Source of the DNA: a virus
IMG/VR virus record: IMGVR_UViG_3300022924_000003
Span: 1-49,900 of that record
DNA: 49,900 nucleotides
Reading direction: 5' to 3' (one strand)
A program made the position numbers and the translations under genes. This document shows, in pieces, positions 1 through 49,900 of this stretch. Numbering within the stretch: position 1 is the first letter of the stretch; the number at the start of each line of letters is the position of its first letter. Under the pieces are notes generated by a model. It was given only the letters and a program-made list of their open reading frames with translations. It searched no databases and had not been told where the DNA came from.

Positions 1-127
1 GGTAAGAAGTGTGCAGTCGGGTGCTTTATCCCTGATACTAGTCGCTTGGCTCAGAAACATATGGGTGGAGCCCATTCTCTATTTGATAGGTACCCTAAGC
101 TGAGTAAGGTAATGCCTTTAGACGCTT
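1..127. repeat. left copy of 127-bp terminal repeat (circle overlap)
   Basis: These bases are identical to 49774-49900. A reading frame entering from the right end continues in frame here, so this is the overlap of a circular or circularly permuted molecule rather than two biological repeats. The length of 127 equals a common maximum k-mer of short-read assemblers, which fits an assembly overlap. Counting it once gives a genome of 49,773 bp. Confidence 0.93.
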
Positions 128-243
128 CAGGGATGAGGAGATTTCAAGCGTTCCATGACTATCTTCCGGCCAAAACCATGGGCGAAATGCTTAAGTGGAT
201 AGACGACAACACCTTCGAAGACGTCGAGGTAGCAAATGGATAA
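1..243 (+). CDS. C-terminal part of a 121-aa hypothetical protein split by the window ends
   Basis: The complete gene begins at 49651 with ATG; 123 bases of it lie before the repeat and 243 here, so the joined frame is 366 nt (121 aa). I do not recognise the family. The N-terminal half carries CMYLTGEGKKCAVGCF, with three cysteines, followed by a short basic and aromatic stretch. The C-terminal part is acidic (DDNTFEDVEVANG). A TTG at 46 could be mistaken for its start, but the in-frame upstream part with its own ATG and leader shows that start is artificial. The stop at 241-243 overlaps the next gene, which starts at 236, indicating translational coupling. Confidence 0.75.
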   Translation, partial: GKKCAVGCFIPDTSRLAQKHMGGAHSLFDRYPKLSKVMPLDASGMRRFQAFHDYLPAKTMGEMLKWIDDNTFEDVEVANG

Positions 244-358
244 ACACGAAAAAGATATAAAGGTACTAGTTCTAATATTAATCTTATGCCTTTTAATCGC
301 ACTATTCGGCCCAATGGCCATGGTGAAAATCTTTAAGGGCGGAGTTGTCCTATGGTAG
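236..358 (+). CDS. 40-aa single-pass membrane protein
   Basis: ATG at 236 overlaps the end of the preceding gene by 8 nt and the stop overlaps the next gene by 7 nt, the coupling typical of packed phage operons. The protein has a charged N-terminus (MDKHEKDIK), a strongly hydrophobic stretch at about residues 9-30 (VLVLILILCLLIALFG) and a short basic tail. It is therefore predicted to be an inner-membrane protein. Function unknown; short early phage membrane proteins are often host-takeover or superinfection factors, but nothing here shows that. Confidence 0.6.
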   Translation: MDKHEKDIKVLVLILILCLLIALFGPMAMVKIFKGGVVLW

Positions 359-459
359 CACGCCAGGAACGATTTAAACGGCGATTTGAGCTAGTTTTAT
401 GGTTAGTTGCAGGCATTTGTGTTGCCTCAGCTTTTAATGGCCTAATAAGGGGGTTTTAG
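352..459 (+). CDS. 35-aa membrane protein with Arg-rich N-terminus
   Basis: ATG at 352 lies inside the last codons of the previous gene and the stop at 457-459 abuts the next ATG at 460. The N-terminus is basic (ARQERFKRRF) and is followed by one hydrophobic segment at about residues 13-28 (ELVLWLVAGICVASAF), giving a predicted N-in single-pass topology. No family recognised. The overlap on both sides is the best evidence that it is translated. Confidence 0.55.
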   Translation: MVARQERFKRRFELVLWLVAGICVASAFNGLIRGF

Positions 460-864
460 ATGGGGGATTATACAAAACTAATAGTTAACTGCGACGTTAA
501 GGGTTTAAGCATTAAACAATTGAATGCTGCTATTGATGAATTAGGCCCTAGCACTTCGGCGTATCATTGTGGTGCAGGTGTCAGAATGATTGAGAAAGCT
601 AGTTGTTCCATGGGAGAGTTAGAGTTAACGCTTGTTTGTCAGACGAAATACTCTAGAGGGCAAAAAGAGTTCTTAGATTTCTTACTTCCTCACGTTGCTC
701 AAGGTAGTGGTTCGGGAAATATTTGGGCCATTCAAATTTATGAAAGTGGCACGCCAATTATATATCAGATGTCACAGGAAAAATGTGAGTATTGTGGGCA
801 TGTTGAATCTTCTCACATGTTGGGTTGCCCTATGTCCCCAAAGAAGGTCTACGGTGAAACCTAA
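460..864 (+). CDS. 134-aa hypothetical protein with C-terminal Cys/His cluster
   Basis: ATG at 460 directly follows the previous stop and is preceded by an AAGGGGG ribosome site. No catalytic motif is seen. Residues near 109-124 contain C-x2-C-x7-H-x3-C (CEYCGHVESSHMLGCP), a likely small zinc-binding knuckle. The upstream body has regular alternating hydrophobic segments suggesting an alpha/beta fold. The end overlaps the next gene, which uses a GTG start at 854. Function unknown. Confidence 0.7.
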   Translation: MGDYTKLIVNCDVKGLSIKQLNAAIDELGPSTSAYHCGAGVRMIEKASCSMGELELTLVCQTKYSRGQKEFLDFLLPHVAQGSGSGNIWAIQIYESGTPIIYQMSQEKCEYCGHVESSHMLGCPMSPKKVYGET

Positions 865-1021
865 ATACACAGTGGTCAGAAAGGTATTTTGTCGCGATTG
901 TGGCAATGATTCAAACCTTAGAGAGGTAACCAATTGTCAGTTTAGCAATTTCACGATAATTGTCTGCCTACTGTGCTTAGAGTCTCTTAATGATAAAATT
1001 AAACAAGATAACGAGGAATAA
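854..1021 (+). CDS. 55-aa zinc-ribbon-like protein (GTG start)
   Basis: I chose GTG at 854 because it has an AGAAGG ribosome site at 843-848 and overlaps the previous stop by 11 nt; starting at 695 would bury it in the other gene. The protein has two CxxC knuckles (FCRDCGN near residue 12 and VCLLCLE near residue 37) spaced as in a zinc ribbon, then an acidic, lysine-containing tail. It is one of several mini zinc-ribbon proteins in this early block. Partner and role unknown. Confidence 0.6.
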   Translation: MKPKYTVVRKVFCRDCGNDSNLREVTNCQFSNFTIIVCLLCLESLNDKIKQDNEE

Positions 1022-1024
1022 TTT

Positions 1025-1234
1025 ATGAGCATAGGTAAAAGCATAAGAATCAATCAGCTTAAGGGCGAAAGAGATTCCCTTATACAAGAACTTGAAGACG
1101 TAAAAACGGACATTAGAGAACTTTTAAAGCTTCTCCCTTTGTCGCGGATGCCAATGATGAATGGGGAGCTGGCAGAAGAGGTAAGGCTAGTAATGAGGCT
1201 GCATAGTAAATATTCAGGAAACGGAGAGGGTTAA
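1025..1234 (+). CDS. 69-aa coiled-coil hypothetical protein
   Basis: ATG at 1025 follows a GAGGAA site by 7 nt. The first 45 residues are rich in Lys, Glu and Leu with heptad-like spacing (LKGERDSLIQELEDVKTDI), predicting a coiled coil. The remainder is Met- and Leu-rich. The stop is one base before the next ATG. It could be a small oligomeric adaptor; no family recognised. Confidence 0.6.
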   Translation: MSIGKSIRINQLKGERDSLIQELEDVKTDIRELLKLLPLSRMPMMNGELAEEVRLVMRLHSKYSGNGEG

Positions 1235-1235
1235 A

Positions 1236-1433
1236 ATGACTATATCACCGCTTTTAGATGTCACAGAACTTAAGGTAAACCACTATTACGTTGATATTAC
1301 TACAGGTGAAGTTATTCTAATTAGAAACGTAGGTAAGTGGGGCATAAACACTAGAAGAATGGGAAGCAAGACAATTATTGGCATGTCCTACAAGTTTATT
1401 TGGGGCAAAATATTTAAAGAATACAACCCTTAG
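1236..1433 (+). CDS. 65-aa hypothetical protein
   Basis: ATG at 1236 has the ribosome site GGAGAGGG about 6 nt upstream. The protein looks like a small beta-rich domain (YYVDITTGEVILIRNVG then KTIIGMSYKFIWGKIF), resembling the compact SH3-like or beta-barrel fillers common in phage early regions. No signature residues and no confident family. Confidence 0.6.
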   Translation: MTISPLLDVTELKVNHYYVDITTGEVILIRNVGKWGINTRRMGSKTIIGMSYKFIWGKIFKEYNP

Positions 1434-1443
1434 GAGAACAAAA

Positions 1444-1878
1444 ATGAACCCAATTAGAATGACAGTCGAAGAGTTAACAGAATTACTAAAGTCTGGCCCT
1501 GTGGAGCTGGAGTGTGATGATGGATATTATTCCAAGCAAATGTCTAAAATTAGAGTTATGGCTATTCATATAGATAGATTTAGTTATATCGACAATGATG
1601 ATGAAATGCATACAGGATTTGTGGATAGCCTTAAGCACTACCCATCAAAGAAAGCCGCACCGTTTGTAACGAGGTACTGGATTTGGAGTTTTCAACTTCT
1701 TAATGGTAACTGGTACAAATCAGACATTTATAGTGACGATAAATTTATCCAAACAAACGGAAAAATGTCGATTGGGACTAATGACAAAATGGCAGAAATC
1801 AAACACGAAAACGAATGGATCGAGCTTGATGAGAATGGGAAACTGGTTAATTGGGCAGGAAACAATGAAGCTCGCTAA
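1444..1878 (+). CDS. 144-aa hypothetical protein
   Basis: The start at 1444 is chosen over an in-frame ATG at 1378 because it has an AGGAG site at 1432-1436 and does not overlap the previous gene. The sequence is acidic and rich in aromatic residues (about 10 Tyr and Trp), which suggests a soluble globular protein. The end overlaps the next gene (an XRE-type regulator) by 14 nt, so the two are probably co-translated. I do not recognise it. Confidence 0.65.
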   Translation: MNPIRMTVEELTELLKSGPVELECDDGYYSKQMSKIRVMAIHIDRFSYIDNDDEMHTGFVDSLKHYPSKKAAPFVTRYWIWSFQLLNGNWYKSDIYSDDKFIQTNGKMSIGTNDKMAEIKHENEWIELDENGKLVNWAGNNEAR

Positions 1879-2098
1879 AAACTTCTCTGACTTTATGTTT
1901 ACGGTGCGAAAATCAAGAGGGTTAACCCAAGTTGAAGCAAAAATTCTTACAGGTCTTTCAAGGTCTACCTATTCAATAATGGAAAGCAAGGCGGAGCAGA
2001 TGACCGCAGAAAACATAGAGAAATTTCTTTTAGGCATGGGGTTAGAGATGGATGACTTTGTTAAATATTATAAAGAAGTTCTAAGAGGTAACAAATGA
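1865..2098 (+). CDS. 77-aa XRE-family helix-turn-helix DNA-binding protein
   Basis: Residues about 8-65 form the Cro/CI-type fold: FMFTVRKSRGLTQVEAKILTG with the turn and recognition helix at LSRSTYSIMESK. This is the standard XRE arrangement (R-x5-LTQ...A...LG.S...YS..E). ATG at 1865 is chosen since the longer frame from 1703 lies inside the upstream gene. Overlap with the next gene is ATGA. A sequence-specific regulator of phage promoters is likely (inferred); the target sites are not known, although the word family in 47017-47521 is a candidate. Confidence 0.75.
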   Translation: MKLAKNFSDFMFTVRKSRGLTQVEAKILTGLSRSTYSIMESKAEQMTAENIEKFLLGMGLEMDDFVKYYKEVLRGNK

Positions 2099-2304
2099 AA
2101 GTCATAAATATTATGCCAAGGAAGAAGGGAAGCATTTTCCACGAAGGAAAGAAATGCTCAGTTCGCGGATGCTTGAAAAAACCAAAGTACGTATTCTTTG
2201 GCGGTGACGGTCTTCACATGCTTAGTCGTCTTGTAACTGAGACATGCTCTACTCATATTGAATGGGGAATTAATAAAACAAAGAAGTATAACAATGAAAA
2301 CTAA
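2095..2304 (+). CDS. 69-aa small basic Cys-containing protein
   Basis: Starts in an ATGA overlap with the regulator upstream. Contains CSVRGCLKKPKY near residues 21-32 and ETCSTH near residues 49-54, so a single zinc site C-x4-C...C-x2-H is possible. Basic N-terminus (MPRKKGS). Comparable short proteins of phages bind DNA or zinc, but no named family can be assigned. It ends 11 nt inside the HNH gene. Confidence 0.6.
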   Translation: MKVINIMPRKKGSIFHEGKKCSVRGCLKKPKYVFFGGDGLHMLSRLVTETCSTHIEWGINKTKKYNNEN

Positions 2305-2839
2305 AGAGCAAATTGAAGAGTGGAGAGATATCCCTGAGTTTAAAGGAAAGTACCAAGCATCAAACAAGGGAAGAATCAGAAGCTTGGATAGAGAAGAAAA
2401 GAGGCTCGGCCATATATACAGAGTCAAAGGAAGGGTAATGTCTCAATCGGTAAATCCGAATGGCTACAGGGTTGCAAGAATGTCCCTTAATTCAGTTGTT
2501 AGGCACAAGTCGGTTCATCGTCTTATAATGCTGGCCTTTTGTGAAAATCCAGACAATAAGCCCTCCGTGAATCATATCAACTCAGATAGACAAGATAACA
2601 GATTGGAAAACCTAGAGTGGTGCACCAATCAGGAAAATTCGAATCACATGAAACAATCTAATAGATCCCTTAAGGGCCACCTTAACCATCAGTCGAAGCT
2701 GGATATTTATAAAATATTAACTATTCGGACAATTGGAGGTCATTCTTTATGGCCATCAAGAAAGATAGGGAGCGCCTTAGGAGTGTCCAAAACCTCAGTA
2801 ATCAATGTTCTAAAGGGGGCCTCGTGGGCGAATGTATAG
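2294..2839 (+). CDS. free-standing HNH (NUMOD4-HNH) endonuclease, 181 aa
   Basis: Residues about 10-33 match the NUMOD4 module (EWRDIPEFKGKYQASNKGRI), which binds DNA. Residues 75-110 carry the HNH_3 fold: VHRLIMLAF, then VNHINSDRQDNRLENLEWCT with the catalytic His pair and Asn. The C-terminal 40 residues (WPSRKIGSALGVSKTSV) look like a helix-turn-helix. These are hallmarks of homing endonucleases that nick DNA at a specific target; no intron is seen next to it. ATG at 2294 is chosen over 2258. Probably a selfish insert: it overlaps both neighbours, and the following gene needs a GTG start. Confidence 0.88.
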   Translation: MKTKEQIEEWRDIPEFKGKYQASNKGRIRSLDREEKRLGHIYRVKGRVMSQSVNPNGYRVARMSLNSVVRHKSVHRLIMLAFCENPDNKPSVNHINSDRQDNRLENLEWCTNQENSNHMKQSNRSLKGHLNHQSKLDIYKILTIRTIGGHSLWPSRKIGSALGVSKTSVINVLKGASWANV

Positions 2840-3162
2840 AATGTCTCTCTAAGATGAAAGAGATTGAAGAGCTTAAGAAGTACAAAGCCTTTCTTTGTGA
2901 TTGGGATATTTCAAAAGTAAGAGATGAACTTAGCGAAATCCACAACATTTCGACTACGATTAAACCAGTTTCATTCAAAGGACACTTAATTGATGCCTTG
3001 TTGTGCATTAGAGTACAGAGAAGAAATGACAAAGATAAATACGAACAGGCGGTTAAGGATATTTCATGGATGATTAATGATTATGAATCTGATTTATGGA
3101 CTCACTCAGAAGAGAAAGATGAAATCCGCAAGCGACACGGACTAGATAAAAAGGAAGTATAA
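2824..3162 (+). CDS. 112-aa hypothetical protein (GTG start)
   Basis: GTG at 2824 has a strong AAAGGGGG ribosome site at 2812-2819 and overlaps the end of the HNH gene by 16 nt; an ATG at 2749 would overlap by 91 nt and an ATG at 2854 has no ribosome site. A CxxC pair near residues 4-7 (ECIEC) is followed by charged helical sequence, consistent with an alpha-helical protein. Family not recognised. Confidence 0.55.
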   Translation: MGECIECLSKMKEIEELKKYKAFLCDWDISKVRDELSEIHNISTTIKPVSFKGHLIDALLCIRVQRRNDKDKYEQAVKDISWMINDYESDLWTHSEEKDEIRKRHGLDKKEV

Positions 3163-3163
3163 A

Positions 3164-3481
3164 ATGATTCAAAAACCATTAACTCCAAAGGTTATTAAAG
3201 AGGCCCTAATTAGCTACCAGTCGAAGCATATCGTGGAGCTAGAGGCGCAAGTATCCAAGGATAAAAATCACATAGACAATCTGTGTAATTCCCTTGATGA
3301 AGCTAACAGGGCGAAGAGAAAGCTGGAGGATAAATTTAAGCTTATAAAAAGGCTACTTCTATTAACTCACCCAGCGGTATCAGATAAAGTGATGAACGAT
3401 CTAACCCAAAAGCAATGGGTAACATTTGTAGCAGCTTTCCCTGAAGAGGGTGAAACTCAAATATCTGAAACAGAGGAATAA
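3164..3481 (+). CDS. 105-aa coiled-coil hypothetical protein
   Basis: ATG at 3164 with AAGGAAG upstream. Residues about 18-65 are a continuous charged helix (HIVELEAQVSKDKNHIDNLC and onward, with DEANRAKRKLEDKFKLIKRL), a clear coiled coil. The C-terminal third is acidic. Co-transcribed with its neighbours; function unknown. Confidence 0.65.
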   Translation: MIQKPLTPKVIKEALISYQSKHIVELEAQVSKDKNHIDNLCNSLDEANRAKRKLEDKFKLIKRLLLLTHPAVSDKVMNDLTQKQWVTFVAAFPEEGETQISETEE

Positions 3482-3483
3482 TT

Positions 3484-3606
3484 ATGAAAATTCACTGGGC
3501 CCACAAATTAGTCTGCTACTTATTCGGCCATAACATATTTCAAACAGACCCAGCGAGATGGCAGTGTGCTAGATGTGTAAAGTCTTTCAATAAAATCGGA
3601 CGATAA
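3484..3606 (+). CDS. 40-aa DUF1660-like mini zinc protein
   Basis: Short frame from ATG 3484, directly after the previous stop with AGAGGAA as ribosome site. The pattern is an N-terminal basic helix, then YLFGHNIF, then WQCARC, the H...C-x2-C layout of the short prophage proteins grouped as DUF1660 (C-LFGH-...-C-x2-C). A single zinc-binding knuckle is likely. Function of that family is not established. Confidence 0.55.
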   Translation: MKIHWAHKLVCYLFGHNIFQTDPARWQCARCVKSFNKIGR

Positions 3607-3619
3607 AAGGAGTCTTAAG

Positions 3620-3865
3620 ATGAAATTAATATTACTAATGGCAGCCATTTTAGTATCGTGCGGAAAGAATAAATCAGGCAGTGATAACAAGTACCGTAGC
3701 GTATCTCAACTAGCGATTGACCAGTCAGTATATGTCAGATGCTCACAGGATGCGGTTGCTTTAAGATGTTCTAGACTTGTGAGTGCGGTACAACTGCCAC
3801 GCTTCGAGTTCTTTAGTCCTTTGTGTCATCAAGGTTACGTTAACTGTTTAAATAGGGGGTTTTAA
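3620..3865 (+). CDS. 81-aa small lipoprotein
   Basis: ATG at 3620 with AGGAG about 7 nt upstream. The N-terminus MKLILLMAAILVSC is a signal peptide with a lipobox (LVSC), so the protein is predicted to be lipidated on Cys14 and anchored in a membrane. The mature part has four more cysteines, which could form disulphides in the periplasm. An early lipoprotein could act in superinfection exclusion, as in T5 Llp (inference). The need for lipidation points to a bacterial envelope location. Confidence 0.65.
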   Translation: MKLILLMAAILVSCGKNKSGSDNKYRSVSQLAIDQSVYVRCSQDAVALRCSRLVSAVQLPRFEFFSPLCHQGYVNCLNRGF

Positions 3866-3866
3866 A

Positions 3867-4241
3867 ATGGGAAAGACACTTTCAATAAGTGAATTATTAG
3901 GCAAAACATTGGTATCCGTAAGAGGCGCCGTAGGGGATGACGAAGTATATTTTGAAACTTCAGACGGAGAGACGTTTAAATTGTATCATGAAAATGATTG
4001 CTGTGAACACGTCGAACTTAACGATATTTCAGGTGATTTACAGGACCTTGTAGGCCATCCAATAACTATGGCCGAAGAAGTTTCAAATGGCCCAGTGGAT
4101 GAAAGCTTAGAGAAAAATGAAGAATCTTTCACTTGGACTTTTTATAAACTGGCAACAATAAAAGGCTATGTGGATCTTAGATGGTTCGGATCTTCCAATG
4201 GGTACTACTCTGAAGATGTTAGCTTTACTAAGGTTTTTTAA
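3867..4241 (+). CDS. 124-aa DUF7448-like protein
   Basis: Has the recurring phage pattern of this group: a DCCE motif near residue 45, DISGDLQDLVGHPI near 52-65, AEEVS near 69, SFTWTFYKLATIKGYVDLRW near 86-105 and SNGYYSE near 109-115. The role of this widespread small phage family is unknown. ATG at 3867 is 1 nt after the previous stop, with AGGGGG upstream. The stop abuts the next ATG, suggesting a shared transcript. Confidence 0.65.
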   Translation: MGKTLSISELLGKTLVSVRGAVGDDEVYFETSDGETFKLYHENDCCEHVELNDISGDLQDLVGHPITMAEEVSNGPVDESLEKNEESFTWTFYKLATIKGYVDLRWFGSSNGYYSEDVSFTKVF

Positions 4242-4505
4242 ATGAAATTACGTAACATTACTCTCCAGGAAGCTCTTGATTCAGGACTTCCTTTTAAGTG
4301 TAATTTCCACAAGTGGTGGTTTGACCCTAAGCTGATTCCTGAATTCCTTAAAAAGTATGCAAAGGATGATTGGAGAGGAAAGACCTGGATGACCACGTCT
4401 TTCGAGGTGCTTGAAGAACAGAATAGAGAAACTGACGATTGGACGAAAGAAAATATTAGTATAGGGCAGCCTTTAATTAGAACAAATTGGGGAGGGGTTA
4501 AATGA
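4242..4505 (+). CDS. 87-aa hypothetical protein
   Basis: ATG at 4242 immediately follows the previous stop. The protein is rich in Trp (7) and Lys (KWWFDPKLIPEFLKKY, DDWRGKTWMTT), with no catalytic motif. The end overlaps the next gene as ATGA. It resembles the small Trp-rich phage proteins next to DUF7448 genes but I cannot name it. Confidence 0.6.
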   Translation: MKLRNITLQEALDSGLPFKCNFHKWWFDPKLIPEFLKKYAKDDWRGKTWMTTSFEVLEEQNRETDDWTKENISIGQPLIRTNWGGVK

Positions 4506-4642
4506 AGCCTACCAAGAACTCAAGTGTTGACTGGCTTTTCATAGTCTGTGCAGTCATCATAGGGTGCTACCACTTGTATAAATTAGAGAAAAGGAGCAGC
4601 GCCTGTGAGGTGAAGCTTCAAAGATGGGAGAGGTACCCATGA
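4502..4642 (+). CDS. 46-aa membrane protein
   Basis: Frame from ATG 4502 (ATGA overlap with the previous gene) to TGA 4640 (ATGA overlap with the next). One hydrophobic segment at about residues 10-25 (DWLFIVCAVIIGCYHLY) is followed by a charged helix (KLEKRSSACEVKLQRWERYP). Predicted single-pass inner-membrane protein with a cytoplasmic or periplasmic helix. Overlap at both ends is good support for translation. Confidence 0.6.
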   Translation: MKPTKNSSVDWLFIVCAVIIGCYHLYKLEKRSSACEVKLQRWERYP

Positions 4643-5739
4643 GCATAGAACTAAATAGAAACCCAAACTTTAAAGATTCAACTTCGGCGGTTGATCTGAA
4701 AGGTAAAAGCTTAACAGACCTAATGCGCGAAGCTTGGGAAAGAGATTATGAGCCTCTTAAGTTTATGGGAAAGGAAGTAAAAATTGCAAATGATGGGATG
4801 TATCAACTTATGAGTCAAGAATTAGCAGACGCCATCAGATACAAGTGGGAAGGAGTTTTTGAGCCCCGTAAACTATCCGAGGCGTGCGACCCTACAACTG
4901 TCGTAGGCAGCCAATTTACACTACCCCCAGGAGAGTATGCGATAGCTTCAAGTGCCCACGATGGGATTACCAGGGTTACAGTAACAAAAGAAGATCTTTC
5001 CAAAGTTGATGAGTGTATAAATTCATACGCATTGGAGATGAACAAATACCTTTTAGGAGAAATGGATAAGATTATCAACCCTCCAATACTTATGAGCTTT
5101 CAAGATCGCCAAGAGGCCAAAAGGTGCGCCTTAGACTCAATGTATGGAACACCACTACCACCAATAAAATGGATGAAATTATACCAACCCGAAGGAGAAA
5201 AAGACATGAATTCAGTATTAAAACCAGCTACCCCTAAAAAAGTTAAAGCGCCAAAACCTAAGAGATTTAAACACGACTACAGTTACATTAAGTACTCAGA
5301 AGAATTGTTTAAAGAACTGCAGGCCCTTAAAGAGCAGGTAATCAAAAAAGATGAAGTGATAGCTAAAATTTCTCAAAACTGCGAGTGCTTAAACACTACT
5401 TTAAATAATACGAAAGAGAACTATTACAATATGGATGCTCAGCTTTGTGTTGCCAGAGGTAGCCTTGAAGACCTTAAAAATAAAGTAGAAAAACTTAAGC
5501 AGGCGACCCTTGATAAGGGGCTTAACAAAACCTTAGAAACGTATTCCCAAATTTCAGACGCCAATAAACGCTTCGATTCTGCACTAATGGACCTTTTAGG
5601 GGCAACTCAGAATGCCTTAAGTGAAGACAATCCATACCCAGCACAAGATAGCTTTGGCGGAAAGGGAATTTTTAAGGAAGTTTCAAAATACGCTAAATTA
5701 CCCGATGGAGTTAAGCTTTACGTAAGAACAAATTACTAA
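4639..5739 (+). CDS. 366-aa hypothetical protein with C-terminal coiled coil
   Basis: ATG at 4639 is preferred to 4624 because it has GGGAGAGG at the right distance and an ATGA overlap upstream. The first 165 residues are globular, including a short beta-rich section (GSQFTLPPGEYAIASS). Residues 195-215 are a Lys/Pro-rich linker (PKKVKAPKPKRFK). Residues 225-310 form a long coiled coil (ELFKELQALKEQVIKKDEVI onward). A multimeric scaffold or DNA-associated protein is possible, but no family is recognised. Confidence 0.65.
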   Translation: MSIELNRNPNFKDSTSAVDLKGKSLTDLMREAWERDYEPLKFMGKEVKIANDGMYQLMSQELADAIRYKWEGVFEPRKLSEACDPTTVVGSQFTLPPGEYAIASSAHDGITRVTVTKEDLSKVDECINSYALEMNKYLLGEMDKIINPPILMSFQDRQEAKRCALDSMYGTPLPPIKWMKLYQPEGEKDMNSVLKPATPKKVKAPKPKRFKHDYSYIKYSEELFKELQALKEQVIKKDEVIAKISQNCECLNTTLNNTKENYYNMDAQLCVARGSLEDLKNKVEKLKQATLDKGLNKTLETYSQISDANKRFDSALMDLLGATQNALSEDNPYPAQDSFGGKGIFKEVSKYAKLPDGVKLYVRTNY

Positions 5740-5910
5740 ATGTTCCCAGGTAAAGATAAAAAAGACGCAATTGCAAAGGTAGTATTTATTGCCGCCTTTG
5801 TAATTTTACTGGCCATGATGCTGACTGACTCAAAGCGAGTAAAAGTCGGAGGGCCCAAATATTCAAAAAGAATTGTAAGGTGGAATGTACCGCCGCAATT
5901 TTCAAACTAA
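5740..5910 (+). CDS. 56-aa membrane protein with basic C-terminus
   Basis: ATG at 5740 adjoins the previous stop. A lysine-rich N-terminus (MFPGKDKKD) precedes a hydrophobic stretch at about residues 11-28 (IAKVVFIAAFVILLAMML), then a basic tail (SKRVKVGGPKYSKRIVRW). Predicted single-pass membrane protein. The third such peptide in the first 6 kb; function unknown. Confidence 0.6.
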   Translation: MFPGKDKKDAIAKVVFIAAFVILLAMMLTDSKRVKVGGPKYSKRIVRWNVPPQFSN

Positions 5911-5925
5911 ATAAGAGAGGATGAT

Positions 5926-6417
5926 ATGACTAAAAAAGTTACCGCACGACCATTAGAGCTAAACGGAAAAAGAATTACCTTAGGGATTAAACTATACTCC
6001 GTTTCACAGAAAGAAGTGTACAAATACGCAAGCAGCAGAACTACTTCAGTAGAACCTTGGACAGGGAACATTTCTGCTAAGATTGAAGAATACACAGTGG
6101 TATGGTTAAATGAAGCAGAAAATTCAAGAAGCTTCAAAGTTAAATCTTCAAAGGGTTGCGAAGAGTCTTTCACATTTAAATACTGCGATAGAACTTTAGA
6201 AAGCATGAATTTCTCTTTTACGGTATCTGAAGCTGTTAATAAGGCCATATCTCTCGAAAAAGCTCATATCGCTAAAGCAGAGAAGAGCATTAAAGGTACA
6301 GAAGAAATTATTAGAAATAAGAAAGGTATCTTAATGAAAAAGAAGAAAGGCCTTGCTCTTCTCAAGAAGAATATTTCTAAAATGCATAAGACTCTAAAAG
6401 TCTGCCAATCTTGCTAA
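5926..6417 (+). CDS. 163-aa hypothetical protein, C-terminal coiled coil
   Basis: ATG at 5926 with AGAGAGG upstream. The N-terminal 100 residues look beta-rich (KRITLGIKLYSV, KIEEYTVVWLN). Residues 108-155 are an uninterrupted basic coiled coil (SLEKAHIAKAEKSIKGTEEI, KKKKGLALLKKNISK). It ends CQSC, a potential metal or disulphide pair. Precedes the exonuclease gene by 11 nt. Not recognised. Confidence 0.65.
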   Translation: MTKKVTARPLELNGKRITLGIKLYSVSQKEVYKYASSRTTSVEPWTGNISAKIEEYTVVWLNEAENSRSFKVKSSKGCEESFTFKYCDRTLESMNFSFTVSEAVNKAISLEKAHIAKAEKSIKGTEEIIRNKKGILMKKKKGLALLKKNISKMHKTLKVCQSC

Positions 6418-6428
6418 GGGAGAAAAGT

Positions 6429-7097
6429 ATGAAACGTGAAAATTATGTAATGGTAGATATTGAAACGACTGGAACGAATAAAGAAACAGATGATATTTTA
6501 GAAATTGCAATGGTAGAAATCACTCGAAATGATAAAGGTTTCTGGGTACCTACTTCAAGAGCTTTTCACCGTAGAGTATTCTCTGAGCGCCAACCTGAAA
6601 ACGATTTTGCTAAACGTGAAATGGCTGCCCTGTACGCCGAGTGCAATAAACTCGACCCTCTTCTAGATGGGCAAGATGCTGTTACCTCAGGAGTTAAAGA
6701 ATTTCTGCATGGACCAGGATGGGAACTTGAGGCACACTTTGAGCCTAAATTTTTCATAGGCTGGAATGCATCCAACTTCGATCTTGAATTTCTATTTAAG
6801 AAAGATGTAATGACACCTTCTTATTACGTGATGGATGAGAAGAAAGGAAAAGAAGTTCTTAAAGGTGACGCCCACTATAGAGTTTACGAGCAAACTGGTG
6901 CTATTGAATACCTTTCAGACGTCACGGGCCTTGACCGATGGACGCTTCTTAAAGTGGCAGAGACTTGCATCCCTAAAGAGTACGAACTTGAACTTCCTAA
7001 AGGTAAGAAACATGATGCCTTAGTAGATTGCTACTCTCAGATCAATATGATGAATGGCCTTATCGCTTTAGGGCGTAAAGCTTTCACAGTATTTTAA
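6429..7097 (+). CDS. DnaQ/oligoribonuclease-like DEDD 3'-5' exonuclease, 222 aa
   Basis: ATG at 6429 sits 3 nt after the extended site GGGAGAAAAG; a start at 6411 would place that site inside the gene. Exo I motif is VDIETTG (Asp9, Glu11), exo II is IGWNASNFDLEFL near residues 114-126, and exo III is the HDALVDC element near 198-204, giving the DEDDh set of RNase T/DnaQ/oligoribonuclease enzymes. It would degrade single-stranded DNA or short RNA with two metal ions. The family A polymerase downstream has its own proofreading domain, so a separate nucleolytic role is more likely than proofreading. Confidence 0.85.
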   Translation: MKRENYVMVDIETTGTNKETDDILEIAMVEITRNDKGFWVPTSRAFHRRVFSERQPENDFAKREMAALYAECNKLDPLLDGQDAVTSGVKEFLHGPGWELEAHFEPKFFIGWNASNFDLEFLFKKDVMTPSYYVMDEKKGKEVLKGDAHYRVYEQTGAIEYLSDVTGLDRWTLLKVAETCIPKEYELELPKGKKHDALVDCYSQINMMNGLIALGRKAFTVF

Positions 7098-7106
7098 GGA
7101 GGCAGC

Positions 7107-7283
7107 ATGGCAGGTAAAAAGCAAAAGAAGATCAAAGTCGAAGACCTAGACAATAAGGCACTTATAGCTCTTAATAGTAGACTTGAAAAAGTTTTAACGA
7201 TTAAAGGTAACGCCTGTGAAGGTTTCTATGCGAAAGTTCAATATGAGCTCAGGTTTAGAAATCTCGCACTTTTAAAGAGGTAA
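7107..7283 (+). CDS. 58-aa basic helical protein
   Basis: ATG at 7107 has a very strong AAGGAGGCAG ribosome site. The N-terminus is highly basic (MAGKKQKKIKVED), followed by two predicted helices (DNKALIALNSRLEKVL and YAKVQYELRFRNLALLKR). Probably nucleic-acid or protein binding (inference from charge only). It sits between the exonuclease and a zinc-ribbon protein. Confidence 0.55.
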   Translation: MAGKKQKKIKVEDLDNKALIALNSRLEKVLTIKGNACEGFYAKVQYELRFRNLALLKR

Positions 7284-7288
7284 CGACC

Positions 7289-7477
7289 ATGGCGCTTTAT
7301 GAGACGGATCTTAGAAAGCAGTGTTCCAAGTGTAAAAAGATTAAAGATAAAAGTATTCTCAATTTTGAACTGAAAGGTTCAAAATACTCCAGGGTTTGCT
7401 TGCTCTGCTCTCCTAAAAGAGTAAAAAGCTTTGTGAACCACTGGATGGATAAATGGGAAAAGGAAAGGGATTTATGA
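7289..7477 (+). CDS. 62-aa zinc-ribbon-like protein
   Basis: ATG at 7289. C-x2-C near residue 12 (QCSKCKK) and C-x2-C near residue 37 (VCLLCSP) form a four-cysteine site, then a Trp-rich charged helix (HWMDKWEKERD). Resembles the small zinc proteins at 854 and 3484. The TGA stop overlaps the next ATG. The family is not named with confidence. Confidence 0.6.
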   Translation: MALYETDLRKQCSKCKKIKDKSILNFELKGSKYSRVCLLCSPKRVKSFVNHWMDKWEKERDL

Positions 7478-7797
7478 GTAAGCTAGCAAAAATGATTCAA
7501 ACTCGAAGGCTTAAAATGGGCATGGGTAAAACTGCTCTCGCTAGAAGCTTAGGAGTGGAGCATAAGGGCTTTATTGACCGTATTGAGTCTGGGCTAAGGA
7601 AAGTACCTGTTACCTTCTTTCGCCCCTTAGCGGACGTCCTAGGGTACAATGTGCATGATTTAATTGATGCCTACCTAGAAGATAAGCGCCAAGAGATATT
7701 TAAAGAGCTTCATATTCTGACAGATAAAACCCCAAGCGTTTCAACTACGGCGAAGGTTAAAAAGACGGAAGATGGGGACCTATGCGGACTAGTGTAA
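7474..7797 (+). CDS. 107-aa XRE-family helix-turn-helix regulator with -CGLV tail
   Basis: Starts at ATG 7474 (ATGA overlap, GGGAAAGGG upstream). Residues about 6-65 give an XRE fold: MIQTRRLKMGMGKTALARSL, the turn GVEHKGFIDRIESG and the final helix FRPLADVLG. Residues 80-107 are a charged flexible tail ending CGLV; this L-V ending is shared by nine other phage proteins. The C-terminus overlaps the next gene by 16 nt. Likely a phage transcriptional regulator controlling the early-to-middle switch (inference). Confidence 0.75.
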   Translation: MSKLAKMIQTRRLKMGMGKTALARSLGVEHKGFIDRIESGLRKVPVTFFRPLADVLGYNVHDLIDAYLEDKRQEIFKELHILTDKTPSVSTTAKVKKTEDGDLCGLV

Positions 7798-8321
7798 TTT
7801 CTCCTAAATCCCTCCTTCTTAAGGCCAGTGCGGTTGAAGTGGTAAATGCGGTCCATGAAGCATGGGAAAAAGGAAGAATTTCAAAGTTTGCAATGACAGA
7901 GATTTACCGTGCCTTAATGGCCAGAGTAGGGAAGCCTGAGGATACCGTAGTGGAGCTTTCTAACGGGGTTAAATATTCTGTCAGAATGCTAAAATTTTTG
8001 TACTATGTAGAGCCCAAGTATCTTAAAGATTACTTATACTCATTGATTACTATTGTGGACTCTTCTGAAGGCACTTACGAATACAGTCAAGCAGTTACGT
8101 ATACTAAAATGAAGTTTCCTGCCCTTAACCACATAGAAATAGGCATAATTTTAAAAATAGTAGGAAAAAGCTTACGTTTAGTGAAAGTATACTCTAAAGG
8201 CGACTCCCCATTATTCCGAAGAGCGAAAGGTAACAGGGTAAGCTTTATTGATGCTAGAATGTCAGTAGAGAACGACGTAAAGAAAATTGCATACACAATG
8301 GATAAGTTGAAAATATGGTAG
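7782..8321 (+). CDS. 179-aa hypothetical protein
   Basis: ATG at 7782 overlaps the regulator by 16 nt with GGGGACC as ribosome site. A mixed alpha/beta protein with basic C-terminal half (FRRAKGNRVSFIDARM). The end overlaps the helicase start by 7 nt, so it is co-translated with the replication genes and may take part in replication, but no motif supports a specific role. Confidence 0.6.
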   Translation: MRTSVISPKSLLLKASAVEVVNAVHEAWEKGRISKFAMTEIYRALMARVGKPEDTVVELSNGVKYSVRMLKFLYYVEPKYLKDYLYSLITIVDSSEGTYEYSQAVTYTKMKFPALNHIEIGIILKIVGKSLRLVKVYSKGDSPLFRRAKGNRVSFIDARMSVENDVKKIAYTMDKLKIW

Positions 8322-9715
8322 TTACTCCGCGCGCACATCAGACTGAGTATTTAAATCTCGCCTTAAGCTCTCAATACTTGGGGCTAGTCGCCTTTCACGG
8401 TATGGGGCTAGGTAAAACTTACACTACCCTTTTGATGGCCAGGCATTTATTAGCAGAGGCCCGGGCCAAAGGCTTACTTTCTCCGAAGTTTATCATCTTC
8501 TGCCCTAAGTCTGCGGTAATTACTTGGAAGTCGGAGTGCCAAAAACTTACCCCTGATCTCATTAGAGACATGATCGTTTATCCCTATTCTCAAATGAAGA
8601 ATGCAGTAAAGCACTTAGGTAAGTCAGTTTTCCCCTACGTACTGTTGGGCCTGGACGAATGCCACTATTTAAAAACTCATGATACCTTAAGAATTAAAGA
8701 CTTCTCAGAAATGTTAGCGGCACTGGCCAAGAATCGATATGGTTTCACTGGTAAGGTTATGCCCATGACAGGTACTCCCATCCCAAACAACGCAGCTGAA
8801 ATCTATACAATGTGGGCCCTGTGTACTTCTAAGAATCTCCACGAAGCAAGTGCTAGGATGGTGGACTCTCAGAATTTTGAAATGTGGCGGGCGCTATTCA
8901 CAAATAGAAAAGACGTAAACTTTAAGCGCAAGAGCGCATTCAGCCCTACAGGATTCATTAATTGTTCAGCAACCTCTTATGAGGGAGTGGCCGAAGCAGA
9001 CAAACTTCACCAGTTGATTGCTCCGATCGTTCACTACAAGAGGGTACAAGATTGTATCGATTTACCCGAAGCAACTAGAACATTTCTGAATTTAGATTTG
9101 CAAGATGATAATCTTTTAAAAGATGCGGATATAGCTAAGCCTGACGCGTATATGTCTTTAATAGAGCGCATATCTAAGGCCAAGGCCCCGTATATGATTG
9201 AATGGGTAGAGGAGTTCTTAAAGTTAGACGAGCAGCTTGTAGTGTTCTCAATGTTTACTACTCCTCTAAGGATATTAGCGCAGAAGTTTCCAAAGCACGT
9301 AAAACTTATCACAGGCAGAGAGTCCCAAGCGGAAAGATCTGCTACTATTCAAGCTTTCCAAAATGGGACCGTTAAAGTTGTGGCCATGTCGTATAAAGCA
9401 GGCTCAGAGTCATTAAACTTTCAGCAGGCGAGAAATACCTTCTATCTGAATTTCCCTTGGAATGATGATACTTTAGAGCAGGCCATAGCGAGAACCAATC
9501 GAAGCGGGCAAAAAAGTGTCACTAACCACTACTTTATGATGAGCGGTGAAAATGATAGAAGATGCTATGATAGAGTCCTAATCAAAAGATTCGCCAACGA
9601 AGAAGTTAAGTCTAGGCTTCTAAATAACCCAATGGTTGGCAAATTTGTAAGTAATATGTTTGAAGACTTCGCTAGCGGTAATTTTGAATTTGATGACCTT
9701 GACGGATTGATATAA
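8315..9715 (+). CDS. SNF2-type DNA helicase/ATPase, 466 aa
   Basis: Superfamily 2 motifs in order: Q/I region RAHQTEYL, Walker A GMGLGKT at 29-35, DEXH box DECH at 114-117, motif III TGTPIPNN near 150, and in the second RecA domain AMSYKAGSESLNFQQA and the arginine-finger motif QAIARTNRSGQ near 388-398. This is the short SNF2 form found in phage replication modules, which moves on double-stranded DNA and remodels protein-DNA complexes. It has no nuclease domain. It ends DGLI, part of the shared C-terminal tail group. Co-located with nuclease, ssDNA-binding, polymerase and primase genes. Confidence 0.9.
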   Translation: MVVTPRAHQTEYLNLALSSQYLGLVAFHGMGLGKTYTTLLMARHLLAEARAKGLLSPKFIIFCPKSAVITWKSECQKLTPDLIRDMIVYPYSQMKNAVKHLGKSVFPYVLLGLDECHYLKTHDTLRIKDFSEMLAALAKNRYGFTGKVMPMTGTPIPNNAAEIYTMWALCTSKNLHEASARMVDSQNFEMWRALFTNRKDVNFKRKSAFSPTGFINCSATSYEGVAEADKLHQLIAPIVHYKRVQDCIDLPEATRTFLNLDLQDDNLLKDADIAKPDAYMSLIERISKAKAPYMIEWVEEFLKLDEQLVVFSMFTTPLRILAQKFPKHVKLITGRESQAERSATIQAFQNGTVKVVAMSYKAGSESLNFQQARNTFYLNFPWNDDTLEQAIARTNRSGQKSVTNHYFMMSGENDRRCYDRVLIKRFANEEVKSRLLNNPMVGKFVSNMFEDFASGNFEFDDLDGLI

Positions 9716-9749
9716 TAAGAGTTAGAATTTTATCGGGAGAAAAGTTGTC

Positions 9750-11009
9750 ATGAGAATATTAAAAGAATTTTTTACATTCGTGCGCCCAGCCGCTCACAGT
9801 CCATACTCTCCGAGTTCTTATGACCGTTGGAGTGCTGAAGCTTGCCCTGCAAGTGTACGCATTTCTGATGGAATATTTTTACCTGAGCAGGATTACACTA
9901 AGCGCGGAACACTCGCCCACAGCGTGGCAGAGGCCGTATTTCATAAAGAAGCCTATTTTGAAGAATTCCCATCTAAGCTCCTTTTGGACGTTGGAATGTG
10001 GGAACGTGAGCACCCAGGGGACTATGCTAATATGCTGGCCCATGGTTATGACTACGCCCAGGTAATTCAAGAATGGATGGATCCACAGAAAGTTGGAAAG
10101 ATCTTATGGCATGGGCTTGAGAAAGCTCTCCCTATTATCCCAGAGAAGAACGTATATGGTACAGGGGACTGTATTATCATTGGAACTAAAGCGGCCGTCG
10201 TAATCGACTATAAGTATGGGCAAAAGGCCGTAGCGCCTGACTCTCCTCAGCTCAAAGGGTATGCAGTAGCAATTTGGCGCCACCTTATGGACGTGCCAGC
10301 AGACTATAAATTCTATACCGTGGTCCACCAGCCAAACGTTTCCCCTATTGCAAAATATGCTGAAGTTCCAGCGGATGAGATTAAAAGAGTTTTTGAGGAC
10401 ATGTGGCGCGCAGTTGATCTTTCTAAAGATTTATCATGTGGCCCTAAAGAAGGAGCTCACTGTTTTTGGTGCCCTGCTAAGAGAACTTCAGACCCTATGA
10501 AAAAGTGCCCAGCAATTAAAGATAGGGCCATCAATGCGGCAGCAGAAAACTTTTCAGGCTTCTTTAAAGATATTAAAGGCACGGTTACTGTAATTGATAG
10601 AGACTATGAAGCTAGAAGAAATGCCGCAGCGGTTAAATTATTACTGATGAAAGATTTCTTAATGGACACTATTAAAGACCTTGAAGAAGAATACTCTTTA
10701 AGAGTTTCCCAAGGTGAAGTATTTCCTGAATTATCGATGGAAACTGAGTTTGGAAACAGAGAATGGATTGAAAAAGATCCTAAAGTATTATGTAATACCC
10801 TTCGAGCAACTTTGCCAGGGTTTGAACCATTAAAACTTATCCCCGCGGAGTATAAAGTTAAGACGATTACTGAGATAGAAAAAGAATTAAAGAATAAAAC
10901 TTGCCTCACAGGGTTAACAACTCAAAGAGGGAAGAAAGTACTGAAAATTAAGAACGAAGCAACAATCAATCTTCTAAGCACAATGCTTGGGATGACTACA
11001 AAGGAGTAA
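9750..11009 (+). CDS. DUF2800-like PD-(D/E)XK nuclease with Cys cluster, 419 aa
   Basis: ATG at 9750 lies behind GGGAGAAAAG. N-terminal SPSSYDRWSAEACPASVR and TKRGTLAHSVAEAVF match the start of the Cas4/AddB-type nuclease fold. Catalytic core: GTGDC with Asp140 and VIDYKYG with Asp153 and Lys155, the D-(x12)-D-x-K arrangement. Cys230, Cys238, Cys241 and Cys253 are placed as in AddB/Cas4 iron-sulphur nucleases. It is expected to trim DNA ends for recombination-dependent replication. The gene next door encodes a DUF2815-type ssDNA-binding protein, the usual pair for DUF2800. Confidence 0.85.
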   Translation: MRILKEFFTFVRPAAHSPYSPSSYDRWSAEACPASVRISDGIFLPEQDYTKRGTLAHSVAEAVFHKEAYFEEFPSKLLLDVGMWEREHPGDYANMLAHGYDYAQVIQEWMDPQKVGKILWHGLEKALPIIPEKNVYGTGDCIIIGTKAAVVIDYKYGQKAVAPDSPQLKGYAVAIWRHLMDVPADYKFYTVVHQPNVSPIAKYAEVPADEIKRVFEDMWRAVDLSKDLSCGPKEGAHCFWCPAKRTSDPMKKCPAIKDRAINAAAENFSGFFKDIKGTVTVIDRDYEARRNAAAVKLLLMKDFLMDTIKDLEEEYSLRVSQGEVFPELSMETEFGNREWIEKDPKVLCNTLRATLPGFEPLKLIPAEYKVKTITEIEKELKNKTCLTGLTTQRGKKVLKIKNEATINLLSTMLGMTTKE

Positions 11010-11012
11010 TTT

Positions 11013-11930
11013 ATGGCTAAGGAAAAGAACCGCGTATCGAAGTACTTGATTGGAAAAACCATCCAGCTTAGAGGGACACTGTTCTACCCTAACATTCTGG
11101 CACCTCGTATGGACGAGAGATCAAAGAAAGAAAAGTTTGGAGTAATGTTTGCATGGGAGCAAAATGAAAACCGTGAAGCTGTTGGCATTTTAAGCCAGTG
11201 GTTAGGTGAAATTAAGCAACAGATGCACCCTACTATTCCAGATTACGCATGGGTAAACCCACTTAAAGACTACATGACTACGAAGCGCACAGACGGTAAA
11301 GGGCACCCTGACTTCCTTAAAGGGATGAAGTGGATCAATGCTTCTAATCAAGCAGCTTTCCCTCCAGAAGTACTTATCAAAGAAGCAAACGCTCCAAGAG
11401 GTATGCGTCCAGCTACGGCCATGGATTCAGTTCAAATCTTTGATGGGCAGAAAGCTATCATCTCTCTTTCATTCTTTGGCCTTGATGGCGAAAACTCTAA
11501 ATGGGGAGTTAGCGCAAACATCGACGCTGTATTGATTGAAGGTGGCGGAGCTAGAGTTCTTACAGGTAACGGTGGGATTGATGTGAACCAAGCTTTTGGA
11601 TCTTTCTTAGGGCAAATGGGCGGACAGCCGCAACAAGCTCCTCAGCAAAATAATTTCCAACAGGCGCCTCAGCAAACTCCTCAGTACGCTCCACAAGAGA
11701 ACAACATGGGAAACGGACATACGGGTCATCAGTCGGGCAATTATGCTACGGGTGCAAATCCGAACGCTATGCCGAATCAACATGGTCAGACACAGGGTGC
11801 AAATGCATACCCTTCTAATCCCCCACAGCAAAACCCTCAGCAAGGGCAGAACTATGGCCAACAGTTTAACCAACAATTTCCAAATCAAAATGGATACGGA
11901 AACAATAACAATGGCGGGAGTCTGGTTTAA
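11013..11930 (+). CDS. DUF2815-like ssDNA-binding protein, 305 aa
   Basis: ATG at 11013 follows AAGGAG. Residues 1-190 form the conserved globular domain (QLRGTLFYPNILAPR, KFGVMFAW, GMRPATAMDSVQIF, ISLSFFGLD, WGVSANIDAVLIE), which I assign to the DUF2815/ssDNA-binding group by its sequence and its position after DUF2800. Residues 200-302 are a low-complexity Gln/Asn/Pro/Gly linker, comparable in role to the disordered tail of bacterial SSB. It ends GGSLV rather than an acidic tip, so the tip could be a protein-binding handle. Expected to coat ssDNA at the fork. Confidence 0.8.
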   Translation: MAKEKNRVSKYLIGKTIQLRGTLFYPNILAPRMDERSKKEKFGVMFAWEQNENREAVGILSQWLGEIKQQMHPTIPDYAWVNPLKDYMTTKRTDGKGHPDFLKGMKWINASNQAAFPPEVLIKEANAPRGMRPATAMDSVQIFDGQKAIISLSFFGLDGENSKWGVSANIDAVLIEGGGARVLTGNGGIDVNQAFGSFLGQMGGQPQQAPQQNNFQQAPQQTPQYAPQENNMGNGHTGHQSGNYATGANPNAMPNQHGQTQGANAYPSNPPQQNPQQGQNYGQQFNQQFPNQNGYGNNNNGGSLV

Positions 11931-11958
11931 CCAGGCCCCGTGCTAATTAGGAGCATTT

Positions 11959-12093
11959 ATGATTGCAGGAGCACCAATGGACTCTACCCACCGCCTTCCT
12001 ACCAGCTGGCAGTTATTCTACAATTCAAAAGGTAGATACCGACCATTCAAGATGAAGTTTAAGACTAACAAGGCCAAATGGGCGAAACAATAA
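11959..12093 (+). CDS. 44-aa basic small protein
   Basis: Short frame from ATG 11959 with TAGGAG at 11948-11953, ending at 12091-12093 just before the TAGGAG site of the next gene. The C-terminal half is strongly basic (KGRYRPFKMKFKTNKAKWAKQ region). A ribosome site on each side and its position in the replication cluster support it as real. Function unknown; nucleic-acid binding is possible from charge. Confidence 0.5.
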   Translation: MIAGAPMDSTHRLPTSWQLFYNSKGRYRPFKMKFKTNKAKWAKQ

Positions 12094-12109
12094 TTAGGAG
12101 AAAAGTAAA

Positions 12110-12703
12110 ATGAAACTCACGCTAAACATCGAAGTGGACAACTGCGAAGAACTTTCTGGAATTGCTGAAGCTTTAAAAGGTTTCGTATCTGCAGAACAAA
12201 CAACTTCTTCAGTTACCCATGAAACAGATTCAAAAAATTACCTAGAGGAAGCAGCTGCCCCTAAAGCAGCACCGGCTAAAAAGGGCGGAAAAGCTAAGAA
12301 AGTGGATCCAATCTTTCCAGCGCCATCAGCTGACGATATGATTCCTGAGCCTTCTCCATACTCTCAACCAGGACCTGTACCAAGTGCGCCTCTAGTGAGC
12401 CATGAACCTCAGGTAATGCCTCCTGCAGTTCCTCAATCAGCGCCAGTTCAAGCTGCTCCGACTTTTCAAGGGCTCCCAAACGCTGTAGAAATTATCAAAG
12501 CAGAAGCCGGAAAACTTGAGAAATCTAACCTTGATACTGAGTCTAAGAGAGCAGTAATTAGAAGACTTCTTGATAAGCTTAGTGCGCCTCAAGGCGTTCC
12601 AGCATCTCAGCTTCCTGAGCCTTTCCTTTCACAATTTGCAAGTCAGATTGGGCAAGAAGTTCATAATGCTATCAATGGCGCAGTTTCTAATGGGCTAGTG
12701 TAG
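12110..12703 (+). CDS. 197-aa Pro/Ala-rich protein with -NGLV tail
   Basis: ATG at 12110 behind AGGAGAAAAG. Residues 1-30 are a small ordered start (KLTLNIEVDNCEELSGIAEA). Residues 40-120 are Ala/Pro/Lys-rich and disordered (AAAPKAAPAKKGGKAKK, then repeated Pro-Ser). Residues 121-197 are predicted helical (VEIIKAEAGKLEKSNLDTES). It ends SNGLV, one of ten shared endings. The architecture (head, flexible linker, helical tail) suggests a tethering protein for replication partners (inference). Confidence 0.65.
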   Translation: MKLTLNIEVDNCEELSGIAEALKGFVSAEQTTSSVTHETDSKNYLEEAAAPKAAPAKKGGKAKKVDPIFPAPSADDMIPEPSPYSQPGPVPSAPLVSHEPQVMPPAVPQSAPVQAAPTFQGLPNAVEIIKAEAGKLEKSNLDTESKRAVIRRLLDKLSAPQGVPASQLPEPFLSQFASQIGQEVHNAINGAVSNGLV

Positions 12704-12710
12704 GTTTAAA

Positions 12711-13202
12711 ATGAAAAATGCAAAACTTACAAACAAGCCTTTAAGAGAGTTAGCTTTTGCTACGGGGGTCCCAGTGACCCTCTTACTCACTTGGAAAAAT
12801 AGATTTAAAGATATTGGCCATGTAAGAAAGCGCGCTATGCACATTGCTGAAATGGCAAAGCAGAATAACCTTCCAGTTTCACAAGTGGCCTACCAGAATG
12901 AAGTGGTGGACCTATTTTCTGAAGTTGGGAACACTGCCAATACTTTAACTGGTATCCTTGAAGCTATCCAAAAGCACATGCCTTGTCAGCAAGCCCAGTA
13001 CGCCCTACAAGACGCTGCGGCCATCGCTCTACATTGCCAGGACTTTATTATGAAAGGACCTAAACCGCCTGATTTAGAAGTTCCTCTAACTGCTAGCGGA
13101 GACACTGAGGAAACTCAGGTTGAGCTACCTTTAGCTGAAGAAGCTTTTGAAGCGTTCACAGATTCTCTTCAAGAAACTCAAGATGGTGCTGGTCCAGGGT
13201 AA
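12711..13202 (+). CDS. 163-aa HTH-like protein
   Basis: ATG at 12711, 7 nt after the previous stop. Residues 9-30 (KPLRELAFATGVPVTLLLTW) resemble a helix-turn-helix with Trp in the recognition helix. Residues 60-115 are helical (QNEVVDLFSEVGNTANTLTG). The C-terminus is acidic (GDTEETQVELPLAEEAFEAF). The stop shares its last base with the polymerase start (TAATG). Possibly a replication accessory or terminase-like DNA-binding protein; not named. Confidence 0.55.
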   Translation: MKNAKLTNKPLRELAFATGVPVTLLLTWKNRFKDIGHVRKRAMHIAEMAKQNNLPVSQVAYQNEVVDLFSEVGNTANTLTGILEAIQKHMPCQQAQYALQDAAAIALHCQDFIMKGPKPPDLEVPLTASGDTEETQVELPLAEEAFEAFTDSLQETQDGAGPG

Positions 13203-15208
13203 TGATAACTAAAAAGATCCCTTTCATTTTTGACTTTGAAACAAGAAGTGCTTTAGATCTTACAGAAGTGGGGGCGGTTAAATACTGCCTCCATCCTTCT
13301 ACTGGAGTAACCTATATTTCATACTGCTTTTCAGAGCATGACAGAATGAAAGAATGGTCCCCTTTCCTTGGCACGCCTGTACCTGCTGAGCTAGTCGATG
13401 TGGCCAACAATCCTGATAAGTACCTTTTGATCGCTCATAACGTCGAGTTTGATTACTTGGTATACTCTCAAGTTTGGCGAAAGCTATTCGTGAGCTTTAT
13501 GCGCCCATCAATTTCAAGTGTTCATGATAATATGTCCGTGTCAAACTACTTCCGCCTTGGGTCTTCGCTAGAGGCAAACGCTGGAATGCTTAATATCCCT
13601 CTTCGTAAACATGAAGAAGGTAGAAAAGTAATGAAGCTCCTCATGCGCCCAGACAAAGGTGGAAGGTTTCCAGTTCCAACTCCTCAACAGTATAAAGACT
13701 TTGCCATGTACGGTAAGGGTGATACTGAAATGTTAAGACAGGCGCATTTTAGAATGCCTCACCTCCCAGCATTTGAAAGATGGGTTTGGGAGTGGACATT
13801 TAAAACCAATCTCACCGGCGTACGTGTAGACGTTCCCCTTATAAAACTCCTTAAATCTATCGTGGATCAAAATCGCCCTGCTAAAGAGCAGCGCTTTATG
13901 CAGATCACAGGATGCGGAGTAAATTCACACGTTAAAGTTAAAGCCTTCTTTAAGCAGTACTACCCTTTCATTGAAGACATGAGAAAGGAAACTGTTGAAG
14001 AGCTCTTACTTGATGAAACTCCAGTGCCTTCATACGTTCGCGAAGCTTTAGATATTAAATTTCTCATCGGGTCCACGGCCATCTCAAAAATTGAGAAAGC
14101 TTTAGACATCGTAGTTGGAGACAGAATTTACGGACTTTTCGATTACGCTAAGGCGCAGACTAAACGCTTTGCGGGTAAAGGTATTCAGCCTCAAAACTTT
14201 CCTCGCTTCGATACGGATAGGCTTGATAATTTAGACCATATTGATTTCAACGTTGAGGACTTGGTAAGCGTAGTTGCTCCAATGATCCCTACCCTTAAAG
14301 ACCCTATTGGATTTGCGAAAAATCTACTGAGAAGAATTTGGCTCCCAGAGCCTGGAAAAGAATTCTTGTCTGGAGACTTTTCTAAAATCGAACCGACCAT
14401 GCTTTTCTGGCTCCTTGATATGGGCCCTATTCCTGATAGATGGTACGAAGAACTAGCAGCGGATCTTTACGGAATTCCCCTAGATCAAATTGGTAAAGAC
14501 TCTGAAGAGCGCCAAGTTGGTAAGGCCGGACAGCTTTCATGTGGATACGGTGCAGGCGATAAATCTTTCCGTGTTAAAACTTTAAATGATACTGGAATTC
14601 TTCTTACTGAAGAGATGGCAAAGAAAGTAATTTTCACTTACCGAAACAAATACCCTCAAGTGGTTCAGTTCTGGAGTGATTTAGAGGACGCTTTTGGCGC
14701 AGCTATTAATGGGCGCGTGACAAAACTTTGCCGCGGAAGAATTACAGTTATGCCTATGGCCCATCCGTGGCGTGGGGTAATGATTGTACTTCCAAATGGA
14801 TCCAAGCTGTACTACCACGGCGCCACTCAGCAAATGGTTAAATCAACACGTACCTTCTACACAATTGAAGAGGGCCGTAAAGTTAAAAAAGTAGAAGAGT
14901 CTAGAAAGCTCGCGTATACATACCTCGAAGTTGACTCTAAGGGTAACACGCGACCTAAGACAGTATATGGCGGATTATTGTGTGAAAATGTTGTCTCGGC
15001 CACAGGGCGCGAGGTAATGACTCCAGCTATGTGGAGACTAGAGCAAGCAGGATTCACCGTCTGCGGCACTGTACACGATGAATTATGGGGTATTGCTGAA
15101 CCTGGCAGAGCTAAAGAGTTTGAGCACATCATGTCAATAGTTCCTGACTGGTGCCATGATGCAGTAATCAAGACTGAAGTGAAAGGCGGAGTAAGATATC
15201 TGAAGTAA
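13202..15208 (+). CDS. family A DNA polymerase with 3'-5' exonuclease, 668 aa
   Basis: Exonuclease domain: FDFETRS (Asp11, Glu13), AHNVEFDYL (Asn80, Asp84) and a Y-GKGDTEM element near 180. Polymerase domain: motif A DFSKIE (Asp392, Glu397), O-helix motif R437-x3-K441-x3-L445-x3-Y449-G, motif C VHDEL (His625, Asp626, Glu627). The residue equal to E. coli Phe762 is Leu445. No 5'-3' exonuclease domain. Length compares with T7 gp5 (704 aa). It copies the phage genome with the primase-helicase downstream. A clamp-like gene at 47995 could serve as processivity factor (inference). Confidence 0.93.
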   Translation: MITKKIPFIFDFETRSALDLTEVGAVKYCLHPSTGVTYISYCFSEHDRMKEWSPFLGTPVPAELVDVANNPDKYLLIAHNVEFDYLVYSQVWRKLFVSFMRPSISSVHDNMSVSNYFRLGSSLEANAGMLNIPLRKHEEGRKVMKLLMRPDKGGRFPVPTPQQYKDFAMYGKGDTEMLRQAHFRMPHLPAFERWVWEWTFKTNLTGVRVDVPLIKLLKSIVDQNRPAKEQRFMQITGCGVNSHVKVKAFFKQYYPFIEDMRKETVEELLLDETPVPSYVREALDIKFLIGSTAISKIEKALDIVVGDRIYGLFDYAKAQTKRFAGKGIQPQNFPRFDTDRLDNLDHIDFNVEDLVSVVAPMIPTLKDPIGFAKNLLRRIWLPEPGKEFLSGDFSKIEPTMLFWLLDMGPIPDRWYEELAADLYGIPLDQIGKDSEERQVGKAGQLSCGYGAGDKSFRVKTLNDTGILLTEEMAKKVIFTYRNKYPQVVQFWSDLEDAFGAAINGRVTKLCRGRITVMPMAHPWRGVMIVLPNGSKLYYHGATQQMVKSTRTFYTIEEGRKVKKVEESRKLAYTYLEVDSKGNTRPKTVYGGLLCENVVSATGREVMTPAMWRLEQAGFTVCGTVHDELWGIAEPGRAKEFEHIMSIVPDWCHDAVIKTEVKGGVRYLK

Positions 15209-15273
15209 TTGACGAATCAAAATATACCTGAAAAACTAACCAAACCTAAATTCGACCAATAGGAGGGCCATGT

Positions 15274-15792
15274 ATGGCAAGAGCTAAAAAGGTAGTGAAG
15301 AAACTCACTAAAGCTGAAAAAATTATCAAAGAGAAAAGATCCCGATCAGGTAAAAATGCTAACCGTAAAGGCAAAGCTTTTGAACGTGAAGTTGCTACCC
15401 TCATGGGGCATATCTTTTCTGAAGCTAAAAGACATTTAGAATTTCAGGCAGACGAAGCTGCAGAAGGAGTTGATCTTTCTAATACTGATATTTTTAAATT
15501 TCAATGTAAGAACCATCAAAACTATTGCTCCATTTCCACAATCTTCGAGGTTAAGTTAACTTCACCCGATGACATTCCAGTTCTTCTTACCAAAGGTAAC
15601 AAGCTCGAAACTATGGCAGTCCTACCATTCAGAGATTTTCTCCGGATGCTAGCAATTTGCTATGGAATAGATGATCCCTTTGTTTCAAAAGAGCAGAGAA
15701 AACTTTTACCTGCAGCACAAGTAATAAAAGGTCTTCCGCCTTTCGCTACTAAAGACATTGAAGAGCTTTCAGAATTACACGATTTAGTATAA
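15274..15792 (+). CDS. PD-(D/E)XK Holliday-junction-resolvase-like nuclease, 172 aa
   Basis: ATG at 15274 has AGGAGGGCC upstream. Basic N-terminus (residues 1-37, many Lys), then the fold signature: RKGKAFEREVATLMGHIF near 31-48, with Glu as first acid, VDLSNTDIFKFQCKN near 66-80, with Asp and the Q-x-K pair (normally E-x-K). Gln replaces the usual Glu; in this resolvase-like phage family such variants are known. It would cut branched DNA before packaging. It ends HDLV, part of the shared ending group. Confidence 0.68.
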   Translation: MARAKKVVKKLTKAEKIIKEKRSRSGKNANRKGKAFEREVATLMGHIFSEAKRHLEFQADEAAEGVDLSNTDIFKFQCKNHQNYCSISTIFEVKLTSPDDIPVLLTKGNKLETMAVLPFRDFLRMLAICYGIDDPFVSKEQRKLLPAAQVIKGLPPFATKDIEELSELHDLV

Positions 15793-15801
15793 GGCCATAA
15801 A

Positions 15802-17859
15802 ATGAGTTTAAAAGCTATTCGCCTTATCCCAGGCACGAAAATATCTCGTGATCTGGAAGCGGGCAACGAGAAAATTTGGGATTACTCAGAGCTTATAAAT
15901 GCAGGCGTTCCAGAAATTGGAATTCCGCTAGCAATGAACGGCCTAATTGTTATCGATATTGACGTTCCAGGAGAATCTCACAAATACGACGGGCGCCCAT
16001 GGTGGCGTGCTTTCTGTGAGGAGCATGGAATCCCTAGAACTTTTACTATTTGTACGCGTTCTGGAGGGTACCATTTCTACTTTAGGATTCCTCCTCATAT
16101 TAACATCGCCCTATTCAGGCCGCCAGGACAACTGGCTCTTGGAGTAGATGTTAAATATGATGGGTATGTGGCAGCTCCACCTTCTCAAGGGTACTCTGTT
16201 CACCCCCAGGGAAATCCATCCATCATCGACTTGCCAGAAGCGTTCCTTAAGGAATTTGAAAAGGTAAAGAATACTAGCACGACCACTACTTATGAAGTCG
16301 GAGGAGTGCCAGTAATTCACAGAAGTTTTTCAGCTGAGCAAGTTGGATGGCTTCGTAAGCATATACCTTGGATCCAAACCAATGTGGGACTTACAAGAGA
16401 TGAATGGCGAGACGGTATCTTTTCACTTAAGGCCGGAGCGTATAACGACTCAGCAATTTTAGAAGAGCTAGTGGTTGCTTGGACAAGAAATAGAAACTAC
16501 TCAGTAGGAGATGAAGTTGGGGCAATGTCCATAGCGGATAAGGCCGATGCTTTTGGAGATATTGGGCCAGGAACAATTTTCTCTTTGATCCAAGGAATAT
16601 TTCAGCGTGAAGGTTACGTTTCTGAAGGAGCTTCAATTTCTTCAGTTGAGATTTTAGACCGAGCTGGAATTACTTATGACTTCAATAAGAAAGGTCAGAT
16701 AAAATTTAACGATACTGAGTCTAATACCTCTGCGATTATTTCCCACTTCGTACCTGAGAAAGATTTATATTTTGATGTGAGAAAAGATCTCTACATTTAC
16801 AAAGGTAAGCCTTCTTCAGATAAAGAAATTTTAAGTGCTATCATGCCATCAATCCAAAAACCTCTATCTGGTTTAGGATTTGAAAATCTACGAAAGCCTG
16901 TTCTTATTTCAGGCCTAGAAGTAACGCTTTACCAAAGGCAAGTGGATCCACATAAAGAATGGCTTAAGGGTATCAAGTGGGACGGAGTTGAGAGAATTGA
17001 AACTTCTTTGATTAAAGCTTTCGGGCTTGCTGATACTCAGTACCATAGAATTTTAGGCCTTAACATGTGGACCGTTCTAGCAGCTAGAGGTTTGCGCCCA
17101 GGGTGCAAGTTCGACTCCGTATTTGTTCTAGAAGGTAACGAAGGGATTAGAAAGTCATCATTTGTAAAACTTATCGGGCGAGACTATTTCTATTCAGCTA
17201 GAGGAAAAAACATTCTTACCGACCTAGATAGCTTGCGCCAAATGCACCAAGCTGTGACAGTGGAATTTCCAGAGCTAAAAGGTCTTATTGATTCAGACGG
17301 CGAAACCTCTAAGTCATTTACCGCTCAGGAGATAGATACAATTCGAGGTTTGTGGGAACGTAAGGCCATGCCAATGCCTAGAGGCTTTGTCCTGTTTGGA
17401 ACTACCAATGAGGAAGAGTATCTTCAAAGATCCATGGGGGATAGAAGATGGTGGCCGATTAAAATTCCGCCGACTCTTAAGCATATCGACCTCGACTTTG
17501 TTGAGCGCAACCTTGAGCAGTTTTATGCTGAAGGGATTCAAAGGTACAAGGACGGATATGAGTACTGGCACATGCCGAAGAATTTGTTGGATCCAATTAT
17601 TAAAACTAAGCAGAAGGATAACGACTTCATTGGGTACGTTCAAGAGCTATCCAGTAAGCTTGGAAACCAGTTTACTTCTCTCGAAATGTACTCAGAGCTA
17701 GCAAAGCTAGGGGTAGTTGGAAAAACGCTCACAGACCCCGTAGGAAAGCGTATAACAGGCGCTCTTACAGACCTTGGGTATTACAAACATACTGAAGGGT
17801 ACAAGACTGTGTGGATGAAGAACCACTTTAACTTGGAAAACTTAGGCGATTTAATATAG
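15802..17859 (+). CDS. VapE-like primase-polymerase/helicase, 685 aa
   Basis: N-terminal prim-pol domain: PLAMNGLIVIDIDVPG with Asp52 and Asp54, and SGGYHFYFR near 87-95. After a middle domain comes the VapE/VirE P-loop ATPase: LEGNEGIRKSSFVKLIG around 443-460 with Lys451, ELKGLIDSDGE (acidic box), FGTTNEEEYLQ and GDRRWWPI near 548-553. It would make primers and unwind DNA; fused primase-helicases of this kind replace separate gp4-type enzymes. Arg450 takes the place of the usual Gly before the P-loop Lys. It ends GDLI. Confidence 0.88.
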   Translation: MSLKAIRLIPGTKISRDLEAGNEKIWDYSELINAGVPEIGIPLAMNGLIVIDIDVPGESHKYDGRPWWRAFCEEHGIPRTFTICTRSGGYHFYFRIPPHINIALFRPPGQLALGVDVKYDGYVAAPPSQGYSVHPQGNPSIIDLPEAFLKEFEKVKNTSTTTTYEVGGVPVIHRSFSAEQVGWLRKHIPWIQTNVGLTRDEWRDGIFSLKAGAYNDSAILEELVVAWTRNRNYSVGDEVGAMSIADKADAFGDIGPGTIFSLIQGIFQREGYVSEGASISSVEILDRAGITYDFNKKGQIKFNDTESNTSAIISHFVPEKDLYFDVRKDLYIYKGKPSSDKEILSAIMPSIQKPLSGLGFENLRKPVLISGLEVTLYQRQVDPHKEWLKGIKWDGVERIETSLIKAFGLADTQYHRILGLNMWTVLAARGLRPGCKFDSVFVLEGNEGIRKSSFVKLIGRDYFYSARGKNILTDLDSLRQMHQAVTVEFPELKGLIDSDGETSKSFTAQEIDTIRGLWERKAMPMPRGFVLFGTTNEEEYLQRSMGDRRWWPIKIPPTLKHIDLDFVERNLEQFYAEGIQRYKDGYEYWHMPKNLLDPIIKTKQKDNDFIGYVQELSSKLGNQFTSLEMYSELAKLGVVGKTLTDPVGKRITGALTDLGYYKHTEGYKTVWMKNHFNLENLGDLI

Positions 17860-17894
17860 TAAAAGAAATATTCAGGAGATACACTTAAACTAAT

Positions 17895-18043
17895 CCTTTC
17901 CTGACTTTGGTCGGTCAGGCCTCATCCAAACCTTTTTACCATTTTAGGGTTTGGGGAATAGTTCAGCGTTTGCCGAGATGCGTCCCGTAATGAGGACGGG
18001 TACTCCTAAGCCTTTCGCCCCGAAGGTTAATTTCGGCAGGGGC
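17895..18043 (+). ncRNA. hairpin-rich untranslated region, candidate structured RNA
   Basis: Between the primase stop and the next ATG lie 212 non-coding bases. Stems seen: CCTGAC/GTCAGG (17900-17905 with 17914-17919), CCAAACC/GGTTTGG (17926-17932 with 17948-17954), CCCGT/ACGGG (17984-17988 with 17996-18000), which competes with CGTCC/GGACG (17981-17985 with 17994-17998), and CCGAA/TTCGG (18020-18024 with 18032-18036) inside GCCCC/GGGGC. No U-tract follows, so it is not a simple terminator. It may be a regulatory leader of the next gene or a free ncRNA (inference). The family is not recognised. Confidence 0.5.
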
Positions 18044-18071
18044 ACCTACAAATAATCTTGGGAGAATTCAA

Positions 18072-18353
18072 ATGATCGATATCGTACACATTAATAAACG
18101 TATGAAGGAGCAAGCGGACATCTTCGCTAACCTTAGGGCCGAACCAAATACTCCCGAATGGACCAATTACTGGAATGCTTTCTTTACCGGATGGAAAGAA
18201 GTCGAAGCAAGCTTCTATGCCATGGAGGGACTTATCCTAATTAAAGATCGGGAAATTAAAAAGCTTGAAAGCCAGCTTAAGAAATTAGGTGGAGCTAAAG
18301 AGGAAGATCCTACCCCTGTTGAAGAGGCAGGAACTTTGGATGATCTTATTTAA
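18072..18353 (+). CDS. 93-aa hypothetical protein with -DDLI tail
   Basis: ATG at 18072 follows TTGGGAGAAT. Residues 1-75 are helical, with a Trp-rich middle (EWTNYWNAFFTGWKEVEASF) and a coiled-coil part (DREIKKLESQLKKLGG). The last 20 residues are acidic and flexible, ending GTLDDLI. It is the last gene of the plus block; its stop at 18351-18353 overlaps the minus-strand endolysin end by 8 bp. It follows the structured RNA, which may regulate it. Confidence 0.65.
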   Translation: MIDIVHINKRMKEQADIFANLRAEPNTPEWTNYWNAFFTGWKEVEASFYAMEGLILIKDREIKKLESQLKKLGGAKEEDPTPVEEAGTLDDLI

Positions 18354-18765
18354 GAAGCAATTCTACCGGAACAAAGGCCACACAATCTGAGCGCCAAGAA
18401 GTTGGGCGAACTCTAACCATTCCATCTTTATCAGTTCCACCTGCTTCAATCATTTGAAAGTTGTTAACTGTTAAAGAGATGTGAGTAATCTCATTCACCG
18501 ACTTGCCAAAGAACATTAAGTAATAAGTCCCTAACTTGGCTTCGTTTGAAGTCCAAGGAAAGGCAAAACTTTTAAACTTATTATAAATGTCTTGAGCTCT
18601 TGCATCTGTCTTACCCCACAAACCTACAGCGCGAAGGAATTCAAGCATCAGTGCGGAGCAGTCTAGCCCTCCGTCTTGGATGACATTTCCTCCAAGCTTA
18701 TATGGTACAGTTCCTACCATATTCCATAAGTACTTCATCGCAATTTCTAATTTTTGAGCTGTCAT
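18346..18765 (-). CDS. NlpC/P60-type peptidoglycan peptidase (endolysin), 139 aa
   Basis: The NlpC/P60 signature is GGLDCSALM with catalytic Cys36, then HISLTV with His95 and an acidic third position near EAGG 107-110. These enzymes cut the D-Glu/meso-DAP bond in the peptide stem. 139 residues is a lone catalytic domain with no cell-wall binding domain and no signal peptide, so it needs a holin to reach the wall. Start ATG at 18765 has AAGGAGATTAA. Last gene of the late block, after lysis-membrane genes. Confidence 0.85.
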   Translation of the reverse strand: MTAQKLEIAMKYLWNMVGTVPYKLGGNVIQDGGLDCSALMLEFLRAVGLWGKTDARAQDIYNKFKSFAFPWTSNEAKLGTYYLMFFGKSVNEITHISLTVNNFQMIEAGGTDKDGMVRVRPTSWRSDCVAFVPVELLLK

Positions 18766-18923
18766 TTAATCTCCTTAAAGTTAGGGTCTTTCAATCTTAT
18801 TAACCCTAGTAAAATTCTCTTTTCTTGTGGATGGGTAGCGTTTAAATACCTTTGAATTAAGTCCTCATGCTTAGGGGCATGTTGCTTCTTAGGCTTAATC
18901 ACAGAGGTTGTTTTTGACTTCAT
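18762..18923 (-). CDS. 53-aa basic hypothetical protein
   Basis: Frame from ATG 18923 to TGA 18762-18764, with a stop that overlaps the endolysin start (ATGA) and a start that overlaps the previous gene by 29 nt. Very basic N-terminus (MKSKTTSVIKPKKQ), then a predicted helix (EDLIQRYLNATHPQEKRILL). Its AAGGAG near the 3' end also serves the endolysin. Compact and charged; function unknown. Confidence 0.55.
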   Translation of the reverse strand: MKSKTTSVIKPKKQHAPKHEDLIQRYLNATHPQEKRILLGLIRLKDPNFKEIK

Positions 18924-19269
18924 TTAATGCCTTTACGTTAGGTCTAATTTTAACTGCAACATCTTCCACGAATTGTCCTGCAATACCCTCACACATTTCC
19001 AAGGGGAAACTGTAAGTCTTAAACCCATCGGGGACCTTGCCACTAAAGTTCTTTGGCCATTTGCACATCTTTAAATTCTTGGCCGGCTCAAAAGTATTAA
19101 GGTTCATGCATCGGCACCTGCATCTATCAAACTCGACGCTAATATCACACGTAGGGACTAGCTCAATTTTGTACTTATTAATTTGAGCGCAGATAAGTTT
19201 CTGTTCAATGACTGTCTGACAGCCATTACTCAAAAATATCATCAACAGCAGCATCGTAAGCTTCTTCAT
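18895..19269 (-). CDS. 124-aa Cys-rich lipoprotein in lysis cassette (o-spanin-like candidate)
   Basis: I chose ATG 19269 over an in-frame start at 19335 because GGGAGGA lies 8 nt upstream and a signal peptide begins there: MKKLTMLLLMIFLSNGC with lipobox SNGC. The mature part has eight more cysteines (RCRCRCM cluster, then three more). The start overlaps the previous gene by 44 nt in another frame, the arrangement typical of Rz/Rz1 spanin genes. An outer-membrane spanin role is inferred from position and lipidation; the length and cysteine content are unlike Rz1. Confidence 0.6.
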   Translation of the reverse strand: MKKLTMLLLMIFLSNGCQTVIEQKLICAQINKYKIELVPTCDISVEFDRCRCRCMNLNTFEPAKNLKMCKWPKNFSGKVPDGFKTYSFPLEMCEGIAGQFVEDVAVKIRPNVKALNEVKNNLCD

Positions 19270-19555
19270 CTTTGTCCTCCCTAGCTTTTTTAATTTTCTT
19301 GGCCATGATTGTTCCGTTAATATGACGAACTTCAAACCCTACCCTCACAAAAGCTGCTTCTGCGATTGGTTTAGCGGCTTCCTCATAAAAGTTTTCAGCT
19401 ATCCAAGTGGCGAACCAAACCATGAAGCCTGATCCTCCAGCAGTTTTAAGCATAGTCTTGATAAACTTCTTAACGATGGCCCCTTTAAGTTGTTCAAGTA
19501 TAAGAGGCTTTAGTTGTGGCCATAGCTTAGAAAAGAAATTTGTGAATTGTTTCAT
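19226..19555 (-). CDS. 109-aa membrane-associated protein (lysis cassette)
   Basis: Start at 19555 is chosen because TTGGAGCAG precedes it. An in-frame TTG at 19579 lies in the terminator hairpin and is unlikely. A basic N-terminal half (LKGAIVKKFIKTMLKTAGGS) runs into an amphipathic/hydrophobic segment (SGFMVWFATWIAENF, near 47-60) and a charged C-terminal helix (KKIKKAREDKDEEAYDAAVD). Could be a holin-like or inner-membrane lysis protein; the single hydrophobic stretch is short, so this is only a suggestion. Confidence 0.55.
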   Translation of the reverse strand: MKQFTNFFSKLWPQLKPLILEQLKGAIVKKFIKTMLKTAGGSGFMVWFATWIAENFYEEAAKPIAEAAFVRVGFEVRHINGTIMAKKIKKAREDKDEEAYDAAVDDIFE

Positions 19556-19564
19556 ACTGCTCCA

Positions 19565-19596
19565 ATAAAAAAGGCCCAAGATTTACCTCGGGCCTT
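19565..19596 (-). terminator. rho-independent terminator inside the late block
   Basis: On the minus strand AAGGCCC, a 12-nt loop, GGGCCTT and then TTTTATT. The 7-bp stem with its U-tract is the classic form. It lies between the genes at 19650 and 19555. Read-through is needed for the last lysis genes, or they have their own promoter; this could lower lysis-gene expression. Confidence 0.8.
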
Positions 19597-19649
19597 GCGG
19601 GTTAAGTCAGGAATATTGCCCTTTCTTAAAAACCTCAGAGAATTAAATA

Positions 19650-19904
19650 CTAAAACTTAATCTTAATATTAGCAATTCCAGTCTTGATGATCGCGAAGAT
19701 CGCCTTCTGATCGCCTGGAATAATTTCTTCAAGCTTATCGAGTCCTGAATTAACTAGAGGGATAAACTCAAACTTACCTTTTAAAGAAAGCTCAAGAGAT
19801 CCAATTTTACCAACGTGAATAGCAGAAATTTTACCTACTAATTCTTGACCTTCTAAGTTCACAGATTTTTCAGAGATTTCAAATCCAACTAATTCTTTTG
19901 CCAT
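19650..19904 (-). CDS. 84-aa hypothetical protein
   Basis: ATG at 19904 has a near-perfect AAGGAGGG ribosome site, suggesting high expression. The sequence is beta-rich (ELVGFEISEKSVNLEGQELV, SLELSLKGKFEFIPL) and ends in a hydrophobic helix (QKAIFAIIKTGIANIKIKF). It sits between the tail-fibre and lysis genes and just before the terminator. Possibly a small virion protein; not recognised. Confidence 0.6.
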   Translation of the reverse strand: MAKELVGFEISEKSVNLEGQELVGKISAIHVGKIGSLELSLKGKFEFIPLVNSGLDKLEEIIPGDQKAIFAIIKTGIANIKIKF

Positions 19905-19921
19905 ATACCCTCCTTGGGTGA

Positions 19922-20242
19922 TTATAATCGATCCAACACTAGATCAAGCTGCCCACCCATTCTATCGAGCTTAGAGCCATGTTTCAATTGTCTATCTGAA
20001 ATATTTTTAATATCTAATTCTTGATCGTCCATACGCTTAGCAAGAGTTGCCATGCCTTGGAGAATTTTAGAGTCGTCGTACTTTGGTTGAGCTGCTTGCG
20101 CCGTTTCCACAATAATCTCTTTGGTCGATACTGCACCATAAGCGCCAAGACCAATAAGAATAATGCAAAGAGCTATGGCTCCGAGTTTCTTCTTCTGTTC
20201 GTCTGTTAAAAACTTTAATAAGAAGTTTAGAAATCCTGCCAT
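19922..20242 (-). CDS. 106-aa membrane-anchored coiled-coil protein (holin/i-spanin-like)
   Basis: ATG at 20242 with AAAGGA upstream. One clear transmembrane helix at about residues 19-39 (KKLGAIALCIILIGLGAYGA), with a positively charged N-terminus inside, then residues 55-106 predicted as a coiled coil (LAKRMDDQELDIKNISDRQL). The N-in, C-out topology with a periplasmic coiled coil fits an i-spanin; a single-pass holin is the alternative. It is the first gene after the tail fibres, leading the lysis cassette. Confidence 0.6.
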   Translation of the reverse strand: MAGFLNFLLKFLTDEQKKKLGAIALCIILIGLGAYGAVSTKEIIVETAQAAQPKYDDSKILQGMATLAKRMDDQELDIKNISDRQLKHGSKLDRMGGQLDLVLDRL

Positions 20243-20262
20243 GGTATCCTTTATATTTGGTC

Positions 20263-20296
20263 GTCCTTAATACACTTTAAATTCTGTACTAAGGAC
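20263..20296 (-). other. strand-specific 11-bp RNA hairpin before the lysis cassette
   Basis: On the minus strand GTCCTTAGTAC, a 12-nt loop, GTATTAAGGAC pairs over 11 bp with one G-U pair; the plus-strand version would have an A-C mismatch there. It therefore acts as RNA of the late transcript. No U-tract follows, so RNA processing, stability or translational control is more likely than termination (inference). Confidence 0.55.
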
Positions 20297-20333
20297 AACG
20301 TTTTATCAAGGCCTATTTAAGCATAGTTGCTCT

Positions 20334-22970
20334 TTAGCGTATTTTCGTGATCTTAACTTGAGTGTAAATTTCAACGTCCCCAAAAGATGCAGCAAACCCA
20401 TAACCGAATGTGGCCTGAGTTGTACCTACTCTATGTTGGATCTCAAAAGTTTTAGCTGAAGAAATTAATAAGTTTCCTCTAACTATTGAGGAACTGCCAC
20501 TTCCAGCTGTTGATGTGGAATATTCAGCGGTTCCGATAATAGTATCAGTTGAATCAGTAATGTTTCTAAGCTTGGCTTTATGCTGATCCACTCTTACTGC
20601 AGGAGCACTCGCTTCAATGTAATACTCTCCGGCCTGAAGAGTGAACTGGTTAGCGGTTAAGCTTGTTACAATTCCGAAAGGATCTGAAACAGTGTTAAGA
20701 GTTCTTGTTTGATAAGCCCCCGAGGTTGCCGCTCCCCCTGCAGTTGTGTTTGTTTTTACGTCTGAAATAGTCGCAACTTTTTCTAGCATTACTGGCACCG
20801 CAGTTAGTGCTGGGCTCTTAGAAGCTTTAATCACTAAATATCCACTCGTCTGAGTTGTCCCGTCAGCAAAAACGAATCTAGCAGTCGAGGTCGTTCCTGA
20901 TCGATAACCAGCGTCGATTGTTAATAGCCCTGTATTCGAGTCGTAGCCTATGATTCTAATACCTTCCTCAAATGTTCCATCAAGAATAGGCAGACCAAGC
21001 TGATTACCATTAGTTCTTCCTACTGACTTATATACATCAATTTCACGACCGCTAAGGCCTTTACCAATGTTGATGATAAACACTGAAGGGAGCCCAGCCG
21101 TAGAAGTTCCAGAATAGGCCCTAGCTGCAATGTTGATCCCGTTAATATTCATGTCAGCATCAGTCTGAGTTGGACGTGTAGAGTTCTGAGTCCTTGTGTT
21201 TCCGCCACCAGTTTGAAGGCATGTAATATAACTTCCAATTGGAAAGTTTCCAAGAGTAGCTACTGTGGCCTGAGCTGCTGTGAGGAAGTTGAATGAAGCT
21301 GTGTCAGAGTTAAAAGTTTCTGGCGCGGAGACTATTGAATTAGTTTGCTTTCCATTTTTAGAAATAGTGAAAGTGGTCATGTTTCCAGAAGCAGCATTAC
21401 CACTTGTGTGTGGACGAATGATTGTCCCTACTGCTAGCTCTCCTGACCAAGCACAAGTTGCTACAGCAGTCGCTACTCCGTTAAACCCAATCGCAGGTCT
21501 TTCCGCAGGGTTAACCAAATCCTGTACATTGGTAGTTAAAGATGCTGAATTTATAGAGATGCCACAATACCCGGTTGTAGTAAAAGCGTCACTGAAACTG
21601 ATGTCATAAATGCCTTTTTCTAAAATTGTAAAACTTGCTCCATTAGTTGCTGAATCTTGATAAAGAATCGCACTCCCTACTTGTTCTACTACGGTACTAA
21701 ACCTTCTGATTTTAGTTGCCGTGCTACCATACCCGTTGGCCACAGTAAGTCTAATTGTAGAGTCTGGGGAAAAAATTGGCGCCATGATTGTAGTATCAGA
21801 AGTAAGCTGAACATCGTCGAACTGAAGGACCTTCGAGTTGTCTGCTCCTGTGAACGTATAAACTACTCTGACAGAAGTACACGTTAAAGGAATTGTCGCA
21901 TTCATTCTAGCGATCTTGATCCCTCCATTAGTTCCGTCTAGCGCAAGGATTCCAGGGATAAATGCTGCGTTTGTGGCGTCATAAAGTTGAGCTGTAGCGA
22001 TTCCGTTAAGCCCATTATAAGAGTAAGGGAAGTACAGTGTGCACGTCTGGCCTCTGAAACGTACTGCTACATCTTTAGCAGGAGACAAAATGATTGCAGT
22101 AGATGATGAAGTGCTTCGTGTAAATTTATAAGAAGCTAGCCCGTTAAAAGGAGCAACTGTCTCCTTAACGAAGGTCCCGGATTGAATGGCAGTAATGTCC
22201 CAATCAGTAAGAACTTCCTGAGCAGTAAGCTGAAAAACTGTATCAAGAGACGAAGAGCCCCCTGCGCCCGTTCCGCCTACAACTTGGAAACGGCTATTGT
22301 CTCCATACACTCCAGAGATTGTGGCCTGATCATTTAAGACTAGTGGTCCTTTAGTTCCCGTATGAATTCTGAAAGCCGCAGTGGCACCAGATTCATCGTT
22401 AAAAGTAATGGGAGCACCAGTAGCATTGATGAACGTAAGCTCTTGCCCCTGGACGATTCCTGAGAGCTGAGAAATTGATACTAAGGACGCATTGGTAAAT
22501 CGAATAACTGAAAGATCCGCCACGTTTACTGTAGCGTTTGAACCAGTCGTAGTACTATCAGTAGTTACGAACTTTTCAATTCCTCCAAGCATTACTAATT
22601 TCTCAGTCATTACTTGAGCTGCGTCGAGTTCGTTCACTCCTGTCATGTTATCTGAAGTATCAATATTTACATTTGTTATCTTGATCGATTTACCATCAGT
22701 AGAATTATAAACCGCTACGTCCCCAACATTGGAAGAAGCAGGCCCTAGAACTGCGTTAGGGTTGGTTCCATCAATTTCCCAGTTGGCGTTTGTGATTCCG
22801 TCTTTAAGTACATAAGTCACCATATTTGGAGATATTACCGTTACCTTCATTCCAAGGAAGCGAACTCCAGAAGGGATGGCATTTCGAGCAGTGTTATCCG
22901 CTACTACGTCTCTGGAGTCTAATGGAAGTGCTGCCTGCATATCAAAGTTTGAGCCAATCGCGATACCCAT
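20334..22970 (-). CDS. tail fibre / receptor-binding protein, 878 aa
   Basis: Long Ser/Thr/Asn/Gly-rich, beta-strand-rich protein with no cysteine pattern, typical of trimeric phage fibres. The first 70 residues (SRDVVADNTARNAIPSGVRF) probably attach it to the particle. The C-terminal 140 residues (TLQAGEYYIEASAPAVRVDQ and GDVEIYTQVKITKIR) resemble a C1q/TNF-like jelly roll, the usual adhesin tip. It follows the T7-like fibre at 22977 by 6 nt. Receptor binding is inferred from position and composition. Confidence 0.75.
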   Translation of the reverse strand: MGIAIGSNFDMQAALPLDSRDVVADNTARNAIPSGVRFLGMKVTVISPNMVTYVLKDGITNANWEIDGTNPNAVLGPASSNVGDVAVYNSTDGKSIKITNVNIDTSDNMTGVNELDAAQVMTEKLVMLGGIEKFVTTDSTTTGSNATVNVADLSVIRFTNASLVSISQLSGIVQGQELTFINATGAPITFNDESGATAAFRIHTGTKGPLVLNDQATISGVYGDNSRFQVVGGTGAGGSSSLDTVFQLTAQEVLTDWDITAIQSGTFVKETVAPFNGLASYKFTRSTSSSTAIILSPAKDVAVRFRGQTCTLYFPYSYNGLNGIATAQLYDATNAAFIPGILALDGTNGGIKIARMNATIPLTCTSVRVVYTFTGADNSKVLQFDDVQLTSDTTIMAPIFSPDSTIRLTVANGYGSTATKIRRFSTVVEQVGSAILYQDSATNGASFTILEKGIYDISFSDAFTTTGYCGISINSASLTTNVQDLVNPAERPAIGFNGVATAVATCAWSGELAVGTIIRPHTSGNAASGNMTTFTISKNGKQTNSIVSAPETFNSDTASFNFLTAAQATVATLGNFPIGSYITCLQTGGGNTRTQNSTRPTQTDADMNINGINIAARAYSGTSTAGLPSVFIINIGKGLSGREIDVYKSVGRTNGNQLGLPILDGTFEEGIRIIGYDSNTGLLTIDAGYRSGTTSTARFVFADGTTQTSGYLVIKASKSPALTAVPVMLEKVATISDVKTNTTAGGAATSGAYQTRTLNTVSDPFGIVTSLTANQFTLQAGEYYIEASAPAVRVDQHKAKLRNITDSTDTIIGTAEYSTSTAGSGSSSIVRGNLLISSAKTFEIQHRVGTTQATFGYGFAASFGDVEIYTQVKITKIR

Positions 22971-22976
22971 ATAATA

Positions 22977-24872
22977 TTACCTCTTAAAAGTGTAGCTAGT
23001 TGTGCCTGCAATTACAGGGTTGTTAAATTCATAGATTCTGTATGGTACTGAAGCTCCGTCCGCCCCTGTAATATTCTCAAGTCTTAGTGTCCAGTCTCCA
23101 ATAGTTTCAAAATTGTTGGCGTCTAAGATACTTGTAAGAGCTCCATATGAAGTTGGGTAAGCAAAGTAGTAAACGTCTCCCGCTGAAGTCGTAAAGTTTC
23201 TCGCCACTGTAGCATTTGAAAGTGCCACTAGTTTACTCATTGCCGCCACTTGTGCAGCAGTTCTTCCTGGAAGCCCTGTACCTGAGAAGTAAGGGTATAC
23301 AAAGTTGTAAGTCACACTTGATGAAACGTCAGTTGGCCCACCAGAAGTACCGTCATCAGTTACAGTAGTGCTAAAAGTCGAAGTGTCTTGAATTGAGCCC
23401 GTCCAAGAATAGTTAGTTGCACCTGTACCCTGCTGAGAAGGAGGATTGTAGTCCACAAGCTGAGTCACACCAAGAAAGAATTGAATTCTCGCAATAGCAT
23501 CAGATCTTCTAGTTACGTTTGCCGTAAGAGTTGTGGCCGTTAGAGCTACCCCTTTCTCGCGGATAACGTTAGAATTGGTGGCACTTATAGTTACCTGCGG
23601 TGCGAGATATTGAAACCCGAAAAGCTGGTTGATAGCGTCGAGTAGTGAAGTTGTAGTAACAAGTTTGTTGAGGGTAGTAGAAAATCCGGCCAGTGTTCCA
23701 GATATCCAAGAGGCATCTCCTTCAGTAGTAGAGTTCTTTTGAATAAAGTCCCCTGCAGCTCCTCCCGCGGGTAATCCGCCTGAGCTAGCAGACCCAAAGG
23801 AGCCGACAATAATGTAAGACGCTTCCCAATTTGTAGGGGTATTGTCATTAAAAACTACTCCTCTGTTTTCCTGTGAAAGAACTAAGTTTGCCTGGCCATT
23901 AATCGTCTGCCCTACTTGAGGAGTAAACGTAACCATATTGGCGTCTGCAGTCGTTTTAACGAAGCCTACTTTCCACGCAGCACTTGGCATGCCTGAAAGG
24001 TCAGGAAGTGTAATTGCTACGTTTCCGCCTGTCGTATCCACAGAGATTAGGAAGTTGTCATCGTCTACGTAAGTAACTGTATACGGAGAATCTGCAAATG
24101 TTACTACTCTGATATCTTGAAAAGCAAAGAATTTCGCCCATAGCTCAGCTTCATTAGCGTAAGACAAAGCATTGGCTTCTGACTGAGCCGCGCTATCCTT
24201 ATACCCTTCTGCCTCATCAGCAAAGTTACTGGCCGCAACAGCGGACCCTGCAGCAGCTACAGCACTGTCCCCTGCAGCATCTTCAGCAGCTTGTGCCGCT
24301 ATAGCACTTGCATTGGCAGCAGTGGCAGCGGTTTGAGCCTCATCCCTAGCATCAAAGATATCTTGAACGTCAGGGCCATAATCGAAACCATCGCCTGCAG
24401 CGTTAACTTTTAAAATTTTATTTTCGTTACCTGTAGTAGGTGGAAGCTCTCCATTAACTGATCCTGGCCCAGTAGATAAAGCGCGACTTGCTTTTAAGTC
24501 AACCGACTTTAAAATCATGGCCAGACGATCTAGTGAACCTTCAAACTTCATAGGAGCTGTACGCCCTAAATCTGTAAACTTCGAGGGTTGATAAGCGTCA
24601 GACGTGAATTGGATAAAGATCGTGTATCCTACGGCCAGTTTACCTGTGCCATTGGTCCACTCCTGACCATCTTCAACTAGGGTAAGAACTGATACTGCAT
24701 TGTTAAGGGAGAAGTCGTCTTCATAGTTTAATGCTATGTTTACGCCATCTGCCAAACGGTTAACAAATACGACCAGGTCCGTTGGATCCCACGTAGGAAA
24801 GGTAATTGCAAAGTCGCCAGCAGTGTTATTGCCGACGTACTTATCTTCGGAAACGGTATTTTTACCAATCAT
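22977..24872 (-). CDS. T7-type tail fibre protein, 631 aa
   Basis: Residues 1-150 match the N-terminal particle-binding domain of T7 gp17 fibres (YVGNNTAGDFAITFPTWDP, then GRTAPMKFEGSLDRLAMILK). Residues about 175-247 are an Ala-rich coiled-coil shaft (AAQAAEDAAGDSAVAAAGSA). The remainder is beta-rich with an Ig-like segment and ends in TSYTFKR. ATG at 24872 with AAGG. Together with the 878-aa protein it probably makes a branched or two-part fibre (inference). Confidence 0.78.
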   Translation of the reverse strand: MIGKNTVSEDKYVGNNTAGDFAITFPTWDPTDLVVFVNRLADGVNIALNYEDDFSLNNAVSVLTLVEDGQEWTNGTGKLAVGYTIFIQFTSDAYQPSKFTDLGRTAPMKFEGSLDRLAMILKSVDLKASRALSTGPGSVNGELPPTTGNENKILKVNAAGDGFDYGPDVQDIFDARDEAQTAATAANASAIAAQAAEDAAGDSAVAAAGSAVAASNFADEAEGYKDSAAQSEANALSYANEAELWAKFFAFQDIRVVTFADSPYTVTYVDDDNFLISVDTTGGNVAITLPDLSGMPSAAWKVGFVKTTADANMVTFTPQVGQTINGQANLVLSQENRGVVFNDNTPTNWEASYIIVGSFGSASSGGLPAGGAAGDFIQKNSTTEGDASWISGTLAGFSTTLNKLVTTTSLLDAINQLFGFQYLAPQVTISATNSNVIREKGVALTATTLTANVTRRSDAIARIQFFLGVTQLVDYNPPSQQGTGATNYSWTGSIQDTSTFSTTVTDDGTSGGPTDVSSSVTYNFVYPYFSGTGLPGRTAAQVAAMSKLVALSNATVARNFTTSAGDVYYFAYPTSYGALTSILDANNFETIGDWTLRLENITGADGASVPYRIYEFNNPVIAGTTSYTFKR

Positions 24873-24880
24873 ATACGGCC

Positions 24881-27800
24881 TTAAAAGCTAGAGGTTTTCT
24901 TATTTGCTGTGCGTTTTACCTTACGGCGTGCGCCCATGTATCTTCTATATTCATCTTTACTCATGTCCTTAAACTTGTCTACGGCAATGTCTCCAAAGAT
25001 GCTGAATGGCTGTCCTGTTAAGAGAGTCATGAAGTCCGCAGCTGCAGCTTGCTGGTAAGGAGTAAACTCTAGCCCGTACTGCGCCATATCAGTTATCCCT
25101 TTAGTCAAGTTCTCTGCAGATTTTTCAAGTTCTCTAGAAGCAGGGGAAAGGGTGAACCTTCCGTAAGCTAAAAGAGAAGCTGGAATTTTACCTGCAACAG
25201 GTGCGAAGGCTTCAAATGATGCGCCTACAGATCTTCTTAAAACATCAGTAGCAATGTCGCGATCATCCATTCTAGTGGATCTCTTACCTTTCTTTTTTCG
25301 CTCTTCGTCTTCTGCGTCACGCTTACTTTCAGTGATTAAAGAATCGATGGCCGCCATACCTGCAATACCCGTAAGAAGGGTAAGAGATAAAGCTTTCGCC
25401 TTGTTAATATTTGACTTATTTCTCTGAAGATCCGTGTTCACCATTTCATAGTTGATGAGAGGTTCAGTAGAGAACATAGTAAGAATTTTTCTTAAGTTGT
25501 CTCCATAGGCAGTATTAGGCATTTCAGTAATGTTTGAACTGCCTCCAGTCTTAAGTACTACGTTGTTGGCGTAAGAGATCATTTGATTTTCAGTCATCTG
25601 AGTCTTAACCCCGTCAGGGCCTTCGACTGGTGAAGAGGCTTCATGATAAGCTGAATGCCACGCCACAGTGTCTGTTAAGTTTTGCATAATTTGCATTGGC
25701 ATGTACGCAAGAAGTTCAGCTCCTCTGCCCACGTTACCAATAAGATCGTTAATTTTTGAGACTTCATCCAAGTTTGAAAAGTACTTAGTCTGAGAGTACA
25801 TAAATCTATCCTTCATAACTGAAGATTTAGAAAGCATATCCCTTACCGAAGTTACTGGAGAAGACATAATTTTTGAAACCGCATAAGACATACTGACAGG
25901 ATTTGTAACCCTTGCAATTCTTCCTGCTCCTAGGAGCTGGCGAAGAGCAGAGGCATAGTTCCCTAAGAAGATGGAAACACCGGCATTCTTTCTAAGCGTA
26001 CCTAGGAAAGAATCAAACCCATCCCATTTATCCGCAGGCTTTCTAAATTCTTGAAGCTTAACTCGTTTCATCCACGGTTCAATTACGTTTTGGATAAGGC
26101 CCGGACGTTTACTATCTAAGAAGTCCTTCATAGCTGGAGTCATAACGTATTTAGAGAAAGTCGTAAGTGGCTCTCTTAAATGGATTACGTTCATGCCCGC
26201 CTCAATGTAGGCGTCTAAAGTATTTAAAGAAAGCGCTACCTCAGGGAAGGCGTCAGTTCTAGTTTTTGCCATTGTCGTATCTTTAGAAGGGAAAGCTTTC
26301 ATCAAGCTAAACTTATCCGATCCGCCATCTAGAATTTTTTGGAAGTCTTCAATTGACGTATCTTTAGAAGTTACGACAGGATAGTACCCTCCCTTCATCT
26401 CACCTACTGGAGTTTTAACTTTCCAGCCCTCAATATATCCCATCTCAATACCGTCATTGCGTCTGAGCACTGGAGTGATTCTAGAGCCCACGTCTTCTAA
26501 AGTTTCCCAAGCAGATTGAAGAAACTCGAAGTGTGTTTTATCTAAAGCTTTCTTCGCGTACAGCCCGTCAACAAAAGTCCAGAAATCTTCTACGGCCACA
26601 TTAAAGTTGGCAGGAGTAACGTCGGTATTTCCAAATAGAAATTTCTGCGCTCCTGACTGGCTTCCCATGTAGAACATGGCCGCCATGAGTTCTTCAGTAC
26701 CTTGGAATTTAAAATTGTATTTATCCCAAAATAGCGGAGTCTTAGTATCAAAGCTAAGTTTAAGCCTTCCAAATCGGGCAGGAGATATAATCTTCGCACC
26801 AACTGAAGTAGGAAACTTCTTAGTGATATCGTATAGCTTTTTCTTAATGGCACGTTTTTCTACGTCCATAGTTGCTTCTGCCGTCTGAATCTCGCCCATT
26901 ACCTGGCCAATATTTGAAACGGCAAACTCAGCATCGTTTTTAAACAGGTTAGCTAAAACACCTCTAAGCTTCGAGTTTGATGCCCTTGCTCTAGATAAGT
27001 GTGACCATTCAAGGTCTCCCTCAATATTGGTCTGCCCCTTAGCTAAAAAGCTTACAGTCTGAGTATCTTGGATCATCCCTAAGTCTTGAGATACTGCGGC
27101 TTCAAGCTCTACTTTTTTACCTGCTACTGTCGCCTGATTGATTAATCTAGAAGTGGTAAGTGCTAGACGTGCAAAATCGCCCACAGCAAGCGCCCCGTCC
27201 ACAGTCAGCCCTTGCCCTCCAGGATAAAAAGAAACCTTTCTAAGGGCATTATTTAAGGCCTCAATAGCGTCTGCACTGATAGGCGTACCTTCAGCAAAGT
27301 CTGCAGCGGTTAAAGGCATGAGAGGCAGAGCGTTGTTAAATCTCTGAATCTGCGCCACTGCCGTTTGGGCCACAGAAATATTATACCAAGTTCTATCTTG
27401 GAATTGATTAGTTGTAATTTTTGCAAGTCTATTAATTCTACTTCTTGCCTTAGCTAAAGCTGTCTGAGCTTCCAGGCCTTTAATGAACGCGAAGTAATTC
27501 TTAGCTTCATTTATAGAACTTAAAATAGCCCTTTCAAAATCTTTACCTTTGAAAGCTTTACCTGCATCATTTCTGTGCTTATTGGCCGCAGCAAGAAACT
27601 TCTTAGCTCCAAACCTCGGAGCAGGAGAACTTCCTACAATTTGAGCAGCTTCGAGTTTTAGCATATCTTGGAAGTCAGAATTTAACTTTTCAGGAGAGTC
27701 GATAAGCCCTTTAGTAGCATTCATGAATTGAGTAGGGTACTGCTCATAGAATATTTTAAACTCATCTTTAATAAGCTTAGCTCTACCTTTCTTCTGAACC

Positions 27801-30800
27801 TCATCCACTGCAATATCATGAATCTCATTATCTGTTTTAAGTAGAGGTGCAGCTTCTGCAAGCTTCTCTCCAGTCAACTCGTTAATCATCTCATCACGTT
27901 GTCCAGCTTCAGTAAGAAGTGCTATGAATTCGTTACGATCATTAAGCCCGATCATATCCATAACCATAGCAGCATCAAGGCCGCCTTTCTTTTTACCTGT
28001 AATCATGAAGTATGGGGCAGCTTTTTTAAGCGCCTGCATAGCTACATCATCGCCCCCATAAAAGAAGTCTTTAGCAGAGTCATAGCTAATACGTGGATCT
28101 TCTCCACCTTTAGTCTTGTACTCAGTATAAACGTCTTGCATTTTTGAACGAAGGATCATTGAAGGAAGGGTATCAATTTCAGATTCCGCCTGTGCAGTGA
28201 GCTCCGCAAACTTAGATTCAAAAATTTCATTACGCTCATTGATTGAACGATTGAAAGATTTTCCATAAGTATTGGCCGTAGCTTCTGATCTGGCATCATA
28301 GTAAGCGGCCATGTACTCAGAGGCTTTAGGGCCAAGTTCCGCAGGAGTAAATTTCATATCAGGGAACATAGAGTAAACCTCGTCGTTTGCTACTCTAGTT
28401 GCTGCGAATATTGAATCGAACATGCCTTCGACTTTTGGCGTGATTTCAAGTGTAGGGTATTTACGTTTTAAGTTTCTAAGAGCGTTGAAATGTTTAATCA
28501 TCCACTCTTTCATTTTATCCATTAAGCGTTTAGCCCTAGAGTCTTTGAACTTACCTTTAAGGAAGTAATCCTCAGCGGTTTGAGCAAAGGTCTCCTGAGT
28601 CTGGCGCGTTCTTTCAGAGTCCTGGCCGCGTAGAATTTCATCTAGCGATTCCAGGCCTAGAAGTTCTGAAGCAGTATCCATAGCTTCACGATACGCCCTA
28701 ATGTCGCCCTGAACCGTATTCAGATCAAGATCGCGAAGTAGTTGAAAATCTTCCGCCATTCCATAGAGGAAGATGTGAGATAGTTCGTGAATTGCGGTGG
28801 TAGGAGTAGCTTCCTTGTTGAATGCTACCGAAAAGAAGTCTGAATCTGGCGTAGGTAACACGACATTAGAGCGCTTGTTAGTTTTCCCAAATTGAATTCG
28901 GTCTAGCGCCTGAGCTAATGGAACTCCGGCAACTTTAGATCTTAGGTTTAAATTTCTTAAATTAATTGTGGCGATATCATCTACGACGTTTTGCCCAATA
29001 GTGTTTGGAAGAGAGCGCTTAAGCCTTCTTCTAAAATTGTCAAAAGCATCTTGATCTTCAAGAGTCGCGAATTGAGAAGTAAGGTCTAGCGGGCGAAGAG
29101 GAGTCGAGCCTTCTCCTTGAACAACTTCACCAAATGGAGGAGGTTCATTCGCTTCAACATTATCTTCCATAGAGTCAGAAGTTTCTTCAGTATCAAAAAG
29201 AACTAAAGGATCCTGCTCAAAAGCAGTGTTGATTTCAGAACCTTGAAGAGCATTGAATTCATTTCCTCCTACGCGAGGTAGAAGCTCTAACTCTCCATTC
29301 TCTTCAGTTGCAATGATCCAATCTGCTAAAGGAATTGTAATAGGGGAATCCGCGTCTTTAGCAAAGCTATACGCTTGCTGTACCTCAGGAGAAAATTTTC
29401 TAAGTTCTGAGTATGGATCCAACCCTCTTTCAACGTGAAAGCTTTCCCATTCAGAAGGAATGATGCTCACTACTCCAGTCTCAGACTCTTTAACGATATT
29501 GCGTTCAATAATCGAAGACTCTAGCTCTGAAGGGTCAACAGTTTTATTCCCTGGAATAGGGTCTTGAGAGGTAACAGAGTTATCTTCAATTGTAGTATTG
29601 ATAAGCTCTGCTACCTGATCCGCGTTTTCAAGAATGGCAGGGTTTTCTTTAACCACAGCTTTCAATTCTGAAAGTCGGGCCGCATCTTTATTTGCTTTAG
29701 TTGCAGCTTCGATTTTTGCCACAGTCTTAGATGCCCCTTTTTCTTTTAATATTCTTACAGTTCCTTGAGTAGCTGTTCCTACCGCAGTTAGAGGTCCTGC
29801 CACTAAACCTTCTGTAGCCGCTTCAACGGCCACTTCAGCAACGTTTACTTCTTGCCCGGATGCGAGCTTTCCGCCTACTTGAGCTGCAGCTTCTCCTCCG
29901 GCTTCTGACGCCACCCCTCCAGCAATGCTTGTAACAGCAGCTGCCACTGGGTTTTTAGGTACCAGCTTACCGAAGAATTTACCTCCAATAAAACTGAAAG
30001 CTGCTTCTGCAGAACCAATGATAGGAGCGTAAACGTTGGCATCTTTACGGGCCGTATTTACTCTGATCGGATCGGCAAAAAATGCCTCATAGTCAATCTC
30101 TCCAGTCTTAGGATCTCTGAAAGATTCAAAGTAAGATTGAGCTCTTCCAGCGTAGGCCGTGATCGCACCTACTGAACCCCCAACTGCGGCACCTGAAATA
30201 GGCCCGGCAATAGAGGCTGCAGCTCCCGACACTACAGGAAGGGCAGTACTTTCTGCCATGAAATTGAAAGCATCTACAGGGTTTTGTACCGCTGCGCTTA
30301 GATACCCTAGAACCGCATCCGCAGTTTCAAAAGTTCCAGTCCCTACAGTTTTTAAAACAGTAAGGAGATTTTCTGTTGTACCTTTGTCTAAAGGAAGCTC
30401 AGAGAAATTTGTTATTGATTGCCCAAATCGGGCCTGAAAATCTGCTAAACTAGCTTGAACTTTCTGGTACCCTTCGGAAGTATTTTGATTTTCTTTTTGT
30501 AGTTGGTCGTATCTTCTAAGAGTTGCAATCCCTTCTTCTCTTCCAACCTCGGAGTTCAACACTTTGATAAGTGCAATACCCTTACCAAACTGGACAACCT
30601 GAGAAGCGAAAGCTTTCTCAATGTCAGACTTCACAAGGTTAACAGTAGATGCTTCGACTTTCTTAGCGTAGTTCCCTGTCTTTTTTAGAAGGGCGTTATT
30701 GTTTTTATCTGCGGCCCACTTAGTTGTAGAAGGGAAGCTATCTTTAATCGATTCAGATTCAAGCTTAGTTCTTACCGTATTTTCATCATTATTGTCTAAA

Positions 30801-31555
30801 AGAAGTCCGGCTTCCTCTGTGGAAATTCCATACTGTTTAGATAGCGCTTTGGCCTTAGTATCCCTTTCAAGTTCATCCTCATTTGAAACATCAGTAGCAA
30901 GGTCAAACTCTGCTTTGACGTCTCTCTTTGTAGGAGGGGCAAGTGCCGCAAGCTCAGAAGCTAGGTCGTCTACCCCTTGAGTATTTGCAGTGTCTTGAGA
31001 ATTTTGAACCGTAGTTGCTTCAGTATCATTGCCTGCGTTCGGGTTATCCATTAAACCGGCCAATTCGTCCGCAATACTTTGAGGCTGAGCTTCAGGTGCA
31101 GGAACTCCAATCCAGCTATTGTAGCGCCAATCTGCGCGCTCAGGAAGGTTGCCTATTGCTTTGTATTCTCCAGTGTCGGCAATTTTTGCCTTGTTCAATT
31201 TTTTAAGCTTTGCTGCTACGCCGTCAAAGTCTCCCGCATTAACCAAATCAATAAGGCCATGCTTCTGCATTGTAGGAAGCCCCATATTATAATGGGTATC
31301 CAATAATACATCTTGGCGCTCTTGAGGAAGGTCCACTTGAATTACAGAAGATAGCTCAGCTTCGGCTTCAGCAATACGATTGGCCATATCCGCTTCAGCT
31401 TGCTCCTGGGTAATTTTCTGCCCTTTCTTCCATTTAGGAGAAGTGATACCGTACCCTAAAGAAAGGACTCCATTCGTATCAGGCTTGGCCGTGGCGAGGA
31501 ATCCCTCAAACCCTTTAATAGTACTCTTTAAGTTCTCTGACGATCGAATGGCCAT
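24881..31555 (-). CDS. giant ejection/internal virion protein: GH24 lysozyme plus zincin, 2224 aa
   Basis: The largest gene. Residues 1-155 are a T4-type lysozyme (GFEGF with Glu17, Asp26, Ser32, then LGYGIT), in the place where T7 gp16 has its transglycosylase. A Gly/Ala-rich hydrophobic block follows (about 430-600). HELSH at 923-927 in AIHELSHIFLYG is an HExxH zincin motif, with a likely glutamate ligand in TFAQTAEDYF near 985. A hydrophobic helix lies near 2053-2072. This looks like the multidomain polyvalent proteins that phages inject with their DNA. Start at 31555 has GGGAGA. Confidence 0.82.
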   Translation of the reverse strand: MAIRSSENLKSTIKGFEGFLATAKPDTNGVLSLGYGITSPKWKKGQKITQEQAEADMANRIAEAEAELSSVIQVDLPQERQDVLLDTHYNMGLPTMQKHGLIDLVNAGDFDGVAAKLKKLNKAKIADTGEYKAIGNLPERADWRYNSWIGVPAPEAQPQSIADELAGLMDNPNAGNDTEATTVQNSQDTANTQGVDDLASELAALAPPTKRDVKAEFDLATDVSNEDELERDTKAKALSKQYGISTEEAGLLLDNNDENTVRTKLESESIKDSFPSTTKWAADKNNNALLKKTGNYAKKVEASTVNLVKSDIEKAFASQVVQFGKGIALIKVLNSEVGREEGIATLRRYDQLQKENQNTSEGYQKVQASLADFQARFGQSITNFSELPLDKGTTENLLTVLKTVGTGTFETADAVLGYLSAAVQNPVDAFNFMAESTALPVVSGAAASIAGPISGAAVGGSVGAITAYAGRAQSYFESFRDPKTGEIDYEAFFADPIRVNTARKDANVYAPIIGSAEAAFSFIGGKFFGKLVPKNPVAAAVTSIAGGVASEAGGEAAAQVGGKLASGQEVNVAEVAVEAATEGLVAGPLTAVGTATQGTVRILKEKGASKTVAKIEAATKANKDAARLSELKAVVKENPAILENADQVAELINTTIEDNSVTSQDPIPGNKTVDPSELESSIIERNIVKESETGVVSIIPSEWESFHVERGLDPYSELRKFSPEVQQAYSFAKDADSPITIPLADWIIATEENGELELLPRVGGNEFNALQGSEINTAFEQDPLVLFDTEETSDSMEDNVEANEPPPFGEVVQGEGSTPLRPLDLTSQFATLEDQDAFDNFRRRLKRSLPNTIGQNVVDDIATINLRNLNLRSKVAGVPLAQALDRIQFGKTNKRSNVVLPTPDSDFFSVAFNKEATPTTAIHELSHIFLYGMAEDFQLLRDLDLNTVQGDIRAYREAMDTASELLGLESLDEILRGQDSERTRQTQETFAQTAEDYFLKGKFKDSRAKRLMDKMKEWMIKHFNALRNLKRKYPTLEITPKVEGMFDSIFAATRVANDEVYSMFPDMKFTPAELGPKASEYMAAYYDARSEATANTYGKSFNRSINERNEIFESKFAELTAQAESEIDTLPSMILRSKMQDVYTEYKTKGGEDPRISYDSAKDFFYGGDDVAMQALKKAAPYFMITGKKKGGLDAAMVMDMIGLNDRNEFIALLTEAGQRDEMINELTGEKLAEAAPLLKTDNEIHDIAVDEVQKKGRAKLIKDEFKIFYEQYPTQFMNATKGLIDSPEKLNSDFQDMLKLEAAQIVGSSPAPRFGAKKFLAAANKHRNDAGKAFKGKDFERAILSSINEAKNYFAFIKGLEAQTALAKARSRINRLAKITTNQFQDRTWYNISVAQTAVAQIQRFNNALPLMPLTAADFAEGTPISADAIEALNNALRKVSFYPGGQGLTVDGALAVGDFARLALTTSRLINQATVAGKKVELEAAVSQDLGMIQDTQTVSFLAKGQTNIEGDLEWSHLSRARASNSKLRGVLANLFKNDAEFAVSNIGQVMGEIQTAEATMDVEKRAIKKKLYDITKKFPTSVGAKIISPARFGRLKLSFDTKTPLFWDKYNFKFQGTEELMAAMFYMGSQSGAQKFLFGNTDVTPANFNVAVEDFWTFVDGLYAKKALDKTHFEFLQSAWETLEDVGSRITPVLRRNDGIEMGYIEGWKVKTPVGEMKGGYYPVVTSKDTSIEDFQKILDGGSDKFSLMKAFPSKDTTMAKTRTDAFPEVALSLNTLDAYIEAGMNVIHLREPLTTFSKYVMTPAMKDFLDSKRPGLIQNVIEPWMKRVKLQEFRKPADKWDGFDSFLGTLRKNAGVSIFLGNYASALRQLLGAGRIARVTNPVSMSYAVSKIMSSPVTSVRDMLSKSSVMKDRFMYSQTKYFSNLDEVSKINDLIGNVGRGAELLAYMPMQIMQNLTDTVAWHSAYHEASSPVEGPDGVKTQMTENQMISYANNVVLKTGGSSNITEMPNTAYGDNLRKILTMFSTEPLINYEMVNTDLQRNKSNINKAKALSLTLLTGIAGMAAIDSLITESKRDAEDEERKKKGKRSTRMDDRDIATDVLRRSVGASFEAFAPVAGKIPASLLAYGRFTLSPASRELEKSAENLTKGITDMAQYGLEFTPYQQAAAADFMTLLTGQPFSIFGDIAVDKFKDMSKDEYRRYMGARRKVKRTANKKTSSF

Positions 31556-31567
31556 ATGTCTCCCAAA

Positions 31568-33346
31568 TTATTTAAGCGGTTTGCCTTGTCTCATACGTTG
31601 GCGTAATAGGAGCTCCACTTTATCTGCTGGAGGCTCTTGTTTAAACTTAGTCTTATATTCATTAATTGCGCGCTCTCTGAAAGCTGCTTGGTCTTCTTCA
31701 GTGTAGGTCGTAGGATTTCCTGTCTGAGAAAATTTATTAGGTAACGCGTACTGAGCATCTTCTGAAGTAAAACGGATTCCTTCTGAGAACCATTTAGATG
31801 GGTTTGCCCAAGTAGATTTTTTCTCTGGAGTAACTAGTGTTTTAGCTTGGTCGTATGCTGTAGCTCTTACTTTTTTACGTAATTCTTCACGAGTAATTTT
31901 TGGATTCTGCTCAATCAGCTCTTCAGCGTACCCCATGGCAACACTCATGAACTGACCCGCTTCTTGCTTATCTGTATACCCCATGCCATCTGATAAAGAT
32001 CGAAGGTCATTATACATGTAAGAGGAAAGATCATTCTGGAGTTTCCTTGATTCATCGGCAAAGTTAGCTTTTCGCTTATCGTACATTCCTTGAAGTCTGC
32101 GCGCATCCTCTACTGAAGAAGCCCCAAAAGCATCATTTAAAAATCCTGGCTCGTTAAGCTGTTCTGCCGTGGCATTGTAGATTTTATCCACTGTACGGTC
32201 GTATACTTTTTTGTCAGTAACTTTTGCATAGTATGATCCACCATTCTTGGAAACTCTATCCAAGATGGCCGTCTGCTCATCTGCAGGAAGCTTCTGTAAC
32301 ATGGCCTGAACTTCAGGGTCGTTAAGATTTTTATTGTCCTGAGTAAGGCTTTTGATAACATTTTCTTTCTGAAGATCATTTTGAATTTTAGTAGATTTTT
32401 CTGCAGAAGCTGTCAGCGATTTGTTAATCGCATCCATTGTTCTAGCAGTCTTATCATTAGGGGCAAGGTCATAGATAAGTTTCGCCTGCTCTGATGGATC
32501 CGCTGTAGTTCTTCTAACCTGGTCTACAAGCCCAGAAGCTACTTTTGACTGGTTGCTTTCCATGGCGCTGTTGATTGCGGCTATGGCCTTATTACGTTCA
32601 GCTGGAAGAAGGGATTTATCGTACTCTGAAAACATATCTCGCGCGAGGTCCAGACGCTGGTTCTTAGCGAGAGCAATGATTGAATTCCCTACAGTCTTAG
32701 ATTCAGCCGCGGCCACTTCGTTATTAATAAGGTCTTTAAGAGGCATGCCCGAAGGGGTCATAGCATTCTCATCTTCCCCATAAGTAAACATGGCCTTCTC
32801 TCTAACCTTGTCACGGATTAGCTGAAGGCGGGCGGGGTAGAGATCCGTATCCGCAGACCCAGTAATAGTATCATTCATAAGAGTAGAAATGTTCGCGTTG
32901 AACGTGTCTTGCTCTACTTTTTTAACTTGCCCTACAGTATAAGGCTGAGTTGATCGAGTATACTTGTTTTGGATATTCTGAATTTCAGTATCAAAGATTG
33001 GGTGATACTTGGCATCGTACTTAGCCTTCTGTTCCTCCAATCTTTTAGCTAGAGTTTCAGAGCCTTCCTTGGAAGTTTTAAGAGTGTCTAGCCCGGTTGA
33101 GCTTAGCACTCCTCCCTCAACTTCGAGTCTTATCTTCTCTGCTTCTTCTTGGAATCTATTCTTAATAAAGGTCGTACTGGAGTCGTTCTTTACGTCCATA
33201 TCCCTAGCAACAATATTTGCCGCCTGGCCAATGTTCTGTAAGAAGTTAGTAGAAATCGGAGTTGCTGCAATTGCGCGCGTGCGAGTTTCAGGGATGCCTT
33301 GAAGTTTGACTACAGGAGTATTTTGAGGCGATGGAGTTTGTGCCAT
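31568..33346 (-). CDS. internal virion / ejection protein (T7 gp15-like position), 592 aa
   Basis: ATG at 33346 (GCGGAGG 8 nt upstream) is chosen over an in-frame start at 33400 that lies within the previous gene. The protein is predominantly alpha-helical and charged, with long stretches of Lys/Glu/Asp/Ala and few hydrophobic blocks, as in T7 gp15, the periplasmic tunnel protein. It follows the gp14-like gene by one base and precedes the giant hydrolase, the same order as T7 14-15-16. Assignment rests on order and composition. Confidence 0.68.
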   Translation of the reverse strand: MAQTPSPQNTPVVKLQGIPETRTRAIAATPISTNFLQNIGQAANIVARDMDVKNDSSTTFIKNRFQEEAEKIRLEVEGGVLSSTGLDTLKTSKEGSETLAKRLEEQKAKYDAKYHPIFDTEIQNIQNKYTRSTQPYTVGQVKKVEQDTFNANISTLMNDTITGSADTDLYPARLQLIRDKVREKAMFTYGEDENAMTPSGMPLKDLINNEVAAAESKTVGNSIIALAKNQRLDLARDMFSEYDKSLLPAERNKAIAAINSAMESNQSKVASGLVDQVRRTTADPSEQAKLIYDLAPNDKTARTMDAINKSLTASAEKSTKIQNDLQKENVIKSLTQDNKNLNDPEVQAMLQKLPADEQTAILDRVSKNGGSYYAKVTDKKVYDRTVDKIYNATAEQLNEPGFLNDAFGASSVEDARRLQGMYDKRKANFADESRKLQNDLSSYMYNDLRSLSDGMGYTDKQEAGQFMSVAMGYAEELIEQNPKITREELRKKVRATAYDQAKTLVTPEKKSTWANPSKWFSEGIRFTSEDAQYALPNKFSQTGNPTTYTEEDQAAFRERAINEYKTKFKQEPPADKVELLLRQRMRQGKPLK

Positions 33347-33347
33347 A

Positions 33348-34016
33348 TTATGCGCCTCCGCCAGCAAACATTGCCGCGCTTGAAGCTGCAGATCCAGCAA
33401 AGTTTAAAGCAGCATTGAGCTGATCTTTTTTGAAATTTACTAGTGCCATATCGTCTGCATAGTCCAACTGAGCTTGCTCTATGTCGTACTTAAATGCCTC
33501 TCTATAAGTGTTAAGTTTTTCTCTTGTAGCGTTGTAAATTCCCATAGCTTTATATGAGTTAAGAACATTCTGAGCGCCTCCAGACGATAAGTCAATTCCT
33601 TGCGCCGCTAACGCTAAGCCTCCTTGTCCAGAAGCCAATTCTCCCTCAACTTCTCTAGAAAGTTCCGCCTCTCTTCCACGGACATACGTGTCAGACTCAT
33701 TAAGGTTTGATAGCAGTTTATTGTTTGCAATCTCTCCCGTAATAGTCGAGTAAGCGCTCTTCGCGTTCTGAAGATCAAGCATAAATTTGGCTACTGCAAT
33801 TCCTCCCTGGGCTGCGCCTTGGAGTTTTCTCCCGTCACTGCTTTCTGGAGTTGCCCCTAAAGTTGGGGTGCTAGTGCCTGCCTGTGCTGGAGTTTGGGGG
33901 TTAAGAGTTAGCGCCTGAGGGCTAACCATACGCGTCCTATTTCCTGCTCGAGTTAAAGGGTCCACGGTATCGCTTCCTCCGTACCCGTCATTTAAAAATA
34001 TTCCTGAAAGTGCCAT
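33348..34016 (-). CDS. internal virion protein (T7 gp14-like position), 222 aa
   Basis: Starts at ATG 34016, sharing bases with the nozzle stop (TAATG). N-terminal 60 residues are Pro/Thr/Gly-rich; the middle is helical; the C-terminus is a short Ala/Gly hydrophobic stretch (ALNFAGSAASSAAMFAGGGA) that could insert in a membrane. T7 gp14 is a 196-aa outer-membrane ejection protein in the same position. Family assignment is inferred from order, size and this tail. Confidence 0.65.
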   Translation of the reverse strand: MALSGIFLNDGYGGSDTVDPLTRAGNRTRMVSPQALTLNPQTPAQAGTSTPTLGATPESSDGRKLQGAAQGGIAVAKFMLDLQNAKSAYSTITGEIANNKLLSNLNESDTYVRGREAELSREVEGELASGQGGLALAAQGIDLSSGGAQNVLNSYKAMGIYNATREKLNTYREAFKYDIEQAQLDYADDMALVNFKKDQLNAALNFAGSAASSAAMFAGGGA

Positions 34017-37009
34017 TATTGTCTCCTTGCTGAAGATTCCCCTCTAGGGTAAATCGAAGCTAAAGTAATTGGTGTTGGGTCAACATTCTTAATCGCCACA
34101 ATCCCTTTGTCGTACTCAGAAGGAATCGTAAAATCTTCATACCCTGAGTATGGTTTAGGCATCTGAACAAAGGCCAGAGGGTCCCCTTGGCTTAAATTCA
34201 TTGGAGACATTTTGCCTATAGGAGAGTTTGGGATCCCCACAAATCCTCCAGAAGTTTTATTAAGCCCCATTCCTACTGCATTGATAAGAGTTCTTCCCGC
34301 GCTAAAACTTCTATTGTCAGAAGCTTCGATGGGTAGAGTCTGTATCTCTGTTTCGTAAGGGAAGCCGATTAGCCCTTGAGCATAGTAGTCTCCATCAAGA
34401 TCAATAGAGTACGTGTCCGTATCCTCATCATAAGTAATGAACTTATTCTTAGCTCCTGAAATATAGTCAGGGTTAAGAGGGGACGAAACAATCCACCCAT
34501 CCGCGTAAATAGAAACTGGTACCTGGCCGTCTAAAGGAATAGATGGGTTTCTTCTTGAAAATAGCTCTTTCAAAATATTCTGCGGAAGAATGTTATACGC
34601 CAACTGGTACTGACTCATTCTAGTATTTTTCTCTAAAGAGGTAAGCGCCTTGTTTAAAACATTCTGATACTCTAAAGGTACGTCCGACTCAAAAACAATA
34701 TTGTATTTCCATGGGAGAGGATCCGCTGGAGTATTGATTTTAGAAGACAGATCTACTGTTCCTCTAAGTAGTCTTTCGTTTTTATCTTCATCAAACCACC
34801 ATAGGTCTAGTCTGAAGTCTTCCACGTCTTCGATGAATTCAAACTCTCTGTATAACGTAAGGACTTCTCCTGCTTGCCAATTAGTAGTCGAATTGTCTCC
34901 AATAGATATGTGAGGGTAGATAATATACTCTTGTTCTTCTGAAACAATTGCTAAAGGCTCAATAGGGGAGCTGCCAAAGAAAGACCTTAAAGGGTAAGTA
35001 GAATTAAGAATGTTGGTAACAGCCCCATTAGAAGTAAGAGCTAAGTTACCAACTCCAAAGGCCCTAGCTGAGTCTATGTAGTTAAACTGCCTAGTTATAT
35101 TTTCTTCTCTGTTGTAAAGGATTTCTAACCTTCTCACTCCATTTCTTACTACGTACGCCGCTAGCCTGTCAGACATCGCTGAATTAGCATCCCATCTGTC
35201 ATAATTATTGGCCCAAGGTATACGAGACTTTATTTTAAATATATTCTCAATGAAACCTCCATCAATTTCAAAAGTTGAGAATCCGCAAATTTGGTTTTCT
35301 TTGACTGTTGCATATACGAGCTTACCGTCAGCAGTAAGTAGATATACGGAGTTCTCTTTCCCTGCTATTACTTCCATTCTAATAAACTCGGTGTTCTCTA
35401 ATAGGTGGGAAGAAAACATGCTGGCCTCAAAAGTGTTTACCTGCCCACCCTCACTGAAAAATATTCCTACTAATTTATTTGAGTCCGACGATAGGTAGAA
35501 CCCTTTATCCCCTGCCATCTTTGGCTCTACTACCGCATGGCATCCCACATCAGAAATCTGTGAAGGGTTTGCGGTTAGTACTGTGACGATTCCAGATATA
35601 TCCCCGTTAAGCATGTGTACGCCATCGGAAGTGAAAATTAGCGCCCTCTTCATAGGGAGCATTGCTCTAATTTCTTCTCCCCTAGACTGGAGAAATCCTC
35701 CAAGGGTGAAGGACTCTGTGTCAGAATATAGTAATGGTTGCGTAAACTGAGTAGCGCATTTAAGTCTTGATACTAAAATCTCATCAAATTTTCTTGGCAG
35801 CGTATTATCCTGATCCTCCGGCCTTTGGCTGTAAGCGTATACCCTTTGTTGAAAGTTCATTGCCACCTTTCCTGTGGCCAAATAAGTACATGTGCCAATA
35901 TACGTAACGGCACTTATTGTTCTAACTTGAGCAAATCTTCCTACGTACTCTGTAACAACGGGAGCAACAATTTGGACATTTTCCGCACCATTATCTTGGA
36001 AAGAAAATTTAGGAGGGCTTACTGAAAAGTCCAATTTACCGGAAGATACTAGTTTATAGAATCCTACTTCTTCAGACCCTTGCTTTGTCCAAGATGAGCG
36101 GTACACTCGAATCACAATGTCCCCTGCTAAGGATTGAGAGAAAGGGTCAAGGAACCCCACGTTCATTCCAGTTACTACCTGGCCGTTAGGGAACCACGGG
36201 AAAGCTCCTACTGGAGTAGTCGCAGGGTCCCAAGCAGATATGTCCGCTACGTTTGAAGACAGAAATTGTACAGGATACTCGTACCCTGATGGACCTTCCG
36301 CAGTAATTACATAACTAGCGGGGAAATATGGAGCTACCCCTTTAGAATTTCCCGTAGTGTCACCACTGCTAAATAGTACCTGGTCTTCTAGCTGTATTCC
36401 GTGGACTTTAAAAGTCTCGTCTCTTAAATCAAAACTTAAATTAAAAGAAGTACTTTGTGTGACGCCCCCCGTAATAAAGGTTAGACGAGCAGCGGGAGTG
36501 AAAAGTACTCTTTCTTTGGTTACTACAATTCTAATCTGTTTTAAATCTGTCACGGGGAAAGCTATTAGTTGAGTTCCGGTAATGCCTAAGTCTACGTCAA
36601 ACCTTCGGGGTTGGCTGAAGTTATATCTGAATGTTAGCTCGTCATTAGCCGATCCATCAGTAAACCTTCCAATCTCTATAATGTCGTATCTTAATTTTAG
36701 CTGATTCCAAAAAGTGAATGCTGTGATGTTTGGAGATCCTGCAAAATTTGGTACATTTTCATCGTAAACACTTTTTTCAGGGTCTTCATTGCCAAAGTCT
36801 ATTGGGGCCGTAGAGAAGTTAAACCCATCTGTCATTGGGTTCCATATAGGTCGGAAGAAACCTGGCCTATTTGCCACTCCTCCCTCGCTTAAAACGTATG
36901 CATTTTTTAGCTTAGAAAGACCCGTAGCATATGAAACTTCATTTGAATTAAAAAGCATAACGGGAGAGATCTCTCCACATTGAAAGGATAGTTGTTTTCC
37001 GCCGGCCAT
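34016..37009 (-). CDS. tail tube/nozzle protein (T7 gp12-like), 997 aa
   Basis: The N-terminus has the nozzle signature: FQCGEISPVMLFNSNEVSYA, LKNAYVLSEGGVANRPGF, which matches the gp12-type sequence F-x-GE-(I/L)SP...N...GG...RPG. The rest is beta-propeller-like. At 997 aa it is longer than T7 gp12 (794 aa). It forms the tail tube end with the gp11-like protein encoded just upstream and docks the fibres. Confidence 0.85.
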   Translation of the reverse strand: MAGGKQLSFQCGEISPVMLFNSNEVSYATGLSKLKNAYVLSEGGVANRPGFFRPIWNPMTDGFNFSTAPIDFGNEDPEKSVYDENVPNFAGSPNITAFTFWNQLKLRYDIIEIGRFTDGSANDELTFRYNFSQPRRFDVDLGITGTQLIAFPVTDLKQIRIVVTKERVLFTPAARLTFITGGVTQSTSFNLSFDLRDETFKVHGIQLEDQVLFSSGDTTGNSKGVAPYFPASYVITAEGPSGYEYPVQFLSSNVADISAWDPATTPVGAFPWFPNGQVVTGMNVGFLDPFSQSLAGDIVIRVYRSSWTKQGSEEVGFYKLVSSGKLDFSVSPPKFSFQDNGAENVQIVAPVVTEYVGRFAQVRTISAVTYIGTCTYLATGKVAMNFQQRVYAYSQRPEDQDNTLPRKFDEILVSRLKCATQFTQPLLYSDTESFTLGGFLQSRGEEIRAMLPMKRALIFTSDGVHMLNGDISGIVTVLTANPSQISDVGCHAVVEPKMAGDKGFYLSSDSNKLVGIFFSEGGQVNTFEASMFSSHLLENTEFIRMEVIAGKENSVYLLTADGKLVYATVKENQICGFSTFEIDGGFIENIFKIKSRIPWANNYDRWDANSAMSDRLAAYVVRNGVRRLEILYNREENITRQFNYIDSARAFGVGNLALTSNGAVTNILNSTYPLRSFFGSSPIEPLAIVSEEQEYIIYPHISIGDNSTTNWQAGEVLTLYREFEFIEDVEDFRLDLWWFDEDKNERLLRGTVDLSSKINTPADPLPWKYNIVFESDVPLEYQNVLNKALTSLEKNTRMSQYQLAYNILPQNILKELFSRRNPSIPLDGQVPVSIYADGWIVSSPLNPDYISGAKNKFITYDEDTDTYSIDLDGDYYAQGLIGFPYETEIQTLPIEASDNRSFSAGRTLINAVGMGLNKTSGGFVGIPNSPIGKMSPMNLSQGDPLAFVQMPKPYSGYEDFTIPSEYDKGIVAIKNVDPTPITLASIYPRGESSARRQ

Positions 37010-37022
37010 ATACTCACCTTAC

Positions 37023-37628
37023 TTATTGAAGTAGTAATTCGTATGAACTTACTTGAGGCCGATTATCCGGCGCTCTTCCACTATCATAAGCGATGGCCCT
37101 TCCAAGAGCAACGTCTAGGTCAGATTTTAGAGTATTTTTGATTGCTGCGAATTTGTCCATGATGATTCCAGGGGCAGCATTCATAGCTAGTTGAGCCGCA
37201 ACTCCATGGGCGAAATAGTTAGGCATGTCTTCGTTCTGCATTATTCTTCGGGTATATTTACCCCAAGCTTTTTCTACATTACAAAGAATCCTTTTGTCAG
37301 AGTTGTTAAACTCCCAAGAAGGTAAGAATTGATGAGGGATATTTGCACGAGTGAAATGGTCCTCACTACCGATTTGTCTAAGTACCATACAGTCGCCTGG
37401 GAGGGCGTACTCGTATAAGTATCCTGCGGATCCGTCTCCTGCTAGAGCAAGAGCTTGGTACTTATTGGCAAAAGACCAATCGGACATTTCTGTTACGGTA
37501 TCTAGAGAAGTTTGGAAAAGTTCACGGATTACTTTGGCCTGATTGGTTGTCTCATTATCAAAGTCGTAGATGCGGTATGAAACCCCTAATGATAAAAGCG
37601 CAATATTCGCAATGCTAGTCTTATTCAT
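37023..37628 (-). CDS. tail adaptor/tubular protein A (T7 gp11-like), 201 aa
   Basis: Sequence features: IANIALLSLGVSYRIYDFDN, KVIRELFQTSLDTVTEMSDW, then PGDCMVLRQIGSEDHF near 76-92. These match the gatekeeper family of T7-like phages (L..LG..PI..l.d.s..a......y......lL....W.FA), and the length equals T7 gp11 (196 aa). It connects portal and tail tube. Next to the gp12-like gene, as in T7. Confidence 0.85.
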   Translation of the reverse strand: MNKTSIANIALLSLGVSYRIYDFDNETTNQAKVIRELFQTSLDTVTEMSDWSFANKYQALALAGDGSAGYLYEYALPGDCMVLRQIGSEDHFTRANIPHQFLPSWEFNNSDKRILCNVEKAWGKYTRRIMQNEDMPNYFAHGVAAQLAMNAAPGIIMDKFAAIKNTLKSDLDVALGRAIAYDSGRAPDNRPQVSSYELLLQ

Positions 37629-37647
37629 AAGGGGTCCTTAAATTCTA

Positions 37648-38001
37648 TTAAACTAAAGAAGACGCATTATCATTCTTTGCAGTATGTACTGGCGGTACTT
37701 TTTTTACTGTAGCTTTCTTCGCGGCAGCCGGCTTAGCTGTTTTTGGCTTAGCTGGAGCAGAGGCAGAAGATTCTGTTGAAGCCCCTTTCTCTTTACCTAG
37801 AGCTTTCTCTAGAGAGCCTGCGACTTTCTCCTCCATCCAAGGAGCAAGAGTTCTATCATACACTTTACCGCTGAACACAAACTCTTCGCCTGATTCAATG
37901 ATTTTTCCGTCAATGTATCCTTTATCAATAGCAACTACCGATAAAGATACGGGTTGTCCGTCTGTGCGTTTTTTATATCCGTTCGATTTTAATCCGGCCA
38001 T
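37648..38001 (-). CDS. 117-aa hypothetical virion-region protein with Ala/Lys tail and -SSLV end
   Basis: ATG at 38001 follows a weak GGGGGAA site. Residues 1-70 are a small beta-rich domain (PVSLSVVAIDKGYIDGKIIE); residues 72-117 are an Ala/Lys/Pro linker (SAPAKPKTAKPAAAKKATVK) that ends in SSLV. It lies just after the cement-protein terminator and before the gp11-like gene. Possibly a head or connector accessory; not recognised. Confidence 0.6.
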   Translation of the reverse strand: MAGLKSNGYKKRTDGQPVSLSVVAIDKGYIDGKIIESGEEFVFSGKVYDRTLAPWMEEKVAGSLEKALGKEKGASTESSASAPAKPKTAKPAAAKKATVKKVPPVHTAKNDNASSLV

Positions 38002-38018
38002 ATTTCCCCCTGAAACAA

Positions 38019-38045
38019 TAAAAGGAGAGGACGAATCCCCTCCCT
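38019..38045 (-). terminator. rho-independent terminator after the capsid/cement genes
   Basis: On the minus strand the stem GGAGGGGA/TCCTCTCC (8 bp, one G-U) closes a UUCG tetraloop and is followed by TTTTATT. It sits just after the cement gene. Like the T7 terminator behind gene 10, it would raise capsid and cement transcripts relative to the tail genes (inference). Confidence 0.82.
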
Positions 38046-38062
38046 TGGTTAAACTTTAATAA

Positions 38063-38506
38063 TTAGTGTCCAGGTCCTGGGTAAACATCTTCTACCGCAG
38101 AAACGATAGCTGCATACATAGAACCAGTCGTTGCAGTTGTACCTGTAACAACATAGTTCAAGTCAACATAACGTTGAGTGATCTCTGCAGGAAGTTTATC
38201 AAGGTTGAACTTGAAGCCTCTTTTTAACTTAGCTACTGGCACTGTCTGTTCAATAAGCACTGTTGGAGACGCCATGTTAGACGAAGCCGATTGGCGAAGT
38301 TGAATAGTAAGTGACGTAAGAGTAGCAAAGTCCGCAGAAACTTGGCACAGTAAAGGTACGCACATTGCGCGCCCTAAGTGTTGCCCAAGCTTTTGCTTGT
38401 TGTATGCAGTCGTCCCAGTATCCCCCATATCCAATACGTTCGTGCTTGAAGCAGTTACCGTAATGGCCTGAGTATCTGAGAAAACTAATGAATTATCGAT
38501 AATCAT
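38063..38506 (-). CDS. Bbp16-like capsid cement/decoration protein, 147 aa
   Basis: Starts MIIDNSLVFSDTQAITVTAS then STNVLDMGD, the N-terminal signature of the Bbp16 cement proteins of Bordetella phage BPP-1 type (SD-x-QAIT-x-(T/S)A-S-T-N-x-(I/L)D-(L/M)G). It is beta-rich and small, and it sits directly downstream of the capsid gene as in BPP-1. Such proteins bind at capsid symmetry axes and stabilise the head. ATG at 38506 with AAAGAGG upstream. Confidence 0.8.
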   Translation of the reverse strand: MIIDNSLVFSDTQAITVTASSTNVLDMGDTGTTAYNKQKLGQHLGRAMCVPLLCQVSADFATLTSLTIQLRQSASSNMASPTVLIEQTVPVAKLKRGFKFNLDKLPAEITQRYVDLNYVVTGTTATTGSMYAAIVSAVEDVYPGPGH

Positions 38507-38539
38507 AAATAACCTCTTTATTTAAGGGTGAAGCGCTAA

Positions 38540-39550
38540 TTAAAGCACTTCACTTTCTGTTGAAAGAATACAGTCGCTCTCGCGAATTGCAATACCGCGG
38601 AAATGTAATACTTCTTTCGCATTAGGTCCTTGGTTTTGGAAAGTAAGGAAAAGGTTTTTATCCTTAACGTTACGTGCCTGAGAATCAAGGAAGTATACGA
38701 TATCTGTGTTCATATACCAGTAAGTGCGACCCATTGCTACTCTGCGACCTTTATGGCGGTAGTAAGCTTTTGTCATGAGGTCAACAATGTCTGGTCCAGT
38801 CGCGCCATCTTCTTTAAGAAGAGCTGGATCAATATTTGCTACGCGAGCAACATACTGCCAGTTACGAACTGAAAGACCGATGTTCCACTTGAAATCTTCG
38901 CGGTATACGAAGAAAGTATCTCCTGCAGCATCTTGCTTATTGATTTTACCCATGTCTTCTCTTACTAGCCCTGCTTTACCGTTTTCTAAGTATAGAAGGT
39001 GAGAACCCATACGGTCCCAAGTAATTAGCCAGATAGAAGTAAGAGCGTTACCTGTTCCGCCTGCATCAATAATCTGCTTACCGTTTTCGGCAGTAGTAGA
39101 GTTGAAGCGTGGAGCAAATCCCATCGGCTTAGAAGGGTCAATTGATGAGTCATGGTAGAAAATTGAAAGGGCCGCTTCTTGAGCAATCGCCTCTACGTGC
39201 GCCATAGCGTGTTCGTAGCGAAGCTGAGCTTTCCCTTCTGCTTTAGCAATCATGTCTACTAAGCGAGTATCTACTTCGCAAGCAGACTCGATAACTCCAG
39301 TAGTATCAACTACAGACTGGAACTTACCTTTACTTGCTGGAACCCCTTTGTAGAGTTTCATCCATGTAACTGTTGGAAGACCCGCTAACACTGTAGTGTT
39401 GTGGCGAGTACCATCATTTGCAGGAAGTGCAAGTGCATCTTCAAGAACAGGGTTAATCTGTGCAAGAAGGTTAATATACGGATCATCTTTATTATCTGGC
39501 GAAGCTGCCAAGTCTAATAGCGTGATGAATTTTGAATTTAAGATTGCCAT
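38540..39550 (-). CDS. major capsid protein (BPP-1 Bbp17-like), 336 aa
   Basis: Length near the BPP-1 capsid protein. Features include LLDLAASPDNKDDPYINLLAQ, TVTWMKLYKGVPASKGKF, IESACEVDTRLVDMIAKAE and GFAPRFNS near 143-151, all in the order of that HK97-fold podovirus family, and an even distribution of charged residues. ATG at 39550 with GAGAGGG. Scaffold gene lies immediately upstream, cement gene downstream. It forms the head shell. Confidence 0.9.
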   Translation of the reverse strand: MAILNSKFITLLDLAASPDNKDDPYINLLAQINPVLEDALALPANDGTRHNTTVLAGLPTVTWMKLYKGVPASKGKFQSVVDTTGVIESACEVDTRLVDMIAKAEGKAQLRYEHAMAHVEAIAQEAALSIFYHDSSIDPSKPMGFAPRFNSTTAENGKQIIDAGGTGNALTSIWLITWDRMGSHLLYLENGKAGLVREDMGKINKQDAAGDTFFVYREDFKWNIGLSVRNWQYVARVANIDPALLKEDGATGPDIVDLMTKAYYRHKGRRVAMGRTYWYMNTDIVYFLDSQARNVKDKNLFLTFQNQGPNAKEVLHFRGIAIRESDCILSTESEVL

Positions 39551-39625
39551 TGAATATCCCTCTCTTAAAGGTAGTTTACGTTTCTAATATTAAGCTTCTG
39601 CGTTGTTTTAAACTAAGTCAACGTT

Positions 39626-40318
39626 TTATTTTGGGTCTTTGAAAAATTCTGGATACGCTTTTTCTAAACCTGTTTTTTCTTCTGTGGCGCTTGCAGGAGC
39701 CCCCTGCCCTTGTGGAGCAGAAGTTACTGGACGCATAGAAGCTCCAAGGGTTGCAAGTAGCTTAACAATATGTTTGTTGTTACCAAGCAAAGGGTTACTC
39801 TTCATCTCTTTTACAAGCTCTGGATCTTTATAGTTCTCATATACCCTAGCAATGTCTTCCTTCGCCTGCTTCTGCTTCTCTTTAGTATCGAAGTAAGGGT
39901 CTTTTACTAAGTCTTCAATGAGTCTTTTGCCTTCATTAGAAATATAAGTATTCTTCGCTTTTCCAAAAGCTTTATCTAAAAGTGAAAGCCTTGCTTGTGC
40001 TTCATCTTTTGAAAGTCCTTTAGCTTGGGCCTCTGCCACTAAAGCATCAAAGTCTTCATCCGGAACTAAAGAATCTTCTTCCAGTTCAAGAGTATATTCA
40101 TTTGCTTCTACTCCAGTATCCCCTGCAAAAGGCTCTGCTGGAGCTGGAGTTTCTACAGGCTCATCTGACATGAAGTTATCCGCAGGCGTTGCCGCCGCAG
40201 CTGGAGTGCCTGTTGAAGCAGGTGCCGCTGGTGCTGGAGTTCCAGTATTAGACGAGGGCGTCTGGGTAGGTGTTTGGTTCGCTGCCGGTGTTGGCGTCTC
40301 TGTTGTTTGTGCGCTCAT
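39626..40318 (-). CDS. capsid scaffolding protein, 230 aa
   Basis: Acidic, Pro/Thr/Ala-rich N-terminus (residues 1-75, NTGTPAPAAPASTGTPAAAA) followed by charged helical sequence (EDFDALVAEAQAKGLSKDEA). A helix-rich C-terminal half is standard for podovirus scaffolds. Position directly upstream of the capsid gene. ATG 40318 is chosen with AAGGAG at a 10-nt distance; a TTG at 40327 would be too close. The start overlaps the upstream gene by 71 nt. Confidence 0.8.
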   Translation of the reverse strand: MSAQTTETPTPAANQTPTQTPSSNTGTPAPAAPASTGTPAAAATPADNFMSDEPVETPAPAEPFAGDTGVEANEYTLELEEDSLVPDEDFDALVAEAQAKGLSKDEAQARLSLLDKAFGKAKNTYISNEGKRLIEDLVKDPYFDTKEKQKQAKEDIARVYENYKDPELVKEMKSNPLLGNNKHIVKLLATLGASMRPVTSAPQGQGAPASATEEKTGLEKAYPEFFKDPK

Positions 40319-40622
40319 AAATTGCAATCTCCTTTTTACGATTTGCGTCTTCCTGGATCATTTTAAGCATAGCTTCTGGGTCGTAGAACTCAATATCTGC
40401 TAGGAGCTTAAGCCCCATATTCCTTTTCCCTGCGTTGAACATAATTACTTTTTCATCCAAAGGGTCTGCCTGGAAAATTCCACAGTCCGCAATGATTGAA
40501 TACGCTAAGGCCCTGCCTTGAGCAGTAGAGAGTAATTGTTTGTACCCAAGTTCCACTATTTGTAAGTGCCCTGCAATTACTTCATGAGTGATTTCTTTTA
40601 GCTCGTTCTTTTTCTTGCTCAT
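40248..40622 (-). CDS. Bbp19-like protein, 124 aa, with -DALV tail
   Basis: Contains AQGRALAYSIIADCGIFQ near 34-51 and FNAGKRNMGLKLLADIEFYD near 64-83, followed by PEAMLKMIQ. These match the Bbp19 group of small podovirus proteins (A..GR..l....CGif....f..G.R..GL.ll..l....pe....M). Adjacent to the portal start as in BPP-1-like genomes. Function unknown; likely a head-morphogenesis protein. The last 71 nt overlap the scaffold gene. Ends PDALV. Confidence 0.72.
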   Translation of the reverse strand: MSKKKNELKEITHEVIAGHLQIVELGYKQLLSTAQGRALAYSIIADCGIFQADPLDEKVIMFNAGKRNMGLKLLADIEFYDPEAMLKMIQEDANRKKEIAIYERTNNRDANTGSEPNTYPDALV

Positions 40623-42431
40623 TTAAAACGTCGATGCTGCATTTAGATTGCTAAGCATTGACCCTCTTTCTGCTGGTTGTGCCGCGGATAGGTTTTTCGC
40701 TACCTCCGACTGTTGCATTGCTTGCGCCATTTCAGACTCTTGAGCCTGCTTAGCTGCTAGCATTTCTGCATATTGCTGAAGCTCTTGAGGAGATGCCATA
40801 AATCTTGGATCCACTCCTGCGTATTCCGCGTAAGCTTTAACGATTTCTTCCGATTTAAGAATTCTAAGTAGAAGAGGGTTTTGAGTTGCCCCGGCCATTT
40901 GAACCGCGTAACTTGAAGCTCTCTCTAAAGAACCCATCATAGAAGATTTAGCTGCATTGGCAAGGATAGACATATAGTCTACTTGGATATCTGCGCCTTG
41001 GAGAATCTGCGGACGTGGAGGCATCCACCCCATTTCCTCTCCCATCATAATTAAGTTCGTATGAAGTTTACTCCCAACGTCTACATCATATTGAGCAAGC
41101 ATTGGAGAAAGTACTGATAGTTTCTCCGCCGACCTTTCATTGGTTTCTGCCACTGAAACGTGTGACTTTAAGTCTTGGTTGGCAAACATTAAGAAAATGT
41201 TCTTATAAAATGAATCATCAATAGTCTGCTCAAAGTGAGAAGAGTCCATGATAAGTTCTGCAATTTTTGGGTCCACTAAGAAAGCAGGTTTAAACACTGC
41301 AGTCTGAGCTACTGAATCTTCTACGTAGGTAATCCCTCCTGGAAGAATCGAAGCTCCGTGGCGTCTTAAAGATGCCGGACCCACCATAGGCGGTTTAAGA
41401 ATCTTCTCAATCGCTAGAAGGCGATCTTTCTCTAAGCTCTGGTAAACCAGCATAGAGTTAAGCGCCACATCTCCTGGGCCTTCACAGCCTACTGAGTGCC
41501 CTGCTGGAACTGCCCATCTAGGAGTGATGACAGGGAAATAGTTATACCCTCTCACTGCTGAGAAGTCATTGAAGCCTTTATCATTAGCTGCAGTAGATCC
41601 CGAAGACATTTCATTTCTAAAACCATTACTGATTTGAGGAGGCACTGAAGCATCTAAGTAATCAATCCAATAGTACTCTTGAAATTTCTTCTGGTAGTTA
41701 TGGAAGATTGGTTTAGTTGGATTATAGAAAGGGTTTTCAATAATCAAGTGGCACATATACACAAGCTCATTATAGAGAGCTGAATCGTACTTTTGTTTAA
41801 TGTAAGGAGGAATGTTTGCCCAGTTAATGTGGCCAGTTTCTTTTAGGCTTCCGTATTCTTTCACGTAATCGTTTACCGTCATTGTAAGACGGCGAGTGAA
41901 CATGTTTACGTCCCCTCTTAAGTTAGCTTGGAACGCGTACGTGCCTTGCTGGAAAGGGTAAAAGTAAACGCCATACTTAGGGTCTGGGAGCATCATGAAA
42001 GCAGCATTAGAGAACAGGCCCAAGTCGCCGTTTGCTTCTGGCATTACGCGGTAGAAGTTAGATAGCTGAAGAACTGTTTCAGAAATTTCTGTAGCAGAAG
42101 CTAAATAGTCCTGCGCCTTCTTATCTTTTCTTGCTGTAGGGAAAGGAGAAGTGTACTGGTACCACTTTCTATTTTTAGGGGTTGTTCCGTTCGTAAGCCC
42201 AGATTTAAAAATTTGCCACGCTAAAGTTGGCTCAGTTTTAACAATTCTCTTATGAGACTTCATCCCTTGATTGTGAGAATAAGCCTGAGTAGAAAACCTG
42301 TTAGGGCTGATTAAACTCGAGATCATCTCCCATCTAGGGTAGAATTTTGCAAAGTTGTTAAACATTGTAGAACTTAGAACTCTAGCTTGTGAAAAGTTTA
42401 AGAGTCCTGGAGTATTTTTATATCCGTTCAT
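40623..42431 (-). CDS. portal (head-to-tail connecting) protein, 602 aa
   Basis: The N-terminal region (RWEMISSLISPNRFST, WQIFKSGLTNGTTPKNRKWY) and central GPGDVALNSMLVYQSLEKDR and KPPMVGPASL segments match the T7/BPP-1-type head-to-tail connector (family 'bacteriophage head to tail connecting protein'). Size (602) is within the usual range. The C-terminus is Ala/Gln/Met-rich helix (AEMLAAKQAQESEMAQAMQQ), the barrel-type tail. It forms the dodecameric packaging channel; the terminase gene lies a little upstream. Confidence 0.92.
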   Translation of the reverse strand: MNGYKNTPGLLNFSQARVLSSTMFNNFAKFYPRWEMISSLISPNRFSTQAYSHNQGMKSHKRIVKTEPTLAWQIFKSGLTNGTTPKNRKWYQYTSPFPTARKDKKAQDYLASATEISETVLQLSNFYRVMPEANGDLGLFSNAAFMMLPDPKYGVYFYPFQQGTYAFQANLRGDVNMFTRRLTMTVNDYVKEYGSLKETGHINWANIPPYIKQKYDSALYNELVYMCHLIIENPFYNPTKPIFHNYQKKFQEYYWIDYLDASVPPQISNGFRNEMSSGSTAANDKGFNDFSAVRGYNYFPVITPRWAVPAGHSVGCEGPGDVALNSMLVYQSLEKDRLLAIEKILKPPMVGPASLRRHGASILPGGITYVEDSVAQTAVFKPAFLVDPKIAELIMDSSHFEQTIDDSFYKNIFLMFANQDLKSHVSVAETNERSAEKLSVLSPMLAQYDVDVGSKLHTNLIMMGEEMGWMPPRPQILQGADIQVDYMSILANAAKSSMMGSLERASSYAVQMAGATQNPLLLRILKSEEIVKAYAEYAGVDPRFMASPQELQQYAEMLAAKQAQESEMAQAMQQSEVAKNLSAAQPAERGSMLSNLNAASTF

Positions 42432-42437
42432 TCTAAC

Positions 42438-42992
42438 CTAGTTTTGAAAAGGGTTTTGCCCGAGATAGAAGTTGAATGTCGGAGTAGGAGATTCTTGAGT
42501 TGCTGACCCAGGCCCCTTCACCCCTTTAACACTTCGACTTCTTTTCTGTTTTTCCATTTGGAGCTGCTCTGCTCCTGTGCGCTCGTATTTACCTGCAGCA
42601 TTTACAGGAGTTTCAAAATTCCCTACTGAAGGATCGTATGAGTTTGCTGGAGTTACCGCTTGCTGATTTTGGATATTGTTTGGGATTCCTGCCGCTGTAC
42701 CTAATTGCGCCACTCCTGCTTGAGGAATCGCACCAGGTTGAGCTGCTGCGGCCATAGGGATATTTCCTACCTGTGCAGCTGCTGCCATTGGAGGCTGCCC
42801 AACTTGCGCCGGTGCAGTCTGAGGAGGTGTTCCTGGCCTAGCGGCTTGAGCTGCAGGAGGGTTTCCCATAGCAGAAGGCTGAACTGCAGGAGGTTGCCCT
42901 ACTGTTCCAGATCTTACCGTAGGAATTGACCCAGGCATGATTTCAGCTTTATTAGCTTTTGAAGGAGTTACCTTACGCGTTTTCTTTGCCAT
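42438..42992 (-). CDS. 184-aa Pro/Ala/Gln repeat protein between portal and terminase
   Basis: Lys-rich start (MAKKTRKVTPSKANK), eight imperfect 11-aa repeats at residues 19-106, then a basic segment (QMEKQKRSRSVKGVKGPG) and the ending PTFNFYLGQNPFQN. It is unlike any family I recognise. Low complexity means it is probably extended. ATG at 42992 with AGAGGTTA. Position between the portal and large-terminase genes suggests a head or connector accessory (inference). Confidence 0.65.
   Translation of the reverse strand: MAKKTRKVTPSKANKAEIMPGSIPTVRSGTVGQPPAVQPSAMGNPPAAQAARPGTPPQTAPAQVGQPPMAAAAQVGNIPMAAAAQPGAIPQAGVAQLGTAAGIPNNIQNQQAVTPANSYDPSVGNFETPVNAAGKYERTGAEQLQMEKQKRSRSVKGVKGPGSATQESPTPTFNFYLGQNPFQN
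42675..42938 (-). repeat. eight 33-nt (11-aa) tandem repeats
   Basis: The protein repeat pattern is x-x-G-x-x-P-x-A-x-A-x: copies include QVGQPPMAAAA, QVGNIPMAAAA, QPGAIPQAGVA, RPGTPPQTAPA and AMGNPPAAQAA. Copies differ more at DNA level than at protein level, so the array is old or selected. Repeat number might vary between relatives. Confidence 0.75.
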
Positions 42993-43004
42993 TATATTAA
43001 CCTC

Positions 43005-43334
43005 TTAAAATGTTCCGGAAGTAGAGCTACCACTATTACTTTGACCTAAACCTTGAGAAGTGTCCACACCTTGATTTGTGTTTCTTCCCCTTCCAGCTTC
43101 GGTAGAGATGACTGAATCTGCCTGGATCCTAGCGGATAAGCTGTTTAAAGCGGCATCGTATCGAGCTTTCTCAATGGCGTCCGCTTGATCCTTCTGTGCG
43201 TTCTTCTGCATACGCATTTGAGAGTTGTTCTGTTGCGCCATAGCTAGAGACATGCCCCCAGTAAACGGAGCTAAAGCTGCGCCCACAAGCCAGTTCTGAT
43301 CTTCTTCGCCTAATGTGATATCTAGAATTCCCAT
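43005..43334 (-). CDS. 109-aa hypothetical protein
   Basis: ATG at 43334, 4 nt after the terminase stop. Residues 10-40 contain a short Gly/Ala-rich hydrophobic stretch (LVGAALAPFTGGMSLAMAQQ) that resembles gp14-type or connector N-termini; then Gln/Asn/Lys-rich helix; then a Ser/Gly/Asn tail. It might be a virion accessory. No family assigned. Confidence 0.55.
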   Translation of the reverse strand: MGILDITLGEEDQNWLVGAALAPFTGGMSLAMAQQNNSQMRMQKNAQKDQADAIEKARYDAALNSLSARIQADSVISTEAGRGRNTNQGVDTSQGLGQSNSGSSTSGTF

Positions 43335-43338
43335 AATG

Positions 43339-45030
43339 CTACGCCTTATAGTTTGAGTGCATCATCCCGTAGTAATCATCTACGTCATTATCTTCAGCAT
43401 AATATTTATTTTTGCTGCCTGCAATTAATCTTTTGGCCAGCTCATCCATCTCAGGAGGGGCAGCGTTTCCATGGATAGAATTAAAATCGTCTGGATCCAT
43501 AAAAGTTTGCGCTAAAGCATCCGCCCTGTCGGGAGATCTACCAATGCGCTTTCTGATATCTTCTTTTGATTCTAATTTAAACTGGGTTCCCGCGAAGAAA
43601 AGTTTTGGCGCTAGAAGTTCTTTTTTAAGCTGCTCGTCTTTTGGAAGGGCCCCTCCGTCCCTTACCCAGTCTCGCATCCTTACCCACATCTGAGTACGAA
43701 TGTTATTATATTTCTGAGGCTCTACTGATTTTTTATTATATACAACTGGCACTACGTCGGTACTTCCTTCAGTCTTTAAGAAATCGATAACTGATGAACC
43801 ATACCCTCCAGTAGCGTCGACGTATATCCTGTTTACTCCTGTACTGCCTTTCTCAAAGAGTACTCTTCCTGCAACCTGTGCCCCATCTTGCTCTGATGAA
43901 ATCAGCGTATAAGGGAAAGCTTTAAGGCCCTGACGTCTGAATAGAATAGTCGAATCGGCGCCACCTCTGGCAACATCTACTCCTAGACGCTGTTGTTTGA
44001 CATTGTAAGCTTTCGGATCCATTACTCTATCCATCGCCTCATCAATCTCACGCTCTGAAAGTAGCATTTCAGTAGTTGAATCTGGATACTCTCCAAAAAC
44101 GTTAATCTTTGTATAGATGTGATCGCGCCCATAAAGAGCAATTACCGACCTTGCCCATTCCTTAGATACTCGCTTCGCGCGGTTATCCGCATCAGGGTCG
44201 GAAGTAATGTTCATGATCTTCCATTTCTGGTGCTCTAAAGTTCCTTTGAAGGCACGATAGATAATTCCAGAAGGTCGCTCTGGATTGGCCACAACCATGA
44301 TTCGCGCACGTTTTGGAATCTTTACTTTCTTCGGATCCGCATCAGCATTGGCGAGGGCCGCATCTGCGGTCGTGAATAGAGAGTCTGGCATCATACCTGC
44401 CTCATCAATTAAGAACCCTACGTTATCGGCGTGAAGCCCTGCTAGCGCTGATTGCATGTCCGACTCATTCGCCTGCTTAGGGAATGACCTGGCAGAGATG
44501 AAAGCAATACCCTCTTTACCGTATACGTGAATCTTAGAAGAATCCCCTGAGATAGTTTGCATTAAAACTTTTGAACGTGATCGCCACTTTAAAAGCTCTG
44601 ACCATAAGTTATCTCGAAGGTGATCTTGGGTAATTGATAAAGCTGCGAGTTTTGTCTCAAAGTACATTGTGAGAAAGTGAAGCCCTACCCAGCTAAGGCC
44701 CGCAGTTTTACCTGGCCCTTTACTCGCCACAACTCCCACACGTTCGTAATCCATATAGTTTTGAAGGAACTCTTCCTGCCAAATATCTGGAGTAACGTCA
44801 AAGTGATCCTGGACAAATATCAAAGGACGCTCACGCCATAGCTTTATGATTGCTGCCGGCTGAAGGTCCATAGGTTTATCGAGGTACCTTAAAACACTTG
44901 GAGTCGTATCGGGGGTAAATATTTTCTTCTCTGGAGGAGTCCAAATCTTTTTAGGTTGAGGATTAAATTCCGCAAACGCTTGGATTGGTTCTGGCTGATT
45001 AAACCCTAGAAGATCATCTAAAGAGCTCAT
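43339..45030 (-). CDS. terL: terminase large subunit, 563 aa
   Basis: ATPase domain: Walker A ASKGPGKT at 102-109, Walker B FLIDE at 206-210 and the coupling motif VVANPERPSG near 246-255. RNase H-like nuclease domain: GVDVARGGADS with Asp352, YVDATGGYG near 405, and SPDRADALA near 506-514. The enzyme pumps DNA through the portal and cuts concatemers. Start at 45030 overlaps the small subunit (ATGA). Confidence 0.96.
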   Translation of the reverse strand: MSSLDDLLGFNQPEPIQAFAEFNPQPKKIWTPPEKKIFTPDTTPSVLRYLDKPMDLQPAAIIKLWRERPLIFVQDHFDVTPDIWQEEFLQNYMDYERVGVVASKGPGKTAGLSWVGLHFLTMYFETKLAALSITQDHLRDNLWSELLKWRSRSKVLMQTISGDSSKIHVYGKEGIAFISARSFPKQANESDMQSALAGLHADNVGFLIDEAGMMPDSLFTTADAALANADADPKKVKIPKRARIMVVANPERPSGIIYRAFKGTLEHQKWKIMNITSDPDADNRAKRVSKEWARSVIALYGRDHIYTKINVFGEYPDSTTEMLLSEREIDEAMDRVMDPKAYNVKQQRLGVDVARGGADSTILFRRQGLKAFPYTLISSEQDGAQVAGRVLFEKGSTGVNRIYVDATGGYGSSVIDFLKTEGSTDVVPVVYNKKSVEPQKYNNIRTQMWVRMRDWVRDGGALPKDEQLKKELLAPKLFFAGTQFKLESKEDIRKRIGRSPDRADALAQTFMDPDDFNSIHGNAAPPEMDELAKRLIAGSKNKYYAEDNDVDDYYGMMHSNYKA

Positions 45031-45623
45031 ACTAAACCTTCTAGTTCATCAGAAATTACAGCGTTTTCTTTTTTCTTTTGGTCCCTTAAAACTATGTACT
45101 GGGCCTCAATGGTTTCCACTGACTCTCTGACGTTGTAAGATTCTAAAATTAAATCTGACACTGAAATATTATGGTTGATATCAATCTTCTGAACGAAATC
45201 CCCTCCCGCCTTACCGAGAAGTTCAAGAGATTTGAGTCGTTCTGAAATTGAAATTTTTACATCTATGGGGTTTCCAAAAGTGTCCACTTCTTCCTTGGCG
45301 TAGGGGTCAATGCCTCTTGCTAGGGCGGATAACATTTCCAGGCGCTCGTTCTTATTCATTACGGCCATATTAACGGCAGCATCCGTATCCGCTCTAGTTC
45401 TAAGCGCGTGCTGAATCTTTGGCTGCGCCAATAGGGACTTACATTTATGGCGTAAGTATTCATCTGTACCAAGCCAACCGGCGACTCTCATAGAGTATAC
45501 CGCTTCTCCATTAAAGCACGCTATGAAGCGCTTCTCTTTAGCAGAGTACCGTTCCTCACTGTTATGTTGAGCGGATGCCTTTACGGGCATGTATGATAAT
45601 AGGTCGTAGTCATCTTCCTGCAT
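45027..45623 (-). CDS. terminase small subunit, 198 aa, with -EGLV tail
   Basis: Immediately upstream of and overlapping terL. Features: YSAKEKRFIACFNGEAVYSM with AGWLGTDEYLRHKC near 48-61, then LLAQPKIQHALRTRA, the pattern of terminase small subunits (KEKRFI..Y....a..AG......L...P.v...i...). The following helix-rich region fits the oligomerisation domain. It recognises the packaging site. ATG at 45623 with AGGAG. Ends LEGLV. Confidence 0.75.
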   Translation of the reverse strand: MQEDDYDLLSYMPVKASAQHNSEERYSAKEKRFIACFNGEAVYSMRVAGWLGTDEYLRHKCKSLLAQPKIQHALRTRADTDAAVNMAVMNKNERLEMLSALARGIDPYAKEEVDTFGNPIDVKISISERLKSLELLGKAGGDFVQKIDINHNISVSDLILESYNVRESVETIEAQYIVLRDQKKKENAVISDELEGLV

Positions 45624-45640
45624 TGGGATCTCCTACTACC

Positions 45641-45668
45641 ATTCTATATTTGAGCTTTGATGAGTCAA
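45641..45668 (-). promoter_or_regulatory. sigma70-type late promoter before the terminase genes
   Basis: On the minus strand TTGACT (45663-45668), 16 bp, TAGAAT (45641-45646): each box differs from consensus by one base. Transcription would start near 45634, about 11 nt before the small-terminase ATG, right in front of its AGGAG site. It would drive the structural genes. Confidence 0.75.
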
Positions 45669-45755
45669 GGTATTTGATTGGAGGCGGCTAACTAGGTTTC
45701 GTATGCTATCTTGGGAGAAAAGTTTTGGAAGGTCCCAGCGCCGCCGTTTAGCAGT

Positions 45756-46082
45756 TTACTTCTTTTTACGTTTAGGGTCAACGAAAATGTTCTTACCTTG
45801 ATTGAAAAAGAAACTGGCAAAGCTTTGAACTATTACCTCTTCCATTTCATTAGGCGCCGTCTGACTTATTCCCGTGATGAAACAAATGGCATGGCCCACT
45901 TCATGAAGGAAGAATCTTTCCTGAGTTGCCCTTGAACACCTTCGATCTAGATAAATCGTCATGGTGCTAGGGTAAAATATTCCTGCCGTTTCATTGTTTG
46001 CAGCAGGGTGATCTGACCAATCCTTTACGAATTGAACTTTAACGTTTTCACCCATGATGCAAATTGATTTTGGTATTTTCAT
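45756..46082 (-). CDS. 108-aa zinc metallopeptidase-like protein (HEVGH)
   Basis: I start at ATG 46082; a longer frame would run over both tRNA genes. HEVGH at 60-64 and Glu82 in the helix EEVIVQSFASFF give the HExxH...E zincin set of the ImmA/IrrE-type or SprT-like small peptidases. ImmA-like peptidases cleave repressors. Here no repressor is adjacent. Basic C-terminus (DPKRKKK). Upstream ribosome site is weak, so the exact start is uncertain. It lies between the tRNAs and the late promoter. Confidence 0.72.
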   Translation of the reverse strand: MKIPKSICIMGENVKVQFVKDWSDHPAANNETAGIFYPSTMTIYLDRRCSRATQERFFLHEVGHAICFITGISQTAPNEMEEVIVQSFASFFFNQGKNIFVDPKRKKK

Positions 46083-46119
46083 TCTTAAATGGTAGGAGGG
46101 AGTTTTGAAATTGTAAAGA

Positions 46120-46196
46120 TGGTTGGTACGGTAGGATTTGAACCTACGTATGACGGAATCAAAATCCGTGAGCTTAAACCACTTGCCGACGTACCA
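46120..46196 (-). tRNA. tRNA-Gln (anticodon UUG), with encoded CCA
   Basis: On the minus strand the acceptor stem TGGTACG/CGTACCA encloses a D-arm with GG, anticodon stem ACGGA/TCCGT with loop TTTTGAT (anticodon TTG), and T-arm GTAGG-TTCAAAT-CCTAC. Discriminator A and CCA are encoded. The first pair U1-A72 is the glutamine identity mark. It decodes CAA and perhaps CAG. Confidence 0.93.
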
Positions 46197-46204
46197 ATTT
46201 AAAA

Positions 46205-46281
46205 TGGTCAGGGAGGTGGGATTTGAACCCACGGCTTCTCGAATCCAAGTCGAGGTGTCTACCAGACTGACTTACCCCCTG
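46205..46281 (-). tRNA. tRNA-Pro (anticodon UGG), with encoded CCA
   Basis: On the minus strand acceptor CAGGGGG/CTCCCTG (one G-U), anticodon stem CTCGA/TCGAG with loop CTTGGAT (anticodon TGG), T-arm GTGGG-TTCAAAT-CCCAC, discriminator A and CCA. The C1-G72 pair fits bacterial proline tRNA. It lies 8 bp from the tRNA-Gln gene. Confidence 0.93.
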
Positions 46282-46294
46282 AGAGTAATAAAGG

Positions 46295-46350
46295 CATCCC
46301 TGCTTCGTTCGCACCATAAATTTTAATTATGGCCAAAGGTCTTAGGGATG
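46295..46350 (-). other. tRNA-like minimal fold upstream of tRNA-Pro
   Basis: On the minus strand a 7-bp outer stem (CATCCCT/AGGGATG) encloses a 6-bp hairpin CCATAA-TTAAAAT-TTATGG with a 7-nt loop, plus two connectors of 11 and 12 nt where D- and T-arms would be. It is co-oriented and 14 bp from tRNA-Pro. It lacks a proper T-arm and CCA, so it is not a normal tRNA. Could be a decayed tRNA or a processing signal. Confidence 0.4.
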
Positions 46351-46472
46351 ACTTGGTTAATTTATAACGTGAAAATTTTAAACGTGAGATTGTGACCCGT
46401 TACTGGATCTGATTAGGCTTGGGCTGGAATTGAAGACTGCGACTTGTATTGTTCATAAACTCTTTTAAAATT

Positions 46473-46518
46473 GTAAAGCTTGAACGAGCACGGATTATTT
46501 TGACCGTCCAAGCTTTAC
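46473..46518 (-). other. 10-bp inverted repeat hairpin with inner stem
   Basis: GTAAAGCTTG (46473-46482) and CAAGCTTTAC (46509-46518) are perfect inverses; inside, ACGG and CCGT form a second stem. On the minus strand it is followed by AATTTTAAAA, so it may be a weak terminator or an RNA stability element before the tRNAs. Confidence 0.5.
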
Positions 46519-46560
46519 GTATAAATCAGCACACTCGAAATGAAACCACACACAACTGTT

Positions 46561-46776
46561 ATTAAAATTCTAAGTGCAGAAATAAATGTTTAAAAACCCC
46601 TACAGTGAAGTCCCGACTAAGAGTGCTACACTGCAGGGATTGTCCGCTTCGACTTGTAAAGGATTTAGTCATTTTATAAACGAAACCTTATGTCCATCTA
46701 GGCACAAATTAAATGCTCACCGGAGTAAGTAAAAATTTGTCGTATTAGGAATCTACCCCTAATTAAAATTCTAAGT
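46561..46776. repeat. 15-bp direct repeat pair
   Basis: ATTAAAATTCTAAGT occurs at 46561-46575 and again at 46762-46776, each followed by a similar GCAGAA-containing stretch. The copies are 201 bp apart and flank the 46598-46638 hairpin. The second copy overlaps the minus promoter candidate. Purpose unknown. Confidence 0.6.
46590..46638 (-). terminator. probable rho-independent terminator, minus strand
   Basis: On the minus strand CCCTGCAGTG, a 21-nt loop, CACTGTAGGG then GTTTTTAAAC. The 10-bp stem has one G-U; on the plus strand it would be an A-C mismatch, so it works for leftward transcripts. It would end RNA started at the candidate promoter 46750-46779. Confidence 0.6.
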
Positions 46777-46779
46777 CAA
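46750..46779 (-). promoter_or_regulatory. candidate minus-strand promoter
   Basis: On the minus strand TTGACT (46774-46779), 18 bp, TAGATT (46750-46755). The -35 box is good, the -10 box is weak. A transcript would start near 46743 and meet the terminator at 46590-46638, giving an RNA of about 150 nt, or read on to the tRNAs. Confidence 0.35.
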
Positions 46780-46900
46780 GCAGAATATTTTTAATTTCTA
46801 AAATTTTTAGCGGAGGCCTTTTTAATGAGAGTCCAAAAATCTATAACTGTGTACTTCCAAAAATGTAAGCCTAGGTAAAATTACAAATTTTTAAAATTTT

Positions 46901-46921
46901 GGAGGGAGTGGGAAAGGGTGG
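46901..46921 (+). other. G-run cluster
   Basis: GG, GGG, GGG, GGG and GG runs are packed within 21 nt (GGAGGGAGTGGGAAAGGGTGG), compatible with a two-layer G-quadruplex. It sits next to the 14-bp palindrome at 46942-46955. Plain composition bias is possible. Confidence 0.4.
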
Positions 46922-47016
46922 ATATTAATTTAACCCCGCCGCCTTTTTAAAAAGGGGGAAAGGGGGTACCCGTGCGGCCCTCTGCCTTTGCTAAATTTTA
47001 AAGCTTGCACGGTTGT

Positions 47017-47521
47017 AAAACTTTTACCTTCGCCATGCACAATGGTGAACATTTAACCTTGCTAACGTTTGACTCTCCAAAGTTTTGAAAATGCTGCCGT
47101 TTGGACTCTCCTATGTACATTCAACCACTTAGCAATACTAAACATTTTACCTTTAGGAATTCAGACGTTCAGAATGGCACCTATTTAACGTTTTAACCTT
47201 GTACCCTTACCATTGGGTAGGGCGAATACTAGCACGCTGAATTGGCAGCGTTTTGAATGTTAGAGGGTTAACGGTTAGCTAGCTTTGAGATGGTTGAATT
47301 GCTAATGGTGGAGAGTTTAATCTTTTGAATGGTTAAATGGTTGACTTTCAAAATTGTAAACTGTCGGAGAGTTAAAGTGGCGAGACTTCCAAACATGTAA
47401 GACTTGCAGCGTTTGGCAACTTCGAAGGTTGAAAGATGATTTGATTGCAAAGTTTGTAGGTCAGTATGGCAAATGTGGAAGTTAGGCTTTCAAAAGGTGC
47501 AACGCTAAAATGGTTGAACTT
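47017..47521. repeat. iteron-like word family with orientation switch
   Basis: Copies of the word AAACATTTTAACCTT or close variants lie at 47017-47030, 47047-47060, 47140-47153 and 47187-47200 on the plus strand. From 47265 on, the complementary forms GGTTAAAT or GGTTGAAY prevail (47292, 47331, 47427, 47512). More plus-oriented copies occur at 47714-47727 and 47729-47745. The switch point is near 47200-47260. Origin iterons or operators of a DNA-binding protein are plausible. Confidence 0.5.
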
Positions 47522-47528
47522 TTGGACG

Positions 47529-47668
47529 GGAAACTCTATTACTATCCCCTGTAAAATCTCTAGAAGTGTCTCTATAGGAAAATTTGAACATTTAAAATGC
47601 TGCTATGCCTCTACCTATTTACTATTTCCATAATATAAAATAATATAGGTAATAGTAATAGAGTTTCC
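47529..47668. repeat. 17-bp inverted repeat around an AT-rich core
   Basis: GGAAACTCTATTACTAT (47529-47545) and ATAGTAATAGAGTTTCC (47652-47668) are exact inverses, 106 bp apart. Between them is very AT-rich sequence (about 47600-47650, with two ATAATAT copies). This resembles an origin with a DNA-unwinding segment, or a cruciform. An attachment or recombination site is an alternative. Confidence 0.65.
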
Positions 47669-47933
47669 GCCAACGCAAACACCCACCAAACTAATACTTA
47701 CTATAACTTACTTAAACATTTAACCTCAAAACCATTTTAAACCTCACACAGTACCATTTTTGCAAGGTTTTTAGTACTAGACGCAATGTCCAAATATTTT
47801 CGAATCTGAGCCAAGGCCCTACCTATAGTCGTTTTTAAAACACACCTATCGCGTCATTTAATTTGTACCCCTGAATATTTTACCTATTTCCACTAAAAAA
47901 TATAAAATACTTCCAATAGTGTAAACTTTCCCA

Positions 47934-47962
47934 TTGACTCTCCGATAACCTCGAAGTATTAT
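47934..47962 (+). promoter_or_regulatory. sigma70-type early promoter
   Basis: TTGACT (47934-47939), 17-bp spacer, TATTAT (47957-47962). Start near 47969, 26 nt before the ATG at 47995, with the GGGAGAAAAG site between. It opens the plus-strand block and fits early host RNA polymerase use. Confidence 0.8.
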
Positions 47963-47994
47963 GCCTTATCAACTTTTCAATGGGAGAAAAGATC

Positions 47995-48543
47995 ATGTCT
48001 AAAAAATGCTTATTATCTGAATGCCTTAAATCCACAATCTCTAAAGATGAAACTCGCCCTGCGCTAATGGGCGTTATCCATTACTCCCCTTTACAGGCGC
48101 TTGTGTCTTGTAATGGCACTAGTCTTACCGTGCTTAAAGATCATTACCGTGAGAGCTTAAAAGACGTCATCATTGATGTGAATGCCTTTGTGCCTATGGA
48201 CGGTCGCGAGTATCCTAGAGTTGAATCAGTGTTTAACCCATCGAGGTTGAAAGAAGCTAATAACTTTAAAACTATGACGGTTCACTTCACTAAGTTCCAC
48301 ACTCGTAAGAGCGCTAAAAAGGCAGAAAATACTCTTACCTTCTTCGTTGATGGAACTATGAGTTTTGACGGCGAGAGCGCTAGCGATCAAGAAATAGCTT
48401 TCCACTTGAACTCAAGCTTTATTAAGCCTCTATGTATTGGCCAGGACTTCAAGGTTTATTATACAAATAGCATGTCACCAGTAGCCTTTGAGATCATTGC
48501 GGATCGTGAGAACTATTTAGTTATTATGCCTATTAAACTTTAA
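47995..48543 (+). CDS. putative mini sliding-clamp (DnaN-like) protein, 182 aa
   Basis: ATG at 47995 is chosen because GGGAGAAAAG lies before it; an ATG at 47980 would place that site inside the gene. Residues 8-48 (CLKSTI, TRPALMGVIHYSPLQALVSC, NGTSLTVL) resemble a beta-clamp domain (L......TRP.L.g....... l.....d...L.....). The protein ends ENYLVIMPIKL, close to the beta-clamp end YVVMPMRL. A full clamp has about 366 residues, so this is half size. If real, it would be a trimeric or other oligomeric processivity ring. First gene of the early block. Confidence 0.45.
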   Translation: MSKKCLLSECLKSTISKDETRPALMGVIHYSPLQALVSCNGTSLTVLKDHYRESLKDVIIDVNAFVPMDGREYPRVESVFNPSRLKEANNFKTMTVHFTKFHTRKSAKKAENTLTFFVDGTMSFDGESASDQEIAFHLNSSFIKPLCIGQDFKVYYTNSMSPVAFEIIADRENYLVIMPIKL

Positions 48544-48558
48544 TTGGGAGAAAAGATC

Positions 48559-48825
48559 ATGCTAACAACACTTTCACAATCTCGCCCTCAATCTCGCCCT
48601 CAATCCATGTACGGCCATACGGCCCAAAAAGCTCGCCAGCTCAAATACTATAAAGAGCAAGGGATTCAGCTAATGAACCAGATTGAAGACAAGACTGGTG
48701 TAATCATGTGCGATAGTGAGCATTCACACCTTGAAACGTCTTATTGGAACTATGCTGATAGTCAAGACATTCACGGTTTGAGATGTGTATACAATAAGCT
48801 CACTAAAATTGTGGATTCCCTATGA
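48559..48825 (+). CDS. 88-aa hypothetical protein with Ser-Arg-Pro repeat
   Basis: ATG at 48559, preceded by the same 17-base leader (TGGGAGAAAAGATCATG) as the clamp-like gene. The N-terminus carries QSRPQSRPQS, from a 12-bp direct repeat CAATCTCGCCCT. Then a helical part (AQKARQLKYYKEQGIQLMNQ). The stop overlaps the next gene (ATGA). Function unknown. Confidence 0.6.
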   Translation: MLTTLSQSRPQSRPQSMYGHTAQKARQLKYYKEQGIQLMNQIEDKTGVIMCDSEHSHLETSYWNYADSQDIHGLRCVYNKLTKIVDSL

Positions 48826-48890
48826 GCTTAACAGATTCAATCATTGCCTTTGTTGTAGTATTACTATTCACATTTGGAGTTTTAAAATGA
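48822..48890 (+). CDS. 22-aa membrane micropeptide 1
   Basis: ATG at 48822 overlaps the upstream stop; its stop overlaps the ATG at 48887. Protein: MSLTDSIIAFVVVLLFTFGVLK, one transmembrane helix. The DNA ATTTGGAGTTTTAAAATGA at its end also supplies the GGAG site of the next gene. A close paralogue lies at 49586. Coupling peptide or tiny membrane protein. Confidence 0.5.
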   Translation: MSLTDSIIAFVVVLLFTFGVLK

Positions 48891-49273
48891 CTTTATCAGA
48901 AATACTAACCCTCGTTGGAGACTCGGGAAAAACATTTAAGCGTAAGGGGCTCTCAAGAGCTTACAAGGTGCTAGATGGCTCGGTTATCCCTGTTAGTATT
49001 GTTAAAACTCGTGAGATTCTATTCCATCATGTAGAGTTTCTAACTGCTAAAGACTTCGAGTTGGTAGAAGATAAGAAAGCGCAAAAAGAAGTTACCTTGT
49101 ACAAATACACCTATTGTAAAAAGAAAAAGGTTAATGGCCAATCTAAGCGATACATTGTGGAGTCTAACTGGACCACAGGAGAGTGGAACGTGGACGCGTA
49201 TCATGTTCTTAAAGTAGAAACTAAAAAAGTAATGCTTGAAGTACCTGACGAAAATATCAAAGAGGAGTTTTAA
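48887..49273 (+). CDS. 128-aa hypothetical protein
   Basis: ATG at 48887 with GGAG in the end of the micropeptide gene; a start at 48785 would overlap two genes. A soluble protein, rich in Lys and beta-strand segments (SRAYKVLDGSVIPVSIV, KKVNGQSKRYIVESNWTTGE). Acidic end (VPDENIKEEF). No catalytic motif; family not recognised. Confidence 0.65.
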   Translation: MTLSEILTLVGDSGKTFKRKGLSRAYKVLDGSVIPVSIVKTREILFHHVEFLTAKDFELVEDKKAQKEVTLYKYTYCKKKKVNGQSKRYIVESNWTTGEWNVDAYHVLKVETKKVMLEVPDENIKEEF

Positions 49274-49274
49274 A

Positions 49275-49586
49275 ATGAAGCTTAAAGAATTTAAAAAGAT
49301 CATGTTTAAAGCAATGGAATCTCTTGAAGCTCGCCATGACTTTACGTGTAACTTGATAGGTAAGGCGCAGTTTGGGGATGATAAAATATTGGCCAACAGA
49401 GAAGGCGTAGAATGTGATTATGCATACGTTTTTGATGTAACTCATTTTTCTTTTATTGAGAGGGAGCTGATGCCCCTCGGTAAAATCTACCCTCAAGTCG
49501 TGGCTGAAGTCTGGGAAATGCGCAAGAACGCTCTAGCAATGTACTACGCTCAATCTCTAGCATTTAAAACATACGAGGAGCTTTAA
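49275..49586 (+). CDS. 103-aa hypothetical protein
   Basis: ATG at 49275 follows GAGGAG by 7 nt; the in-frame ATG at 49236 lies inside the previous gene. Helical N-terminus (KLKEFKKIMFKAMESLEARH) with a middle that includes NREGVECDYAYVFDV. C-terminal helix (ALAMYYAQSLAFKTYEEL). The stop shares a base with the next ATG. Not recognised. Confidence 0.65.
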   Translation: MKLKEFKKIMFKAMESLEARHDFTCNLIGKAQFGDDKILANREGVECDYAYVFDVTHFSFIERELMPLGKIYPQVVAEVWEMRKNALAMYYAQSLAFKTYEEL

Positions 49587-49654
49587 TGCAACCGTGGGAG
49601 CAGTGCCTCGCGATGGTCATAATACTAATATTTACATTTGGAGTTTTAAAATGA
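49586..49654 (+). CDS. 22-aa membrane micropeptide 2
   Basis: Starts at ATG 49586 (TAATG overlap) and stops at 49652-49654 overlapping the next ATG at 49651. Protein: MQPWEQCLAMVIILIFTFGVLK. The last seven residues (FTFGVLK) and their DNA match micropeptide 1; the N-termini differ. Another GGAG site for the downstream gene lies in the shared end. Confidence 0.5.
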   Translation: MQPWEQCLAMVIILIFTFGVLK

Positions 49655-49900
49655 ACAAGTCTAAATTAATCAATGGCTTCACTAAGACTGATATGAAGTA
49701 CGAGATCATTAAGAACTATAAGGGCCGTGCATATGATGAAGAGATTAAAAAGTGCATGTACTTAACGGGTGAAGGTAAGAAGTGTGCAGTCGGGTGCTTT
49801 ATCCCTGATACTAGTCGCTTGGCTCAGAAACATATGGGTGGAGCCCATTCTCTATTTGATAGGTACCCTAAGCTGAGTAAGGTAATGCCTTTAGACGCTT
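49651..49900 (+). CDS. N-terminal part of the 121-aa protein split by the circle junction
   Basis: ATG at 49651 (GGAG at 49640-49643, ATGA overlap with micropeptide 2). The frame runs off the window end; bases 49774-49900 repeat 1-127, and the stop is at 241-243 of the window. The N-terminus is MNKSKLINGFTKTDMKYEII, then YKGRAYDEEIKKC. Joined product is 121 residues. Confidence 0.75.
   Translation, partial: MNKSKLINGFTKTDMKYEIIKNYKGRAYDEEIKKCMYLTGEGKKCAVGCFIPDTSRLAQKHMGGAHSLFDRYPKLSKVMPLDA
49774..49900. repeat. right copy of 127-bp terminal repeat
   Basis: Identical to 1-127. It should be removed once when the genome is circularised. See the left copy. Confidence 0.93.

Follow-up and report, generated by a model that had tools for sequence, protein, structure and literature searches.

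Unrelated proteins of one phage genome share a C-terminal tail that changes in concert among its relatives

Introduction

Why would ten apparently unrelated proteins encoded by one phage genome end in Leu-Val or Leu-Ile? The question was raised by a complete virus record of 49,900 bases, referred to here as the window, and the original prediction offered a degron, a PDZ-type ligand or a docking tag for one hub protein as possible meanings. Precedents for shared C-terminal docking tails exist in phages (T4, T7), where they involve two or three proteins each. Here, at least six unrelated families, the terminase small subunit (TerS) among them, share one tail, and that tail changes as a set across divergent genomes.

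Genome content and C-terminal endings

In its structural genes, namely those for portal, major head and Bbp19-like proteins, the window resembles epsilon15/BPP-1-like podoviruses, and its replication module encodes an SNF2 helicase, a DUF2800 exonuclease, a gp2.5-type single-stranded DNA-binding protein (SSB), a family-A DNA polymerase, a PD-(D/E)XK-like nuclease and a Prim-Pol/VapE primase-helicase. All ten of the Leu-Val/Ile endings originally listed are present at the positions given for them, accounting for 10 of the 53 predicted proteins (non-overlapping open reading frames of at least 60 aa), where 0.46 are expected from the internal frequency of L[VI] (binomial P = 3.6e-11); no other class of C-terminal residue pair in the window does better than P = 0.006. 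With proteins encoded on distant phage contigs as background in place of the host proteome, 13 of 2,332 (0.56%) end in L[VI]; checks of Cobetia, Microcystis and two Vibrio phages revealed none. The sharing of an ending across unrelated proteins is a real observation.

Six of the ten carry a longer tail, L-x-[GD]-L-[VI] (0.02 expected), designated class A. These are the helix-turn-helix (HTH, XRE) regulator (7453..7797, + strand, with alternative starts at 7453 or 7474; ..DGDLCGLV), which an HMM search joins to the tailed HTH family of the relatives, the SNF2-type helicase (8315..9715, +; ..FDDLDGLI), the PD-(D/E)XK-like (resolvase-like) nuclease (15274..15792, +; ..SELHDLV), the Prim-Pol/VapE primase-helicase (15802..17859, +; ..ENLGDLI), a 93-aa protein (18072..18353, +; ..GTLDDLI) and TerS (45027..45623, -; ..DELEGLV). 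Class B tails are present on the SSB (11013..11930, +; ..GGSLV) and the Pro-rich protein encoded after it (12110..12703, +; ..VSNGLV), hereafter the post-SSB protein. As such, the ten proteins do not form the single group first proposed: six share the longer tail, the SSB and post-SSB protein form a sub-type, and a 117-aa virion-region protein (37648..38001, -; ..SSLV) and the Bbp19-like protein (40248..40622, -; DALV) stand apart for reasons given below. The family-A polymerase (13202..15208, +) ends in RYLK and has no tail, and neither does the DUF2800 / PD-(D/E)XK exonuclease (9750..11009, +) in the window.

The identity of TerS is secure, with a terminase small-subunit family matched by all 15 members; its gene overlaps the start of the large-subunit gene, and its structure model (pTM 0.42) is weak apart from the helical core. 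The gp2.5-like phrog_112 is matched by 13 of 13 SSBs, and a model of the window polymerase matches Pol I structures. A tblastn search of cultured phages with the window SSB gave no match, a PDB profile search with the post-SSB protein returned low-complexity matches only, and the polymerase, when searched for in bacterial and archaeal genomes, yielded three distant matches and no host.

The match between the ten endings had been placed at the protein level rather than in a DNA repeat, and this is borne out by the last codons (CTA GTG, TTG ATA, CTG GTT, TTA GTA, CTT ATT and others), which differ, as do the downstream sequences and the gene spacings; a ribosome-binding-site or overlap effect is thereby ruled out. 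An origin in the DNA itself, whether through common 3' ends, start codons that overlap, or ribosome-binding sites encoded within the last codons, is refuted for these ten genes by their codons and downstream sequence and has practically no probability left, given also that orthologues swap amino acids in concert (see below). Such a cause may exist elsewhere, as in L022, where consecutive genes end in KKA[SN][ED]K.

Tails in related genomes

Profile scans of IMG/VR with alignments of SNF2, polymerase, VapE and capsid proteins recovered 14 related genomes; viral contigs had given no matches when scanned with a single VapE or capsid sequence, whereas the alignment-based scans succeeded. Polymerase identity to the window is 43-55% in 13 of the 14 and about 34% in the remaining one, G007. 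The relatives' genomes were read whole, with gene calls being the longest non-overlapping open reading frames, and proteins were sorted into families with BLAST and iterated HMM searches; together with the window, the 15 genomes span about eight clades.

The position of the tail is kept, in that the same families are tailed in nearly every genome, and the tail sequence is genome-specific, with variants such as LDDLI, IDDLI, LDTFI, LxxYL and EDLGL. In G008 the tails are KIDDLI (TerS), TLDTLI (SNF2), ALDTLI (nuclease) and RLDDLI (VapE), and in G014 they are SLSDFI, SLDTFI, DLANFI and SLDNFV respectively, with DISDFI on the HTH regulator and DLGSFI on the 93-aa protein. G005 has LEGKYL, LLARYL, SLSTYL and LMSQYL on the same four proteins and LGSKYL on the 93-aa protein. 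The closest relative, G016 (polymerase 55% identical), nevertheless has a class A tail different from that of the window: LTTLGL (TerS), YEDLGL (SNF2), MKDLGL (nuclease) and SEDLGL (93-aa protein). In the divergent G007 the tail is retained in TerS (FLEDIL) and VapE (FLSDIL) only, and the L and F types are mixed in G015 and in single proteins of G002 and G006. Other codes occur further afield: Vibrio phages 1.185.O and MZH0603 have theirs on partly the same proteins (DUF2800 DEISFF, SNF2 VNFF, TerS DVSFM/DISFM), the SSB and two further proteins of Rhodoferax phage P26218 end in DDLL or DLL, and L106 has DFY/DFV endings on DUF2800, SSB and other proteins.

Conservation of Leu-Val/Ile among orthologues, on which the original prediction had staked its case, is thus partial, with the whole set now ending in Phe-Ile, Tyr-Leu or Gly-Leu in several relatives. 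A shared partner gains more support from such a set-wide switch than it would from simple conservation. Concerted change on proteins without common ancestry calls for a selective agent acting on all of them, the simplest being a binding partner in common.

Concerted change of the tails

The original prediction had proposed that tails in related genomes be compared with shuffled sets, and within-genome sharing proves to lie well above permutation. For TerS, SNF2, nuclease and VapE, the similarity of the last five residues between unrelated families of the same genome is 11.9, against 5.9 +/- 0.5 when genomes are permuted within families (p = 2e-4, the permutation floor), and a control set of structural genes, polymerase and DUF2800 gives p = 0.93 in the same test. 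With seven families the similarity is 12.6 against 5.8 +/- 0.4 shuffled, and the effect persists when each clade is reduced to a single genome or outliers are left out; the seven-family figure counts a 276-aa protein of G011 within a ~200-aa family of which it is not a member. Because related genomes are not independent, we also simulated each family evolving independently on the tree of the structural genes; the within-minus-between difference is 6.39 observed and at most 1.77 simulated. The tails therefore change together across genomes, beyond both permutation and tree-simulated independent evolution.

In 14 of the group's 15 genomes an unbiased per-genome shared-ending score is significant, with p no higher than 0.009; the exception is G004 (p = 0.07). 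The score is weak or absent (p 0.05-0.40) in three capsid relatives (G021, G022 and G026) and the Cobetia phage; the three have no match in either polymerase search, and the annotation of the Cobetia phage lists no polymerase.

Proteins set apart from the class A set

The SSB and post-SSB protein have [GS]-[FL]-[IV] endings whose sub-class covaries between the two (p = 0.005). In G016 this sub-type does not match the class A tail, and there may therefore be two partners. The ending of the 117-aa virion-region protein is conserved, most orthologues having an [LI][VI] end, and is found in L- and F-type genomes alike; being indifferent to the class A switch, this protein is excluded from the covarying set. 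Orthologues of the Bbp19-like protein lack the DALV ending, which is probably due to chance, and the protein was dropped. The 276-aa protein of G011, encoded 5' of SNF2, is a PAPS-reductase-domain protein and may likewise owe its ILNEWV ending to chance. The suggestion that the tag extends beyond replication accordingly stands for TerS and falls for Bbp19.

A putative docking motif and its candidate partners

In VapE, the nuclease, the SSB and TerS, a conserved domain is followed by a linker divergent in both length and sequence, and then by the tail. We propose that the tail serves for docking: a short C-terminal motif of the pattern hydrophobic-x-x-hydrophobic-hydrophobic-COOH, mostly accompanied by acidic residues, at the end of a flexible linker of variable length. 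Its three hydrophobic side chains would fall on the same face of a helical turn. Proteins of replication, recombination, regulation and packaging that are unrelated to each other would all bind one common, co-evolving partner, and when the pocket of that partner changes in a lineage (e.g. from accepting Leu to Phe or Tyr at position -2) all client tails would follow. Of the meanings first put forward, a docking tag for one hub fits best, with the same orthologues tailed and the tail changing in concert between genomes, and we consider it likely that the tails are a motif of this kind read by a single co-evolving partner.

The partner may be the family-A DNA polymerase that the phage itself encodes. 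Of the universal non-structural families, the polymerase and DUF2800 alone have no regular tail, and some relatives have a tailed DUF2800; no phage sliding clamp was found in the 14 genomes (no match to PF00712, PF02916 or PF00705 at E <= 1, a search that a very divergent clamp could escape). The polymerase is thus the leading candidate by elimination, and by analogy with T7, in which acidic tails of gp4 dock on the polymerase gp5, though tentatively and at somewhat less than an even chance. A search for column covariation across 18 families did not point to it, with one top column in the polymerase against 5.5 expected and the signal dominated by outlier genomes.

The OB-fold groove of the gp2.5-type SSB could instead receive the tails, which would then compete with single-stranded DNA while the SSB gathers helicase, nuclease, primase and terminase. 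The SSB is universal in the group, and in crystals the C-termini of Enc34 SSB, DUF2815 proteins and T7 gp2.5 occupy the groove of an adjacent molecule (PMC5686142); the SSB's own tail is, however, of a different sub-type, unlike class A in G016, and covarying columns were not enriched in the SSB in the 18-family search, so that we regard this hub as unlikely. Also doubtful is a host protein that differs between hosts, such as the host clamp or another replisome part. The Vibrio-phage tails, [IV]-[SN]-F-[FM], somewhat resemble the bacterial clamp-binding core QL[SD]LF, but the Gln is missing from those of the window group, whose spacing also differs. Moreover, the pocket of the host clamp is conserved across bacteria, so lineage-by-lineage rewriting of the tails would not be expected, and sharing is weak or absent in the capsid relatives without the polymerase module. 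Tails acting as C-terminal degrons or PDZ-type ligands, timing the turnover of early and packaging proteins through a host or phage protease or adaptor, are very improbable: a shared adaptor would likewise yield shared tails, and a hydrophobic C-terminus can serve bacterial proteases as a recognition signal, but the neighbouring residues here are mostly acidic, the tails are confined to DNA-handling proteins, the docking tails of T4 and T7 are a better match, and nothing found favours a degron or PDZ ligand over a dock on the replisome.

Returning to the polymerase, the fuller picture is one in which helicase, primase-helicase, nuclease, SSB, HTH regulator and TerS are organised by one tail-reading hub, most likely the family-A polymerase serving as a clamp-free tool belt, with the code rewritten lineage by lineage on all clients and packaging physically linked to the replisome. 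We place this just short of evenly balanced. The tails offer a sequence-only route to interaction networks in uncultured phages, predict that the 93-aa and post-SSB proteins, whose function is unknown, belong to the set, suggest a connection of replication with packaging that can be tested, and supply many matched variants for mapping the co-evolution of a docking code and its reader. If the one-hub reading is true, they would constitute a natural set of orthogonal code-reader pairs.

Comparison with known systems

Open-access literature searches found no description of a multi-protein shared C-terminal motif of this kind, and the known systems resemble it in part. The hydrophobic-x-x-hydrophobic-hydrophobic spacing recalls the core of the PIP box, and nuclease, helicase and primase are typical clamp clients; the conserved Gln of the PIP box and QL[SD]LF is missing here, however, as are identifiable homologues of PCNA, beta-clamp and gp45. 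The bacterial SSB C-terminus (DDDIPF) is similarly an acidic then hydrophobic docking peptide on a disordered linker, but there one carrier has many binders whereas here there are many carriers, and the sequences are unlike, with no terminal Pro-Phe following acidic residues in these tails.

T7 provides the closest parts list, with the same SSB superfamily and polymerase family and with tails on both SSB and primase-helicase. The gp4 tails dock on basic patches of the family-A polymerase gp5 (PMC12593628), and the gp2.5 tail is implicated in interactions with polymerase and primase-helicase (PMC5686142). T7 gp2.5 and gp4 end in EDGDF and NDTDF, whereas the ends here are LV, LI, FI or YL, and the strongly acidic Phe-ending tail is absent from the window, whose tails end in V or I. 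The SSB linker is Gly/Asn/Gln-rich rather than acidic, the primase-helicase is VapE-type rather than gp4-type, and helicase, nuclease, HTH regulator and TerS are tailed as well, whereas the TerS of T7 lacks a tail of this sort.

The clearest precedent is T4, because the C-termini of gp43, gp55 and gp33 are highly similar, interchangeable, hydrophobic and acidic, and dock on the gp45 clamp (PMC2988020); the T4 terminase is connected to the gp45 network through gp55 (PMC9026906). The phages described here differ in having no clamp gene detected in the 14 genomes, polymerases without a tail (ending in RYLK or similar), more client families, TerS among them, and an unlike tail sequence. As with the T4 clamp tails, several unrelated proteins of one phage bear similar tails on variable linkers, and the similarity of tails within each genome would be consistent with their being interchangeable here too.

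C-terminal endings in the virion gene region

The 117-aa virion-region protein (37648-38001) belongs to a family in which most orthologues retain an [LI][VI] C-terminus, independent of the type of class A tail (L-x-[GD]-L-[VI] in the window). This family may therefore have its own partner, distinct from that of the class A tails and perhaps the capsid. A conserved ending of a single family is seen in the small protein encoded between the large terminase subunit and portal genes (43005-43334), with -GTF (SGTF or AGTF) closing 11 of its 13 orthologues. Close to the terminase small subunit gene, tRNA-Gln (TTG) and tRNA-Pro (TGG) genes lie side by side (46120-46281).

Features of the compared genomes

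The family-A polymerase of genome G017 (L068, 9998-12736) is 912 aa long, compared with the usual ~665, and thus contains a sizeable inserted segment that may be an intein or a homing element. The 'CRISPR spacers' annotated in the Vibrio phage 1.185.O record (L002, 28101-28318) lie within a protein-coding gene and are probably a mere internal repeat.

Shared endings in other phages

The KKA[SN][ED]K endings in contig L022 belong to consecutive, almost overlapping genes (325-2114) and look like a DNA-level effect, either of start/stop overlap or of a ribosome-binding site, providing a useful contrast to tails shared at the protein level. Lineage-specific common C-termini other than the window's occur in distant phages encoding a single-stranded DNA-binding protein (SSB) and/or a DUF2800 exonuclease: DFY/DFV in L106, DDDPLA (twice) in L128/L131, YxxDL and DDLDI in L072/L127, DPLFx in L107 and LSVF[ND] in L362. 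The cultured Rhodoferax phage P26218 (L385) has its own shared tail, in which three unrelated proteins, one of them an Enc34-type SSB, terminate in DDDLL, DIDDLL and VDDLL (genes at 1919-2821, 4737-5342 and 10603-11181).
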